This document shows positions 1-64,000 of a stretch of 64,000 nt of DNA, piece by piece. Source of the stretch: Hermatobates lingyangjiaoensis (lineage: Eukaryota > Arthropoda > Insecta > Hemiptera > Hermatobatidae); assembly GCA_026182355.1 (NCBI GenBank), contig JAPFBL010000003.1, positions 3,001,001 to 3,065,000 on the forward strand. The letters are read 5' to 3'. A program made the position numbers and the translations under genes. The notes beneath the pieces are model-generated. The model was not told the DNA's origin and did not search any database. It saw only the letters and a program-made list of their open reading frames with translations. Numbering within the stretch: position 1 is the stretch's first letter; each line of letters begins with the position of its first letter.

Positions 1-1349
1 CCACAAAGCAAAACACTAGGTATTTGTGTTCGATATTTAAGTATGCTCAATAAGTATGTTTTAGAGTATAAGTCTTGAAGACAATCTTTAAAAGAACTAC
101 AGAGCAGACTAGCAGGTTCTTCTACGGCATCATGTAGGATATAAAACACTAGATCTAGTAAGAATATTCTTGATCAACCAATTTTACTGATGGACTTCTC
201 ACAAAACAGGTGAAACTAGTAAAATGAAGTACGAATCATTTTGGTTAATTATTCATAATGAATCTAATAACCTGTTTGTTTCCAGCAGGCTTATAATGTT
301 TAAAAACTCAATATAATCTGTTTTATAACCCAAACACTTATCCTTTAAGCATATGTTTGTTTTGGAATCATACTGAAAAGGTAACATCAACATGAAATAG
401 ATTTAGTGTTGAGCCACTGAAAGTGTTGAAAATTCAATTAGGAAGGGAACCGATACGATTAACAGATATTGATTGATTTGTATTCATGTACATTTGTCTA
501 TTTGTATTTAATGATCAACTCAAACTTCACATGTCTATGGTTTAAAAAATAAACTTTGTGACAATTATTACTTTCAAAAATCCTGCAAGAAAATATTTGT
601 AATTCTGTGTCTAAATCTAGGGTCTTTCTTTCTTTTCAAGTATGGTTTACTCCATAACTGGCAACAAATTCTGGAAAACACTAAATTACTGACAGTAAAT
701 CCTGATTTACATGTGGAATCCTAAATGTTGCCTTTTTTAAGTATACTCACGTAATAATCTTTCATGATTTCCTAACATGGTAATGGATAAGTACCACTGA
801 CTTCAGAATAACTGTCACACAACAATGAAATATGTACTGTATACCATAAAAGGTCTTTCTGACAGTATATCGAATAAAGAGTTCTACAGCAGTTCTGATT
901 TTTGCCATAATGTAGTTTATTGGCAAGGAATTTTTAAAGTGCTCTTGAAATAGTTGAGGTTCTGAAATAAGGTACATATAGTCCTTATGTGATGTGTGGA
1001 AGAGTTTTACATGACTCACATGCAAAATCTAAAGTCAGAACGAGCTATGAACTTGAGCTACAGTATAAGCGACAAACACGTTAACAACTAGACTACCCTG
1101 ACAAGCCAACTCCTTTTGAGTCTTATAATAGAAGGAAATAAAACAAATTGTATGAGATACATTAAATCTTTTGTATTGTGATAAGACGTGGTCAGGCCTA
1201 GAGAGGACAAGCGAGAGGGGATGGGAGCACAAGGGATGATTGGACACAGCCCAGAGGTTAGTCAACCCCTGATAGGAGGGAGGGGTAATTATCAGGTGCA
1301 TTGTGGGAGCGGCAACACGTGGGAAGAGAAGGTCCCCTGACCCTCCCCC
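1..1349. other. No gene recognised
   Basis: AT-rich sequence with no convincing coding frame. The open frames here are short and low-complexity, with no family motif that I recognise. The stretch lies on the 3' side of the minus-strand exon candidate at 1356-1408, so it could be intron. Confidence 0.5.
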
Positions 1350-1355
1350 ACTTAC

Positions 1356-1408
1356 CTCTCCCAAAGTACTGCTATTTTGCACCGAAGTCACAATAAAACC
1401 ACGTGACT
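1356..1408 (-). CDS. Candidate 53-bp internal exon of an unidentified gene
   Basis: On the minus strand a pyrimidine-rich acceptor (TTCTTTTGATTGTAG) directly precedes the segment, and a consensus donor (GAG|GTAAGT) follows it. Only one of the three frames is open: two leftover bases, then 17 codons reading SRGFIVTSVQNSSTLGE, leaving phase 0 at the donor. The other two frames hit stops. I do not recognise the protein. It is on the same strand as the exon candidates at 5.1 and 42.0 kb, but its entry phase does not join directly to the 5.1-kb exon, so missing exons or a separate gene would be needed. The evidence is splice signals and one open frame only; a chance match is possible. Confidence 0.4.
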
Positions 1409-3220
1409 CTACAATCAAAAGAATTCACAACAACACTAAAATGAAAAAAAAGAGATTTAGAAAAAAAAATGCTTTAGAAAATGGTACAAAAAAATAAGTT
1501 AAGTTGGGAGCGATTTTCAAAGAAAGTTCAAAATTCTTTAAAACATCTCCTAAAGAAATTAACTACAACATTTTGATCCAACCTCAACATAAAAATACTA
1601 ATACCAGATAAACAAACGAAATTATGTTTAAATAACGCTGACTCCATAATATTAACGTTACAGTAGAATACAGAAGTGTGTGTACAGTATTACAAGAGGA
1701 GAAACGAAACTGGATGGCAGCAGTTTTAATGATTGTTTTAGTTTGAATAGTCCACTTGATTCGAAAGCAATTAGTTCTGCTAACCCTTTCTCTCTTAAGG
1801 CTTTATTATTTCTTTCAATACTTCATTAAGTAATTTGACAAAGCACAACTTCATGGAGATTCTTTTTCATTCATTATTGTGGTGCAATCATTAATCCAAC
1901 TAACTTCAGTTTACGATTATGAGTCAGATGTGCTTTAGTAGAAGTCTGTTTGCCGCAGGTTATAAATAACGAAGTTTCCATCTCCAAGATCATTCAGAAA
2001 GAGGGAAAATCTTGTTTGGATGATAGTCTCGACCTAGTTAAGTACTTGATAGTCAGAAACTAGTTATAAATTCCTGCTCTGATAAATCCTTCACATGTTG
2101 AAAACTTAGTAATAATTTCAGTTTATTAATATAACCGTATCTTCCAAAGAGTTCATTCCTTTGAAAGAAGGCCTCAGTTAAAGCAAGCCTAACTAAATTT
2201 TAAATAAATATATGCAAATATTCACTTACAAACAACAATGAATATACATTTTGTAAAAAAAAAAACAATGTCAGAAACTAATATTATTTTAAAATATGGA
2301 AATCATAATATTACTGCAAATTTGGCACTAACTCGAAGAAATATGAGAAGAATGATTTATACATCATGATATCAATTATACTTAATGCTTAAATTAAACG
2401 ATATACTTAAATTAAATATCATTGATAATTTCTCCCAGATATAAATTTCTATCACGATATACGAATTAAGACTAAATTTAATACGTCTATAAATTTAATA
2501 TTTAAGGTTTTTGGAATAACCATAAGACCGGTTGAAATAGTATCCATTTTGACAAAAAGGGCCCTTGTCCCAAGTTATAACATTTCTAAAACATGCCAAT
2601 TAAATTAACCAAGAACAATTTGTTCATTAACTGTCATTTGAATTTTCCTATTATTGGACTTACACACTTATTAGATTTATGTATGTTCATTAATATAGAT
2701 GTATAAACCCAACATGGAACGTTTTTCGATAGATCCACACTAGAAGATAAATACCATCAAACATGGATTCAAAAGACTTAATTTGTAAATAGATAGAAGT
2801 CTTAAAAAAAAATTTCTATCACTACTATAATTTATACAAATAAAATAAATTTTCACATCCTTATGATCACATTTAATATAATGAGGATGCATGTGATCCT
2901 CCTCTTCTTCAAAAATCCTCAACCTCTGTTTAATCGAAAAATGTAGCATACATTATCATTGTGATAACTCTATAATTATATTACAACTTATATATGCATA
3001 TATTATACACATCTACAATTCTACTATTTATTAACCGGTAAAATATTATTTTAACCAATAATAATAAAGACAAAATAATGTAATGTCCCGTCCAAAGAAC
3101 ACATCGAAAAACACACGCAGGCTGATTTTTATAAATCTATAGAACTTTATACACACCTCGTATTTTCTATTTTTTACTTCATAAAATAATTCGTCAAAAG
3201 TTCTTCAATTAACATAATTT
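1409..3220. other. AT-rich DNA, nothing assigned
   Basis: Between the 1.4-kb exon candidate and the family A hairpin I see only AT-rich non-coding sequence with short shadow frames. No tandem repeat or terminal inverted repeat stood out. Confidence 0.4.
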
Positions 3221-3320
3221 AATTCAAACGTAGTGCAATCACTTCTTACATGGTATTTACTCATTGTAGGGTAAAAAGTTAATGAAATGGTCTCCACATA
3301 GAAAAATTTAATGGTATAAA

Positions 3321-3358
3321 CAACGCGTTTCGAACACGTAGTGTTCTTCCTCAGGCAT
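3321..3358 (-). ncRNA. Hammerhead-ribozyme-variant motif, family A (left arm)
   Basis: Reading the minus strand, this is identical in sequence to the plus-strand motif at 3624-3660: core CTGAGGA, one extra A, stem II GAACAC/GTGTTC with a TAC loop, GAA, palindromic stem III ACG/CGT, and T at position 17. It is diametrically opposed to the right-arm copy, so a read-through transcript of either strand would contain one sense motif and one complement. Confidence 0.6.
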
Positions 3359-3623
3359 TAACTAAAAAATACAATGACACCGGAGAGTTATCTATAGTAT
3401 ACAGTAAATATAGTACAACTTAAAAATAAAATAAAATAAGGAAGAGAATACGAACCTAAGGTGGGTGTCGGTGGTACAGCTGACTGGGAAGTTGTACCCA
3501 GTCAGTTGTACCACCGACACCCACCTTAGGTTCGTATTCTCTTCCTTATTTTATTTTTATATTGTACTATATTTACTGTATACTATAGATAACTCTCTGG
3601 TGTCATTGTATTTTTTAGTTAAT

Positions 3624-3660
3624 GCCTGAGGAAGAACACTACGTGTTCGAAACGCGTTGT
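3624..3660 (+). ncRNA. Hammerhead-ribozyme-variant motif, family A (right arm)
   Basis: Core CTGAGGA (3626-3632) departs from the canonical CUGAUGA only at the tolerant position 7. One extra A (3633) precedes stem II, which is six perfect pairs (3634-3639 with 3643-3648). GAA (3649-3651) follows. Stem III would be the self-complementary ACG/CGT (3652-3657) with no loop, and T3658 is the predicted position 17. Such loop-less stem III forms are known from Penelope-associated hammerhead variants that act as dimers. Stem I is short (GC with GT). Activity is inferred, not shown. Confidence 0.6.
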
Positions 3661-3720
3661 TTATTATACCATTAAATTTTTCTATGTGGAGACCATTTTA
3701 TTAACTTTTTACCCTACAAT

Positions 3721-4480
3721 AACACAATTTAATTAATTTAACGCCTCATAAATTTATTTATCTCGAATCTGATAAAAATCTGTAAGATCACCCAAATTAA
3801 AATGCAGTAGTAAGCAGATAATATTTTGTGAATACGTACCAGAAGGCTCCTTTTTGTTAAGGCAATTTTACCAATAATATGTAACCCATCCTTATATCAA
3901 GAGTTATTTTTGTGTACAATTTTGTATTTATCCGTATAAATGGAGCCTCCAGCGTTATGACCAGTGTTATATTTCCGATTCAATTCTAAGTTAAAATTGT
4001 TTACTTTTTTAGGCAAATTGCTAGTATCGAAAACTTTGACATTTTTGATTAGTTATAGACAATATCGGTTAGATAATAACTACAAATTTAAAACACTTTT
4101 CAAAAATTAGTACAGGAAAAAATTATGTCCAAAGCACATAATAGGCAAAAAAATGAGTTTTTTCAGGCGAGAATATCATTCAGAAAATGCAGATATCACA
4201 TACTTATATTGTGTATAATATGAATTTGATCCATAACAGTGTAATCTGTAGTGTTTTCAAACTTTTGATACACACTCACTTACCCATATACAGACATCCA
4301 AAAAAACTTTAAAATGGACTCAGGAAACTCGAACATGTAAACCTGACAAAATTACAAAGTCGATTTTTTTCATCATTTTACATACAGAGAAGTAAAATAA
4401 AAAAAGTAGTGAATACTAATGAATTTAAAATATTTCAAAAAAATACGTGAAACATGATAATGTTCCTTAGTGGTAACTTA
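3721..4480. other. AT-rich spacer
   Basis: AT-rich sequence between the family A hairpin and the pyrimidine tract. No open frame, inverted repeat or element terminus was recognised. Confidence 0.4.
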
Positions 4481-4489
4481 AAAATGAAC

Positions 4490-4719
4490 ACTCTCTTTCA
4501 CTCCCCTTAGTCTCACCTCTCTCTATGTTATCTACATTGTCTCTGCTATTTCATCTTTCCCTCTTAGTTTAATTTTTAATATCTCTCAACGACTTTCAAG
4601 CACGCTCTCTCTGACTATCTACCCCTTTATCATTTATCTCTTCCTTCGCCCTTTGTCTCTCTTTTCCTCTTATCTCCTATCTCATCACTTTCTCTCTTTC
4701 TTATATCTCCCTCTTCCTC

Positions 4720-4797
<78 letters not shown>

Positions 4798-4806
4798 TCT
4801 CCCCTC
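4490..4806. repeat. Pyrimidine tract with (TC)36 microsatellite
   Basis: The top strand is almost pure pyrimidine over about 300 bases, with an uninterrupted (TC)n run at 4723-4794. Degenerate CTCTTTCTC-type flanks suggest an old, expanding simple repeat. On the minus strand this purine tract lies just downstream of the 5.1-kb exon candidate, so it would be intronic if that exon is real. Confidence 0.95.
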
Positions 4807-4968
4807 CAAGTCGACGTATTATCTACATATGAGTTTATTCGTCCTCTTGACCATTTCCCTAATTAAATGTCCGAATTTTCACATATACAATTAAATATGT
4901 AATTAATATATTCAATTATAAAGAACGACAGATACATTTATTCAAATTTATATAATAAGATAACGTAC

Positions 4969-5207
4969 ATGCTGGTGAATTTCCCTGGTCCAAGAAGTAT
5001 CTCTAATTCCATTCCTCTTCTTGGGAAGGATCTCGAAGCGTCTGTCGGAGGACTCCTGCTGTTCGATGACTGGCTCTGATGATTGGCCTCCCACAAACTC
5101 GAACTGCCCCTCCCACAAGTCAAACTCCAGCTGTTCCAACAGCGAGTCAGGAGGTTCTTCGGACATGACGCACATCCTACCTCACTCCCGTCATCCCCTG
5201 CCCTAGT
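4969..5207 (-). CDS. Candidate coding exon, unidentified gene
   Basis: A GC-richer island whose minus strand ends in a donor-like CAGCAT|GTACGT (donor bases 4963-4968). Two frames are open. The more protein-like one starts at the ATG at 5175 and contains SEEPPDSLLEQLEFDLWEG followed by a basic patch (ILPKKRNG); an in-frame TGA just upstream means it would be a first coding exon with 5' UTR. The alternative uses an acceptor TTGCAG at 5208-5213, enters in phase 0 and gives a serine-rich reading. The 42.0-kb exon leaves phase 0, which would fit the second reading. I favour the acidic reading because of its charge pattern, but cannot identify a family. Confidence 0.4.
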
Positions 5208-5213
5208 CTGCAA

Positions 5214-8200
5214 GTCATCTAAGGGTCACCGGCCAGTTCAAACCAACCCCAATCTCACACTCACACAAGTCTCAGAGAACAACTTTTACATTCTTATTTC
5301 TATAGTTTCTACTTGTTTTACATTGTTTCTAGTTTTGAAATGTCGAAACTAAATCTAGTCGTTAACGAAAGATTGGAACATTTTTAACATCTCTATATTC
5401 AAATCCTACCATTTACATATAAACGATAAAATAACTATTATAATAAGACTTGATATTATAATATTTTATATTAGAATAAAACTGAATAATACTTTAACTT
5501 CTTTCTCAACAAACTAATAGATTAATTTAAACTTTCAATTACGCCATACACAGGCTTGCTTAAATATTGACAAAACAAAATAAGTAGCAACCTTTTTAAA
5601 AATAAACCATTAAAATGGCACAGACGTAACAACACAAAGTATACCCAGACAGCGTTAAATGTGAGGATCCCCGACAACAATAGATAAGAATGGACATTGA
5701 AACAACGGGAGAAAGAATATCGCACGTCTTTCATTGACAATAATGAAACCTCAATATATTTAAAACAGTGCTATAGAATAGTCATTAACGCACAGACTGA
5801 CCTCACAATAAACAAATTCTTAAACTTCTTAGAAGTTTAAAATATTTCGGCAACAACTCCAACAGAGGCTTAAGAGAAATGAAGACAATAAACAGAATAA
5901 ATTTAATTAAATAGTAAAGATATAAGTGACTGGAAAACCCGACCTCCTGCCTGACTACTCCCACGGCAGCAGGCAGTACAATGCGTTGGATTGCCCACAA
6001 CTGAAGCGGGCTTCCACATCTAAATGAGTGCACTTTCCACCACTAGGGAAGTGTGGAAGACGAAAGTCGATAAAAGAGGGACGATGAAATAAGTAAATAA
6101 GGTAGTATCCAATATATCTTTTTTTGTTATTATTTATCTCACTGTATGGCTAGCTATTTAATAAAAAAAAGTTTGACTATATCTAGCCTGTTTTCAGAGG
6201 TCGCCTAGTCAAAATTGTTGAAGTAAGTAGCATTGTTAATTACGGTAACTTCTTCAAAAACCACATGGATCATAACATGAAACCTCTTTTTCTTTATTTC
6301 TTCTTACAACAGCTGATTTAAGTACTACCTTTCAAAAGTACGTTTTTTTAAAAAAAACATACAGAACTATTATTAGTTTTTAGTTTTAAGAGGTACGATA
6401 ATATCATATGATGCTGAATTAATATTCAGCATTGAATATTAATTCAGTGGCATTAACTGCTTCACTTTTTCAAAACAAGTGCATTAGTCAAACAACAAGA
6501 GTCTGGAAACAACAACTGTGAAACTGAACGGCTACCATAAATTATAGAAAGCAATTTCATACTAAGAATTCTAATGTTTTATTTCATTATGATAACAACA
6601 GAAACAATTAAATTAAATTAAATTATGATAAAAAATTAAAATTTCGAAATATTTCAATAAGAAAGTTAGTTGCGTTCTGTGTTACATAACATCAGTAATT
6701 TTTTTAAAGACATTTTAGAAAGTTGAAGAGGAATTCAGATATGCAATCAGGTTGAAAGTTAAAAAAAAACACAATTGCATATAGAGGAAAACACAAATTT
6801 ACATTATTTCCTCCCATCAAGAAAAAAATGTTTAAGGATTTCTTTATTTTATTACATGGTGAACTTTGTAAATGTCAGTTGGTTGTTATTCTTGAGGTTG
6901 CATGTTACTTCGTAGGGAGTAATTAAATACAGCTTCTTTTGCGATTAAGCAGGTATTAAAGAAGTAAGAATTTGACCGTGCTCGTGCAGTGGGTTACAAA
7001 CACTGGACACATAAAACGACCCTAACCAGTACGTTAGGCTATTAATGTAATGGTTATTTCAAAACCAATTATACGAAATTATATGTAACGAAAAAAACAA
7101 AGAGGTTTAAAATAACATTATTTTAATTTAATTAACATTGATTAAAAGTGAGGAAAAAAATTATTTTAAAGATAAAATTGAAATTGACCTATAATGGTTT
7201 TTTTGTTCTCACTCATATCTAAAATGAGTGTAAATTACTAAATGGGGCCTCTAATAATACTTCCAGCCTAATAATACAATATGCTAAAAAATGTACCATT
7301 GTGAAGGTAATACAATATTATTATATTAATTAATAGGGAAGGATAAACAATGATTGTATTACTGCTGATCACTAATTAGTAGTCACCATAAATCTAAAGT
7401 TTTGTAATGTTTGACATAGGAGAATCTTATTACTCTTGCCTCTTAGAAGTAAAAAGAAGTACGTGAAAATGTAAGACTGCCAAGGCAGAATCAAACCGAA
7501 TTTATGTATCCTAAGGGAAATTAATACATCTTGCCTATTCTAATATTCCAAATTGAATGTACGTTCTGAATTTACATTGTTTCATATTTAAGATAGAAAG
7601 AATAAAAATTGTACTAACACTCTTCCACTGAGAAAACGTAAAGCCATCAGTGTCCAAACTGGTTTCTTTAACCATCTGTACTGAAAATGAAATTGAGCGC
7701 AGTGGAGTTTGGAATTGGTTGCGTGGACTTCGCAACTTATGTCTTAAGTATCTCTCTTTGTGGAGCCTTACCTAATATAAGGGAAGGCAAAAGTTTTCAT
7801 GAAACAAACTCAAGAGCATAGACGTCCAAGGCAATATATCAAAACGTGAATTATTAATCATTATACCTTGTCCTTTGTCATTCTCTTTAATTTCCACACT
7901 ATAATTCATCCTAACTCGGATAATGCAACTAAAAACATTTTTTGGTAACAACAGTTTAGAATTTGGACCACTATTTATCCATTTAAATAGAAATCAAGGG
8001 AACTCATATTTTTATCCGACAATGAATATCTCACAAATGTAAATAAATGAATAAATAATACATGAACAAAAAAAGATGATAAAAGTAAAATGGTAGTACG
8101 AGAGGTGGCAGGCTGCGGGGGAGGTCTTGGGAGGGACTACCGTACAGAATTCAATTGGGGTCAGTTGAGCAATGACCTCAGGGTCGAGTGTTCCCTGCTC

Positions 8201-10554
8201 CTAAACTGAGGCATTGTTCTAAGAAAACCCTGCACAATCTTCTCTTCAAATGTTTCATTCCTACTACTCGTGTCCTCGGTGATCCAGATCACGTCTACAT
8301 TAACAGCATACTTGCGGATTTAGTGTTCTGTTAGTGGTGTCTGCCAGCAATTCACAACGTAGAACACTCGTCCTAATCAGTCTAAGATTGACGTGACCCC
8401 AAACTAGTCGAAGAATTCAGACATACAAGGTGTGTTTGTTGTATAAAGCAGCCTTCTAGTTGAGTCTACTCCTCTGTTTAATGCAACCTCCTGAAAACGG
8501 ACGGACAGATAACAGATACTTTACCTATACAGAGACATTTGAAATTAGCCAGCTTACTTAATACTTTATCCTACCAACCATTTGGGCATCAATTGTAGTA
8601 CATTATAAGAAAAGCTCACTGGATTAAGTTGTTAGGTGCTCTGTCGTCTGACGCCTAGTTTTGCCGAAAGTCAATTTGAAACTGACACTAAACCACTTAA
8701 TGGATACCCCAGTATAGATCTGATCTGCAACACTGACGAAAATGCACCACTTCCTCTGTTGTACGAACAACCCGTTCTCCCCAGCAATACATTACCGATA
8801 GTAGAGTGGAGGTCGTTGACCAAGCGAAATGCCACCCACTTCCCTCTATTTGGCAGCTTCTTAAAGTCTATTTGCTCTATTTGCTTAAAGTCGCTGGAAA
8901 TTTATTTTTATATTTAAATTTCTAAACACATTTATTTTAATAGACCTTCTGTTTGCCAGTATTAATTCAGTCTGCTTTTTGAAAATTTTATAATTTTCCG
9001 TCAAACTTAGACGTTAGCTACGAAAGTTCCTTGACATCTAGAAAACTAACAGCTTCTTGAATTATTTTGTTTCTATTTCAGGCGGTTAAAATATGTATAA
9101 ATGTATATTATATGCATAACAAAGACTTCAAGTCAAAAACACAGTGAGAAGGACAAACTCTTATAATTCTCTATGAATCTGGCAACTTCAGTTGAAATGC
9201 TCAGTCCAACGGCAGTCTTCAGGAGAACTGAAGAATACAGATGGGAGAAGAAACAAAGGGGTAACAGACCATTACAGAGTCCGTAACATACAGTATACTC
9301 CTGTCTGTTACAGGAGTAGACACACACTCCTGTGGGTGTCAAATATTGACTATATTTCAATTACTATATTCCAACATATTTTACCTTTAAATGTCTAGAA
9401 TATGGAAGTGAGGAGTTAAGCTTTGAACACAACTATTCAGTTTGGAATACAATGAACAGAACACACTGAACCTTACCACAAAGTGAGAATCAGAGTCCGG
9501 CCAACTTAAAATCATGATATAATGGGCAGAAGTAGAAATGATGACGAATAAAGACTGACGTTGTTAAGAAATAGTATCGAGTCTTCTTTATTTAATTGTA
9601 ATAGATCAAATACTATAAAGAATACTAATTGTTTAAGTCAGACTTAGTGATGTCAAAAGCAATAGCTTTGTCTACCAGGGTTAACACAAATCTTTTGAGG
9701 TCGGTGTGAGTTATTTATACACATTCCATGTGAAATATTCAAGTCACTGGAAACATTGTTAAGAACCGTTTAAACATAATTAAAGAAAATATTATCATAA
9801 AAGTTTCTCCTTTTCTCAAAAGTTAAGATTCAGAAGATAAATAAAATAATCGTTTGCCGTTTAATGTTGCCCTTATTTCTGCGACTATGTCCAGGACGAT
9901 ATTTCAGTGAAATGCCGAAGAGTGTAGCACACCTAGCGTTCATCCAGGAAACAAATGGTTAACTGCATTGCGGTATCACTAACAACTACTCGGTACTGCG
10001 TCAGTCCTGGGGCCAGGCTTCCTCCCATCTGTCCTCTTTCGTCTATCATGTTTCCTTGTTTCTTTTTTACTCTGAAGAAGAAATACTGTTCAAAAGCTTT
10101 GTTATATATTTTTTGCATGGTTTCGGTTTGTTTTTTTTTCTCCATATTTATATAATCTACTGTATGGAACTTTAAAATTGAATTAAGGATCACTGGACCT
10201 ATAGCGGGCACTAGCAATTTTAGCCCTTTGTTAGAATAGTACCACGTATTTCTTAGCGGACTTCGATTGGTCCTAGGCCACTAACTCAATCCTTGACGTC
10301 ATAAGGCATTACGTTAACAAAATTCTGTTATGATTTTGTCTTTCTTTAAAGTAAGTTAATCATAACAACCTCACACTCTCAATGGCTTCTAAAAGATTGG
10401 CATAATCAATTTCCTCATTACAGTTCGTCATCAGGAAAAGACGGAATGGCAGAGATGTCCTCCAGTCATGTTTTCTGTTATTTTTAGTTTATATACATGG
10501 AGTCATATAAATATATTATTCCTTTTATGCGAGTCCTGTCTTGTCTTTCAAGTG
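5214..10554. other. Long stretch with no recognised gene
   Basis: Mostly AT-rich. It contains one small perfect palindrome (6414-6447), a GC-richer patch at about 8095-8450 and an open frame at 8636-8917 on the plus strand (93 codons, no recognised domain). On the minus strand at about 9930-10075 there is a good acceptor (TTTCTTCTTCAG) followed by an open frame (VKKKQGNMIDERGQMGGSLA...) ending in a stop, which might be a terminal exon but has no family match that I know. None of these is strong enough to call a gene. Confidence 0.35.
6414..6447. repeat. Perfect 15-bp inverted repeat, 4-nt spacer
   Basis: CTGAATTAATATTCA (6414-6428) is followed after four bases by its exact reverse complement (6433-6447). 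No neighbouring element explains it. It could be a bare hairpin or the remains of a tiny foldback element. Confidence 0.8.
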
Positions 10555-10560
10555 GGATCC

Positions 10561-10653
10561 AACTGAGTTAGGCTTTTGACTCTGACGAAGACCGCTTATT
10601 ACGGTTGAAAGGTCTTAGTCCTTTTTTTCCCCCTGTTTCATATTATGGTTTAA

Positions 10654-10655
<2 letters not shown>
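10561..10655 (+). mobile_element. Family B single-arm copy with hammerhead-like motif
   Basis: A solitary plus-strand family B terminus that runs into (CA)n and then (TA)n at its 3' end. The motif at 10577-10620 has stem I GACT/AGTC, core CTGACGA, an extra A, a stem II closed by ACCG/CGGT, and GAA. Stem III is slightly damaged (AGG/TCT). It differs by several substitutions from the other copies, so it is an older insertion. Confidence 0.6.
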
Positions 10656-10693
<38 letters not shown>

Positions 10694-10718
10694 TATAATA
10701 TATATATATATATATATA
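10655..10718. repeat. (CA)n followed by (TA)n microsatellite
   Basis: About 19 CA units (10655-10692) pass directly into a TA run (to about 10718), at the 3' terminus of a family B copy. Confidence 0.95.
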
Positions 10719-11566
10719 GCAATCATTTAAATGAAGCAGTTTGTAAACTAATAAGTCAAATAATAGAGATAAACACTGACTAAACACCCTTTTATATTTC
10801 GGTATCCATTATCATCAGGAGGATTATTCTGCTAGAGAGGGAAACTTTTCTGCTTGCTAGTCAATATCTGCCCATTCAAAAACGAGTTGAATTTATGCCT
10901 ATTCAAAAGGACTGAGTTGAACAGTAAATGAGGGAAATGCCTCAAATAGAACTGAAATGCCTCAGATATCTGAAGAGAGAAAGCGAGAGGGGGGACAAGT
11001 CACAGTAGGCGTGCCGAATGGCAATTTACAAGCAGGCTGCAAGATGTGGTCCTCACTGGTAGCACCATCCATGGCGCAACCATTACCTTTCTCAACTGAA
11101 ATATAAAAACTGGCTTGATAGACTGAAACAATGCATCAACATGGGTTACCAAACAAAAACAAACACCGTCTCGTATTGAAATGACCCATCATCCTCAGGA
11201 CTGAAGCCTCACCAACCATCAGTTACTAGAATTTACTCCTGCTAAGTGACCACAAAATGTCTCCATACAAAAGAAGATTAATTTCAAGCTTATATTTGTA
11301 AATGACTCGTGGATATAAAACTCGGATAAATATAAATTTATTAGCATGAGCCGTGCCATATTAAATCACAGATCACATCCCCGCGTTGTTCTATTTTATA
11401 AACTATCAAAAAATACCTAAAATAATTAAGTAGAAACTAACCTCACATTCAGATATAATCTCAATCTTAATATTGAAGTTGTAGTTGAATTAAAAGATAG
11501 TAATATCAACGAAAAACAAAAACATCTCTATTCCTCTTCACCCGTAAAAGAAACGCTAAATTCAAT

Positions 11567-12055
11567 ATTATATATATATATTGATTAAAAAGATTTCACA
11601 TAAACACGTGAAATAACAATCAATCAATCATCAAACCACAATATGAAATGGGAAAACAAGACCAAGATCTTTTAACCATAACAAGCGGTCTTCGTCAGAG
11701 TCAAAAACCCAACTGAAACACTAGATGCAGAAAACATCTGGTGAGAAAACACTTTCGTTACGAGGGGAATAGCCTCTTCTAAGAGGGTTGACAGCTATCG
11801 GATAGTTTTTTACTCTTTCTTACTGTACTCCTTTGTTTCCCCAAACATCCCTTTCTGTACATTCGTCCTTTCCTACGCTTTCACCCTTTTAAAATACCAC
11901 TCTTCCCTCCCACTCTTCTCAACCCCTCACTAGATGATTTCTGCATCTGTGTTTCAGTTGGGTTTTTGACTCTGACGAAGACCGCTTGTTACAGTTGAAA
12001 GATGATATTAGTCTTGTTTTCCCATTTCATATTGTGGTTTGATCATTGATATATA
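11567..12055. mobile_element. Family B inverted-repeat element, diverged copy
   Basis: The left arm (about 11581-11735, minus orientation) and the right arm (about 11932-12050, plus orientation) are family B termini, separated by about 200 bases of pyrimidine-rich unique sequence. Hammerhead-like motifs lie at 11661-11703 (minus) and about 11967-12016 (plus). The plus copy has a small insertion in the stem III region (GATGATATTAG where other copies have GATCTTAG) and a stem II substitution, so it is probably inactive. The element lies about 100 bases upstream of the PLE reverse-transcriptase remnant, on the same strand as its right arm. Confidence 0.65.
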
Positions 12056-12149
12056 TTGATTAGTAGATATACATGAAAGAACAGAGAACATCAGGGGAAT
12101 AATGAAGTTAACTAAAAATACATTTCATTTAAATTACTTGTAAGGTTTT

Positions 12150-12520
12150 AAATCTTTTACATAGGACTAAAGAAGGATTAGAACTTCTCATCCAACATCA
12201 TCTGTGCTATCAGAAATGTTTTTACAGAATTCAGAAAATAACTATATAGAAAAAGACTGGAATGTTTTCGTTTACTACCAATATGTAGATGATGCATTTT
12301 AATCATAAACAATCATATAAAAAAATTAAATGAGATAAAAATCATTTAAATTCAAAGCAGTAAAAAATAAAGTACACAGACAAGAAAAGGAAATGTAACG
12401 AAATTAATTAGTTAGATATATACAGGAAAACAAGAAAATACATTATCTCATAATAGAAAATCTTCCAATTAACAGAGAAACAACACCTTCAATCAACAAC
12501 CTTGGTAAAATATTTACTCT
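12150..12520 (+). pseudogene. Penelope-like element reverse-transcriptase remnant
   Basis: With one frameshift, the sequence reads KEGL, then SHPTSSVLSEMFLQ, then YYQYVDDAF, and further on LDIYRKT. This is the order seen in Penelope-like reverse transcriptases: GLPMGSP-L(S/A)E-IFL, then the catalytic YVDD of motif C, then FLDxxIYRKPT. YVDD is intact; stop codons and frameshifts are scattered through the rest. A retron- or DIRS-type RT is a less likely alternative. Downstream to about 13.5 kb, lysine- and asparagine-rich broken frames may be further remnants, interrupted at about 12540-12650 by a GC-richer unrelated patch. Non-functional. Confidence 0.6.
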
Positions 12521-14640
12521 TTTCTTTATTATGAATTAGGTTAGGTATGGCAGTCCAACGGGAGAACTGACGCAACTGATGGTACTCGTAATACCCCCAC
12601 ATACCCCAGCTCAAGAACTATCCGCCTTTATTTATATATAGATAGATAACTAGAGTTCTTTTTCTGCAGTAAAAATAAAAGGAATAGCAATTTACAGCGG
12701 CTTTAATAAACAATACTCGATAAAATATAGACGAAAGGGACACAAAAAATTAGAGATTTTAATATCCCTGAAAAAAATCTATTCAGATATCAACAATAAA
12801 TGGATGGCATTTACTTTCCATTTGAGAAGCCATAAATATGCTAAAAAGCATATTTATAAAAGAAAATGGAATCATTGCACTGAAACAAAACTGACTCAAT
12901 TCAACCAAAACTTAATAAAGGAAAGAGAGCAATTTCAATGAATACGAAATTTGTAGAATAAAATCTAAGAACTTGAGGTAGTACTATAGTGAAGAAACAA
13001 GAAGGAATTTAAAGATAACGTTATAAGGAAAACATTCATACTTTTATGTATAATAGAACTAATTGAAATTTCGGAAAATATTTACTGATATATGGGCAGG
13101 AATCTGGCAGGAAGAAGAACTTGACAGACTTCATAAACAAAGAACATAATGAAGTAAAGTTGAGAATAGTAGAAGTTTTTAGGTAGTGAAACATAAAACA
13201 GCTCAAAGAACTATTTAAATGAAAAAAATAATCTCCTGTTTAAACTACTGTCGACTTATTTAGACAACTGGAGGACACAAGGAAGTTAGGAAATAGAACT
13301 TATTGAAGACCAGAGACAGGAGACTATGACAGAAACAGTGAAAACTTGTATAAGTTGTAATAAGTATATTTTGACAATAGCAAAAAGTAACGAAATCAAA
13401 TATTTCATCAGGCAACTGTATATGTTATTAACAGGGGAAGTCCATGGAAATATACGAACCGGATGAAACTCAGTTTACTCAAGGAAGATGAACTGGGTCC
13501 CAAACAGGTGGAGTGAAGTTGAAAATTTATTAAGTAAGATGCTTTATTCTCCTTTGATTGCAACAAACCATCTCAGTGGAATTAACGATAATAATACCGT
13601 GTTTAACAGAATACCGTTAAGCTAGTCAATCTCCTTTGACTATTCCACAGTAAGTCAGGAGAAGAAAGGTTAGGCTTTCTCATCTCTTACAATGAGCAAA
13701 GAGAGCAAAGGACCAACTACTGACAGGTCCGTCAACAACAAAGATTCCAGGAGTACATTAATGTCTTCACCTTCGCACGTCGGCTTTCACTTCCTTAAGG
13801 TCTTTTTAAAGGCCCAATCTAACAAATGAATCACAAAATCATCAGATCTTTCATTACTCTACAGGTAAACTTAGGAGTTGAAGCCTCATTCTTCAAGTCA
13901 TAACTAACAAGAATTTTATTTTTCATTTCACCAGAAATAAACTACCAATAAAAAGACTTTCAAACTTCTTTACTTAACATAAAACCATTGTTTGATATTT
14001 TTTATTTAATACAAGTAATACATTAACAATTAAAGCGGAACTCAACCTTATATTAATTTATAAATCAAATATAAAACTATATAAATATTGTTACATATTT
14101 GTTTACATTTAATATTCACTTCACAGTCATCTAAAATAAAAGTGAACTTCATTTCCAAAAAATCAAATTCATTAATGAATAATCATATTGAACATTGTGA
14201 TTAATATGTATTAACTATATTTTATTAACTTTAGTTTAATGTTCGTATCAATATAACCAGAGTTCCTTAAAAGTTAGTATATCCCTTTCCAGAACAGAAA
14301 AGTTCTAAATAGTAACAATAAGGGAATTTAATCACAGGATTTATTTATAATTGGCAATGTATGCATAATTTAGTCAAAACACTGACTATGAATTGAACTA
14401 TATTATGATGATCCCTGCATTCATTATATAAGGATTATTGTCAATCAGGGAATATTAAGTTTAGATGTAATTACAAATTGCATGCAGTACATATTATGGA
14501 TTATCCTGTAAATAAAGCAGAGGAGCTGTCCGTGAGAAAAAACAAGACACACACGCACACTGTGAGAACCTATTTAATTGAACTAGGGATATCTGAACAC
14601 TTGTATTTTCTTCTGAACTTAGCGATACTTTTATACTTCT
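12521..14640. other. Unassigned, possible PLE remnant then AT-rich DNA
   Basis: The first kilobase may belong to the same decayed PLE as the RT remnant upstream, but I could not recognise an endonuclease domain there. From about 13.6 kb it is AT-rich with no signal. Confidence 0.35.
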
Positions 14641-14643
14641 ATA

Positions 14644-14977
14644 CTGTAGTACCTCGATGTTCCAACGACTTTGAACTCGAACAAATCGGAATTCGAACAG
14701 AAATGTATTGAAAATCAAACCCCCAGAATCCGAGCATAATTTTGGAACTCGAACAGGTGTCCAAATTACTTTAGATTTAATAATATACTTTTAATAGTTT
14801 ATAACAGTTTTTTATCTAAAGACGACTACAACATTTAAAATAATAATACCTGTATGGTATATGATCCGACCAATCGGATTATCCCATTTCTAATTATGTA
14901 TTTCTTATTAGAAAATTAGTTTTGTTTTTCGACTAAAATTCTAGAACAAATTGTGTTCGAGAATTAAGGTACCACTA
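14644..14977. mobile_element. Tigger/pogo-type MITE
   Basis: A 334-bp element with terminal inverted repeats CTGTAGTACCTCGATGTTC on the left and, read in reverse complement, TAGTGGTACCTTAATTCTC on the right. Both are close to the CAGTGGTACCTCG-type terminus of Tigger elements. Both ends abut TA (14642-14643 and 14978-14979), the usual pogo/mariner target duplication. The interior has no coding frame, so it would need an autonomous pogo transposase in trans. A decayed transposase lies 2.3 kb downstream, but its visible terminus (CAGGTATCCCTTG) differs. Confidence 0.7.
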
Positions 14978-14979
14978 TA

Positions 14980-17250
14980 CTTCATAGACAGGGCAATGCA
15001 GTAAAAAAACCTGCTGCTGCTAACATTAAGCATTATCATTCTTTAAATGATAGTATATGCTATATTTTCTACGTTTACAAACTATAAGGAATATATTTAA
15101 TAAGAAGAAATGCTGGTGATCTGATTAAAGGGAAAGTATAGAGTCAAAGAAGTGAGCGGAGAGGCAGCATAGAAGAGAGTTTATAGAAAGCCGGTCGGAG
15201 GACTTGACTTCCTGCGAGTCGTGGCAGTAACCCGAGTGGCCTCCACAGCCAGCAGCGTGCTTGGCATTCAAACAGTCCTCGCTGACTATCCTCGTCGCGC
15301 ATGCATTCACCGCTTTATTCTCAGACACCCTCACCCTCTATGCTATCATTGCTTACCACACATGTCATCAAGATACTTGTTAGATATCTTATTCACAGAT
15401 TATTCGAGTCGTCTACACATCCAACATTCAGCCTACTGTTTAGTTCTACTTATAGCACTTATAGTTCTATGTAATGTGTCGTCCGTTCGTCAATGTTGTC
15501 AGCTATCATTACATTGCAGCACTAATTCGTCACACTTCGTAGGATCTATTTCTCGATCAACCAGGTTCAATAGCCTACAGTCATGGATTTCTTTTAGAGT
15601 TGTCTCATCGCCACCGTTGGAAAAAAGTTATTGGTTAATTTACTATTTTTATATTCTTATTATCAATCTATTCATAAATTTTAGAAACTATTATGAAACC
15701 AGCAAGAGTTTGCCTTTACTTAGACAACAGCAATAATAACTTCCAAAAAATTAAATTGAATAAACATAATGATTAACGATAAATTTCCCGAACAATTGTA
15801 AACACAAACAGGTAGGCAAGATTAGCAGAACCATAAACCTAACCATCAAACTTTTGACGAGGCCTTGATGCGAACATAGTCGACTGATAAGAACAAAATA
15901 TGAGGACTGATAATCAATTAACCTAATAATAATGTATCAAGTACTTCTGTAATAGAAATATATATTTTGTTGAGAATTCAAATAGAACAGAGCCTTCCTG
16001 CAAAATAACATATAGCCAAGGAGGTAAAGCACAAAATTTTGTGTTAATTATATCTGTAAAATTATTTGTGCTAATATGGGATCAATTGATCCGACTCAAG
16101 TTCGTGAAGCACACAGGCTTCATACTATTTCGCTTGTCCTTCTACACTGATTAATAAACTAAAGTCGAAATTAATTATTTACTTAATGATTTTTTACTTA
16201 TAAAACTTGGAAAAACTAATTACCTTCGAATAAATCTTTCCCAAATGTTACCAACGTATCTACAACGGCTGCTGTTTATTCATAATGATGAATATGTTTG
16301 GTAAAAAAGAATTGGTCATTTGTTTTAAGTTGGATATTGTTTAGTAATGTTAGAACTGTCTATTTGGACGGGTGTAAACCGCAATCCTTGAGACAAGGCC
16401 ACGCTCACAGAACTGTTTTACCAATCGCCTACACTGCAACTCTCCTCGCAAACCTCACCCACTCCTCATAACGTCTTTATTCCATTCTATTCAACGGTCC
16501 ATACTAACACCAATACTGTATATTTTGTTTCAAAATCCAAATCAAACTTTAAAACCTACTTCCGACATAATGAAGATACTCTAGAAGGAGGCACAGATAA
16601 CATCTAACGGCCATTGTCTAAGACATATACGAAGGCAGTTGCGTTTTTCGTAGTATTATAAGGAAAAAATCATTAACAAAATAATTAATTCCGATTTCCT
16701 TTATAAATAACAGGCAACTAGAAATTTCCTATTGTAAAGTGTTTATTAAACAAAAAATATTGTAATGTATGATATAAATAATAAAAAAAATAGTAAATAT
16801 TTTTTTATCTATAAAATAAAATTATCCCTAGAAGGTTAAAAGCTGCTACATTTTTTCTCGTCTGGTCAAGAAATTAAAGTGAATTATAAGATCACTTAAT
16901 TGGCTTCCCCAAAATTCTTAAGTATTTATATTCTTAAATCCTTAGTCCCAAGTATTTCTTCAACTAATAACGCGGAGAACTCAAAGACATTAGAATGGAC
17001 TACCGTTATTTTCACTTTCAATTCTCCACAACAGAGTGATCAATTCCTCACTTCAGTCTCCTTGTTATCAAGGTATCTTTTGCAACTGTTCACTGTGAAT
17101 ATTTTTCACGTTTTGAATTATATAAACTATCAAATTTATTCACGAAATAAGCTAACTAGCTGGTTTTTTTTTTGTATTTTTAGAAACCATAACACTACAT
17201 CAATAAATCTAGGTTTATTTCCATCTCTAAAGGAATTCATACACAAAGAC
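14980..17250. other. Unassigned stretch with a GC-richer island
   Basis: A GC-rich patch at about 15190-15340 keeps both strands open: a 171-codon plus frame from 15221 and a 69-codon minus frame. Neither resembles a family that I know and neither has convincing splice signals. The rest is AT-rich. The open frame at 16900-17313 is mostly chance; only its last dozen codons belong to the transposase pseudogene downstream. Confidence 0.35.
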
Positions 17251-17254
17251 AAAA

Positions 17255-18440
17255 AGTTGTCCTACAACACTCGTAAAGGATGGTTGAAAACTTTAAATCG
17301 AGAACAGGCTTGATGAATGTAAAAAATTACTGAAGAAGTTGTTAGTGCGAAAAATAGGTGGCATATATGTATCCAACTGAATTGTAGAAAAATATTGATG
17401 AAAATCATTACAATCTTCAACGTAGACATGGTGGAGCTGTTGTAGCAAAAGCGTCATCAAGAACATATCTTACGAAAAAAGAGAGAACTCAACTTTGGTA
17501 TAAACTGCTAAAGGAACGCTTAGCTATTATGTTAGGAGGCAGAGGCAAACTTGATTTGAAATTAAAGCCCCTTCTTGTGAATCGATCTCAAAATGCAGGG
17601 GCATTAAGGGGAATCAATAAGTATACTTTACCTGTGACGTGGCATGCTGATCAAAAGGCGTGGGTCACAATAACGTTATTTCAGGAGTAGTTTAAATCTT
17701 ATTTCTGTCCTCAAACTAAGTAATACTGCATGAAAAACAATCTACCTAATAAGGCACTTTTGATCTTAGATAATGCTTCTGATAGATAAACCCAACCTCA
17801 CTTAATGAGATAAATAAAAATGTGAAAGTTACTTCTTTGCCTCCAAACACAACTCCCCTTCTACAACCCATTGACATGGGCGTCATTTCTGTATCCAAGA
17901 CCCATTACCTTAAAAGAACTTTCTCTCTAGCCGTAAAGCAAACAACAGAATTAAATACATTCACTATTCTCAAATTTTGGAAAAATTCTAACGAAGACGG
18001 AATAGATAGATTATGCCTGACAACAAGTGACTGAAGAGATCCAAGAGAAACATGTTTGTGAAAATATGTTGCTTGATTGTGCGAATTTTGTCAGATTATA
18101 AAAAATTATGTTAAGAAAGTACAAAAAGAAATTGTTTTTATTGGCATCACTCTAGGCCTTGAAAGTGTTAATTCAAAAAATGTGAACATGTTGAATCAGA
18201 AAATGGCTAAGAACTTTTAGATTCAACTTCAAAATCATGAGTTCATGAAGGCCCTTCTCGAGATCGAGCAACAAGCAATTTAAAAGAAATTGAATCGTAG
18301 GAAATATCTATTAAACATCTCGAAGAAATATTACAAACTTTTAGTACTCTCAAACAACAAACTATTGCTACGAATCCAGACAAGAATCGCAGCAGTCCAA
18401 TTAGCAAGCTACCACTGAACTATCGATGAGAAAAAACTAA
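17255..18440 (+). pseudogene. Decayed pogo/Tigger (jerky-type) transposase
   Basis: Pieces in three frames reconstruct the family order. Near 17.28 kb is KGWLKT, the end of the DNA-binding region. FNVD (about 17420) marks the first catalytic aspartate of the DDE/D domain, and RTYLTKKERTQLW follows. KLKPLLVNRSQNAGALRGIN and LPVTWHADQKAWVT come next. LLILDNAS (about 17758) is the second catalytic aspartate, and LPPNTTPLLQPIDMGVIS (17835-17890) is the highly conserved block before the third. A lysine-rich C-terminal tail runs to about 18440. At least six stops or frameshifts are present, so it is dead. It encoded the cut-and-paste transposase acting at TA targets. Confidence 0.85.
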
Positions 18441-18599
18441 AAATTATCCAAAAAGATAAATTAAATTTTCATCAAAGTTTAATAAAGATTGTTTAAAATA
18501 AATATCACTAAAAATCAGTATAAAACTAAGATCAATTATAATTTCTACCATTACTTTAAAATGGTAGACATCATAATAAATTTTTATTTTCCCGAATTT

Positions 18600-18650
18600 T
18601 CATTTTCTTAATTAACGTTAATTAATCACATTAATCAAGGGATACCTGTA
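18600..18650. mobile_element. Probable right terminus of the Tigger copy
   Basis: The reverse complement begins TA-CAGGTATCCCTTGATT, a pogo/Tigger-like terminus beside a TA dinucleotide (18649-18650). It lies 200 bases past the transposase tail, the expected distance. I could not find the matching left terminus, so the copy is probably 5'-truncated or rearranged. Confidence 0.5.
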
Positions 18651-18697
18651 CTTCGTCTTCATCTGCTCTTAGTTTGTACCAATTGGCGCTAACCATT

Positions 18698-18782
18698 CAA
18701 GAGAGAAAGAGAGAGAGAGGGGGGGGAGAGAAAGAGGGAGAGAGAGAGATAGGGAGAGAAGGAAGAGAATTAGAAGGGACAG
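18698..18782. repeat. (AG)n purine tract
   Basis: Imperfect AG/GGGAGA purine run, immediately beyond the Tigger right terminus. Confidence 0.9.
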
Positions 18783-19600
18783 GGAAATTAAGAAGAGGAT
18801 GAGATAGAGAAATTAAGGACGAAAAATAAAACTTAGTACTGCATGTTTAAACTAATGAGGGATTAATTATTCAATCATAAAGTGACATTAACAAACTAGA
18901 AGGGTTCACCAAATCAAGCTGTCTGGATAAGTAAGCCTTATCTTAATTTGGAAAGGCGGAGCTATTAAAAAGATGGGAGAGCTTTCTGTCGAGAGAAAGT
19001 GAACCCAACCAGAACTAAGCAGGAGAAACAACTAATGAATTCTAAGGCACTGGTTTGAAAAGATATTCAGAGAGTCGTTTGGAAATCACTGAGGTAGCAC
19101 ATGTTGTGAGTATTGTGAAGTCAATGAAGCAGTGACCAATGAAATCTGCGCTATTATGCCCAGACGCGCTAACCTGGCAAACATCACAGTTCCCGTTAAA
19201 ACTATAGATGACTCTACCTATACCCGCTCTTTATCTCTGTGTATCTTCGTTTGTAATCAATCTACTAGTGTGTTATATATCACTCCTATACTCTGAGACA
19301 TTATTTACAACAGCCGCCGACATACGTACATGCAACTCAAATGATATAGTAATACAAAAAATAGCCAATTGAAAAAGACAGGTTTTTTTAGTATCGTATT
19401 ATTCAAGTACATATATAAAAAAGTCTCAACCACAATTAAAAATTCAGAAACGGAGCTAAAATCTTTTGAGCAAGTAACTGGTTTTATCTGTGGCGAGAAC
19501 CTTGAATTGGACGCAACATCTTGGTCTTATTATTGAGGTTTCTACTGTGGTTCATCCATTGAAAAGAAAAACCAAGGGTGTTTTGAACATATTGTATACA
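18783..19600. other. Unassigned
   Basis: No gene, element terminus or repeat recognised. Confidence 0.4.
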
Positions 19601-19620
19601 CTTTCTATATATATATATAT

Positions 19621-20062
19621 AAACTTAAAGTTTATCAGGACTCGGTCAGTTCTTCAGATCCAAATTAAATTCTCATTGTCAACGTTTCGGTTTTTATTTA
19701 AAACCTTTTTCATAGGCAGAAGAATAAAACTTTGAAACAGAAAAACTAAGTACTACATTAAAGACTATTTTACAAAGAAAAATAGTCTATGGATGTCAAC
19801 AACAACTGTCTTGTTAGAATGTCACATGTTCATTGAAACTAGTCAGATGTTGTTTACATTTACAGTTTATTTTTCATTGTATAATAATCCTTAATGTAGT
19901 AATTAGTTTTTCTGTTTCAAAGTTTTATACTTCTACCTATGAAAAAGGTTTTAAATAAAAACGTAAACGTTGGCAATGAGAGTTTAATTTGAATCTGAAG
20001 GACTGACCGAGTCCTGATGAACTTTAATTTTCTTTCTATTTCACGGTCGATACTTTTATCAA
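19621..20062. mobile_element. Family C inverted-repeat element (spliced form), flanked by (TA)n
   Basis: Head-to-head arms. The left arm (about 19621-19805) is in minus orientation and the right arm (about 19880-20062) is in plus orientation, with a unique central region of about 90 bases. (TA)n lies outside both ends. Each arm contains the exon junction CTTCT|GCCTATG (left, between 19717 and 19718) or CTTCT|ACCTATG (right, between 19934 and 19935), exactly where the 51.1-kb copy has a 128-bp intron. Hammerhead-like motifs follow at 19680-19717 (minus) and 19935-19973 (plus; the GAAAC core has decayed to GTAAAC, so it is probably inactive). Confidence 0.7.
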
Positions 20063-23000
20063 TATTCCTATATATATATATAAACATATATTTATATATA
20101 TTTACAAAAACAAAGGCTTTTCTTATTCCCAGAAAAGTTTTGAATATAAATGAAAAGGTACATAACTGATAAAAAAGAACGGAAAAATCTTATTTAGAGT
20201 AGAAGAAGGGAAGCTTTATTTTGATTTATGGGCGTTGTTATTTATGGAACGCCCAATATGTTGACATTTCGTCATTGGATGACGCGTGTCTAGTAAAGGT
20301 CAGAGACTCTATAACGCTGATGTCCGCCAGTGCTGTGCCACTCCAGGCGGTCTATTACTAGCCTTAGTTCAATGTTCTCTATTCGACAGATGTCAAAATA
20401 TTCAAGTGAGTCCTTATCGTGACTTTCTTGTGTTTGAAAATTTATAAATAAATACAACAGTACATGGAAAAAAATGTCACAATAAACACATATGACCAAC
20501 AATCTAACAGTCCCCCCACAATGATAATCAAAAATAAAAACTTCAAAAGTCTTCGGGCAACTTTTTTAGTTAAAAAACAGAATAAACAAAGAAAAAGAAG
20601 AATGAATCGTGAGTGATGGTGAATCACTAAAGGAACTATGTTTTAAATTGTGTCACAATTACTCAATTTAAAAGGCGTTGAGGAAAATAACCTTAAACTA
20701 CGAGTAGTCGCTGTACTACTACATATGAGGATGCAACTAAATAAACTTAGCACATATTAATGACATAATCAATGTTCTATTAATCATTTGATTAACACTA
20801 CAATATTACACTGTAATATTAAGCACCTAATAATACAGATTTCATTACTACTCCATTAGATTACTTCAAAGTCACTAAAAGATTGAACTCACTGCTGTTG
20901 CAAACTAAACATTCTCAATATGTCAAATGTCATTCACAGCTCCTTAGCTTCTCCAATACTGTCCCCTTGTTTATTCTGCTACTCTTCTCAAGATGAGATC
21001 CCAAATGAAATTAAAGAGAAACAGAGTGTTTGTTTACTTCTATTTTTTGTTTTATATGTTGATATATGAGTACCTACAAAATAACATAACGTAAAAATCA
21101 GCGTCTAAACCAGAGTATAAAATTCAAAAATGCTACCCTTCTTCCTCAGCTCACTACAAATCTTGACATTATTATAGTTATTTGTAATGTCTATAGCGTA
21201 GGCAACTTGATTAAAAGCTATCCTAGAAACTTGAGTGAAACCAAGTCTTCTTTAATTTAGTTAAAAACATCAAATATATTAAATACTATTAATGGTGCAT
21301 TCAAATGAGACTAAGTATTAAAAAGAGAAATATCCTTGTTTAGGGGGTTCACAGCAAAATGCCAATAACGTTTTTCTAAATTCGTTCCGAACCCTCCAGT
21401 ATACCACATTCCTGACCAACCATTTTTGTTTTCATGCTTAGAAAGCAAGAAAAATGCTTTCTAAGCATGCTCGGACTAAGCATGTCATTGTGTAACTTTT
21501 ACAAAAATTAGTCACACAATAAAAATTCTTTTGTCCCATTTCTCAATTTCATCATGATTTAGACGCTGGTATACATATGTTAGAGCAGGCTGTGTCGGTT
21601 TGGATTTCTTCTTGCTTAATTTTTCTAATTTCGGATTCCTTCCTCGTTTCTTCTTCAAAGCTATGCAGTGCACTAGCTATGTTTCTGGTCGACATGTTTC
21701 TAGTGATACTTCACTCATACTCAGAACAGAAATTGTATTTAAGCTGGAGATTCTTTATATTTGTATATAAAAGAGTGATGGTTGAAGGTTTGTTTTTATG
21801 TATCAAGTAAGCATAGTTTTAAGACCTCTCTGGTACTAGCCATTTTAATTCTTATTTCTATCTTCTTTTATTGAATTATTATCCCTTCCATGTTATCTAT
21901 GGAATCCATTGTAATCTAAAATATTCATTTTATTTCCTAATAATTCTGACTCCATTTGCAATCCATTACTTTCATTTACAACGATGATTCCTTCAAATTT
22001 ATATAGTTGGTTCAATTGTTTTCATTAATAGCTTATATATATATATATATATATATCGCTTAGTGTCCCTATCTCTCTCTCTTGATGACGGCTAAACAAA
22101 AATTAAGAGACTGTAGATGTGTTTTTCTATTTACTGTGTACCTATAGTTTATTCTGAAATGTTTGTTGTCCTTTTTTGGATCGTTTTCTTGATGGTAATA
22201 TATATATATCACAACAAAAAAACATGTGATAAAATCAATAAAGTTTAAACCACAAGGAAAAAGAAAAAGCTTCAGAGAATTTATTTCTGTCTTTCCTTTT
22301 AAAAAATTCATATATATATATATATACCACCTACTAATCACTAATTGAAACTCTTAGGAACGATACAACACAGTAATTTATTCCTATTATTACTTACAAC
22401 TGTTTTTATTTTTTAAATTTATTTGAGATATAAATAAAGCATCTATGCCACGAGCAAATAACGTTGCAGATTCTTCCTGATGCTTATTGCAGGTAATTCT
22501 AATAAATTATTGATAATGAGAAGCGAAAGAAAAATACTGGTTAGAAAATGAATCCATTTACGCAGGGCTTGTAAACATTGTTGAGGTCCAATGAATAGCT
22601 CTAACAAAAACGCTTTCACCTACTATTACCGACCTCTACGGTGGGTAGAGATCACATCTAGGATGAAGGAAGTCAAACCAACCCTTCTCTGTCTTAGTAT
22701 TCCAAGTTTTCAACATGATCTGTCATATAACAAGCTCCTTCAGCCAAATTAGCTATAATATGGTATTAATCATTCAAATGTATCTAAGAAAAAAATTCCT
22801 AAAACGGCTTATTTTATTTTCTTTTTCCTTCTTATTACTTGTTTTCAACATTGTTTAAAACAAACATCAAAATTTTACTCAAAGAACATCATACACGATC
22901 AGCATTGACCATGGAAGAATGGCACGGCTATATTATTTGTAACACTCCCAACTCAACACATATCACTGCTGAAGAAACCGGGTCCTAATCGAACCATACA

Positions 23001-24120
23001 AAGCTTACAAGACATAGGGACCCTTACATTTTTCGAACGAAGTTATAAAAATTTTAAGACTTTTGATCAATCTTTATTTGCAATTGGCAACTAGAAATGC
23101 AGCACACTCCAACTGAGCAATGACTGTCACTTTTCCTGAAGTACAAAACACCACAGAGAAAATAGTGAACAATGCGGTATCCTTGGACTATATGTTACGA
23201 GTACAAGGAAAATTGCCCGATATTCCATTCAACGTCTATTACTACTGCCGAAGAGTGTATTACGTATTACAATAAGAGTGTATTACGATGTCTTACCCCA
23301 TAACCTGAAAGGAGCCGCTCTTGAAATTATTAGAACCAAATACCTCAAAGTAAATGGATCCACATGAACACCAATCTTCCGTGGTCGTACTGAAGCTAAC
23401 TTCATTTCCGAACTCATCCAAGGAGCTAGCTCCTGTGAACAGTCAATGACTCAACTTTGACGGAAAGGTTGATACCAATAACAATGCTATGGATACCCTC
23501 ATATTGGTAGAAGACACATGAAAATGATATTTCCGTCTGACCACATCTGCAATATAATAGTCTCCATCACTGTTTTCAGGACCATACAGTGGCCAAGGTC
23601 CAGAAATTGTTAATAAAAACAGAAATCAATCCCCTCACTGGGTTTCCAACCACTAAAACAGTTTTGGTAATTATCAGGCTTATTAAATCGTTGGGGAGGG
23701 GTGAGAATTAGTATAACTAATATTTATCCCTTTGAAATTTATCTACAATGAAAAAGGCAATATAACGAACAAAATACTAGTTACCAAACTGATGTATTAT
23801 TTAAACATTCAATAAGAATAACAGGGAAATGACAGACTTCAAGGCGAAAAATTAAATAAAATATTATACATTTCAGCTAAAACTCATGATATCTAATAGT
23901 AAATGCAAGTCCACCTTCTAACATCAGCTGTTACCTTCACTGAATCATTGACAAAACTCAATCTGATTTCATATTCAAAAGTTAATAATTACGATCTAGA
24001 GGTCCAGAAATCCTGAGATGATTGAATAATAAAAAATCTGGAGTAACCTGACGTCAACTTGAACATAGGTATATGTTGCTAATGTTGTTCTAATGTTGCT
24101 ATCATTAGACTTAATCTAAA
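20063..24120. other. Unassigned, with one palindrome and (TA)n tracts
   Basis: AT-rich with (TA)n tracts near 20.07, 22.03, 22.20 and 22.31 kb and one perfect hairpin at 21433-21469. At 22.9-23.7 kb the base composition is more even and both strands give broken frames, suggesting a decayed element that I could not identify. Confidence 0.35.
21433..21469. repeat. Perfect 15-bp inverted repeat, 7-nt spacer
   Basis: CATGCTTAGAAAGCA and its exact reverse complement are separated by AGAAAAA. A related half-site (CTAAGCATG) follows about ten bases later. No flanking element explains it. Confidence 0.8.
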
Positions 24121-24129
24121 ACTCAGGTA

Positions 24130-24460
24130 AAGTATTAGTATTCAGAAGGTTACCGCAACTAATCACCACAAGAAGGAGGATGTCACACCTTCCAGAGAAG
24201 TTTCCAATGGTCATAATTTCAGTTGTAGTAGAGCCTATGCTTACACTAATTATTCTTTCGTTAACTCCATATTCTTGGATTAAAACGTCCATATATTAGT
24301 TCTGATTCACAGGATTTGAAGTCGAAAGCTCTTTCAATATCTACGCAGCAGAACAAAATGATAGCTTGAAGATTCAAGGAATTTTCCATTTTGTTATCGA
24401 AAGTTTTTGGAACCAACTCTGTTGACTTGCCTTTCAGAGAGGTATGTTTATCTTACGAAG
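24130..24460 (-). pseudogene. LINE (Jockey-like) reverse-transcriptase remnant
   Basis: On the minus strand the sequence reads GKSTELVPKTFDNKMENSL, then FCCVDIERAFDF, and after a frameshift QEYGVNERIIS, TTTEIMTIGN and GRCDILLLVVISCGNLL. This is the motif series of Jockey-clade RTs: GRST at motif 2a, the catalytic (F)xDIEGAF(D/N) of motif A, GV.ERI, and the degenerate GCPQGGVLSPLLW block. The first catalytic aspartate is intact and the YADD block is not visible. Stops and frameshifts make it non-functional. It would have reverse-transcribed element RNA at the target site. Confidence 0.7.
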
Positions 24461-24469
24461 ATGGTTATT

Positions 24470-27120
24470 TATCAAACATTGTTTATCCTACCACAGACAA
24501 AACCTAATAGCTGTCACTTTTAGTGTAACATAACTGTTCTAATAGTTAAGGTAATCACATTGGCAGTTAGACAATATCTAATAGAAGATTTTTAGGTTAT
24601 TAAATAATCGGAGAAATAGCTTAGAACTAGTAGTCATACTGTTATAATGAAGGAAAAAGTACCTTTTCCATGCTCTAATTTTAGACAACAACGATAAGGT
24701 TCTAAAACATAACAAGAACTATCAGCGTATCATTGAGATTTGTCAAAGTAATCAACACGTATATTGATTACAATCAACCATCTGTCAGCCAACCATCCAT
24801 CACACTTATAATAATAATGGAATATATGGTTCATTTATTTTCCTTTTATTGCATCAACAATTTTAAGTCTTCTTATTATCATATTAATTCATGAACATAT
24901 CTTCAAAATTAATTTATCAACATTAAATAGCAATTCTTTTATATTCAATTGTGTAAAAAAAAGTTTAAGTCAATGTGAACAAATCGATATTTTTTCGTTT
25001 TTATAGCTATACTGGCCGTTGTGTTAATTAGTTGTTTGAGGATATTAATGGTTTAGAAGAGATTCGTCTAAAATCGCTTATTGGTTAAAAAAGTAAATTT
25101 TCAATTATACAATGAAGCCCAAAAACAATAGGATACATCTATAATATAAAGGCCCATTTCCGGGTAAATATGAATTTTATTCATGAATGATATAGCCTGT
25201 AGCGTGCTCACAAACTTTTGAATAAACACTACCACAGACATCAACCAAAAAAACATCAAAAAAACTTTGAGACCTCAAAACAAGTAAATCTGTCAAAATA
25301 TCATGATGACAATACCATACTTATAGCAAAGTAGTAATTAATAATATTAACATTAACAACATTAATTATAAAATCACTTACAATATAATATAGTAACGGT
25401 AAAGATAATAACTCGTTAGGAAGCTATGAGGTTAAGTATGAAAGTTGAAATTACTTATACATTCATTCATATGTTTACTACCTATGAGCCCGCTCAAATA
25501 ACTATGCATACAGTTACAGGGTTCTAGTTCTTTTTGTTAATATGTTAGATTATCAAGCTGATTCGTGGATGTCATTTACGAAACAAAGAATACTACCAGA
25601 TGAAATTTTAAAATAGAAAGAACAATTTGGTGTGAAATGCAGTAAATCTGGTTTAAGTTGCGTGTGACCTAGATATGCTGCTATGATTGCTAGATTGGTT
25701 ATTCTATGGTAATAAAAGGCTTACTTTTTATTTACATTACCTACCAGAATTAATATATGTTATTGTATTTGTACAATAGGGTCCACTGTTAGTTGAGGAA
25801 AATTATAAGAAAATTTGGATTCATACGTTTCTGCTTTTATGACTCTTCTAGGCTAAAAGTGTGGATCATTTGTTCATTGGGACATATTTAAGTTATTTGG
25901 AGGCACGATATATCAAAAGAAATCTAATCGCTGTTTTTAAGTTCTGTCATATGCGAGATTATTTTGAGTCGAAATCTTGAACTAGTATCCTTGATCATTC
26001 AACACAGAAAGCAAAGGTTTTTGATCAAACAATCCAGAGCGAGCTTACAAGCATATGATTTCCGATATAAACCAAAATATTTCCGACGCAAAACCAAAAT
26101 ACACTAAACACTCTCCCCTGGCAGGAAGAGTAGATCCAGGGGAGTCCAACAAAACGAAATAGTAATCAATAATAATAATAGTAGTCAACAATTACTAAAA
26201 TCTAGACTTCAAGTATTCACAGTTATCACAATCTGATATTTTCATATAAAATATAGTATAATTTTGCTCACTTCCTCTCTTGAAGAAGGCATTAATGCAT
26301 AATTTCGAGCTTGAGCTATGTTAAGTACCAGCTAAAGTCAAAATTAAGACCCCTGGAGTCAATGAAGCCGATTGACCGATATTGTAAAGGATATATAATA
26401 CTACGTGTGTTCTCTTGGTGAAAGAGACATTGTTTATCTATCCAAAGATATCCATTATAAACAAAAAAGATGAAATCATCTGATGAGAGACAGAGGAAGT
26501 TATGGAGAAAGATGTAGAGTAGAAAACAAAGAGGAGGATAGCGAAGAGCATTGTCACGTTGAACGAGACTTCTGGAGAGCCCCTTCTCAGAGCTGCATGC
26601 AATGCATTCTGAGGCTTATCTCAAACAATAACCAAGCCCTCATCTACCGTCATTTTATCAGACTGCGTGACTTCCAAATCGTAATCTTCGGATACCACGG
26701 TCCAAAGCAGTCAGCAATTACTCAGTAGGTAGGAAATCGCATGGTACTAACGGTATACAACAGCGAGGTTGCACTGCTTAATGAAACTTACATCCGGGCT
26801 CTCAGTAAAGACATGTTCTGCAATAAAAACAAAGTGCCAAGCAGTCTGCAATACTTTAAATTTCACACTGATTGTTCAGTAAATGTAAAAAATTGAAGAG
26901 GTTCACATGCCACATTACTAGAAGTAAATTTATAGATAAATAATGAGTTGAACTTTTCATCCCGAGAATAGTACTAAAAACAAAACCAGTAGGTGCACTT
27001 GGTGGAGTACAATGGAAATAATTGTACAAGTAGGACTTGCAGTAAACACTGATAATCTATTAATGAAAATCTATCTAATAGCTATGACCCTAAGAGAATG
27101 TATGCCTTACCTTCCTACAG
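24470..27120. other. Unassigned
   Basis: AT-rich. The open frame at 26483-26728 (81 codons) lies in a more balanced patch but carries no motif that I recognise. It may be part of a decayed retroelement. Confidence 0.35.
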
Positions 27121-27124
27121 AGAA

Positions 27125-27405
27125 CCCTAAGCAAGCACGCAAACCGATAGATCACTCTGATCCTAATAAAGCATCCTGACCACTAGACTGCACGTGGCAA
27201 ACTTTATTTTAACCCCAGGCAAACACGCTACCACTAGATGACCTATGGATAGAAAAGTACCCACCATTAAAGCATCCTGGCCCTAGGCAAGCACGTTAAC
27301 TTATAGATGGCGCTGAACCTAAGAAGAAATCTAACCACTAAAATACCTTGCTCTAGACAAACACGCTTACGACTGAGTAGCATTGTCATGGGTAAGCACG
27401 CTTAC
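27125..27405. repeat. Degenerate tandem repeat, unit about 70-90 bp
   Basis: The phrase CCTAGGCAAGCACGCTTAC, with substitutions, recurs at 27125, 27213, 27281, 27351 and (partial) 27389. TAAAGCATCCTG recurs at 27167 and 27268, and a TAGATG/TAGATC phrase follows several copies. Unit lengths vary from 68 to 88 bases. An old satellite fragment or internal repeats of an unknown element. Confidence 0.6.
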
Positions 27406-28700
27406 CTTGAGCAAATCAAGCGATTTTAATGTGGCATTAAACACCACAAGAGGGACTGAAAACAAGTTTACATCTTGTACTGAACAAGAATCCACAGTAA
27501 AACGTAAAAACAAATCAACATCTAAACTACAGTATAAAATTCAGAAATGTAAAACTCTGAGTCACTTTGAGAATCCAACAAGGACTACTTGTTTTAGTTG
27601 AGAGATCTTAGGAATATCCTAACGTGGTTTAGATGTTGATGGTTGTATATATTCACATCTTGTACATACATGTACCAGGAATATTCGATGATTTGATAAT
27701 ATAAGGTTATCACAACACATATGTGCAGCAGAGACGCTAATCACCAGAGAGAGTGTGTGAATTTCCTCTCACTGGAGCTTTCTGCTTTTCTCCAACACTA
27801 CCCAATCTCACCTAGAACGTAGAAACCTATACGGCAGACTTTGGTTATCTATCCCACCTTTGTTACGCTTTACTTCCATTGTTTTCCTCATGGGAGAACT
27901 CGCACCATTAACAACTCATAATTCATCGAGGGATTCAAAACAGTTGTCCGATAACCGGCTTTGTTTTCCAACCAACAATATACAATTCCCTCCACACGCT
28001 TTATAACTTTTTTTTTGTCTAATTAAGCTAACACTTATTAAGATGATAATAATAAGTAAGCCTTCTACTTCTATAAATAAGTCTGCTACACTTTCTTTGT
28101 TTCCAACAACATCTACACTCATGGGCTGGCTTCTATCTTCCGCATCGTCTAGATACAAAAAATGAATATCATCAGTTAATTGGCATCCACTTTTGTTATG
28201 GGGTGCGACTTTATCAGACTGATTCGCCTTAGAAATTCTAAATTTTACCCAAATCAAATCCACTATTACCCTTTAGCAGTTCCCCATCTCATATATTATT
28301 AACTTCTTTTCAAGTCAACATCCTTTAATAAATGCTTAATATGGAACCTACAATCCATAGTGTAGAAACTAGTTTGGCATGGTGTGATGATTTTCATCTG
28401 TCATATAAAAAATTTTAGGTCATTCTAAATGGGTTATTAACAAAATTTGAACCTCAACTTTCTGTAAAAAAAAGTTCACTAACACTAAACTTGACCCCTA
28501 AGACTTCTAAAAATCAACTAACAAATGAATGTATTTCACTCTCTACATAATAGGTTTAGTGTAAAATATGAAGATATAGCTAGGTATGATTGTAATAATG
28601 GTTAGCTATATGTTCAGTTTTTAGTAACCTAGTATGGACGGAGCGAAGTGAATTCGTTTGCCTCGTGGTTCTAACGTATTTCAAAGTGATTGGTTGTGCT
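27406..28700. other. Unassigned, one longer minus-strand open frame
   Basis: A 115-codon minus-strand frame (27916-28263) has an acidic middle (FLYLDDAEDRSQPMSVD) and a hydrophobic run of isoleucines and leucines. I do not recognise a family and no splice signals were convincing. The remainder shows nothing. Confidence 0.3.
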
Positions 28701-28718
28701 CTAATGTACTAAGGGAAA

Positions 28719-28925
28719 ATGGAAGAACGAAGCGGAACTTGGGAGGGGTGGATTGTTGGCCGTCTACAGGAAGTGACAATTAAGAGTTACATGGAAGCAG
28801 CAAGGCCCTTTCACTGACTGCCACACCTCCTGCCGGCCAACGATCCTAACGACAGCTCTTCTACAGAAAATATTATTCAAACTAAACAAGGGAATGACAA
28901 GCCACCAGTGTCACGGGCCACAATC
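28719..28925 (+). pseudogene. Possible Tc1-like transposase N-terminal fragment
   Basis: From the ATG at 28719 the frame reads WEGWIVGRLQE and then EAARPF before a stop. This resembles the helix-turn-helix start of some Tc1-like transposases (WERGxIVGRLQxGQS...VAR). Further along, KQGNDKPPVSRATI could match the GRPR/TT hinge. The catalytic DDE domain is absent. The match is short and the fragment could be chance. Confidence 0.35.
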
Positions 28926-29029
28926 TAAACAATCATAATGTTGAAGGTATATCACACGAAACACTTGGAGATATTATGAGTAATGGAAAGTAAATCCAGC
29001 AAACATTGGGCACAAACATAATTACAACT

Positions 29030-29032
<3 letters not shown>

Positions 29033-29067
<35 letters not shown>

Positions 29068-29090
29068 TGAGTGAGAATGAGACAGCGAAA
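29033..29090. repeat. (AG)n microsatellite
   Basis: GAGAGA run of about 30 bases with degenerate flanks. The minus-strand open frame across it is a low-complexity shadow. Confidence 0.9.
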
Positions 29091-29934
29091 GTGGAAACAA
29101 ATTTAAGAGCATTAGTGAGAGAGTGAGAAACAGGATTGGAAGAAGAGGGTAGAAACATTAGATATACAGAAGCCAGAAGTGGGAATGAAAGACCAAAAGA
29201 ACAGAGGTTAGAGGTTTCTCTCAAAATTTGATTAAAACATAGTTTACCTAAGTTTTAACGGATTATTACACGTCTAATAACATTCAAATTGTCAACGAAA
29301 AATGATCACATATAAAAATTAAAATTGAACCATATTTTTTTTTAATAGAGAAAGTAAAATTTTCGGAAAGTTAATTTAACTTGTTATTTGATTATATTTA
29401 GATTATCACTTATCAAAGACTGCAGGTGACAGTATTGGTATTTATTTTTAAATAAAGTTCAAATGAAATTATGCTTTTGTGGGTTCTTTAAATAGATTAT
29501 ATTGTTTTTAATAAAAATATTTAGGTATTTAACACTTCCAGACAGGAACACTGTAATTAAAAGATTTCGGACATTGGGTTTAGTTGATTTCGGTTTCCTT
29601 CATGGGTTACTTTGATATTGAAGAGATATCATTAGCCAGTTCCCCTCATCAGTTGGTGTAAACTTCCTAACAACTCATACATCACTGAAAAAAATCCTGA
29701 CCACTTCCATTTATGATAGAATTTTTTTTTCGCAAGAAATGATGATACGGATGAAATGCGGGTTGATGAAATGGGTAGGAGGAAATTTTATCCACAACTA
29801 TTTGGTGAAATTATTCATCTCCTTACTTGCCAACAAACTCCAGGCGTTAAGTTAACTTCAGTTAATTTCCAGTAATCATTTTTGGCTGAATTAAGAACGC
29901 TCTGATGAAGTTGAATAAGGATTAGAATATGCTC

Positions 29935-30540
29935 TCCTAGGACAGGTAATGCAAACAACAGGTTGCATTCCTACAGGTCTCACTAACAACAGGTTCTGCC
30001 ACTACAGGTCTTTTTCACTTCAGCTATCAATCAACTTATATGTACTAGGAAAGTGTATTATCGTAACTACAGATTCATAAGCCAAAGGTTACAAGTCTTA
30101 CTAACAACAGCCTTAATGACAGTCAACGTTAAAAGTTCTCACACAAGATCTGACTAACAATACTTTCTACTACTACTGCGAGTTTTACACTACCAGTCTT
30201 ACTAATCGCAGGTTCTCTCACTAAAACTTTGAAACTAAAGTCTCAACAAGGACTTCGTAACTGTAGGATTCACTAACAGCATGTTCTCTCATTACATGTA
30301 TCACTAATAACAGCCTCTCCACTTCAGGCTTCACAAACCGTAAACTCTCTCATTATAGGTTACTAATAAAAGGTTTCCACACTATATGTCACATTAGTGA
30401 TAAACTGCGGCTTCTGTCACTAGTCTTTACTAATACCAGATTACCTCATTAAAGGTATTAATAACAACAGGTTCTTCTCTTTCACTGTATTTCTCATTAT
30501 CAGAAAGCTATTGTACTACAGGACTCACTATCACAATCTC
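29935..30540. repeat. Degenerate minisatellite, unit about 30 bp
   Basis: About 600 bases consist of diverged copies of a 30-32 bp unit resembling TCACTAACAACAGGTTCTCT followed by CACTACAGG. Recognisable copies start with (T/A)CTAA(C/T)(A/C)ACAG or close variants roughly every 30 bases. Copies differ at many positions, so the array is old. No coding frame runs through it. Confidence 0.7.
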
Positions 30541-33325
30541 TTTGAATTTTCGATATTGAAAGCATCCAGTGTGTGTACAAAATGTTCTCAGGATTAATAA
30601 AATTCAGAAAAATAGCTATTGAAGCTCTCACTAATTCCACTAATGTACTAACCTATGTTTCTCATATGCTGTGCTAAGTATGCTTTCATGGTAAGCAAGT
30701 CAAAGACATGACCACTAAAATCAAGGCATATCTGAGTGTTTAATTGATCGTCTTAGGATAGTACTTCTCGTGGGACTTGACGGTTCTCTTTCAGACTCAA
30801 CGATAAGAGACAGGTCGGACATGAGATCTCGCTTCAATTCGTTTAACAAGCAATTCAGATATCTATCAGTCTTGCCAATGCACTTTCACTGCAATAGTCA
30901 TGCATACCCAATCTTGTTGAAGCGTTATTTTGGCACATTACGAATTCCTTATCTGTGTTGGATATAACGCTATACACAAATGTATGATATATGAAAGCAG
31001 AACAACAAAGGGATAAATGAGTTGTAAATATCAACCAGCAAGAACCAGGATTGTTATTAATGAAAAAAAAAACAAGTTTTATGTATTGATGCGAAGAGTG
31101 ACATGAAAATCTACTACTCCTGTTATCACAAATGCCTATAACTGATGTGCCCAATAGGTCTTATATCTCTCTACCAACTCTAAGTCTCTAACGTTACAGC
31201 CACGCATACATATTTACATACATTTAAAATCTCATAAAACGCTGGAACGTTTCATTTAAATATATATATATATATAAGAAAAACCTATAACACAATGGAT
31301 ATTAGAAATCGAAAGTTAAAAAATAACTGACAATTTAGAAGTAAGACAAAAAGTCACTATCATCACTAATTTTCAGTTGAACTGTCATCAACAGAAAAGA
31401 AAAACGGACCATGTGTACACTGACAATATGACAATGTTGAGTTGCGACAACTTCTTTTACATCTTGTAGAATACTATGGAGAGAAGGCAATTATGATTCG
31501 AAATACTGACAGCAGCAAATAAGCTGTTGCGTGCTCTAAGTTATTTTGCACTAAGTTATTACACCCAGCTGAATGGCAATGACTGTACAATGAATATTGT
31601 AGATGGACAGAGAAGAAGAATGAGAAACCTGCAGGCGAGGTAAGTAACTCTTAGTGAAAAAGCCCACCTTGAGGAGTGGTCTAGTGACAAGATACATCTT
31701 TTTTATCACAAGAGTTGACCAGAGTATCTAGAGCATTCTTCTTGCGCGACCCACTTCTCACTCCCTAATAAGAGCTATTCCAACTTTCCCGATATTCTAC
31801 CATCCACAAAACATATTTCACAGATGATCTTCAATTTATTGATTCCAGTAACTGTACTCTCAAATTATAGTCATTTTATATAGTCAAAAAATAATGATAA
31901 TGAGCAGAACGTTATTATTTTTAATTAGTTCACAATTGACTAAGCAATAAGAAGTTTTTTCTGGTGAAAAATTTTGAATGGAAACCTAAAGCGGGCTGTT
32001 TCAATTCAATTTCAGCATAAATAACCTTATTGATTAATTAATGGAAAATCAACTTCATGGTTACGAATCATATTCATAATTGTGATAATGATTTTTTTCT
32101 CCACACTAAAACAATGAATATATTTTCTTCTAAACTACTTTCTCTAATATGTTGTATATTTGGGATTATTATGAACTAGTAGTAACTTTAAATTTGAAAA
32201 AAAGTAGAAGCAACATTAAAATTTACAAAATTGGGACTTATGATTGATTCCAAAAAGTTTGTGGACACGATACTGGTCACACAGTTTAACCGACCATAAT
32301 GAAATTAAACGCAATTAGAGCTAAATGTAGGAAGATAGCTATATACTTTTTTGTAGAAATTTCTTAAACAGAAAGAGACATTAGGGTTAATTGTATTAGT
32401 TAAGAAATTTTGTTTTCATTAAACAGCTAAATATAGAAAAATGAAATTTGGTAAAAAAAATGTTTGCTGCAAAAAAATTTCCATAATTTCTGAGATCTAC
32501 AAAGACAACAGCTTGAAAGTCAACTTAGAAAAATGGTAATCTGCTGTACTTGCTAGATCTATTGCTGGACTGTTTGCTTATCAGAATCGAGACAAACAGA
32601 ATTGCATTTAAAATTGTAATAAAAAAATTTGAATAACTTTCCGCGAGTCAATATTATCTATAAGAATAATAAAGTTCTTAAAACTATAAAAGCAAACGAA
32701 AAAATTTTGAAATTATTTACTACACATCATTTTACAAATCATGTCAGATTTATAGTTCTTGGTGTGTGTATGAATTCAATTGGTTTTTGATAATATTGGA
32801 GCTTGGAAAATGTAATATTTCATCTTTTATAACAAAACGAATACCAATTTGAAAGAACCTCTAAAGAAAGAACCTCTAAGGCTCAAGAAACTTAAAATTT
32901 CACATTAGGTATTGCCTTGCTATGAGTATTTGATAAACTTAAATTATTGGAAAAGTAAAGTAATATTACACTTTAAATGGCAATTATTAAGTTCTATATA
33001 CAGTAAACATGAGAATTTTTGGCAAATAAGCCTCCTCATAAGGTTTACCTTGTCTATCTGAAAGGAAAGTCATCAGCATTAACTCTAAAAGTGTTGACTA
33101 TCGAATTAGAAAAACCTTTTAGTCTAAAATCATTCTGGGCTGCTTCCTCGACATAGAAGGAATTTTTCATGACAAATGCTTCCAATCTACCAAATCAAAT
33201 ACACAGCTGTATTGATCAAGTGACTATAAAATGAAATAAAAGAATGCTAATTAAAAGCTAAAGAAATAATTAATTAGTTAATGTATAGGATCTATCACAA
33301 CTTAAATTGTGTACACTAAGCCAGT
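30541..33325. other. Unassigned apart from a LINE trace
   Basis: AT-rich with a (TA)n tract at about 31259-31276. A possible LINE RT trace at 30.85-31.0 kb is listed separately. No other signal. Confidence 0.35.
30840..31000 (-). pseudogene. Possible LINE reverse-transcriptase fragment
   Basis: The minus strand reads NNASTRLGMHDYCSESALARLIDI, reminiscent of the N-terminal RT block (xxQFGFRxGxSCExALxRLxDxI) of several LINE clades, where SESALARLIDI would be the STE-AL helix. The catalytic motifs are not present. The match is weak. Confidence 0.3.
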
Positions 33326-33358
33326 TATAATATATATATATATATACAATTAAAAGAA

Positions 33359-33530
33359 ACGGTCCAGCGGACTTTTTTAAATAAAATAAATTCAAAACGA
33401 AGGAAACACACAGACATAACTCACATCCATATTTCGACCATCGTCTTCACACCTCCTGATGACGACGATGGTCGAAATATCGATGTGAGTTATGTCTGTG
33501 TCTTTCTGTGTGTTTCCTTCGTTTTGAATT
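33359..33530. mobile_element. Family E inverted-repeat element with hammerhead-like motif
   Basis: Arms of about 60 bp (from 33389 and ending 33530) form a near-perfect hairpin around a short centre. Outside the left arm is the family E 3' terminus (reverse complement of AAAAGTCCGCTGGACCGTTTC), which also occurs at 40.85 kb. The right arm carries a well-formed motif (33450-33487). The left-arm copy has lost the 5' core. Confidence 0.65.
33450..33487 (+). ncRNA. Hammerhead-ribozyme-variant motif, family E
   Basis: This copy has the canonical CTGATGA (33456-33462). One extra C precedes stem II GAC/GTC (33464-33466 with 33471-33473, loop GATG). GAA (33474-33476) is followed by palindromic stem III AT/AT (33477-33480) and C33481 at position 17. 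Stem I pairs CACCTC (33450-33455) with GATGTG (33482-33487), five of six pairs with one C-T mismatch. It is the copy closest to the textbook hammerhead core in the window. Confidence 0.65.
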
Positions 33531-33578
33531 TTTATATATATATATATATATAATATATATATATATATAATATATATA

Positions 33579-33798
33579 TCAATGATCAAACCACAATAAG
33601 AAATGGGAAAACAAGACTAAGATCTTTCAACCGTAACAAGCGGTCTTCGTCAGAGTCAAAAACCCAACTGAACTCAGTTGGGTTTTTGACTCTGACGAAG
33701 ACCGCTTGTTACGGTTGAAAGATCTTAGTCTTGTTTTCCCATTTCATATTGTGGTTTGAACATTGATTGTTGTTTCACGTGTTTATGTGAAATCTTTT
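33579..33798. mobile_element. Family B hairpin, copy at 33.6 kb
   Basis: Two family B termini head to head with almost no spacer, flanked by (TA)n on both sides. Motifs lie at 33615-33657 (minus) and 33688-33730 (plus). The right arm extends to TGATTGTTGTTTCACGTG, giving the fullest family B terminus here. Confidence 0.75.
33688..33730 (+). ncRNA. Hammerhead-ribozyme-variant motif, family B (best copy)
   Basis: Stem I is four perfect pairs, GACT (33688-33691) with AGTC (33727-33730). Core CTGACGA (33692-33698) differs from canonical only at position 7, and an extra A follows. Stem II pairs GACCG (33700-33704) with CGGTT (33712-33716), a G-T pair closing the base. GAA (33717-33719), palindromic stem III AGA/TCT (33720-33725), then T33726 at position 17. 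The same motif recurs in all family B arms, some with damage. Confidence 0.65.
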
Positions 33799-34064
33799 TA
33801 TATATATATATATATATAAAGATTTCATATAAACACATGAAATAATAATCAATGTTCAAACCACAATATGAAATGGGAAAACAAGACTAAGATCTTTCAA
33901 CCGTAACAAGCGGTATTCGTCAGAGTCAAAAACCCAACTGTATACCCAATATAGTATCAATCGGGTTTTTGACTCTGACGAAGACTGCTTGTTACGGTTG
34001 AAAGATCTTAGTCTTGTTTTCCCATTTCATATTGTGGTTTGATCATATATATATATATATATAT
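33799..34064. mobile_element. Family B hairpin, copy at 33.9 kb, in (TA)n
   Basis: A second family B head-to-head pair directly adjoining the first, separated from it only by (TA)n (33799-33818) and followed by another (TA)n (34044-34064). Motifs lie at 33885-33927 (minus) and 33971-34013 (plus). Arm sequences differ by a few substitutions from the neighbour, so the pair is either a tandem insertion or an old duplication. Confidence 0.75.
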
Positions 34065-34065
34065 A

Positions 34066-36688
34066 ACTGTACTTTATTCAGTAATATTATTAGATTTAAA
34101 ATGAAATGATTCTGAGGGCACAAGAATGAAAACATCCCCAGTACCTTGAAATCATTTCATTTGCCTTATAACTCTGGTGATAACAGTTATCAGTCGAAGC
34201 TTATTAGGCTTCGACTATGATATACATTCACCGAGAGAAAGAGGACTAGAAGACCGAGAGGAGAATTAGGAAGGATATCTTGAAATGATTACTAGGACAA
34301 ATATCGACTACTACCTACCAGAATTAAGGCCAGGGTCAATGACTAATATGATGAAGAACATAAGTACTCAGGGCAAATTGCAAGAAGGAACTAATGTATC
34401 TGTCAATACTATTCAGGATTTTCATAATCAGAGAATTGAAGTCAATTTTACGAAGCATTACACGAAACGTAATTGTCAAAGACAGTGATTTTAACCTTCC
34501 ACACCTCTATAGATGTTTGAAGGTTAGTATTCAGTAATAATCCCCACTATAAATAGATAAAAGCTTTATAAAGGGAAATTCTATCGCTAAAACCTATTTT
34601 AAACCATTATGAATCACCAAGCTAAAATTACACCAGAATGAATTAAACCGGAAACCTTTGCTTAAACATCATAACTGAAAGATTAAGAAAACAGATAACA
34701 ATATGAATAGAATAGTAGGTGCACTTCAGTAATGAGCCCTACAACGCGTACAAGCAAGATGAAATATCCTGCCAAGCAACTTTTAGGAATAGAATTCTCT
34801 AAAGACCAGTCAAAAAGCTAATAAATGATGGTTAAACTTTGAAAATAAAACCAAACAAATAAATGTATTTCTCCACAAATATTTCTAAAATAAAAGTCTA
34901 TCAACTACTTTTACTCTAACTCTTTAACTGCATTAGATCTAAATGAGTCAGAAAGTCGATTAGCCAACAATTCTCCGATAAGAGCTCATTAATCTGCCTC
35001 GTATCAGATATCAGCACCTTCCAATGCCAAGTGATATACAAGGAAGCTTATCAAATTTATATAGAGTAATTACACTCCACCTAACTTTTATTATATATAC
35101 GTCTTTAATATTAATAAACCAAGTAAAATTAACTAAAAACGGTCCAAAAGAACAATAAATTAACCATGAGAAAACAAGGAACAACAAATTCACTTCAACA
35201 AGTTGACAACAGTCATCGTGACTAGACGTCTCCTTTTACCAGGAATGTTAAAATTATAAGTTAATTTTTCCGATTTTTTTCTTATTTTGACCAAAGCTAA
35301 AATAAATCTGAGCAGTTATATAATTTAAATATTTCTTTTTGCAAAATAATGGAATTATAAATATCAAAAACTGTGAACTGTTATTATTTAAATGGTTTAT
35401 GAATACAAATTCTTTGAGTTTTCCAGTCTTTCACTTACAAAGTTCTGCCTAATAATACGTATGCTACGACACAAGACTTGTATAAGTACCACAAAACTTT
35501 CAATTTAATGTGTCTAAACGAATGTCAAAACTAAATGAAGGATATCCATATTTTCTTAAAAGATTAAAAATACACTAATGGCCTATAAATATTTATGTAT
35601 AGTAAATAACAGAGAATAGACAACCGTATTAATAAGAAATTTAAGCAGGATGATTTGTTATAAATAGTTAAAATTATATAACTGCGTAACCACTCACTAA
35701 ACAGGGTAAACTGAGTCATGAGCAAAAACAGTCATTGCTCTAGTCATTTATGCTAGATTTTCAGAAGGAAAATGAGCCAATAGGGCCTTAATACTAATTT
35801 GTGATTAACACAACTCAGTTAAGAGACTACCATTTTTCTCATGTGCACTAAAGAAAAATCGAACACATGTAAAATAAAGATAAATTCAGATAATACATAG
35901 CTCAAACCCAGGTAGCACTTGGGTTTTGAACATAAATAAACATCTATAAATATACTCTACAAATCGTTGAACACACACAGGACTGTGGTTGGTTTGAACG
36001 CCTTAATACACACTCAACAGTCCATTCCGCACGCGCCAATGTCACAATCATGAAAGAAACACTGTCGAACACACCTGGCAAGAATTACATTACCACCGAG
36101 TCAGACACGACGGTGGAGCAATGACTGTAGAGTCATAGGTGCGGCACGAGGTGGTGGCAGGAAGACGAAGTGGAGGGGGCGCTACACAGTGTTGCCAATA
36201 CAACAGCACCTAATAAACTAGCTCCACCGTCAACTTTTTAACAATTATTCACTCCTCTTTTTATATAGGCTCAAGCTAATAAGTTATTACTTTCCAAAAG
36301 ATCCAACAATTAAATATCAAATGAAATATTTCCCAGGATGGAGGAAATGGAATTCACTGGGAAAAGGAATATTTCCCAGGATGAAGCAGTTTTATATGAT
36401 CCATGAATCAGGGATCTGATCGTGGCATCTTTGTATTGTTGAGGGCATTCGCTCCTTGCATTTAGGTTAAGTTACACCGCTACTTGACTTTATATAAACA
36501 CAAGGTTTTAGTTGATATTTCGAAGGTTGTTGCTTAAATCAATGACGCTGATTTTCTTTTCAATAGCATAAAATCGTTTATTACTAACATGTCAATTTTA
36601 TTAACTTAAAATTCACCTGCACAACTAACAGATTCATAGAACAAACTTAGAAGGCGCCACTTCCTCCTCCTTACCAGGTTTTTAGTGA

Positions 36689-36727
<39 letters not shown>

Positions 36728-37410
36728 ATGTATTTTTATAAAGTGCATGTATTACTTCTACAAGCTCTACAAACATATTACATACACATACAATCATGTC
36801 ATTATCCAGTTTTAATGATGTGCTTAATATACTTCTAACAGGGCAGTTGTATGATACCTAAAATAAGTACACATTGCATTATATAAATGCTAAACACTTT
36901 GTACGATATAAACTGACATTGTTATTTGGGGTTTAATTATAGAATGAATAAACTAATTAGTATACTGAAATAAATCACTAGATGATTCTTTTCATTTATT
37001 GTTGTCCTGCTTTTAAAGTAAACATGTCTTATTACTCTTATCAGTTAGCTCAATCTAAGTGAGTTACGTACCTCAAAAAAAAAAACTTAAAATTTTCCAC
37101 CCAGCTATGGATTATGTAGTCATTTCATTTGAGAGAAAGACAGAAGAGGAGGGGAATGGCAAAGACACTAAACATTTTCTTTTGCTATTACATCTAAATT
37201 AATTATTAACGAGTATTCAGATATGTACCATTAAATAATATTAGCTTTGTCAGAATCTGAAGTGTCCTTCATAATAAGTCACTTACTCAAAATGATTCAC
37301 TAAGTGATATTATAGAAGTGTTATAAAATTGCTGCCTACCAACTATCTTTAGTTTCAAGCTGAGAATCAGTTAAAGGAAAAGTTCAAGAAATCTTAGTCG
37401 GCTTGAAAAA
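34066..37410. other. Unassigned, with a GC-richer island at 36.0-36.24 kb
   Basis: Mostly AT-rich. The island at about 35970-36240 is GC-rich and contains an 11-bp inverted repeat (GACGGTGGAGC at 36109-36119, complement at 36221-36231). It could be a small DNA element or a regulatory region; no coding frame is evident. The open frame at 34285-34488 has no recognised motif. Confidence 0.35.
36691..36726. repeat. (TG)n microsatellite
   Basis: About 18 TG units, uninterrupted. Confidence 0.95.
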
Positions 37411-37418
37411 GTTTAATT

Positions 37419-37846
37419 CAGGCGTGGGGAACCCGCGGCCTTAAGGCCACATGTGGCCTTTTGAACCGTGAAATGTGGCCTTCTACAGTTTGTTGAGAAA
37501 AATTTTTCAAAATATAAAGAATTACAATTGTGGTAATAAAGACAAAAAAATTCTGGCATTTAGGAAGAAAGCTATTCATTAATCATTGCTTGAAGGAATG
37601 CTAAGCTTATGGAAAATAATTTTCCTGGGTTAACAAATGTAATAAACGAAGGCAGTAAGGACACTACTGAATCTTTTGAAAGATGCAAAACAGATTTAGA
37701 TGTACTGATCTAGTAACAAAATGATAGATCAAGTATTTTACAATATAACTATTATATAAGAATTTGCTTATCTATTCTTGGTGGCCTTTTGGGGAAGTGG
37801 ACGGTGCTAAAATGGCCTTTACTCCAAGAAAGGTTCCCCACCCCTG
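37419..37846. mobile_element. hAT-type MITE with perfect 8-bp target duplication
   Basis: The 428-bp element starts CAGGCGTGGGGAACC and ends GGTTCCCCACCCCTG, 14 of 15 terminal bases complementary. GTTTAATT occurs immediately on both sides (37411-37418 and 37847-37854), an exact 8-bp target duplication as hAT transposases make. Subterminal GGCCTT and AAGGCC/TGTGGCC repeats are probable transposase-binding sites. No transposase is encoded, so it was mobilised in trans. The perfect duplication suggests a fairly recent insertion. Confidence 0.9.
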
Positions 37847-37854
37847 GTTTAATT

Positions 37855-39170
37855 TGTTTCTACTTCCTCATAGATGGACTCAATATGGAGAGGAATATAT
37901 TGAATGAGATATGAGTAGATAAGTGTTGAGATATGTATAATGAGGCCTGTATATGTATTACCAAGTTGAAATCATCGTAAGCATTACCTGGTGTATGTTG
38001 ATATCCAGGTATGTATCAATATGTATGCAAGGGGGGCGGATAAACAGCTAAGTGTTAATGTCTTGGAAGTATGAAAAAGTTTACAGCTTTAGAAAAATTA
38101 TATTAAAATATTACTCAAAATATACCCAGAAACATTGTGACTTCACTGTTTGCTCTTATAAATTAGTTATTTTCGAACATTTTTCTATTAACGCCTGATT
38201 ACCACAAAATTTTTAGATAAATATCAAACACCAGGGTAGAAATAGTGTCTAAGTTTAATTGATGTCTTTTATAAAATTATTTAAATATCGCATTAAGAGA
38301 AGTTTCGAAAAACAGTTTTTAATTAAAATAATCAAAAAACACATATTACTTGAGAAGTCATACTCGTAAACTATAAATGCACTTGGCCGTGGTTTGGTGG
38401 GTGGCTACTGATTTCTCTGAGCTCTGATTCCAGAAGCTTAATGCTAGAATGTTTAATGATAGAATTTGCAACAGAAGTCAGCAAAGTCCTCCTTCTATTT
38501 TCTCTCTCTCTCTCTCTCTCTTTCCTCTCCCTCTCCCTCTCTCTCTCGCGCGCACTCTCTTTCTCTCCCTCACTCTCTCTCTCTCCCTCATCTTATCAAC
38601 TCATTTCTCTACTTTATTGAAATTGTACAAATACTAACATGTATTTCTCTTTAAACACATGTACACACGGAAAGAAAGGAAGTAATTTGATAGGCCTACG
38701 CCATCGCTTTAGATTCAGAAACACTATTTCACTATATATTTAAAGAACGAAGACACACTCTTTGGACTTTCCACGTAGACAGTATGCTTCTGGTTAAAAA
38801 TAGTTTTGCCTTGAAAGTTGTGCGCCAGTTCTAAAAGTGGGGTTATTCTCATCTAGTAACGAACATACTTGTTCTTGGTACATAATGATTCGAGGTTTGA
38901 ATCTTAGAAAGTCTAATGTTCTTATGTAGAAGATGAAAAATCTTGTTCAAGCCAATCTTGTCAACGTCAGAACTCATTAAAGATTAATTATGAATACGTT
39001 TAAGGGATAATTTATAACTTTCCATGTAGGAAGAGTCCAGTAATATCCTTTAGTTATAAAAAAATATAAGCAGTAATTAAAAAAGTAACCTCACCATTCA
39101 CGTTATAAGATCACTGAAGACGAAAGCCTAAAAGTTACAAAGAATTTCTAGAAAATTTTCTTTGCTTTAA
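37855..39170. other. Unassigned, with a (TC)n tract
   Basis: AT-rich; no element or gene recognised besides the pyrimidine tract at 38.5 kb. Confidence 0.4.
38500..38592. repeat. (TC)n pyrimidine tract
   Basis: CT repeats with a short CGCGCG interruption. The overlapping serine/leucine-rich open frames are simple-repeat shadows. Confidence 0.9.
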
Positions 39171-39364
39171 TCCAACATCTGCCCCCAACATTCACAAATT
39201 AGGCGAAATTTCAAATTTAGTGAGTCGTACTGTCTCTGAACCTTTCAGAGATTTCTTCAAAAACTGATATTCATAATGCAGACACCTTCTTCAAAACATC
39301 CACTATTTTCAAGAGGGTAGGAAATGTTTCTCAAGGTTCACCACTTACTACCAAACTACTTCTA

Positions 39365-39560
39365 AAAGACTAGTTCTATTAGTTTGGAATGGCGCCCATG
39401 AACAGAACTGCATCCAAGTTGTACAGAATAAATGTGCCCGCCTTATAGCTAGGGAATGCCAGAAATGTCGATATTCAACATGATTTGAGTTGGGAATCTA
39501 TTGATTGCATTAGTCAACTTGCCAACAATGAAGAATAACGGATAATCGGTGATAATATGT
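39365..39560 (+). pseudogene. LINE reverse-transcriptase C-terminal remnant
   Basis: Frames read VWNGAHEQNCIQVVQNKCARL and, after a frameshift, HDLSWESIDCISQLANN. This matches the end of CR1/Daphne/Jockey-type ORF2 proteins: VW.......L...Q.K..RLI, then LxWxxLxxRI. The RT catalytic motifs are not visible upstream. Broken by stops. Confidence 0.5.
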
Positions 39561-39569
39561 TAAGTCTAC

Positions 39570-40675
39570 ACATCACAGCGCTTACTCTGTAAGTAATTTA
39601 TTTTATATTTCTCTTTTGCCTTAGATACTGCAAGTACAAACAATTTCTTTAACTACTTCTCATGCGGTTTTCTATGTTAAAAAACAGTAATGGTTTAGTA
39701 ACAGTTCTTTTTTCACTGGCACAATTTATCATAACTTACCTTTCATGTGAACCGCAAATGTTTTCATTTCTATTTTACTCTTACATAGTGAAATGTTTCA
39801 TTACATTTTTCCTAGGGTGCACAAATTTGTATTGTTTGTTTTATTTTATTAGGAAATTACATACACCAATAACTAGTGTTACTTATGAAAATAAAACCTC
39901 CTACCAGAAGAAGTAATCTCTTTATTTAGATGTTTAAACTGTGTCACTGTTAGTGTCTTAAGGATTTCAGTCACATTGCGACATTAAATCAGACCGACAC
40001 GTTTATCGTGCAGCCCTTTAGACAGTGTTGGTTAACATGTAGCTAGGATAAGGTGGCCCACGCATTCAGCAAAAAGTTAGGACCAAAATATGTCAAGAGA
40101 AATATATAACTTAAATAAGCAAGAGAAACACAAACTTAATAAGAGTAGCGATAAGTCACTCGAAGAGTCCATTGTGGATACATTTACTAGAGGACCATTA
40201 TTAAGAAGTGACGTTTGATAGTACAAGCATGCCACTTAGGTCAATCAAAGTAATCAAGGAGAGAGCTGAAGCTCTATTCCCTTACACCTCACCTTCACGA
40301 TAACTACTATTACTGTGTATCTCTGTGCATACACAATGTCGTGACTTCACTTCGCAGCACTACCTACTGTGAGTGGCTCCTGATTAGTGGGGTTCAAGAA
40401 CATGACCGTAGTTTCTCATCAAACTAACTCAATTGATGATCTGCTGTAGAGATTCTATAACAATGAGTTCTTTTTTCTTATTTCCTTTATCATTTTGGTG
40501 ATTTATAATACAGGTAAGTATATCGCATTGTAAAAGATGGCTCCCAATGTAATTATATACCTTAAAGGCAGTAGTTAACACTTCAAAAAATTGAATAATT
40601 TTCTTTAGTCAATTTTTGATATTTAGTCAATTTTAGTCAAAATTGATACAATCCTTTATAAACATGTTCTCCTTA
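39570..40675. other. Unassigned
   Basis: AT-rich. The 84-codon frame at 39662-39916 is phenylalanine- and tyrosine-rich low-complexity translation with no recognisable family. Confidence 0.4.
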
Positions 40676-40678
40676 TTA

Positions 40679-40905
40679 ATATATATATATAATACCAATT
40701 GAAAAGAAGATAGCATACAGATAGATCTAGGAATAACTCACTGAAGGCCATCACGACGGTGAGACGACCATCATCGTCTTCAGGAGGCGAAGAGTCCCGC
40801 AGGAAGGAAGAGTGGCGACTCTGTGTGCTATCTTCTTTTTAATTGGTTTTTTATTTAAAAGTCCGCTGGACCGTTTCTTTTAATTACTATATAGATATAG
40901 TACCT
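40679..40905. mobile_element. Family E hairpin, decayed copy
   Basis: Terminal inverted segments (CCAATTGAAAAGAAGATAGC near 40697 and its complement near 40840), and beyond them the family E 3' end AAAAGTCCGCTGGACCGTTTC, with a (TA)n tract at the left border. Minus-strand core CTGAAGA, extra C, and a stem with GTC are visible near 40765-40785, but GAAA is replaced, so the motif is dead. Confidence 0.55.
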
Positions 40906-41093
40906 AAGACCTATACCTCCTATACTGATGTAATATAAAAGGAACTGAAAAGCTGACTGTAAATTTGTACTCATTTGACACCACAACTGAAAGGATGTGC
41001 GAAAATAAAAATGTCAGTAAATTTACCAAATGAATGACAAGAACTGAGAGCTCCAAGATCACTATAAATTATTATAAATAAAGTAAGTAAATG

Positions 41094-41215
41094 AAACGGT
41101 CTAGTGTACTCTTAAATAAAAACAATTAAAAAGAAGGTAGGACACAGATAGACAAAGGAATAACACACATCTATATTTCGACCATCATTGTAATCAGGAT
41201 GTGAAATATAGATCT
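41094..41215 (-). mobile_element. Family E single-arm copy
   Basis: Shares the family E terminus (GAAACGGTCTAGTGTACTC, a diverged complement of GAGTCCGCTGGACCGTTTC) and motif region. The minus-strand motif at 41166-41203 keeps a perfect six-pair stem I (CACATC with GATGTG) and GAAATAT, but the core has CTGATTA and stem II is disrupted. Confidence 0.55.
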
Positions 41216-41919
41216 ATATCGGGGTCACTGAACTTTCTAATTTTAACCGTTTCAGCTTATTTCATAAGTTAAGGGTATGATTGTATGACAGAAAACCACA
41301 TCTTGGAATGGAACACAAAGAAATGTAGATTCGTCTTTTCTACGAATTGATAGATCAAATGGAACAAAATAACGAGGTAATGAGGATGAACTGTATTCAC
41401 AACAGTGCTTTGCTGCATTGTAAGTGTAGGTTTCCTTTGCAACAAAATGGTACACATAATAATAACAGTAAACTAGATTGATTTCAGTGAGCAGTCAATC
41501 TGCCACTGAACAGTTTCTTTTAAATTTAAAATTGATTGGAGTTTTCAAAGTCTGTAATCTGGAAAAAGTCACAGCAAAAATATACGGCTAATTACACAAG
41601 TTTGTTGATGACAAATTATAATTTTTTAACTCTTATAGTAATCGTAATTAATTTTATTTTAAGGTGTTCTTTTTTATGTTATTATTAATTTAACTTAAAC
41701 ACTATAAGTTTAAAATACGTTGGCCTCAGAAAATTCTAATTTTATGGATCAAAACATATTAGATAAAGATAATTGATTTGTCCAATATTAGTAGATAGTT
41801 CTGAGTGAGTAGCTTTCACAACTATGACACATGAAATAAGTATGCCCTATTATAATCATATAAATACAAATGTTCAAAAAAGTGGTTGTGTTGAAATGGT
41901 GTTTGAAAGGGCGAGTTAC

Positions 41920-42037
41920 CTGATGACTAAGGTCAAGCACATCTTCCTCCAAAGAGATATCGGAACAAACGTCATCACCAGTGTCACATGTGGAGCTGCG
42001 TCCAGAGGAGTTGAAACTAGAGCTCCTGTGTAGTCCC
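41920..42037 (-). CDS. Candidate 118-bp internal exon of an unidentified gene
   Basis: Minus-strand acceptor AACTATTTGCAG (intron side, from 42038) and donor CATCAG|GTAACT (donor at 41914-41919). The open frame has one leading base and 39 codons: GLHRSSSFNSSGRSSTCDTG, then DDVCSDISLEEDVLDLSHQ, leaving phase 0. The serine-rich start followed by an acidic, leucine-spaced segment looks like real, intrinsically disordered protein leading into a possible coiled coil. I do not recognise the gene. This is the best host-gene evidence in the window; if it belongs with the 5.1- and 1.4-kb candidates, the gene has introns of tens of kilobases filled with elements. Confidence 0.55.
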
Positions 42038-42129
42038 CTGCAAATAGTTACTTCATCAGTTATAAAAACGAGTGAAATCACTTGTCAAGGAGAATTTATG
42101 CTTGTCTAGAATTTGGGATAAATCTCTCC

Positions 42130-42200
42130 CTCTCTCTCTTCATCTATCTCTCTCTCCTTTTCGTTCTCTCACTCTCTGTCTTTCCTTTTCCCCTCCCTGT
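42130..42200. repeat. Short (TC)n pyrimidine tract
   Basis: Degenerate CT repeats, upstream of the exon candidate on its strand. Confidence 0.8.
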
Positions 42201-42910
42201 ATACATAGGACCATGTAACTGTTTATTTGATCATTTCTTCTATTTTGATAGTCCTGCCTATCAAAAGTAACAGTAGTACAGAGTATGACTCATACTTACT
42301 TAGTACAGCACTAAACAATGTGAATGCAGCAATGTTAAGAACAATAAACAGACTTTTCCTCTATGAATAACAATTGCAGCAAATAAAATACTGTTAGGTA
42401 ATCGTAATGTTTACCGTGCGGGTGACTGCTTCTCTGATTTATGGTCCGTACAATTTAATGATCCAAACTACTTAAATAATCCAATAGTCCACCATTACTT
42501 CGTTCCGAGTCATCAAGCTACTAAAATCTTACGTGATATAAGAGTAGCTACTTCCTCTCAGATTAAATTTGCCCATGAAGAGACCAAACACAAATTAGTG
42601 AAAATATTTTTTTTAAAGCAGCTAACCAGCTGTTTTTTTAGATTTCACGTTTAAACGTAATAAACACCAGCAAAAATTCCCGTTTTGACTGGGTTCAGAA
42701 ACAGTTTTCGAAAATTTCACTCTAATTTGTGATAGCTACTGCTTCAATTATATTAAATTTTATTAGGAGGAATATCTGTTATTGCTAACTTTGTTCCAAC
42801 AAAATATACAGTCAAGTGTACTATTCATTCCTATCATTCATTTATAAAGACTCCATTCCATACTGTGCCTTCATAAATGTGTTTGCATAATTTAGTGTCT
42901 TCTATATATT

Positions 42911-43049
42911 CTAACGTAGTGCAATCAGTTATTATGTGGTATATTTACTCATTGTCGGGTAAAAAGCTAATGAAATGGTCTCCACATATAAAAATTTATT
43001 GGTATAAACAACGCGTTTCGAACACGTAGTGTTCTTCCTCAGGCATTAA
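42911..43049 (-). mobile_element. Family A single-arm copy
   Basis: Matches the left arm of the 3.2-kb hairpin, from AACGTAGTGCAATCAG through GGTAAAAAGC to GCATTAAA, then diverges. The minus-strand hammerhead-like motif at 43009-43046 is intact (CTGAGGA core, six-pair stem II, GAAACGCGT). Confidence 0.7.
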
Positions 43050-44310
43050 ATTTAAAGCCTTCTAATTTCATCAGAAGTATTTCATGTAGAAAATTATTTA
43101 GAATTTTTCTGAAAGGATTTTATTTTTCTATTTCAGTCTTGAAAAAAAATAGTAACTCCTAAATAAAACTAATTAAATTCAATTTAAATAAGAAAGTGAG
43201 ATCTCACTGAACAAAACTTCATTTTTTCTGTGTTAACATTTTCAATTACAGATAGGAATTTGGATTACATTATTATTTCAGATTCTATTTTTAGATTTCC
43301 AAAACTATGTATTTAGATTTTTTTATTCAAACAAATTAAAAACATGATCAAATTTAATTTTAAAATGAAAGGATTGCTTGCTTATCGAATAATACAAAAA
43401 AACTTAATTATTTCATAGTTAATTGATAGAAATATTAATAAGTGATGGTGACTTTGGAACAGGAAACGAGGTAGAACTACAGAATATAATAAGCATATAT
43501 CACATTAATACCTTAAATATATATATCTAAAACTTTCCGATGAACTGAAACATTTTTTGCAACCAGTGTTACAAACAAATAATCTACCACTAATTGTTAC
43601 ACTTAATAAATATATTAAATTAATGTTTAAGTCTGTTACATTTTTTATAATCAAAAACAAACGTAATTACAAACAAGTCAAAAATAAGAAAACTTGTAGT
43701 ATTGTATTAATACTCTACCATTAATAAGATTTCTAACTTTCTAGTTGTCATAATTGAATGAATTAAAAAATAAATTTAATTCTATTGCATCTGCAATTAA
43801 ATGAACAAATTAAATTAACCAAGTTAGCATTGTTATTGTAATCTCAGTTGAATTCCATAACTGTATTACATAATGATATTACCAATAACTTTGTTAGTTC
43901 CACTAAACTTTCTAGAACATTTCACTTAATATACTATATATGTATTAATCCAATCTTATCTTCAATATGTAAGTTCCATTTTTGTAAAATAAAAGGTTCA
44001 GTGTTGTTTCAGATGTCTTTCAAGGCATTGCACAGCCTCTATACAAGAATGTTGTGCGGTATAGCATCTTAAGTATTTGCCAGGCTCAATAACTTCTTGG
44101 CGTACTCTACAATCTACTCACTCAAACATTATTAATTACATATTTAAAATAAATTTTCATTGTTGTACATTATGATAAAAAACTCAAAACAATTTCTTTT
44201 AATAAGAAACATGACTTTAAAATCCTGAAACTAACTTAGATAAATCATACATTCTCCCTCTCTGAAACGTTTTTGTATAAATATTCATATAACTTCTCGA
44301 CCACTGATTT
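43050..44310. other. Unassigned AT-rich DNA
   Basis: No gene or element recognised. The 74-codon frame at 43848-44072 has no family motif. Confidence 0.4.
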
Positions 44311-44312
44311 AT

Positions 44313-44667
44313 AAAGTTCAAAGAAGAAAGGGTTGTTGAGGATTTTGGTCTAAAGAAAATTAAACTCCTGTTTATACACCGACGTTTCGCCAAACATTGT
44401 TTGGCATTTTCAAGGCTTGTTTTTGAGAAAAACACTATTTAACAGTCCATGCCTGTATCTACCAGCAACATATTCGTATCTGTTATGTTAATAAATAACA
44501 TAACAGATAACTTTAGCTAGTAGATAAAGGCATGGACTGTTAAATAGTGTTTTCCTCAAAAACAAGCCTTGAAAATGCCAAACAATTTTTGGCGAAACGT
44601 CGGTGTATAAAGAGGAGTTTAATTTTCTTTAAACCAAAATCCTCAAGAACTCCTTCTTTGAACTTTT
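44313..44667. mobile_element. Family D inverted-repeat element with two hammerhead-like motifs
   Basis: Near-perfect arms of about 150 bp (from 44313 and ending 44667) around a centre that itself holds GTTATGTTAATAAATAACAT. The right arm has the motif at 44566-44604; the left arm holds its complement. The two arms differ at a few positions (for example TTTATACACC against TTTATACACCG context and ATTGTTTGG against ATTTTTGG), so they have mutated since formation. Confidence 0.7.
44566..44604 (+). ncRNA. Hammerhead-ribozyme-variant motif, family D
   Basis: Core TTGAAAA (44569-44575) has changes at positions 3 and 8 of the canonical core, then an extra T. Stem II is six perfect pairs, GCCAAA (44577-44582) with TTTGGC (44588-44593). 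GAA follows, then stem III AC/GT (44597-44600) and C44601 at position 17. Stem I pairs GCC (44566-44568) with GGT (44602-44604). G8 is catalytic in the hammerhead, so the G-to-A change would be expected to slow or abolish cleavage. Confidence 0.5.
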
Positions 44668-46585
44668 TGCATTAAGTCCGAAAGAAATAATATCAAATGT
44701 TTTCAAGTATGTAATTGGTAATGTTTGAGTGAAGAGAAAGTATTGGAATGTAGATTGAGAAAGAAGGTAATAACTGAGTGGCCAGCGATACGTGGAATGC
44801 TATACCGCACAACACTCGTGTATTGTGGGCTGCAGCAAAGAACTACATGACATCTGAAGCAAGATCCATCGAATCTTATATGACCCAAAATATTGAGGAC
44901 AACATGCTAATACTAATACACGGAAATAAGTGAAATCATACTAGAATGTGTATTCAAACTACTAAAGCCACCATGCAATAGTACTTATAATAAGTATTAT
45001 CCGCTTTACGTATGATATTTAATACATTATAATTAAACATACTATACGGAGTTATGCTGTAATCGTATATAGTATTTAGCATTCTACTATTAAATTTTTT
45101 AAGCTATTTACTATCAATTGTGTTTCCAAGAATGTTTAAATAGCAGAAAAATAACAATTCATTTCTTATTTCTTATTTTATATTTTTCCTTAAAATGTCC
45201 ATCTTTACTATATTTTTTTATTATTATTAATAATAATAATACGTCATTGTTTTTAATATTTGATGTACAAGAAAATGTTAAAGTTACCACATGAAATCAC
45301 ATTATTTTTTCCGTACCCGCCGGAATTTTTATAATATAGAAATATTTTATAATATATTAATAATAATATATATCATTTTATAATATATTATATGCTTATA
45401 ATATATTATTATAACTTTACCTAATCTATACGGATAACAAAACAAGCGTATTAACAAGTTTTGTTAATACAAAGCTCCTAGCTCTTAGTGAGTATCATGT
45501 TAAACTCACATGGAACTCATGTAAACGCAAGATGTTGAATAAATCACAATGGGATACGGGTCAAAGCTCCTCAAATGACGACTTCTGACACTCAAAAACC
45601 AGGCGGATTAACAAGTATCTCAAAAAATGTCCAAGTCCATCATGTACTACCCTGTTTCTCAGAGAGGATAATCAAACGCATAGATGAAACCAAGAAAACC
45701 CTAATATTTTACAAGTATCTAAAAACTATTTAAACCTCAACCATCCTTTTCAACTCCATCTGTATCAACTGTACCACTACGCGCAGCCTCCGACCACCAT
45801 CTTCTTTCCTACTATTAATATCAATCAGGCCGTAGCAAAGCTAAAATAAAATTTGCTTCTCGTCATAATGACCGCAGTAAAAAGAAGTCAACCCCCCCCC
45901 CCCCCTGTTTATTCTCTTGAAAGTTAAACCCAGTTTATCGTTCTAACTAGAACAGTTTATATTTAGAACTGGAACAGGGAACCACTCTGTAGCTAGGCTG
46001 CCTGGTCCAGTTTAGTAAGCAAGGTGTCTCACCAAGTATGTTCTAGGTCAGGCCACTACATTAAAACAGTGGTTCTGTACTTGGAATTGAAGTGAGCTTT
46101 TGACTTGGTATGGAATAGGGGTCTGTTTCACAAAACTAAGTGTTTTAGTTTGTTTCGATGGTTTGTGGAGGCAACAGTCTTTTCTCGCCAGAACGCAATT
46201 TCTTTCGATGATTTCCTTTGATGATTAACAAACATTCCCCAACTAGAAAAATGCATAAAGGCTTTCCTCAGGGTAATATCCTTAAGCAGTAATAATCCTT
46301 AAGGGTAATTTAGGGCAGTAAGACAATCGACTAGGAATACAGCACTTCAACTTGACTGAGTGACCTACAATTGAACAATTTTGAGTGACCTTTCTAGTAG
46401 TCCTGGCACAGTAATTCAGACCAAGACCCTAGCCTAGAACTGCTATGTACAATCCACTTATCATGGCAATTATTATTATTCAATAAAATAAATCCTACAT
46501 TTTAATAACTATTACTTCTTTAAAATACCAAATATTTGCCTTTATCATGTTTAAAATTCTATATAATATTAATCACATATAGTTA
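44668..46585. other. Unassigned, AT-rich; poly-C run
   Basis: Includes an AT-only stretch near 45330-45420, a small hairpin (GTATTAACAA at 45448-45457 with its complement at 45461-45470), and about 14 consecutive C at about 45892-45905. No gene recognised. Confidence 0.4.
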
Positions 46586-46586
46586 T

Positions 46587-46975
46587 TATAATTATAATAT
46601 TAACAACTACAAATACAGTTCCTTTTTATAATGTTCAATTTTATTATAATCAGTGAAATTTATGACTCATCAATTATTTTCTAACCACTCGTATGTAATG
46701 CATTAAACATAAAATTAAGAAATAGGTAAAACCGTCATACCAGCCAGGTTTGTTGCGATCGAAGATGGACAACGTGTGAAAGCGCTCCAACTCCAAGATC
46801 ATCTTACGAGATATTACGGTTTTACCTATTTTTAATATAAATCATACTAACCCCAGTGGTATTAACAATATGCATGTATAAAATTAAGACACCTCTAAAC
46901 ATTATAGTTTGATATAATCTCGAAATTTATTATAACGCTTTACTTAAATGACCTACAAATGAATTTCTAAATCAT
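46587..46975. repeat. Dispersed repeat, copy 1 (interrupted)
   Basis: About 230 bases closely match 48010-48240 (starting AATTATAATATTAACAAC). This copy is split by a 158-base insertion at 46720-46877; copy 2 is the empty site. The two copies are in direct orientation and flank the LINE tail at 47.4-47.8 kb, so they may be 3'-end sequence of one retroelement family or a local duplication. Confidence 0.75.
46720..46877. mobile_element. 158-bp insertion with 11-bp target duplication
   Basis: ATAAAATTAAG occurs on both sides (46709-46719 and 46878-46888) and once in the uninterrupted copy at 48.1 kb, so the boundaries are exact. Within it, AAATAGGTAAAACCGT (46720-46735) and its complement (46816-46831) form a hairpin. 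The longer duplication suggests target-primed retrotransposition (SINE- or LINE-like) rather than cut-and-paste. I do not recognise the element; the phrase CCAGCCAGGTTTGTTGCGAT has a partial match near 62.55 kb. Confidence 0.65.
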
Positions 46976-47434
46976 AAAACTACATTGACCATCACGTTTT
47001 TTGTTGCCCAATTTTTTTAACCTGATTTAGGTTAATTTGGGGGTGCTGTTTACGAAAATCATACTACTTTTTTTCTCATCAGGTCAAGTTAAAGAGATAT
47101 TTGCTATTTAATATCTTTTCACCTTAAAATTAGGAGTATTTCTAAATACATTCTAGCGCCATCATTACAGTTGTAGGTTATTATTGTGATCTATGTTAAA
47201 TGATTATGACATCAGAAACCTTAAAACTTTTACCTGCATAGCAAATTTTTGGAGTAAAAATTAAGCATGGCTACATCCTCTTCTAGGCAACGTTCCTTAA
47301 ACAAGCCAAATGTGTTTGCAATATTTTTATGGCCAGCCAGATTTTTCTACTGAACTGGAATATCTGCCTACCTCTTATTCAAGAAACCAGATCATTTTCA
47401 TGCGTAACGAACAAAGAAAAGTGTTAAATTGAAC

Positions 47435-47830
47435 TTCTCTTTAGTTAAAGTCCATGTAGAGAACACAGGGAATGAAAGAGTCGATTTTTTGGCCAAAACT
47501 GCACAAAAAATGAAATCAGAACCCCTTCATTACCAAAATTTGCATATTTAGCATTGGTGATGTGAAAAGCTGAAGAGACATTCCTCCTCAGATGAGAGGA
47601 GACTTGGTCAGCCACACAGTGAGAGCACTGACGAAGGAGTTCTTTCCATCAACTCGGAGTTCATTGGTATTAACTGCAAGTGCCATGGGAAGATGCTTTC
47701 CTATTTTCATCGGTGCAATGTTCTACCCGCGGATGCCTGCCATATATATCCCCACAGATAGTAGAGCCAATTTTGTGGGATCGTTGTTATTTAATCCCAG
47801 CTACAGCAGTACTGATCAAATTCTTTATTA
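47435..47830 (+). pseudogene. LINE ORF2 tail: RNase H and C-terminal domain remnant
   Basis: LVKVHVENTGNERVDFLAKTA (about 47444-47506) matches the final block of LINE ribonuclease H domains (WxKAHVGxxGNExADxLAKxA), with the conserved HV, GNE, D and LAK residues. Further on, CHGKMLSYFHRCNVLPAD (about 47670) resembles the C-terminal GHGxFxxYLxRFxL region that precedes a CCHC-type zinc knuckle. Frame changes occur between the parts. Non-functional. Confidence 0.6.
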
Positions 47831-48005
47831 TTAAAAGAGGGTGACCCCAGGCTAACCATGCTGTTGGACAGCTTGTATATGCGAATACAAATGTTTTCAA
47901 TAAAACAATTTTGAATGTGTATTGCAATATATAAGAAAATAACGAAGAATCACTTTAGTTTAAGCATCAGCTTTGTATATTTTATAACCTGAGTTTTCAA
48001 ATAAT

Positions 48006-48245
48006 AAAACAATTATAATATTAACAACTACAAATACAGTTCCTTATTCAAATATTTAATTTTATTATAATCAGTGAAATTTATGACTCATAAATTATTT
48101 TCTAACCACTCCTATGTAATGCATTAAACATAAAATTAAGACACCTCCAAACATTTTAGTTTGATATAATCTCGAAATGAATATCTTCGTTATTACAACG
48201 ATTTACTTAAATAACCTAAAAATGAATGCTTGAATCATATCGCAA
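48006..48245. repeat. Dispersed repeat, copy 2 (uninterrupted)
   Basis: Direct-orientation match to 46587-46975 without the insertion. It differs by scattered substitutions and short indels. Confidence 0.75.
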
Positions 48246-50515
48246 TATATTATTTAACTACTGGTTAATCAGTAAATAGTGAAATACCACTGAAGCAAAT
48301 AGCCTAGAACTATATATTTCTTCCCATACACATAGGTTAATTAGCGTTTGCTTTAATAGCATCAAGAATTTTAATCTTGTTGCATATCATATTAGCTGTT
48401 TAAAATACTTTAAAAAGTTTTTTATTAAACTTATTCATGAAGACAATGTCATATATTATCGAATAAGATCAGATCGAACCATCCCATTATTTTACCTTAG
48501 GTGTTAGTAATATATAATATTAACTGATACTAAAGTAGTTATGTAGTTTCAAAGAATTGTTTGTGTATATAAGTGGTACTTCTTATAATGAAGTTATTTG
48601 AATTATTTTATTTTATATTTAATATTTCAAATTAATTTATAAATTCTAAATTTGTGTAATTCAAAAGTACTAGTTAGTACCTATGTAAAGCATGTTGTAA
48701 ATGAAGCTTTCTTAAAGAAGAAACACAACACACATTTCCGAGACCAAATTTATTTGCCGTTTTCACTCCTACTTCTCTTATAATGTAGTCATTCATAGTG
48801 TTTCTATTCTAATAATTTCATACTATAGCAAACGAAAATTATTTTCAGTAATGTCATAGTAGATAGATGTTGTACTAATGAGTTTATTATTATTGCTAAA
48901 ATATCTAAAAATATATTTTTATAAACACAATGACTAGTTTAGCGGTAAACTGAACAACTCCGAATGACTTTGTTGCACATCCATTTTACTCATAAGGTGA
49001 AAGTATTTTGCTATTTGTGATAAAGGATGTAAACTTGTGTAACTTTGTTATGATGTAAATTTCTGATAACGGATGAAAATGGTAAAAAATATCAAAATAA
49101 AATTAAGATTTTCAATACAGTCGAAAAGTCAAGCAATGATAAACAAGTTTATGAAGTGAAAGTCTGGACAAATCAAGGAGTTGATCACTGTTATATATAT
49201 TTTTTTAAACTAAAAAAGCAACAGTCTCGAAAAAGAGAAATCAAGAAAGCAGACGTTGAAACTCACTCAAGCTGATAGTGCTTGTTTATGTTGGCTTTTG
49301 ATATATCTCATAAACAGCTAACTGGAGTGTTAAAAGCGCTACTACTCGCAGGTTTTGGCTTGCGGGTCTTCTATTATGTAACCTCTATATGTTAGTTCAC
49401 ATTCAATGCTACTTCCCAATATCATTTCCAACTCTCTAAGCTCTTTATTAATCTTACAATCAAACAAAAAAGTTATACATTGTTCTTCTATTTCATATCT
49501 CTCACTCTCTCACTTTCTCTCTCCCCTCCCTTCCTAACTTTTTTTCCTTACCCGATACATGTAGTGAAATTACCAAAGTTCTTTACTATTTATATGAAAG
49601 TAAAATCAAATATATTTCTGATCAGATAGAATGAAATACAAAATAAAAGAATAAAAAAAAAATTATAAATGCACACTCTATGGTGCTATCAAAACATTTG
49701 CTGCCAGCACAAGTGACAGAATTTTGATCACTTTGATCAGTACACAACTTCAAAATCACTTAAGTCATGACGTTTAGTCTATGTTGGACAGACTTTCATT
49801 TAAAATTTTAATTTACTCCCATCGCAAGTGACTCGTGAAGAATCACTATGCATCACTATTGATCTCCCCCATTGCCCTACTATCCCTCTCTGTACTCAGA
49901 TCTGCTCTAATTATTCACTACAATCATCATCCTTTGATAAAAGGATAACTCAACAACTATTTCTGACAACAATTGCCTTTCAACAATGATAAAATTAGTT
50001 CACTATATTAAAAAATCATTAAACAATTTTGTAAACGCTACATGTTCACTTTTATAGCATGGATCTCTTTATAGTAATGCTTCAGGATTAAGAGATCAGT
50101 TCATAATCAATGAAATAAAAAACTATACAGCCATAGTGCTTATTCAAAATATGGCATTTTTAATTGATCTACTGGAAATTGTAATATTATAATGGACCAA
50201 ACCGATCGACCATGCCCTTGAATTTCACCAGTATTGAAATATCGACTTCTCCAATCTGATTGAACCGTAGTTTGAACCACTGCTAATAAAATTGAAGGCC
50301 TGCTGCATCATGACATTCAGTTTTAAACATAATGAAAAAACAAAATTTTGAACGAGTTTTATTCAATAATAACAACTGAACCCATCACTTCTTTTAAAAA
50401 TAATATAAGTGAAGCGTTTTGTGACGTAATTTTAAAATGATAAAATAAATTTAATAGTAATAGTAATATAAATGAAAGAAATAATATTAATTGAAAACCA
50501 GCAATATCAAAGATC
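48246..50515. other. Unassigned AT-rich DNA
   Basis: No coding or element signal. A short CT-rich patch at about 49495-49535. Confidence 0.4.
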
Positions 50516-50519
50516 ACAG

Positions 50520-50529
50520 TATATATATG

Positions 50530-50567
<38 letters not shown>

Positions 50568-50765
50568 ATTTTACATATACACGTGAAATAACAATCAATG
50601 ATCAAACTACAATAAGAAATGGGAAAACAAGACTAAGATCTTTCAACCGTAACAAGCGGTCTTCGTCAGAGTCAAATCTGTTTCAGTTTTTGACTCCGAC
50701 GAACACCGCTTGTTACGGTTGAAAGATCTTAGTCTTGTTTTCCCATTTCTTATTGTGGTTTGATC

Positions 50766-50806
<41 letters not shown>
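50520..50806. mobile_element. Family B hairpin in (TA)n, copy at 50.6 kb
   Basis: Arms at about 50565-50680 (minus) and 50684-50767 (plus), with (TA)n of 20 or more units at both ends (50520-50564 and 50766-50806). Motifs at 50631-50673 and 50692-50734. The plus motif has CTCCGACGAAC where others have CTCTGACGAAG, disrupting the core and the base of stem II, while the minus motif is intact. Confidence 0.75.
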
Positions 50807-50808
<2 letters not shown>

Positions 50809-51113
50809 AAACTGTAGTTTATCGGGACTCGGTCACTTCTTCAGGTTCCAATTAAACTCTCATTCGTGTTATTATTTCAAATTTAAATAGTATTTATTCG
50901 GGTGTGTTAAGTTAAACATTGTTGATAAATGAAAAATTGTGTTAGTGTCTTTTTGGTTGTCTGATGAAATTTGGTTACCTTGCTTGGTTATTTCAGTTCA
51001 GTGTCGCGTGTTCATTCAGACTACAGTTGTTGTTAAAATCCACATACTATTTTTCTTTGTAAAATAATTTGTAATGTAATACTTAGTTTTTCTGTTTCAA
51101 AATTTATACTTCT

Positions 51114-51241
51114 GTAAGTTTTCTCACTAAGCTATAGTCAAAATTTCTATTGTAATTTCTTAATTGTAACTAATTGCACTTTTATGTATGTTTGATTTTT
51201 GAATGATTGTATTATTTCTTATATTTCCTCTGTTTTTGTAG
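51114..51241 (+). other. 128-bp spliceosomal-type intron inside a family C element
   Basis: CTTCT|GTAAGTTTTC at the 5' end and a pyrimidine-rich TTTCCTCTGTTTTTGTAG at the 3' end, with branch-site-like CTAAT about 70 bases upstream of the acceptor. Removing it gives CTTCT|GCCTATG, which is exactly the sequence in the left arm of the family C hairpin at 19717/19718; the right arm there differs by one base. The comparison is direct; splicing itself is inferred. Confidence 0.8.
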
Positions 51242-51281
51242 GCCTATGAAAAAGGTTTTAAATAAAGACCGAAACGTTGGC
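51242..51281 (+). ncRNA. Hammerhead-ribozyme-variant motif, family C
   Basis: GCC (51242-51244) can pair with GGC (51279-51281) as stem I. The core is degenerate (TATGAAAAA). Stem II pairs GGTT (51254-51257) with GACC (51267-51270, one G-T pair) around a nine-base loop. GAA (51271-51273), stem III AC/GT (51274-51277) and T51278 at position 17. The poor 5' core makes catalytic activity doubtful. Confidence 0.45.
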
Positions 51282-51492
51282 AATGAGAGTTTAATTGGAA
51301 CCTGAAAAACTGACCGAGTTCCGATAAACTATAGTTTTGTTTCTATTTCACAGAAATATAATATATTTATATATATTATACCATTTAAATAAATACATTT
51401 AATTTAAATAATTACCATTAAATTATATATTTATATATTTATGTATATATATATATTTGTAAAAGTTGGAAGCAGTCCTTCATTTAAACATA

Positions 51493-51835
51493 TATTGTTA
51501 AATAACGCCCCATATTGCAAATAGAAACACCCAGATTAGCCAGGTAGTAGGTGAGCCCAACCACCCTACCTTAATCCCCCATAATGCGCCGTAATACGGG
51601 GCGATGCCCTGTAAACTTTCCATTAATAATCCATCTCTATATATATAACTAGCTTTCCTACTATTACTCTCATTATTGTCCTGATGATGAATGTGGTGCA
51701 TTCGAAACATGTCGACTAGTAATATTGGTGATAGACTTTATAGTTTTAATGAAGAGACGAGGAAGGAATTCCGGAAACTGGAGAAATTGTGTAAGAAGCA
51801 GATACAAGCCAAATATGGGGCGTTATTTAACAATA
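51493..51835. mobile_element. Family F element with 24-bp terminal inverted repeats
   Basis: TATTGTTAAATAACGCCCCA... (51493-51516) is perfectly complementary to 51812-51835. The interior is non-repetitive apart from the ribozyme-like motif (51678-51716). A short interior frame (FNEETRKEFRKLEKLCKKQI) after the motif looks protein-like and basic but is too short to assign. (TA)n lies on the right. Confidence 0.6.
51678..51716 (+). ncRNA. Hammerhead-ribozyme-variant motif, family F
   Basis: Fully canonical CTGATGA (51681-51687), one extra T, stem II GAATG/CATTC (51689-51693 with 51699-51703, loop TGGTG), GAA (51704-51706), palindromic stem III ACA/TGT (51707-51712), C51713 at position 17, and stem I GTC/GAC (51678-51680 with 51714-51716). 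With family E this is the best catalytic candidate. Confidence 0.7.
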
Positions 51836-51841
51836 TATGTA

Positions 51842-51883
<42 letters not shown>

Positions 51884-51947
51884 TTGATAAAAGTATCGAC
51901 CGTGGAATAGAAACAAAACTATAGTTTATCGGGACTCGGTCAGTTCT

Positions 51948-51980
<33 letters not shown>
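51835..51980. repeat. (TA)n tracts around a family C 3'-end fragment
   Basis: TA runs at about 51842-51879 and 51949-51980. Between them (51885-51948) lies a minus-oriented piece of the family C terminus (TATCGACCGTGGAATAGAAA...), matching 20000-20060. Confidence 0.85.
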
Positions 51981-51981
<1 letters not shown>

Positions 51982-51982
<1 letters not shown>

Positions 51983-52919
51983 GAGGGTCGTCCAGAAAAT
52001 AAGTTCCGTTTTGGTCTGTAGGGCAGTAGGAGTGGTTTTTGCCAAATCCGGCAACACCGCTCGAAAGAGGAGAGGTGGGGGAATAGAATGAGAGGTGGGG
52101 GACCTCAGTCGGTCAATTACCAACGTCAGGGCAGGTAGTTGAAATGGAGCCCTCCATGTCATGTCCCGCCACCTCGATCCCCGTTCCTCTCGAGTTGTTT
52201 TGCGCGGAGTGATTCAATTTCTTTATGCACAGGGTTTCAAATCAGTTCAAATTCACGAACAGCTGATTTCTGTTTATGGAGAAGGTGTAATGAGTGAATC
52301 AATGGTGAGGAGATGGGTACGTGAATTTAAGGCGGGAAGACATTCACTTGAGGATGAAAGTGGGAGAGGCAGACCCTCAGTTGTGACGGACGAAATTGTC
52401 GCAGAAATCGATAATGCAATTCGCAAAGATCGTCGTTTAACCCTGGATGAACTCCACCTGAGTTTCCCAGACATCTCACGATCCCTCATCCATGAGATCG
52501 TCTCGGAAAAACTTGACTTTCGGAAAGTTTCCACCCGGTGGGTCCCTAGAGAGCTGAATGTCTTCCCGCCTTAAATTCACATACCCATCTCCTCACCATT
52601 GATTCACTCATTACACCTTCTCCATAAACAGAAATCAGCTGTTCGTGAATTTGAACTGATTTGAAACCCTGTGCATAAAGAAATTGAATCACTCCGCGCA
52701 AAACAACTCGAGAGGAACGGGGATCGAGGTGGCGGGACGTGACATGGAGGGCTCCATTTCAACTACCTGCCCTGACGTTGGTAATTGACCGACTGAGGTC
52801 CCCCACCTCTCATTCTATTCCCCCACCTCTCCTCTTTCGAGCGGTGTTGCCGGATTTGGCAAAAACCACTCCTACCGCCCTACAGACCAAAACGGAACTT
52901 ATTTTCTGGACGACCCTCG
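51982..52919. mobile_element. Mariner foldback element, 365-bp inverted arms
   Basis: TA at both ends (51980-51981 and 52920-52921) is the mariner target duplication. The terminus is CGAGGGTCGTCCAGAAAATA. The left end through 52345 and the right end from 52556 are near-identical inverted copies about 365 bases long, differing by a few bases (for example GGGCAGTAGG against GGGCGGTAGG); about 210 bases between them are single copy. It therefore consists of a mariner 5' part joined to a second, inverted 5' part, replacing the catalytic half. It cannot encode an active transposase but has two good termini. Confidence 0.9.
52161..52574 (+). pseudogene. Truncated mariner transposase (DNA-binding domain only)
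   Basis: From the ATG at 52161 an open frame of 137 codons begins MSRHLDPRSSRVVLRGVIQF. Residues about 14-70 match the mariner HTH region: a helix ending in FLYAQGFKSVQIHEQL, then VYGEGVMSESMVRRWVREFK and the SLEDESGRGRPSV linker, followed by a second helix-turn-helix (RRLTLDELHLSFPDISRSLI). Mariner transposases are usually about 345 residues; the DD34D catalytic domain is absent because the frame runs into the inverted right arm at 52556 and stops. If expressed it could bind the ends and act as a repressor, which is inference. Confidence 0.85.
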
Positions 52920-52921
52920 TA

Positions 52922-53340
52922 TAATATTCCTATTAACACGGAATTAAGGTTTTAGCTGTGTACAATAGAATCTCTGATTTCATGGGCTATGAATTTGTAG
53001 TTTTTTTTCTCTAAGCATTTACACTTCAAATGCTTAGTAACTAAGTCACTTGACTTAGTCAAAGAGTGCATCATACCTGATGTGAGTGGTGGTCATAGGT
53101 ATGCATTTCTATCTATAGACAAAAAAAGCATTTCCAGCCCTGCATAAAGCTAATATGTAAGATTACTGCGGAGTGGATGAAGTCAATGACCTAGGACTTT
53201 TTGATCTAAGTGAGTTGTCGGAATGATTATTACATCCAAACCAGCCTAATGTTTAGGGAAAAAAAATAACAATGAAATGTACCTGCCTTCTAATATGCAA
53301 CAGATGTACCCCATACCCTCACCCACGTCCATCCTAATCC
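52922..53340. other. Unassigned
   Basis: No gene or repeat recognised between the mariner foldback and the family A copy. Confidence 0.4.
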
Positions 53341-53344
53341 CAGT

Positions 53345-53602
53345 CAGTGGCACCACAGACACTCACTCTTAGGTTCGTACTCTCTTCCTTTTTTTATTTT
53401 TATTTTGTACTATATTTACTGTATATTATAGATAACTCTCTGATGACATTGTATTTTTTAGTTAATGCCTGGGGAAGAACACTACGTGTTCGAAACGCAT
53501 TGTTTATACCATTAAATTTTTATATGTGAAGATCATTTTATTAGCTTTTTACACTACAATGAGTAAATACCACATAATAACTGATCGCACTACGTTAGAA
53601 TT
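53345..53602 (+). mobile_element. Family A single-arm copy, full 3' terminus
   Basis: Matches the right arm of the 3.2-kb hairpin and extends to the complement of AACGTAGTGCAATCAG, so it shows the complete terminus. The motif at about 53467-53505 is CTGGGGA, stem II and GAAACGCAT; the A6-to-G change and the broken stem III suggest loss of activity. Confidence 0.7.
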
Positions 53603-56600
53603 ATTACATCCCTCTAACAAGTGCGGCACTAAGAAAAAAGAGCTGAAAACGGTCACCAAAAAGGTTTCAATCTCTAAATAACTATAATACATAAGAGAAA
53701 AGCTGATATAAATATCCAATTAGAAAGTACTGACTGGCTTCCTAAGCTGTTTACAAACAAGGCCACGCGTAATGCCAGATACACGAGGCCACTAAGGAGT
53801 CAACCTCAAACTAAAGCGCCGTGCAGCAGACGAGAAAACCAATCCTCATCATAAGTAAATGTATAAATACGCACTACATTTTAAAAAACCTCTTCGTTCA
53901 GTGATTTGAAAAAACTGCTTTAACCGCCGGATAACTAATGATATAGATATTCTTCATCATTGAATAATCGTAGACCATGGAAATGAAAAATCTCCAATGG
54001 TCTCCCCTCAACGTCATTGCAAGTAAAGCTCTGATCAAAAATAACTAACGATCTATTAACAGGTTGATTATTTTAACCACTACACACAGTCAACTATGAT
54101 GAAATTGTGATGGCATGTTATTTAGGACAACTTGAACGTTTGGATGGTATGTTTCTGCGAGAGACACTGATTCAATACTGAAAAATAACGAATTGTGTTA
54201 GAAACGACTTAAGTCGTACAATTCAGTAATTAAAATCATGGAACACCAAAACAGATAAGAAACCATAACTACTAAGGTAAATATGTAACTCTCATTAAGG
54301 AATACGTTATATAAGAAATTATAAAAACAGAACATAGAAAATTAAGTAAATTATTTAATTTTATTTAATCTTCTTAAAGAGATTTTAAATGGTATGACTG
54401 ACTGATTAATTAGTTTTTTAATTATATACTTTAATTTTTTATGAAATTCTGATGATTATCCTGTTTTTAAAAAAAATGTTTAATCAGATAATCAGATAAA
54501 GTGTAAAAATCAGATAATTTGCGAAAAATCATAACATTTTTACTATACCTGTTATAAAAGACAACACTATATAAAATATTAAACTTTTAAAATTACGGGA
54601 ATAATGTGAAACAATTAGTAACTGTTCTGATATTTAATACAAGCAAGTAAATTTCCCAAGTTGAAATAGCTCAAAAAGTAATAAGTTTAATACCTATATA
54701 AAAAATTATAAATCTAACAAATTTTATTAATAACTGACTATAAACAAATTTGGATACATAACGACCGACACATAAACTTCTCGACATAATCCTAAAGGTA
54801 TCCAAAAAGAACACAGAGGACCTAAAGCAATGTCAATCTGTCGAAATCAAAATCGAATTTTATCACTTTACTTGAAGCAAAGTAAAAAAATCATTGAGTA
54901 GTTTAATCAATTAGCTTATTATTAGATTATTATATTAGATATTATTAGCCTGTTAGTTAAAAAATCCTATTACTGCATAATATGCTTTGATCCGAAAGAT
55001 TCAGGGCTCTAGCAAAGTGACGGTTACCACTAGCCCCCTTAGTGGACCGCTTGGTGTTCCGTCTCTTTAGTCTCATGATTATGGTTACATTAAGACATTT
55101 AGACTGCAAGAGTACTTCTTTGTTTCCTGGGTAATAACAGTTAATTTCTGAAATCTTTTTTATCCTATGATCGATGTTTTAAAGTTTGTGATTTATATTG
55201 AACTAAACAGTTAAATAGTTTTGTTAAAATTTGAAAAAAGTACAATAAAATATATATTAATAACTTAGAGGTTACATGGGAGTATAAATCAGTTTGATCT
55301 ATTCATGACAAGTCATAATTCAATGGTACAATCGTGTATCAACGAAAGAGGCTTTAATGGGATGGAAACGTCAATTAAAAACATTATCTTTGCATAGCAA
55401 ATATCAATAAACATAAATTTTAAATAATTATGTAGATTATAACGTGCTTTGTATCTTTAAGCAGCTTTTAACACTATTATACATTATTGTCAGTTAATAA
55501 TATGAATTAATTACAAAAGATTGTGCGTTAAGAAATATGTACTGCAAATAATGCAAAACACTTTTTGCTGAATATTTTGTAACCCCAGCAATATTAGATT
55601 TCCTAACGCAGATCATTTTGTCATTTACCTGTCTTCGTTAGATCAGCAAATAGTCAAATCGCAGTCATCGAGATTCTAAATTAATCATTGGTCAAGAGAG
55701 TAAAACATAGAATAAACGGAAAACAGCCCACTAGCCACATGCCCCCAGAATTAATGTAACCAAAATCAATCAGATATAGATTAAACAACTTGGTATTGAG
55801 TCTCATTACAGAAAAAAATCTGGAGTGACCCACATTCGTCTTGACTATAAGTAAACATAACGTCACACTCATTGACAATCAATTCAATTTAGGTTCATTC
55901 TAATTTAGCTACTGTGCAGACATATTACCAAAATTTATGGTAAAGTGGCATCAAACTCATAGAGAATCAATTTAATTATATCTGTTTTAACGTGGCTATA
56001 TCCATTATATCAGTTATAACAATATTGGAATCAGTGATGCAGAAAAATCTCAAATGTTGTTATAATTACAAAATTGAGAGCTCAATGGAATCCTGGACAC
56101 CACAGTCACATCAGATCCACTTCCCTTATTAACCATATTAATAAGAAATCGCTTATCAAATACATGATTTTTAGGGTATCCAGTAAGTCATACACGACTA
56201 ATGACCACAAGCATCCACAGAAATTCATCTGGAACTTGAAGGATTGTCTACTTAGATAACCTCGATTTTGATAACAATTCTTTTTGAATCGATTCTGATG
56301 AACAAATATTGAAGTCAATATAAACAAGTCCTAATAATGGACTTAATAGACAGTACATGGTAACAAGAAAACTAATACTGTTTATAATAAATATGTTTAA
56401 TAAAAAATCTCATTTTACCTTTTAGACTGATAAAAACTTTCTATTTTTTCAGGCATTTATTAAATATATTATTGAAATTTTGATTTGTGATTGTCAAAGC
56501 AACTGTCATGGCAACAACTATTAATATTCAGTCATTGTATTATTAATAGACTACCTGGGAGGCAGGAGTCTATTAAAAATGTCAGACATGATTCATCCAA

Positions 56601-59280
56601 AGCCAAAATTGCATTGAGTAGATTTTATCAAGATAAGTTAAATTGATCACACAAATGTTGCTTAATGAGCTCTGTTTCGACTGTTTCTATCATTCACATA
56701 ACAGACTTCCAGTTTTAGTGCTCTCTCAGAAAGACGTTTTTTAAGATAAGCCATACGACCGGGTTGAGACGATATCGGGATTTCCGTATTCCGTCCTACT
56801 CGAGTTTAAACTATGAATCATTAACAAGGACTTCCATGCCACTGACTGGGGTAAATTGTTTTATGTTCTCCCCGAAGTCTTCTCCTACCTGCAGCGAAGT
56901 AGTAAAGCTCACCACTCATCGGACCACTCACCCGGCCACTCCCGCGCCTTACATCGACTGTCTTCCATCCTTTATAGTATTTCCAGTAATTGCAAAAATA
57001 TTTCATTTAGCAATAAATTCAAGTATTATTAGAGATCATAACTCGAGAGTGCTGTTTTATGCAACTTAAAACTATTTTAAATTTCAATAATCTACACTTC
57101 TTTCTAAATAAAATAATAGTTAAAATAACTTTGAACTTACGAAGTCAAACTAGCTGGTCCAAAGCGTTTTCCAGATCTGAAACAAAATACGATGTCATTA
57201 ACACATTATTAAGCACTAAGTGCGTGTACAGCTGAGTTGGAAAACACCAAACTAGAAACTTTTATGATTAAACCATAAAATACTATTAAAAATTATTAAA
57301 TATTATATTATAAAAAATTATTATTACTTATATAATTAATTTATATTATTCTATAATTATAAAATATAATTAATTCTAATAAAAATAAATGAATTATAAA
57401 ATATAATAATATAATATAAAATTATTAAATATTATTTATTAAAAATATAATATATTTTTAAGTAAAGAAAAAAATGATAAATTAAAATACACAATCTGCC
57501 TTAACTAAAAGAAAATAAAAAGTGAAAAAATAAACATATAAAACAAGAAAAAATTGTGAATGCAATGATCTAAGTAGTCACCTTTTTGTTTTTTGATAAT
57601 AATGAAGTGCAAAGTGGAATAATTCATTCTGGTAAAACTTAGAACTCTAGTTGATATAAACTCGATTGAATTAGTCGGGGAACTTTACTACACGTGGATT
57701 ATAGATATTCATGTTTATTCTATTACTATGTAAATACATCTGACCTCGTGAATCGTGGTAGGAATTGAAGAAGAGTTGAGGAATTGAAGAGCACTACTTG
57801 GGAAACCGGCTGAACAACTATAAGGAGTCACGAAGTATGACGGATTTATATAATAATATATACTTTGCTAACTTCTGCAATACAAAAAATATGCATGTAT
57901 TTATGTTAGGATACCATACCCTTATACATAGAGTAGCAAAAGAATTATGGATACCCTCAAGGATAATGTAATTCATTTTAATATTAATTAAAATTTATGT
58001 TAATGTTGCCAACCGTGCTCAACTGTTGCCAATGAAAATTTAAAAGGCCTTCGAAGTGTGATTTTCTGGGTTCAAGAAACATTTTTAAATAAGTATATTT
58101 ACGTATTATTTTTTTAGAACAAATTTCTGATACCTTTTTTTATTTTTTGGGAAAGAAAATCACGAATCTTTCTTGGTTTCCAACTACAAACCTTGCTTTA
58201 AGTACATCTCCAAAGGAAAAAATCACTGTAAAGAAATATCAATAGAGAGTATTTGCCAATCATTTGGGATCTTTTGTTAATGCACTTCTCAGGAAATGTT
58301 CGATGCAGACACTTTTGCATAATGTGGATAGTCCTACCGTGTTGAAACTAAAGACTTCGCTAATTAAACATTTGCTGTAATTGTAAAAAATCTTGAGTGG
58401 TGAAAAACTTCGAAATAGTAATCACATTCTACTCATTGATACCAAAAAAGAGTGACCCAGAAATGTAGGACTTAAAATATGACTCCCCAACAATACTCCA
58501 TAGGCTGATTTGTTCTTACTCTAAACTTAAATGCATGTTCTTATCAAACCAGTAAACAGAATGACCTGATTCAAACCAGTGACCTGACACTTCAAAGGCA
58601 TCTTCTTCTGTCCACACAATCATATTTAAAATTGGATTTTTCTCATTTTGCTTGCTCGATTCAGCAATCGATGTTACTGAACAAATAACGTTATCTGAAT
58701 CATCCTGAATCACCTTATTTGAACATCCTTCTCTTATTGAACTAAGTGATAATAAATATGTAATTTAAATCACAAATACAAATAAATTAACAATAAATAA
58801 ATAACTTATAATAAATAAATCATTCAGAATTTTGAATCAGAATCAAACGAGGATTGTAGCCAGTAGATGATTGAATATTTATCACCTATTCCTAATGCTA
58901 TGGCCACGTCTGCCAGCACTTCCGAGAGAGTCTATGCTCAGGTATGAGAGGACCTCAAACAAATGACCGGTAAAGTGGCCTTTCATAAGTATGTGAAGGT
59001 AAACGTAATCCTGCAGGGCCCGATACTCAACCTTTTTATTTAATTTGTAATTACTATGCTCACAATTAGTTAATGTGAGTTTCTTATATTTTTTCAATAA
59101 AATAATATTGTTCTTCTGGACACAAAACAGGCCATACAGTTTCACCGATAAGAATACATTATACACAAAAGTAGAACGTTTCAAGAGGATGAGCGTATGC
59201 TTTTCTGTTAAAGTATTCCAGGGCTAAAGTTATAAAGATTAAGCAGATTGTTTATTACCAGTATATATATTTTAACTTTA
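53603..59280. other. Long stretch with no recognised gene
   Basis: AT-rich, with an AT-only region at about 57270-57470. A GC-richer patch at 56.80-56.97 kb has an open minus frame (GWKTVDVRRGSGRVSGPMSG) and a weak donor-like CAG|GTAGGA, insufficient to call an exon. Minus frames at 58516-58713 and 58882-59184 have no family that I recognise. Confidence 0.35.
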
Positions 59281-59282
59281 TA

Positions 59283-59374
59283 TTATATTATATATTAATG
59301 ATATAAATTATTATATTATATATTAATAATATAAATTATTACATTATATATTAATAATATAATACAAATTATTA
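59283..59374. repeat. AT-only tandem repeat, 28-bp unit, about 3 copies
   Basis: TTATATTATATATTAATGAT plus ATAAATTA repeats at a 28-base spacing, with the third copy slightly longer. More AT-only sequence continues to about 59450. Confidence 0.75.
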
Positions 59375-59459
59375 TATTATATTTATATCTTATACATTAT
59401 TTATATTATATTTATAATATAATAAATATGTTGTATTTAAATTTTACTATAAGTAAAGT

Positions 59460-61520
59460 ATAGTGATCGTGAAAAAATGTTCCCGAGATTTTGACGGAAA
59501 TGCATGTTTGCAGATCCCAGAAGTCCATTTATGAAGTTTTTTCGATGATACCTGTGTATGTGTGGGTGGGTGCGTATATATCCAAAGTTTGTGGTCACGC
59601 TAGAGTCCAGAATCTTTGATGGATCAAACTGATATTTTACACAAAAAATGGCCTCATAGTGTAGATGTCCCCTATTGTTTGGGAGTAATCCCCTATTTTC
59701 ATGATGGGAAAGTCGCCTTTTTTGCTAAAAACCTGTTCTTAGACAACATTTTTACTATCAAAACTACTAAATCCAGAGTCTTGAAATGTTGGCTACATTA
59801 AGGCTACAAAAGCAATAAACGAAAAGTACCCTCAGATTTTCAAAAAAACAGAAATTTTTTTTTAATTTAATGTAAAAATTTTGATTTATGATATGATGGA
59901 TTTGTAACACAAAATGCTCTAATCAATCTATATGTTCCACTACTGAACAAAACTTAATATCAGATGTTCTTTTTTGTTTATGAATCATATTAACTATGGG
60001 CAATATTGAAGAGTGAGGAATGGACTCAAATACTACTCTAGTCTAATAGTTCACATCTATTATTTTCAAAAATTTCAAACATCCAGCTATAACAGTTTTA
60101 ACAAAAATAAGAATATATATTGATAAGTGGATCAATCAGTATCTGTACTACCTTCAGGATTGAAAGACTAATAAACCTCTCCCATTTAGACATTTATATT
60201 GTGCCTAAATGAGACATTATATATTATACACCCAAGAAGTTTGATATTAAGTTTACTTATAGTAAAGTTGAGTGTAGGCTACTCCAGATTTTTTATTTCT
60301 GCTTTAAACAATTTTTTTAGTTTTACTTCATCAATTGTTAGTTTCTATCTGTTTTTTTTATACCATCATGTTATTTTCCCTTTCTCTTTCACTAAGTTAT
60401 TTTGTATAGTAACCTTTCCTCTTCATCTCTTACTTTTCTTTCTTCATTAATTTTATTCTTTTTTATTAATCGGACACTTTTTTCTTAAAACATTACTTCA
60501 TTTGTTCGATTAGTCTCCTTATCTTTTGATGACAGTTGAACTAAAAATTGAGGCTCTAGATGAGTATATCTGTTGACCTATAATTCAATGACTGACGTAT
60601 ACAGACAAATCACTTGTTTGCCGTCAACCTTCGTACTGTAAGAATATGTTCCACTTCCTGCAACTCTTCAATTCAACAATCTATCCCTACCACAAACTCT
60701 TGGGAAGCCTCGCTTCATGGTTATAATGGACATCATTTCCATCTGTACTTAAATAGACCACTCTGAGAGTTTGAATTCTTTGCAATTTCTTTTATTGTAG
60801 AACTATTTTTCCCATTCCTATAACAAATTTCTTAACTTTTCCTTTCCAGTTGTCTATTTGATACACCCGTTTCATTGACATTTTCACCATTTGAACAGTG
60901 CTCCATAGTAAACATCATCAAGAAATTTCCCTGTGAAAAGTTAAACATTTCCACTCCACTCTTTTTTTTTGCACATCATTCCTTAATGTTGATGCCTGTG
61001 CGTACAATGGCTGCTTACCCACTTCATTCATATTGAAGTCCTACATATACAACAGTACCTTCAATATAATAGTTGTCATGTTCATTATTATAAGAAACCT
61101 GTTTTGAAGTCCAGTCAATACCCATTCACCAAAGTAGCGATCTCAAGACCGTGGATTCTACGTTAACGGTTTGAAATTTAAAATTTCCAAACAGAGATAC
61201 CCACATATTTAACAACAGTCACATTGAAGTAGCCACACCCATCTTCGTATTGATTTCTAGAAACCTAGAAAGAATCCTATTGATTAAACCTTTTCCAATA
61301 CTACTTTTTTTCCTATTTTCCACAAACAGTTTAATTCTATACATTCGTTTTATTCTTCTACCTACTTATTCTTCTATTTTGTTCAAGTTTCCATCTATTG
61401 AGTACAGTCAATATCAAATCTTAAAATGGAATTCTTTCTATATATTTCATAAACTTCCTTATATTCTAAAAGGCATGAAGCAATATGAACTTTCTTATGA
61501 ATCCAATCATATACATAATT
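59460..61520. other. Unassigned
   Basis: AT-rich; hydrophobic, phenylalanine-rich open frames here are compositional. No element recognised. Confidence 0.4.
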
Positions 61521-61523
61521 AAG

Positions 61524-61646
61524 AATAATGCATTTCATTTCCATCCTTAACAATAATGCATTTCATTTCCATCCTTAACAATAATGCATTTCATTTCCAT
61601 CCTTAACAATAATGCATTTAATTTCCATCCTTAGCAATAATGCATA
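61524..61646 (+). repeat. Tandem repeat, 28-bp unit, 4.4 copies
   Basis: Unit AATAATGCATTTCATTTCCA + TCCTTAAC. The first three copies are identical and the fourth has two substitutions, so the array is young. Confidence 0.95.
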
Positions 61647-62318
61647 CCTTATATCTCTTCAGACTATCTGTAATTCCCTTAATCACGACTACCCATTGTA
61701 TTGTTATTAGTAGAATGTTTTTTTTTGTGTTGGTTTCACTGATTTTCCTCAGTCAACTTAGCAGCGTACCCATTACCACCCACGCTGATTCCCATAGTCT
61801 CAAAATACTGCTGCTAATAGTACCACTATTAGAGCACTATTAGAGCAATATTCGAAAGTTTTTTCGAGTCACCTCAAAAGCTCTTAAGATAATTTGGTGC
61901 TATTATTAGGCACACTTAAGAATAGTACACCTAAATAGTCGTCAAACCAATGACGACGACAACCATCGTGATAGAAAAGGTTGTTGATCTGTTCTGGGAC
62001 TGAAGTCATGTCTAAATTCATACGAAAGTTTAAATTCGTACAATCCACAATAATATAAAAAATATTACACTCTGAGCATTTAAGTGGCAGATACAGTTAC
62101 AGATCGTACAGATAGTTTGAGGAGATATACAGTAGGTATTACTGTTATTATTATAGGAATTGTTACAGACAAAACTAACAACTTTATACCTACCTTGTTT
62201 CTTGCCTTTAGAAAGATTAGGAAGCTGTAAAGAAATATAGAAAAATACTTTTGTAAATAAAGGGTTTACAATAAAATAAAGAAAGATGCTTATAAAAAAA
62301 TAGAAAGGTAGGAAAGAG

Positions 62319-62528
62319 AGAATAGTGTGTAGGAAAAATCTTTGATAACAAAGTCTATATTATCTAACTTTACGGGACAATATCGAAAAAGTAGTCATGA
62401 AAAATATGTAGCACTACAATCCTACAGAATAGTGTGTAGGAAAAATTTTAGGTTAGGAGAAATTGTCCCAAGTTTACGGGACAATATCGAAAAAGTAGTC
62501 ATGAAAAATATGTATCACTACAATCCTT
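62319..62528 (+). repeat. Two-copy tandem repeat, 107-bp period
   Basis: AGAATAGTGTGTAGGAAAAA starts each unit (62319 and 62426), and TTTACGGGACAATATCGAAA through CACTACAATCCT ends each. The middle 30 bases differ between the units, pointing to gene conversion or a repeat of an older unit with a variable core. Confidence 0.85.
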
Positions 62529-63023
62529 GCTGGGTGTAGACCGCTGCAATCGCCTGGCTGGTACGACGTCACTGTCGATTTATCAGGGAAGAGACTATTA
62601 TCGAAGCAGTCACGAGCTCAAGTATAAAATCAGCTTATTTCAATTCATAATGGGTAGAAGAAATGGTGATCAAAAATTTTTAAAGTAGTTAAAGACAATG
62701 ACATAGAAAAGTGCATACAAAGAACTAACCCAACACACTTCTAAATTTCGACTCTCATCGTCATTCCATGTCGTAAAAGTAACTACAAGGTCTGCTATAT
62801 GAACAGTGCTGTTGTGAAGCAATATGTTGACTACTAACAACGAGACTCCATTAAATAAACTAAATAAAATAATTTAAACTATAAAACAGCAAAATACTAT
62901 GAAAAACAAAATGTCTCTTTGTATGTACAGTTTTTATTTTACTATAAGTTGTGAATATATGCATATATATAAGCCTAGTGTGTATGTAAAATCGGAAAGA
63001 CTATCCAAACTGGACCCAATACC

Positions 63024-63077
63024 AGTTCAAAATCGAAGGAGAGTATATATATGCATACTCTCCTTCGATTTTGAACT
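63024..63077. repeat. Perfect 22-bp inverted repeat, 10-nt spacer
   Basis: AGTTCAAAATCGAAGGAGAG + TA (63024-63045) and its exact complement (63056-63077), with TATATATGCA between them. (TA)n follows. It may be a very short foldback element inserted in TA-rich DNA. Confidence 0.9.
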
Positions 63078-63394
63078 TGTGTATGCATATATATATATTA
63101 TTAAAAATGATACCAAACTTATTCATACCTATTTCTTAACAAGCTTCTCAATTTGTCTAAATAACACTCTCTTTATTTCATTTACACAATAAAGTATTTC
63201 TCCTGTAGTTTCAAGTGATAAATTAATCTTAAGGGCGTGAGTAACTTTTTGGGCGAATTTTCTGATTTATTATATTGCAAACTGAAAACAGCAGGAATCG
63301 CTTTTCTTCAAGTTTAAGATGAGCTGGTCATTAATCCAGTGAACTGAGTGGCCTCGTGGTCCGAGTTGCTACTTATAAGGTTTTTTGGATGCTC

Positions 63395-64000
63395 TTGATG
63401 CAAATTAAAGAGGTTTAAAATTTTGTTACAATTTACAGCTTAAATATTTAAGACTGGCTTAGTTTTTTGGATTTATATAGCTTCTAAAATTCACATTTTA
63501 TGGCGGTTACTATTTTTATATTATTTTTGTATTTTTAACCAGCATATCTCCGGTTAATTTTGCGTTGTGTTTATCTTGCATATGTTTTTTGAGTACTCCA
63601 TCCATTAAGTGCACGGTTAGCCAGTCTTCTTGATAGAGTGGTGGTTGCCATACCAATATACGAGTGTTTTTAGGTTTCACAGTCCCCATTAGTACATGCA
63701 TACTCACTCTTATACTAGATTTGTCTCTTTTAAAGCGAAGCTTTTGACTTAGTTATTATTTTTTATATATAGGCTACTCACAGTAATATATACTTACACT
63801 CACACTACTCATAGATATATATAGGTTTTTATAGTAAGTATCAGTGTTACTTCTTCATTTAAGTTTATGCGACTGACATTGTTCCTTACAATGTCTTTTA
63901 ATACTCTTTCATCAATTTTGTGACGTTCCGAATACTGATTTTAGGGATAAACTTTATGTACTATTGTTTGTCTATGCTCATTAATTTCTTTCACAACTTC
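63395..64000 (-). pseudogene. Penelope-like element: RT C-terminal linker and GIY-YIG endonuclease, truncated by the window end
   Basis: Reading the minus strand from 64000: EVVKEINEHRQT, then KIDERVLKDIVRNN and LNEEVTLILTIKT (the linker after the PLE RT), then CTNGDCET-KHSYIGMATTTL plus SRRL (about 63640-63705), the GIY-YIG core with its preceding CxxGxC. After one frameshift come TVHLMDGVLKKHMQDKHNAK and LTGDMLVKNTKII, then another shift to ILEAI-IQKTKPVLN (the conserved C-terminal E and N region). This domain nicks target DNA for reverse transcription. At least two frameshifts and several stops make it dead. The RT would lie beyond the right edge. Confidence 0.85.

Follow-up and report, generated by a model that had tools for sequence, protein, structure and literature searches.

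Six families of short repeats in the window, that is, the whole 64,000-nt stretch of DNA analysed here, are best explained as terminal fragments (pseudo-LTR, pLTR, plus optional tail) of Penelope-like retroelements (PLEs) from several lineages, each with a minimal type-I hammerhead; we put the probability of this reading at roughly 85%. Such a hammerhead would contain, in each family, one unpaired nucleotide between A9 and stem II, and a stem III that consists only of a 4–6 nt palindrome and should be unable to close on itself. The kind of element is known; the features of interest are its steady one-nucleotide insertion and its mirror-image copies.

Hammerhead motifs and the extra nucleotide

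The window contains 12 exact motif sites (A, 3; B, 4; C, 1; D, 2; E, 1; F, 1). All six families with a hammerhead-variant motif described in a sequence-only reading of this DNA were recovered at the places given there. That reading confined them to 3321..51716, but further copies lie outside this range, for example one of family A at 53469, and its copy list lacked a second, degenerate family F copy (72%; 21608..21728, minus strand). As it had also claimed, the families lack overall similarity: when each was searched for in the window by blastn, it returned its own copies and a few matches of 19–28 nt. A covariance model built partly from the motif sites gave 21 window matches at E ≤ 1, including 19 copies that belong to the six families. 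Seven window sites (B, 4; D, 2; F, 1), every one with a one-nucleotide linker, matched a strict descriptor (stem I of at least 3 pairs, HUGANRA, linker 0–3, stem II of at least 3 Watson–Crick pairs, GAA, a palindromic A..T stem III of 4 or 6 nt, H17), and 60 dinucleotide shuffles produced two matches in total, one at linker 0 and one at linker 3. The occurrence of motif and linker in the window exceeds chance. Families A and E fail the descriptor because their stem I has only two contiguous pairs, and family C because a single nucleotide offsets its stem I (GCC/GGC). The second of the two extra nucleotides counted earlier in C was placed at this offset; the stem II of C has six pairs (one G-U), not the four listed before. 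An Rfam scan of the window yielded no hammerhead match at the gathering threshold or at E ≤ 5. Since Rfam at gathering level also misses full three-stem phage hammerheads (a control that covered this setting, not E ≤ 5), this negative result was dropped as evidence.

In canonical phage and satellite hammerheads (types I–III), stem II normally follows straight after A9. A sample of 65 sources (64 stretches of the host genome and the window, not the whole genome) holds 36 distinct motifs whose stem II is good; exactly one extra nucleotide precedes stem II in 33 of these and none has linker 0; stem III is a 4–6 nt palindrome in 29 of the 33 motifs with a one-nucleotide linker. The proposed one-nucleotide bulge is thus consistent across the sampled host stretches, and because stem II never directly follows A9 in the well-paired motifs, they represent a variant hammerhead. 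A host-genome pattern search with one linker-0 string found 7 sites versus 3 for the reversed control, with stems unscored. Canonical hammerheads share the core and general fold with the motifs described here, but many of them form a stable hairpin at stem III; of 33 full three-stem hammerheads from viral contigs, 11 also carry a one-base linker.

The core CUGANGA..GAA with A15.1, U16.1, and H17 is canonical in families A, B, E, and F. Family D has U3-A8 in place of C3-G8, and family C has A3/A8, so that the canonical core is not present in C. Other host motifs show 3-8 mismatches, namely C3/A8 (L199, L229) and U3/G8 (L221, L223). Positions U4, G5, A6, A9, G10.1, G12, A13, A14, and A15.1 are invariant across 18 diverse motifs, most of which were picked by a descriptor that requires all of these positions except G10.1. 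The extra nucleotide itself is U in 52, A in 18, and C in 2 of 72 linker-1 matches, which include redundant copies; in these 52 matches it forms AUG with A9 and G10.1. In families A and B it is A and no AUG arises. None of the reading frames listed from a motif AUG exceeds 60 aa; among nine AUG-containing phage motifs, the frame measures 324 aa in one, 79 aa in one, and at most 20 aa in seven. Given the 20 of 72 matches with A or C and the short frames listed, the idea that a start-codon overlap gave rise to the extra base was not adopted and is kept only within the tentative reading that follows. Tentatively, the extra nucleotide could be an established component of PLE hammerhead cores instead of a sign of decay, one that is common to some phage hammerheads and creates a second natural core geometry at the metal site A9/G10.1. 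Through it, PLE ribozymes may have come to need either another copy of the RNA or the protein of the element, and where it is U and thus completes AUG, some coding families could have a translation start that overlaps the ribozyme core.

Stems I and II covary in an alignment of 54 distinct rows from the 65 sources that was fitted to the structure. Paired cells amount to 87.0% (61.9% when shuffled), and the covariation score is 0.728 versus 0.235, a value reached by 0 of 500 shuffles and compared with at most 0.194 in slid controls. The covariation that the sequence-only reading proposed to look for was thus found in these 65 sources, as opposed to genome-wide, and with an alignment fitted to structure. 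By stem, the paired fraction is 98.8% for stem II and 75.3% for stem I, which is weak in A and E; the palindromic stem III could pair only between two copies. Minimum free energy (MFE) folding was hardly better than for shuffles save in family C (z for A–F: −0.41, −0.95, −2.53, −0.72, −0.76, and −0.66), and a free dimer fold of the motifs did not choose the hammerhead dimer; both were set aside as non-discriminating.

Copies, head-to-head pairs, and tails

Many copies form mirror-image pairs with a left arm on the minus strand and a right arm on the plus strand. Family A forms one such pair (3220..3488, motif 3329-3354, long 3′ end; 3497..3720, motif 3626-3651, short 3′ end) around an 8-nt centre, besides single copies at 42940..43050 (minus strand, motif 43017-43042) and 53383..53603 (plus strand, core mutated to CTGGGGA at 53469), both with long 3′ ends. 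Family B has a single plus-strand copy at a (CA)n run (10561..10651, motif 10582-10609) and four pairs. In the pair with a 180-nt centre, both motifs are degenerate (left arm 11578..11745, motif 11657-11706, long 3′ end; right arm 11926..12050, motif 11964-12011). The arms at 33578..33671 (motif 33626-33653) and 33674..33797 (motif 33692-33719, long 3′ end at (TA)n) flank a 2-nt centre, and those at 33818..33945 (motif 33881-33931, stem II mutated) and 33954..34046 (motif from 33975, short 3′ end at (TA)n) an 8-nt centre. These two pairs adjoin tail-to-tail across a common TA run at 33797/33818; therefore, not every neighbor is arranged head-to-head. The fourth pair has a 12-nt centre (50568..50676, motif 50642-50669, long 3′ end; 50689..50771, motif at 50694 mutated to CTCCGACGAAC, short 3′ end at (TA)n). 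Family E is represented by a left arm broken off inside the motif (33358..33449, long 3′ end), a right arm (33450..33533, motif 33456-33476, short 3′ end at (TA)n), and a degenerate minus-strand copy with a long 3′ end (41070..41203).

Family C is distinguished by an intron. Its plus-strand copy at 51023..51351 (motif 51246-51273) keeps a 128-bp intron (51114..51241, GTAAGT..TAG), whose 3′ end abuts stem I of the motif and which is missing in three other copies. The arms of a pair with a 9-nt centre both lack it (19613..19821, motif 19673-19721; 19831..20062, motif 19931-19979 mutated with GTAA for CGAA, long 3′ end at (TA)n). As the intron is cleanly missing from some copies, family C moved through RNA and was copied via a spliced transcript. 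A tail-only left arm (50806..50864) begins 3 nt past the predicted cut site, and a tail fragment lies at 51886..51948 on the minus strand with a long 3′ end at (TA)n.

Nine window loci of (−,+) order were picked from the blastn copies for pair analysis. The centre measures 2–12 nt in seven of these and 180 and 417 nt in the other two. In the same 7/9 pairs the arms start within 2–12 nt of the same place, and this place differs between the family B pairs. Family F neighbor pairs within 5 kb among 150 listed matches (n = 29) were oriented (−,+) in 27 cases, (+,+) in two, and (+,−) in none, with start-to-start distances of 180 to 3949 nt. No (+,+) tandem of short units occurs among the window blastn copies, all of which are single or head-to-head. 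In families A to E, short and long 3′ ends that differ by ~30–45 nt, as read by eye, indicate an optional tail. A dinucleotide run lies within 41 bases at 15 of 24 tail ends (versus 1.6% of random 41-mers), where ends were set by eye and some runs are shared between ends; the nine ends without a run include the two of family D and every one of the four in family A. In many copies, TA runs obscure any target-site duplications. No window copy exceeds ~330 nt or extends across an RT ORF, and mutations have hit several cores, so that most copies are probably dead. The window also holds a palindromic mariner copy.

Connection to RT-coding Penelope-like elements

Two families are directly connected to coding elements. 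In the window, family D forms a pair around a 5-nt centre (left arm 44283..44490, minus strand, motif 44386-44413 with U3/A8 core, long 3′ end; right arm 44496..44666, plus strand, motif 44569-44596, short 3′ end). Its homolog is the pLTR of host stretch L217, which has the layout inverted pLTR – pLTR – ORF pieces – pLTR and matches GIY-YIG (2.8e-8) and, just below the Pfam cut-off of 29.6, RVT_1 (1.6e-6, 28.4 bits). Family F occurs as a solo pLTR with tail (51560..51825, plus strand, motif 51681-51706) that ends at (TA)n and overlaps the first 48 codons of a PLE ORF (51691..51834, plus strand), the start codon lying within stem II. It is the pLTR of host stretch L346, where an inverted pLTR and a pLTR precede an 841-aa ORF that starts inside the ribozyme and is followed by a 3′ pLTR. 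This ORF matches RVT_1 (E = 3.1e-7, 30.8 bits); in the 840 aa searched, GIY-YIG was not detected. Thus, RT-coding elements carry D- and F-type motifs both at their 5′ side and within their 3′ repeat, and in both L217 and L346 pLTRs surround the ORF in direct and inverted order. The earlier assignment to PLEs is accordingly supported directly for D and F. The other four families (A, B, C, and E) have indirect support from head-to-head pairs, two-tier tails, the dinucleotide-run targets of B, C, and E, and the spliced intron of C, but an RT-coding relative was not shown for these four.

In the host genome, 142 GIY-YIG matches were obtained among 150 candidates scored of 9198. A PLE protein query against genome_contigs and viral_contigs did not find the element outside the host genome; related proteins numbered 765, and the named ones among 120 listed all came from insects. 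With an ACGT stem III, the PLE-like motif was matched by 61 stretches of viral contigs, none with both stems at linker 1, and by 102 stretches of prokaryote genomes, one of which passes, leaning on G-U pairs.

Minimal type-I hammerheads without a proper stem III have reportedly been found in PLE pLTRs by Cervera and de la Pena in 2014 and by Lunse et al. in 2017. The pLTR setting and the lack of a proper stem III are the same here, and nearly all well-paired motifs here have one unpaired nucleotide before stem II, a possible difference from the published consensus. Two reviews report minimal hammerheads in all available PLE sequences (PMC6155905) and suggest that PLE hammerheads may act as dimers, while describing their activity and role in vivo as mysterious (PMC7761336). 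The Poseidon element of Anolis carolinensis (PAc), as described in PMC11167929, resembles the present families in an ORF start at stem II of the hammerhead, copies ending shortly inside the ORF, and AT-rich targets. According to this description, reverse transcription starts inside the RNA at 111–118, whereas family F ends ~144 nt into the ORF; the cut site lies 26 bp after the PAc start codon, and the predicted one of family F, counted by hand, after 23 nt of the ORF in L346. Penelope elements of the rotifer Adineta vaga (PMC3846280) likewise possess inverted head-to-head pLTRs, junction palindromes, an optional tail (31 bp), solo pLTRs, and introns, and one of their pLTRs contains TATATATA, as here. 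Intron retention is discussed there, whereas family C has both retained and spliced copies; the word ribozyme is absent from the text of PMC3846280.

Proposed mechanism and alternative explanations

We propose that reverse transcription starts within the tail, just downstream of the ribozyme, and that many new copies would therefore comprise only pLTR, ribozyme, and tail. The cDNA might then snap back and prime itself, or both nicked target strands might be extended, giving mirror-image pairs. The ribozyme would act in transcripts of intact tandem elements, where the palindromic stems III of two motifs pair in a dimer, either in tandem or in trans, perhaps with assistance from the protein that the element encodes. 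That each pair instead combines two independently primed cDNAs, one per nicked target strand, appears somewhat doubtful. The PAc protein does cut and extend both target strands (PMC11167929), the start-to-start distances in family F are variable, and the two long centres are left unexplained by snap-back, but the close arm starts of the remaining seven pairs, at places differing between B pairs, are what a fold-back copy predicts. Our reading of the motif as a ribozyme would be affected if it were a fossil or a structural RNA signal, e.g., for protein binding near the RT start, that no longer cuts. This is unlikely, even though at least one PLE hammerhead, that of Anolis, does not cut without its protein and ribozyme mutants still insert in vitro (PMC11167929), MFE support is weak, a base is inserted beside the core, and 3-8 pairing is imperfect in some motifs. 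Against loss of function speak the nine invariant core positions (all but G10.1 demanded by the descriptor), the one-base linker shared with a third of the viral-contig hammerheads, and the U3-A8 pair of D-type motifs, an exchange for C3-G8 described as compensatory in PMC3088659.

Families A, B, and E could in principle be retrozymes, non-autonomous hammerhead elements that spread via circular RNA and borrow the PLE machinery. We regard this as improbable: the extra A without AUG in A and B and the missing coding relatives of A, B, and E would fit, but short direct tandem units were not seen among the window copies, and the single or head-to-head copies have two-tier tails like those of D, the kin of a coding PLE. 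Moreover, helix III is described as stable in the majority of type-I hammerheads from invertebrate retrozymes (PMC7761336). Fold-back DNA transposons (MITEs), in which the hammerhead-like string would be a coincidence or a protein-binding palindrome, could account for long inverted repeats with tiny centres and have a counterpart in the palindromic mariner copy. Already contradicted for C, D, and F, this explanation is extremely improbable in view of the spliced-intron copies, the RT-coding elements, the constant linker, the covarying stems, and the shuffle controls. PLE hammerheads occur in many animals, and under the preferred reading as PLE fragments a constant one-base core insertion across many motif families of one genome poses a structural question and offers a natural set of variants. 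The symmetric pairs and the spliced and unspliced copies bear on how PLEs prime and on which RNA is copied.

Hammerhead-like motifs and the nucleotide before stem II

The sequence-only reading had assigned the six dissimilar repeat families A to F to a hammerhead variant carried by Penelope-like elements (PLEs), and it was right about both structure and class. With its six stem II strings as guides, 12 exact motif sites were identified in the window: family A at 3626 on the plus strand and at 3329–3354 and 43017–43042 on the minus strand, B at 10582 and 33692 (plus) and at 33626–33653 and 50642–50669 (minus), D at 44569 (plus) and 44386–44413 (minus), and C, E and F at 51246, 33456 and 51681, respectively (all plus). 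Comparison of each family with the window by blastn gave its own copies and a few matches of 19–28 nt. A strict descriptor (stem I of at least 3 pairs, HUGANRA, a linker of 0–3 unpaired nucleotides between A9 and stem II, at least 3 Watson–Crick pairs in stem II, GAA, a palindromic A..T stem III of 4 or 6 nt, and H17) matched seven sites (B four, D two, F one), all with linker 1, that is, one extra nucleotide; 60 dinucleotide shuffles of the window yielded two matches, neither with linker 1. Families A and E fail the descriptor because stem I has two contiguous pairs, and C because its stem I is offset. Two other strings are probably chance occurrences, namely a lone hammerhead-like string at 54178–54226 (5-bp hairpin stem III, core CTGAAAA) and a covariance-model match at 10064–10107 (23.1 bits, E 0.013) without GAA after stem II.

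The linker was counted in PLE-rich, partly overlapping stretches with many related strings. When stems I and II were not required, 83 distinct core..GAA..palindrome strings were counted in the window plus 50 stretches selected by GIY-YIG matches. In 40 of them, two being A/T-rich and apparently due to chance, stem II had 4 or more pairs at linker 1; none had such a stem II at linker 0, 2 or 3, while ten shuffles (207 strings in total) gave 5, 3, 4 and 6 at linkers 0, 1, 2 and 3. With 14 stretches added and the palindrome condition removed, 36 distinct strings had 5 or more pairs in stem II (linker 1 in 33, linker 2 in one, linker 3 in two), and 29 of the 33 had a stem III palindrome of 4 or 6 nt. 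A covariance model built from 18 motifs found 88 matches in 65 sources; in 54 distinct rows 87.0% of cells were paired versus 61.9% in shuffles (stem II 98.8%, stem I 75.3%). Stems I and II covary above shuffles (score 0.728 versus 0.235; slid controls at most 0.194), a result that leans towards the structure because the alignment was fitted to it and the seeds were picked largely for pairing; two of five measures, both-side-change pairs and further pair types, were not above shuffles. Unlike this test, the stem-free linker count has no such lean.

Minimal hammerheads are already known from PLEs, and according to PMC6155905 every available PLE sequence has them; added here are the linker constancy in the sampled stretches, spliced and unspliced copies of family C, coding parents for D-type and F repeats, and a count of head-to-head pairs. 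In 120 viral-contig stretches of one scan, at least 33 distinct three-stem hammerheads were present, and among the matches listed the linker was 0 in 22 and 1 in 11 (nine U, two G), a ratio that is not a frequency since the scan pattern favoured certain bases. Phage-type three-stem hammerheads with an extra U before stem II lie in L002, L011, L013, L029, L073, L076, L081, L085 and L092; L019 and L091 hold several hammerheads apiece, and the phage-type ones tested were missed at Rfam gathering cut-offs. Perreault et al. (2011; PMC3088659) describe natural variants with U3–A8 replacing C3–G8, the pair also present in the family D motif, as well as core insertions at other positions, some of which are active; no mention of an insertion before stem II was found in the portions of that paper drawn on here. 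The 3–8 pairing is not constant in the host motifs, where C3/A8, U3/G8 and A3/A8 occur. A9/G10.1 is a metal site.

Coding parents and copying through RNA

A GIY-YIG search of the host assembly (909,949,117 bases) gave at least 142 matches among the best 150 of 9198 candidates scored. One of the host stretches, L217, contains in order an inverted pseudo-LTR (pLTR), a pLTR with the motif, two ORF pieces and a direct pLTR; the second ORF piece matches GIY-YIG and also RVT_1 at 28.4 bits, just below the Pfam cut-off of 29.6, and the pLTR is homologous to family D across motif and tail. At least 150 places (the best 150 of 21210 first-look candidates) match codons 1–48 of family F, and two of these places fall inside 841-aa open frames. 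In one of these, L346, an inverted pLTR and a pLTR are followed by the 841-aa ORF, with RVT_1 and a start codon inside stem II, and by a 3′ pLTR whose end point is identical to that of the family F copy in the window, likewise in a TA run; GIY-YIG was not detected in this ORF. Three copies of a PLE-like ORF (850, 817 and 811 aa in L211, L213 and L214) start within a hammerhead-like motif, ATGAAGA T GGA..TCC GAAA, whose stem I, by eye, is offset by several nucleotides.

Immediately before stem I of the family C motif lies a 128-bp stretch, GTAAGT...TTTTGTAG (51114–51241), which recurs in L204 and partly in L210 and is cleanly absent from both arms of 19613–20062 and from L195. This clean presence and absence of an intron would not arise with a DNA transposon and shows that family C was copied via RNA, with spliced sense RNA as template at least here; for Adineta PLEs, the part of PMC3846280 consulted leaves sense versus antisense template open.

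Head-to-head copies and their possible origin

Nine loci, picked from the blastn copies, consist of head-to-head (−,+) arms with the upstream side of the motif central and the downstream side outward. Their arms are 86–98% complementary and their centres measure 8, 180, 2, 8, 12, 9, 417, 5 and 10 nt; two family B pairs adjoin tail-to-tail and have a TA run in common. Unpaired copies are two of A and one each of B and E; family F and a C tail fragment are likewise single. Families A to E have short and long outward ends differing, by eye, by roughly 30–45 nt. Of 24 outward ends, also placed by eye, 15 have a dinucleotide run of at least 5 units within 41 bases, versus 1.6% of random 41-mers; none of the four ends of A and neither of the two of D has one within that distance. 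Among the best 150 of 21210 candidate places of family F, neighbours no more than 5 kb apart form 29 pairs, of which 27 are (−,+), none (+,−) and two (+,+), one of these last being two repeats of L346 and the other equal to it in spacing. The paired copies with ends of two lengths resemble the Adineta vaga PLEs, for which the part of PMC3846280 used here reports inverted pLTRs with palindromes at their junctions and a tail of 31 bp that may be absent.

According to the sections of PMC11167929 used here, the ORF of the Anolis PLE PAc begins at stem II, reverse transcription starts 111–118 nt into it, cleavage and extension affect the two strands of the target alike, and the hammerhead does not cut unless the protein is there. 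By analogy, reverse transcription starting in the tail would probably leave short copies of pLTR, ribozyme and tail, with TA runs as frequent targets. The head-to-head pairs probably arose by snap-back self-priming, as proposed from junction palindromes (PMC3846280), or by two-strand priming; equal arm starts favour snap-back, and the two long centres (180 and 417 nt) do not. Because a palindrome of 4–6 nt cannot form a hairpin, stem III of the putative self-cutting ribozymes would have to pair with a second copy; minimum-free-energy folding of the motifs gave little support.

The window also holds a near-perfect palindrome at 51978–52923 (369-nt arms 99% complementary, 208-nt centre) enclosing a mariner/Mos1-like transposase fragment (HTH_48, 52143–52571), and a DDE_1 superfamily transposase fragment at 17388–17687 (Pfam E 2.2e-6). 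A minisatellite (28-bp unit, 4.5 copies, 96% matches) occupies 61519–61645, and a short near-perfect hairpin at 63024–63078 matches Rfam mir-5928 below its cut-off on both strands. The interval 46590–48178 contains direct repeats, one 131 nt long (95%, spacing 1421 bases) and one 49 nt long (96%, spacing 1252 bases).
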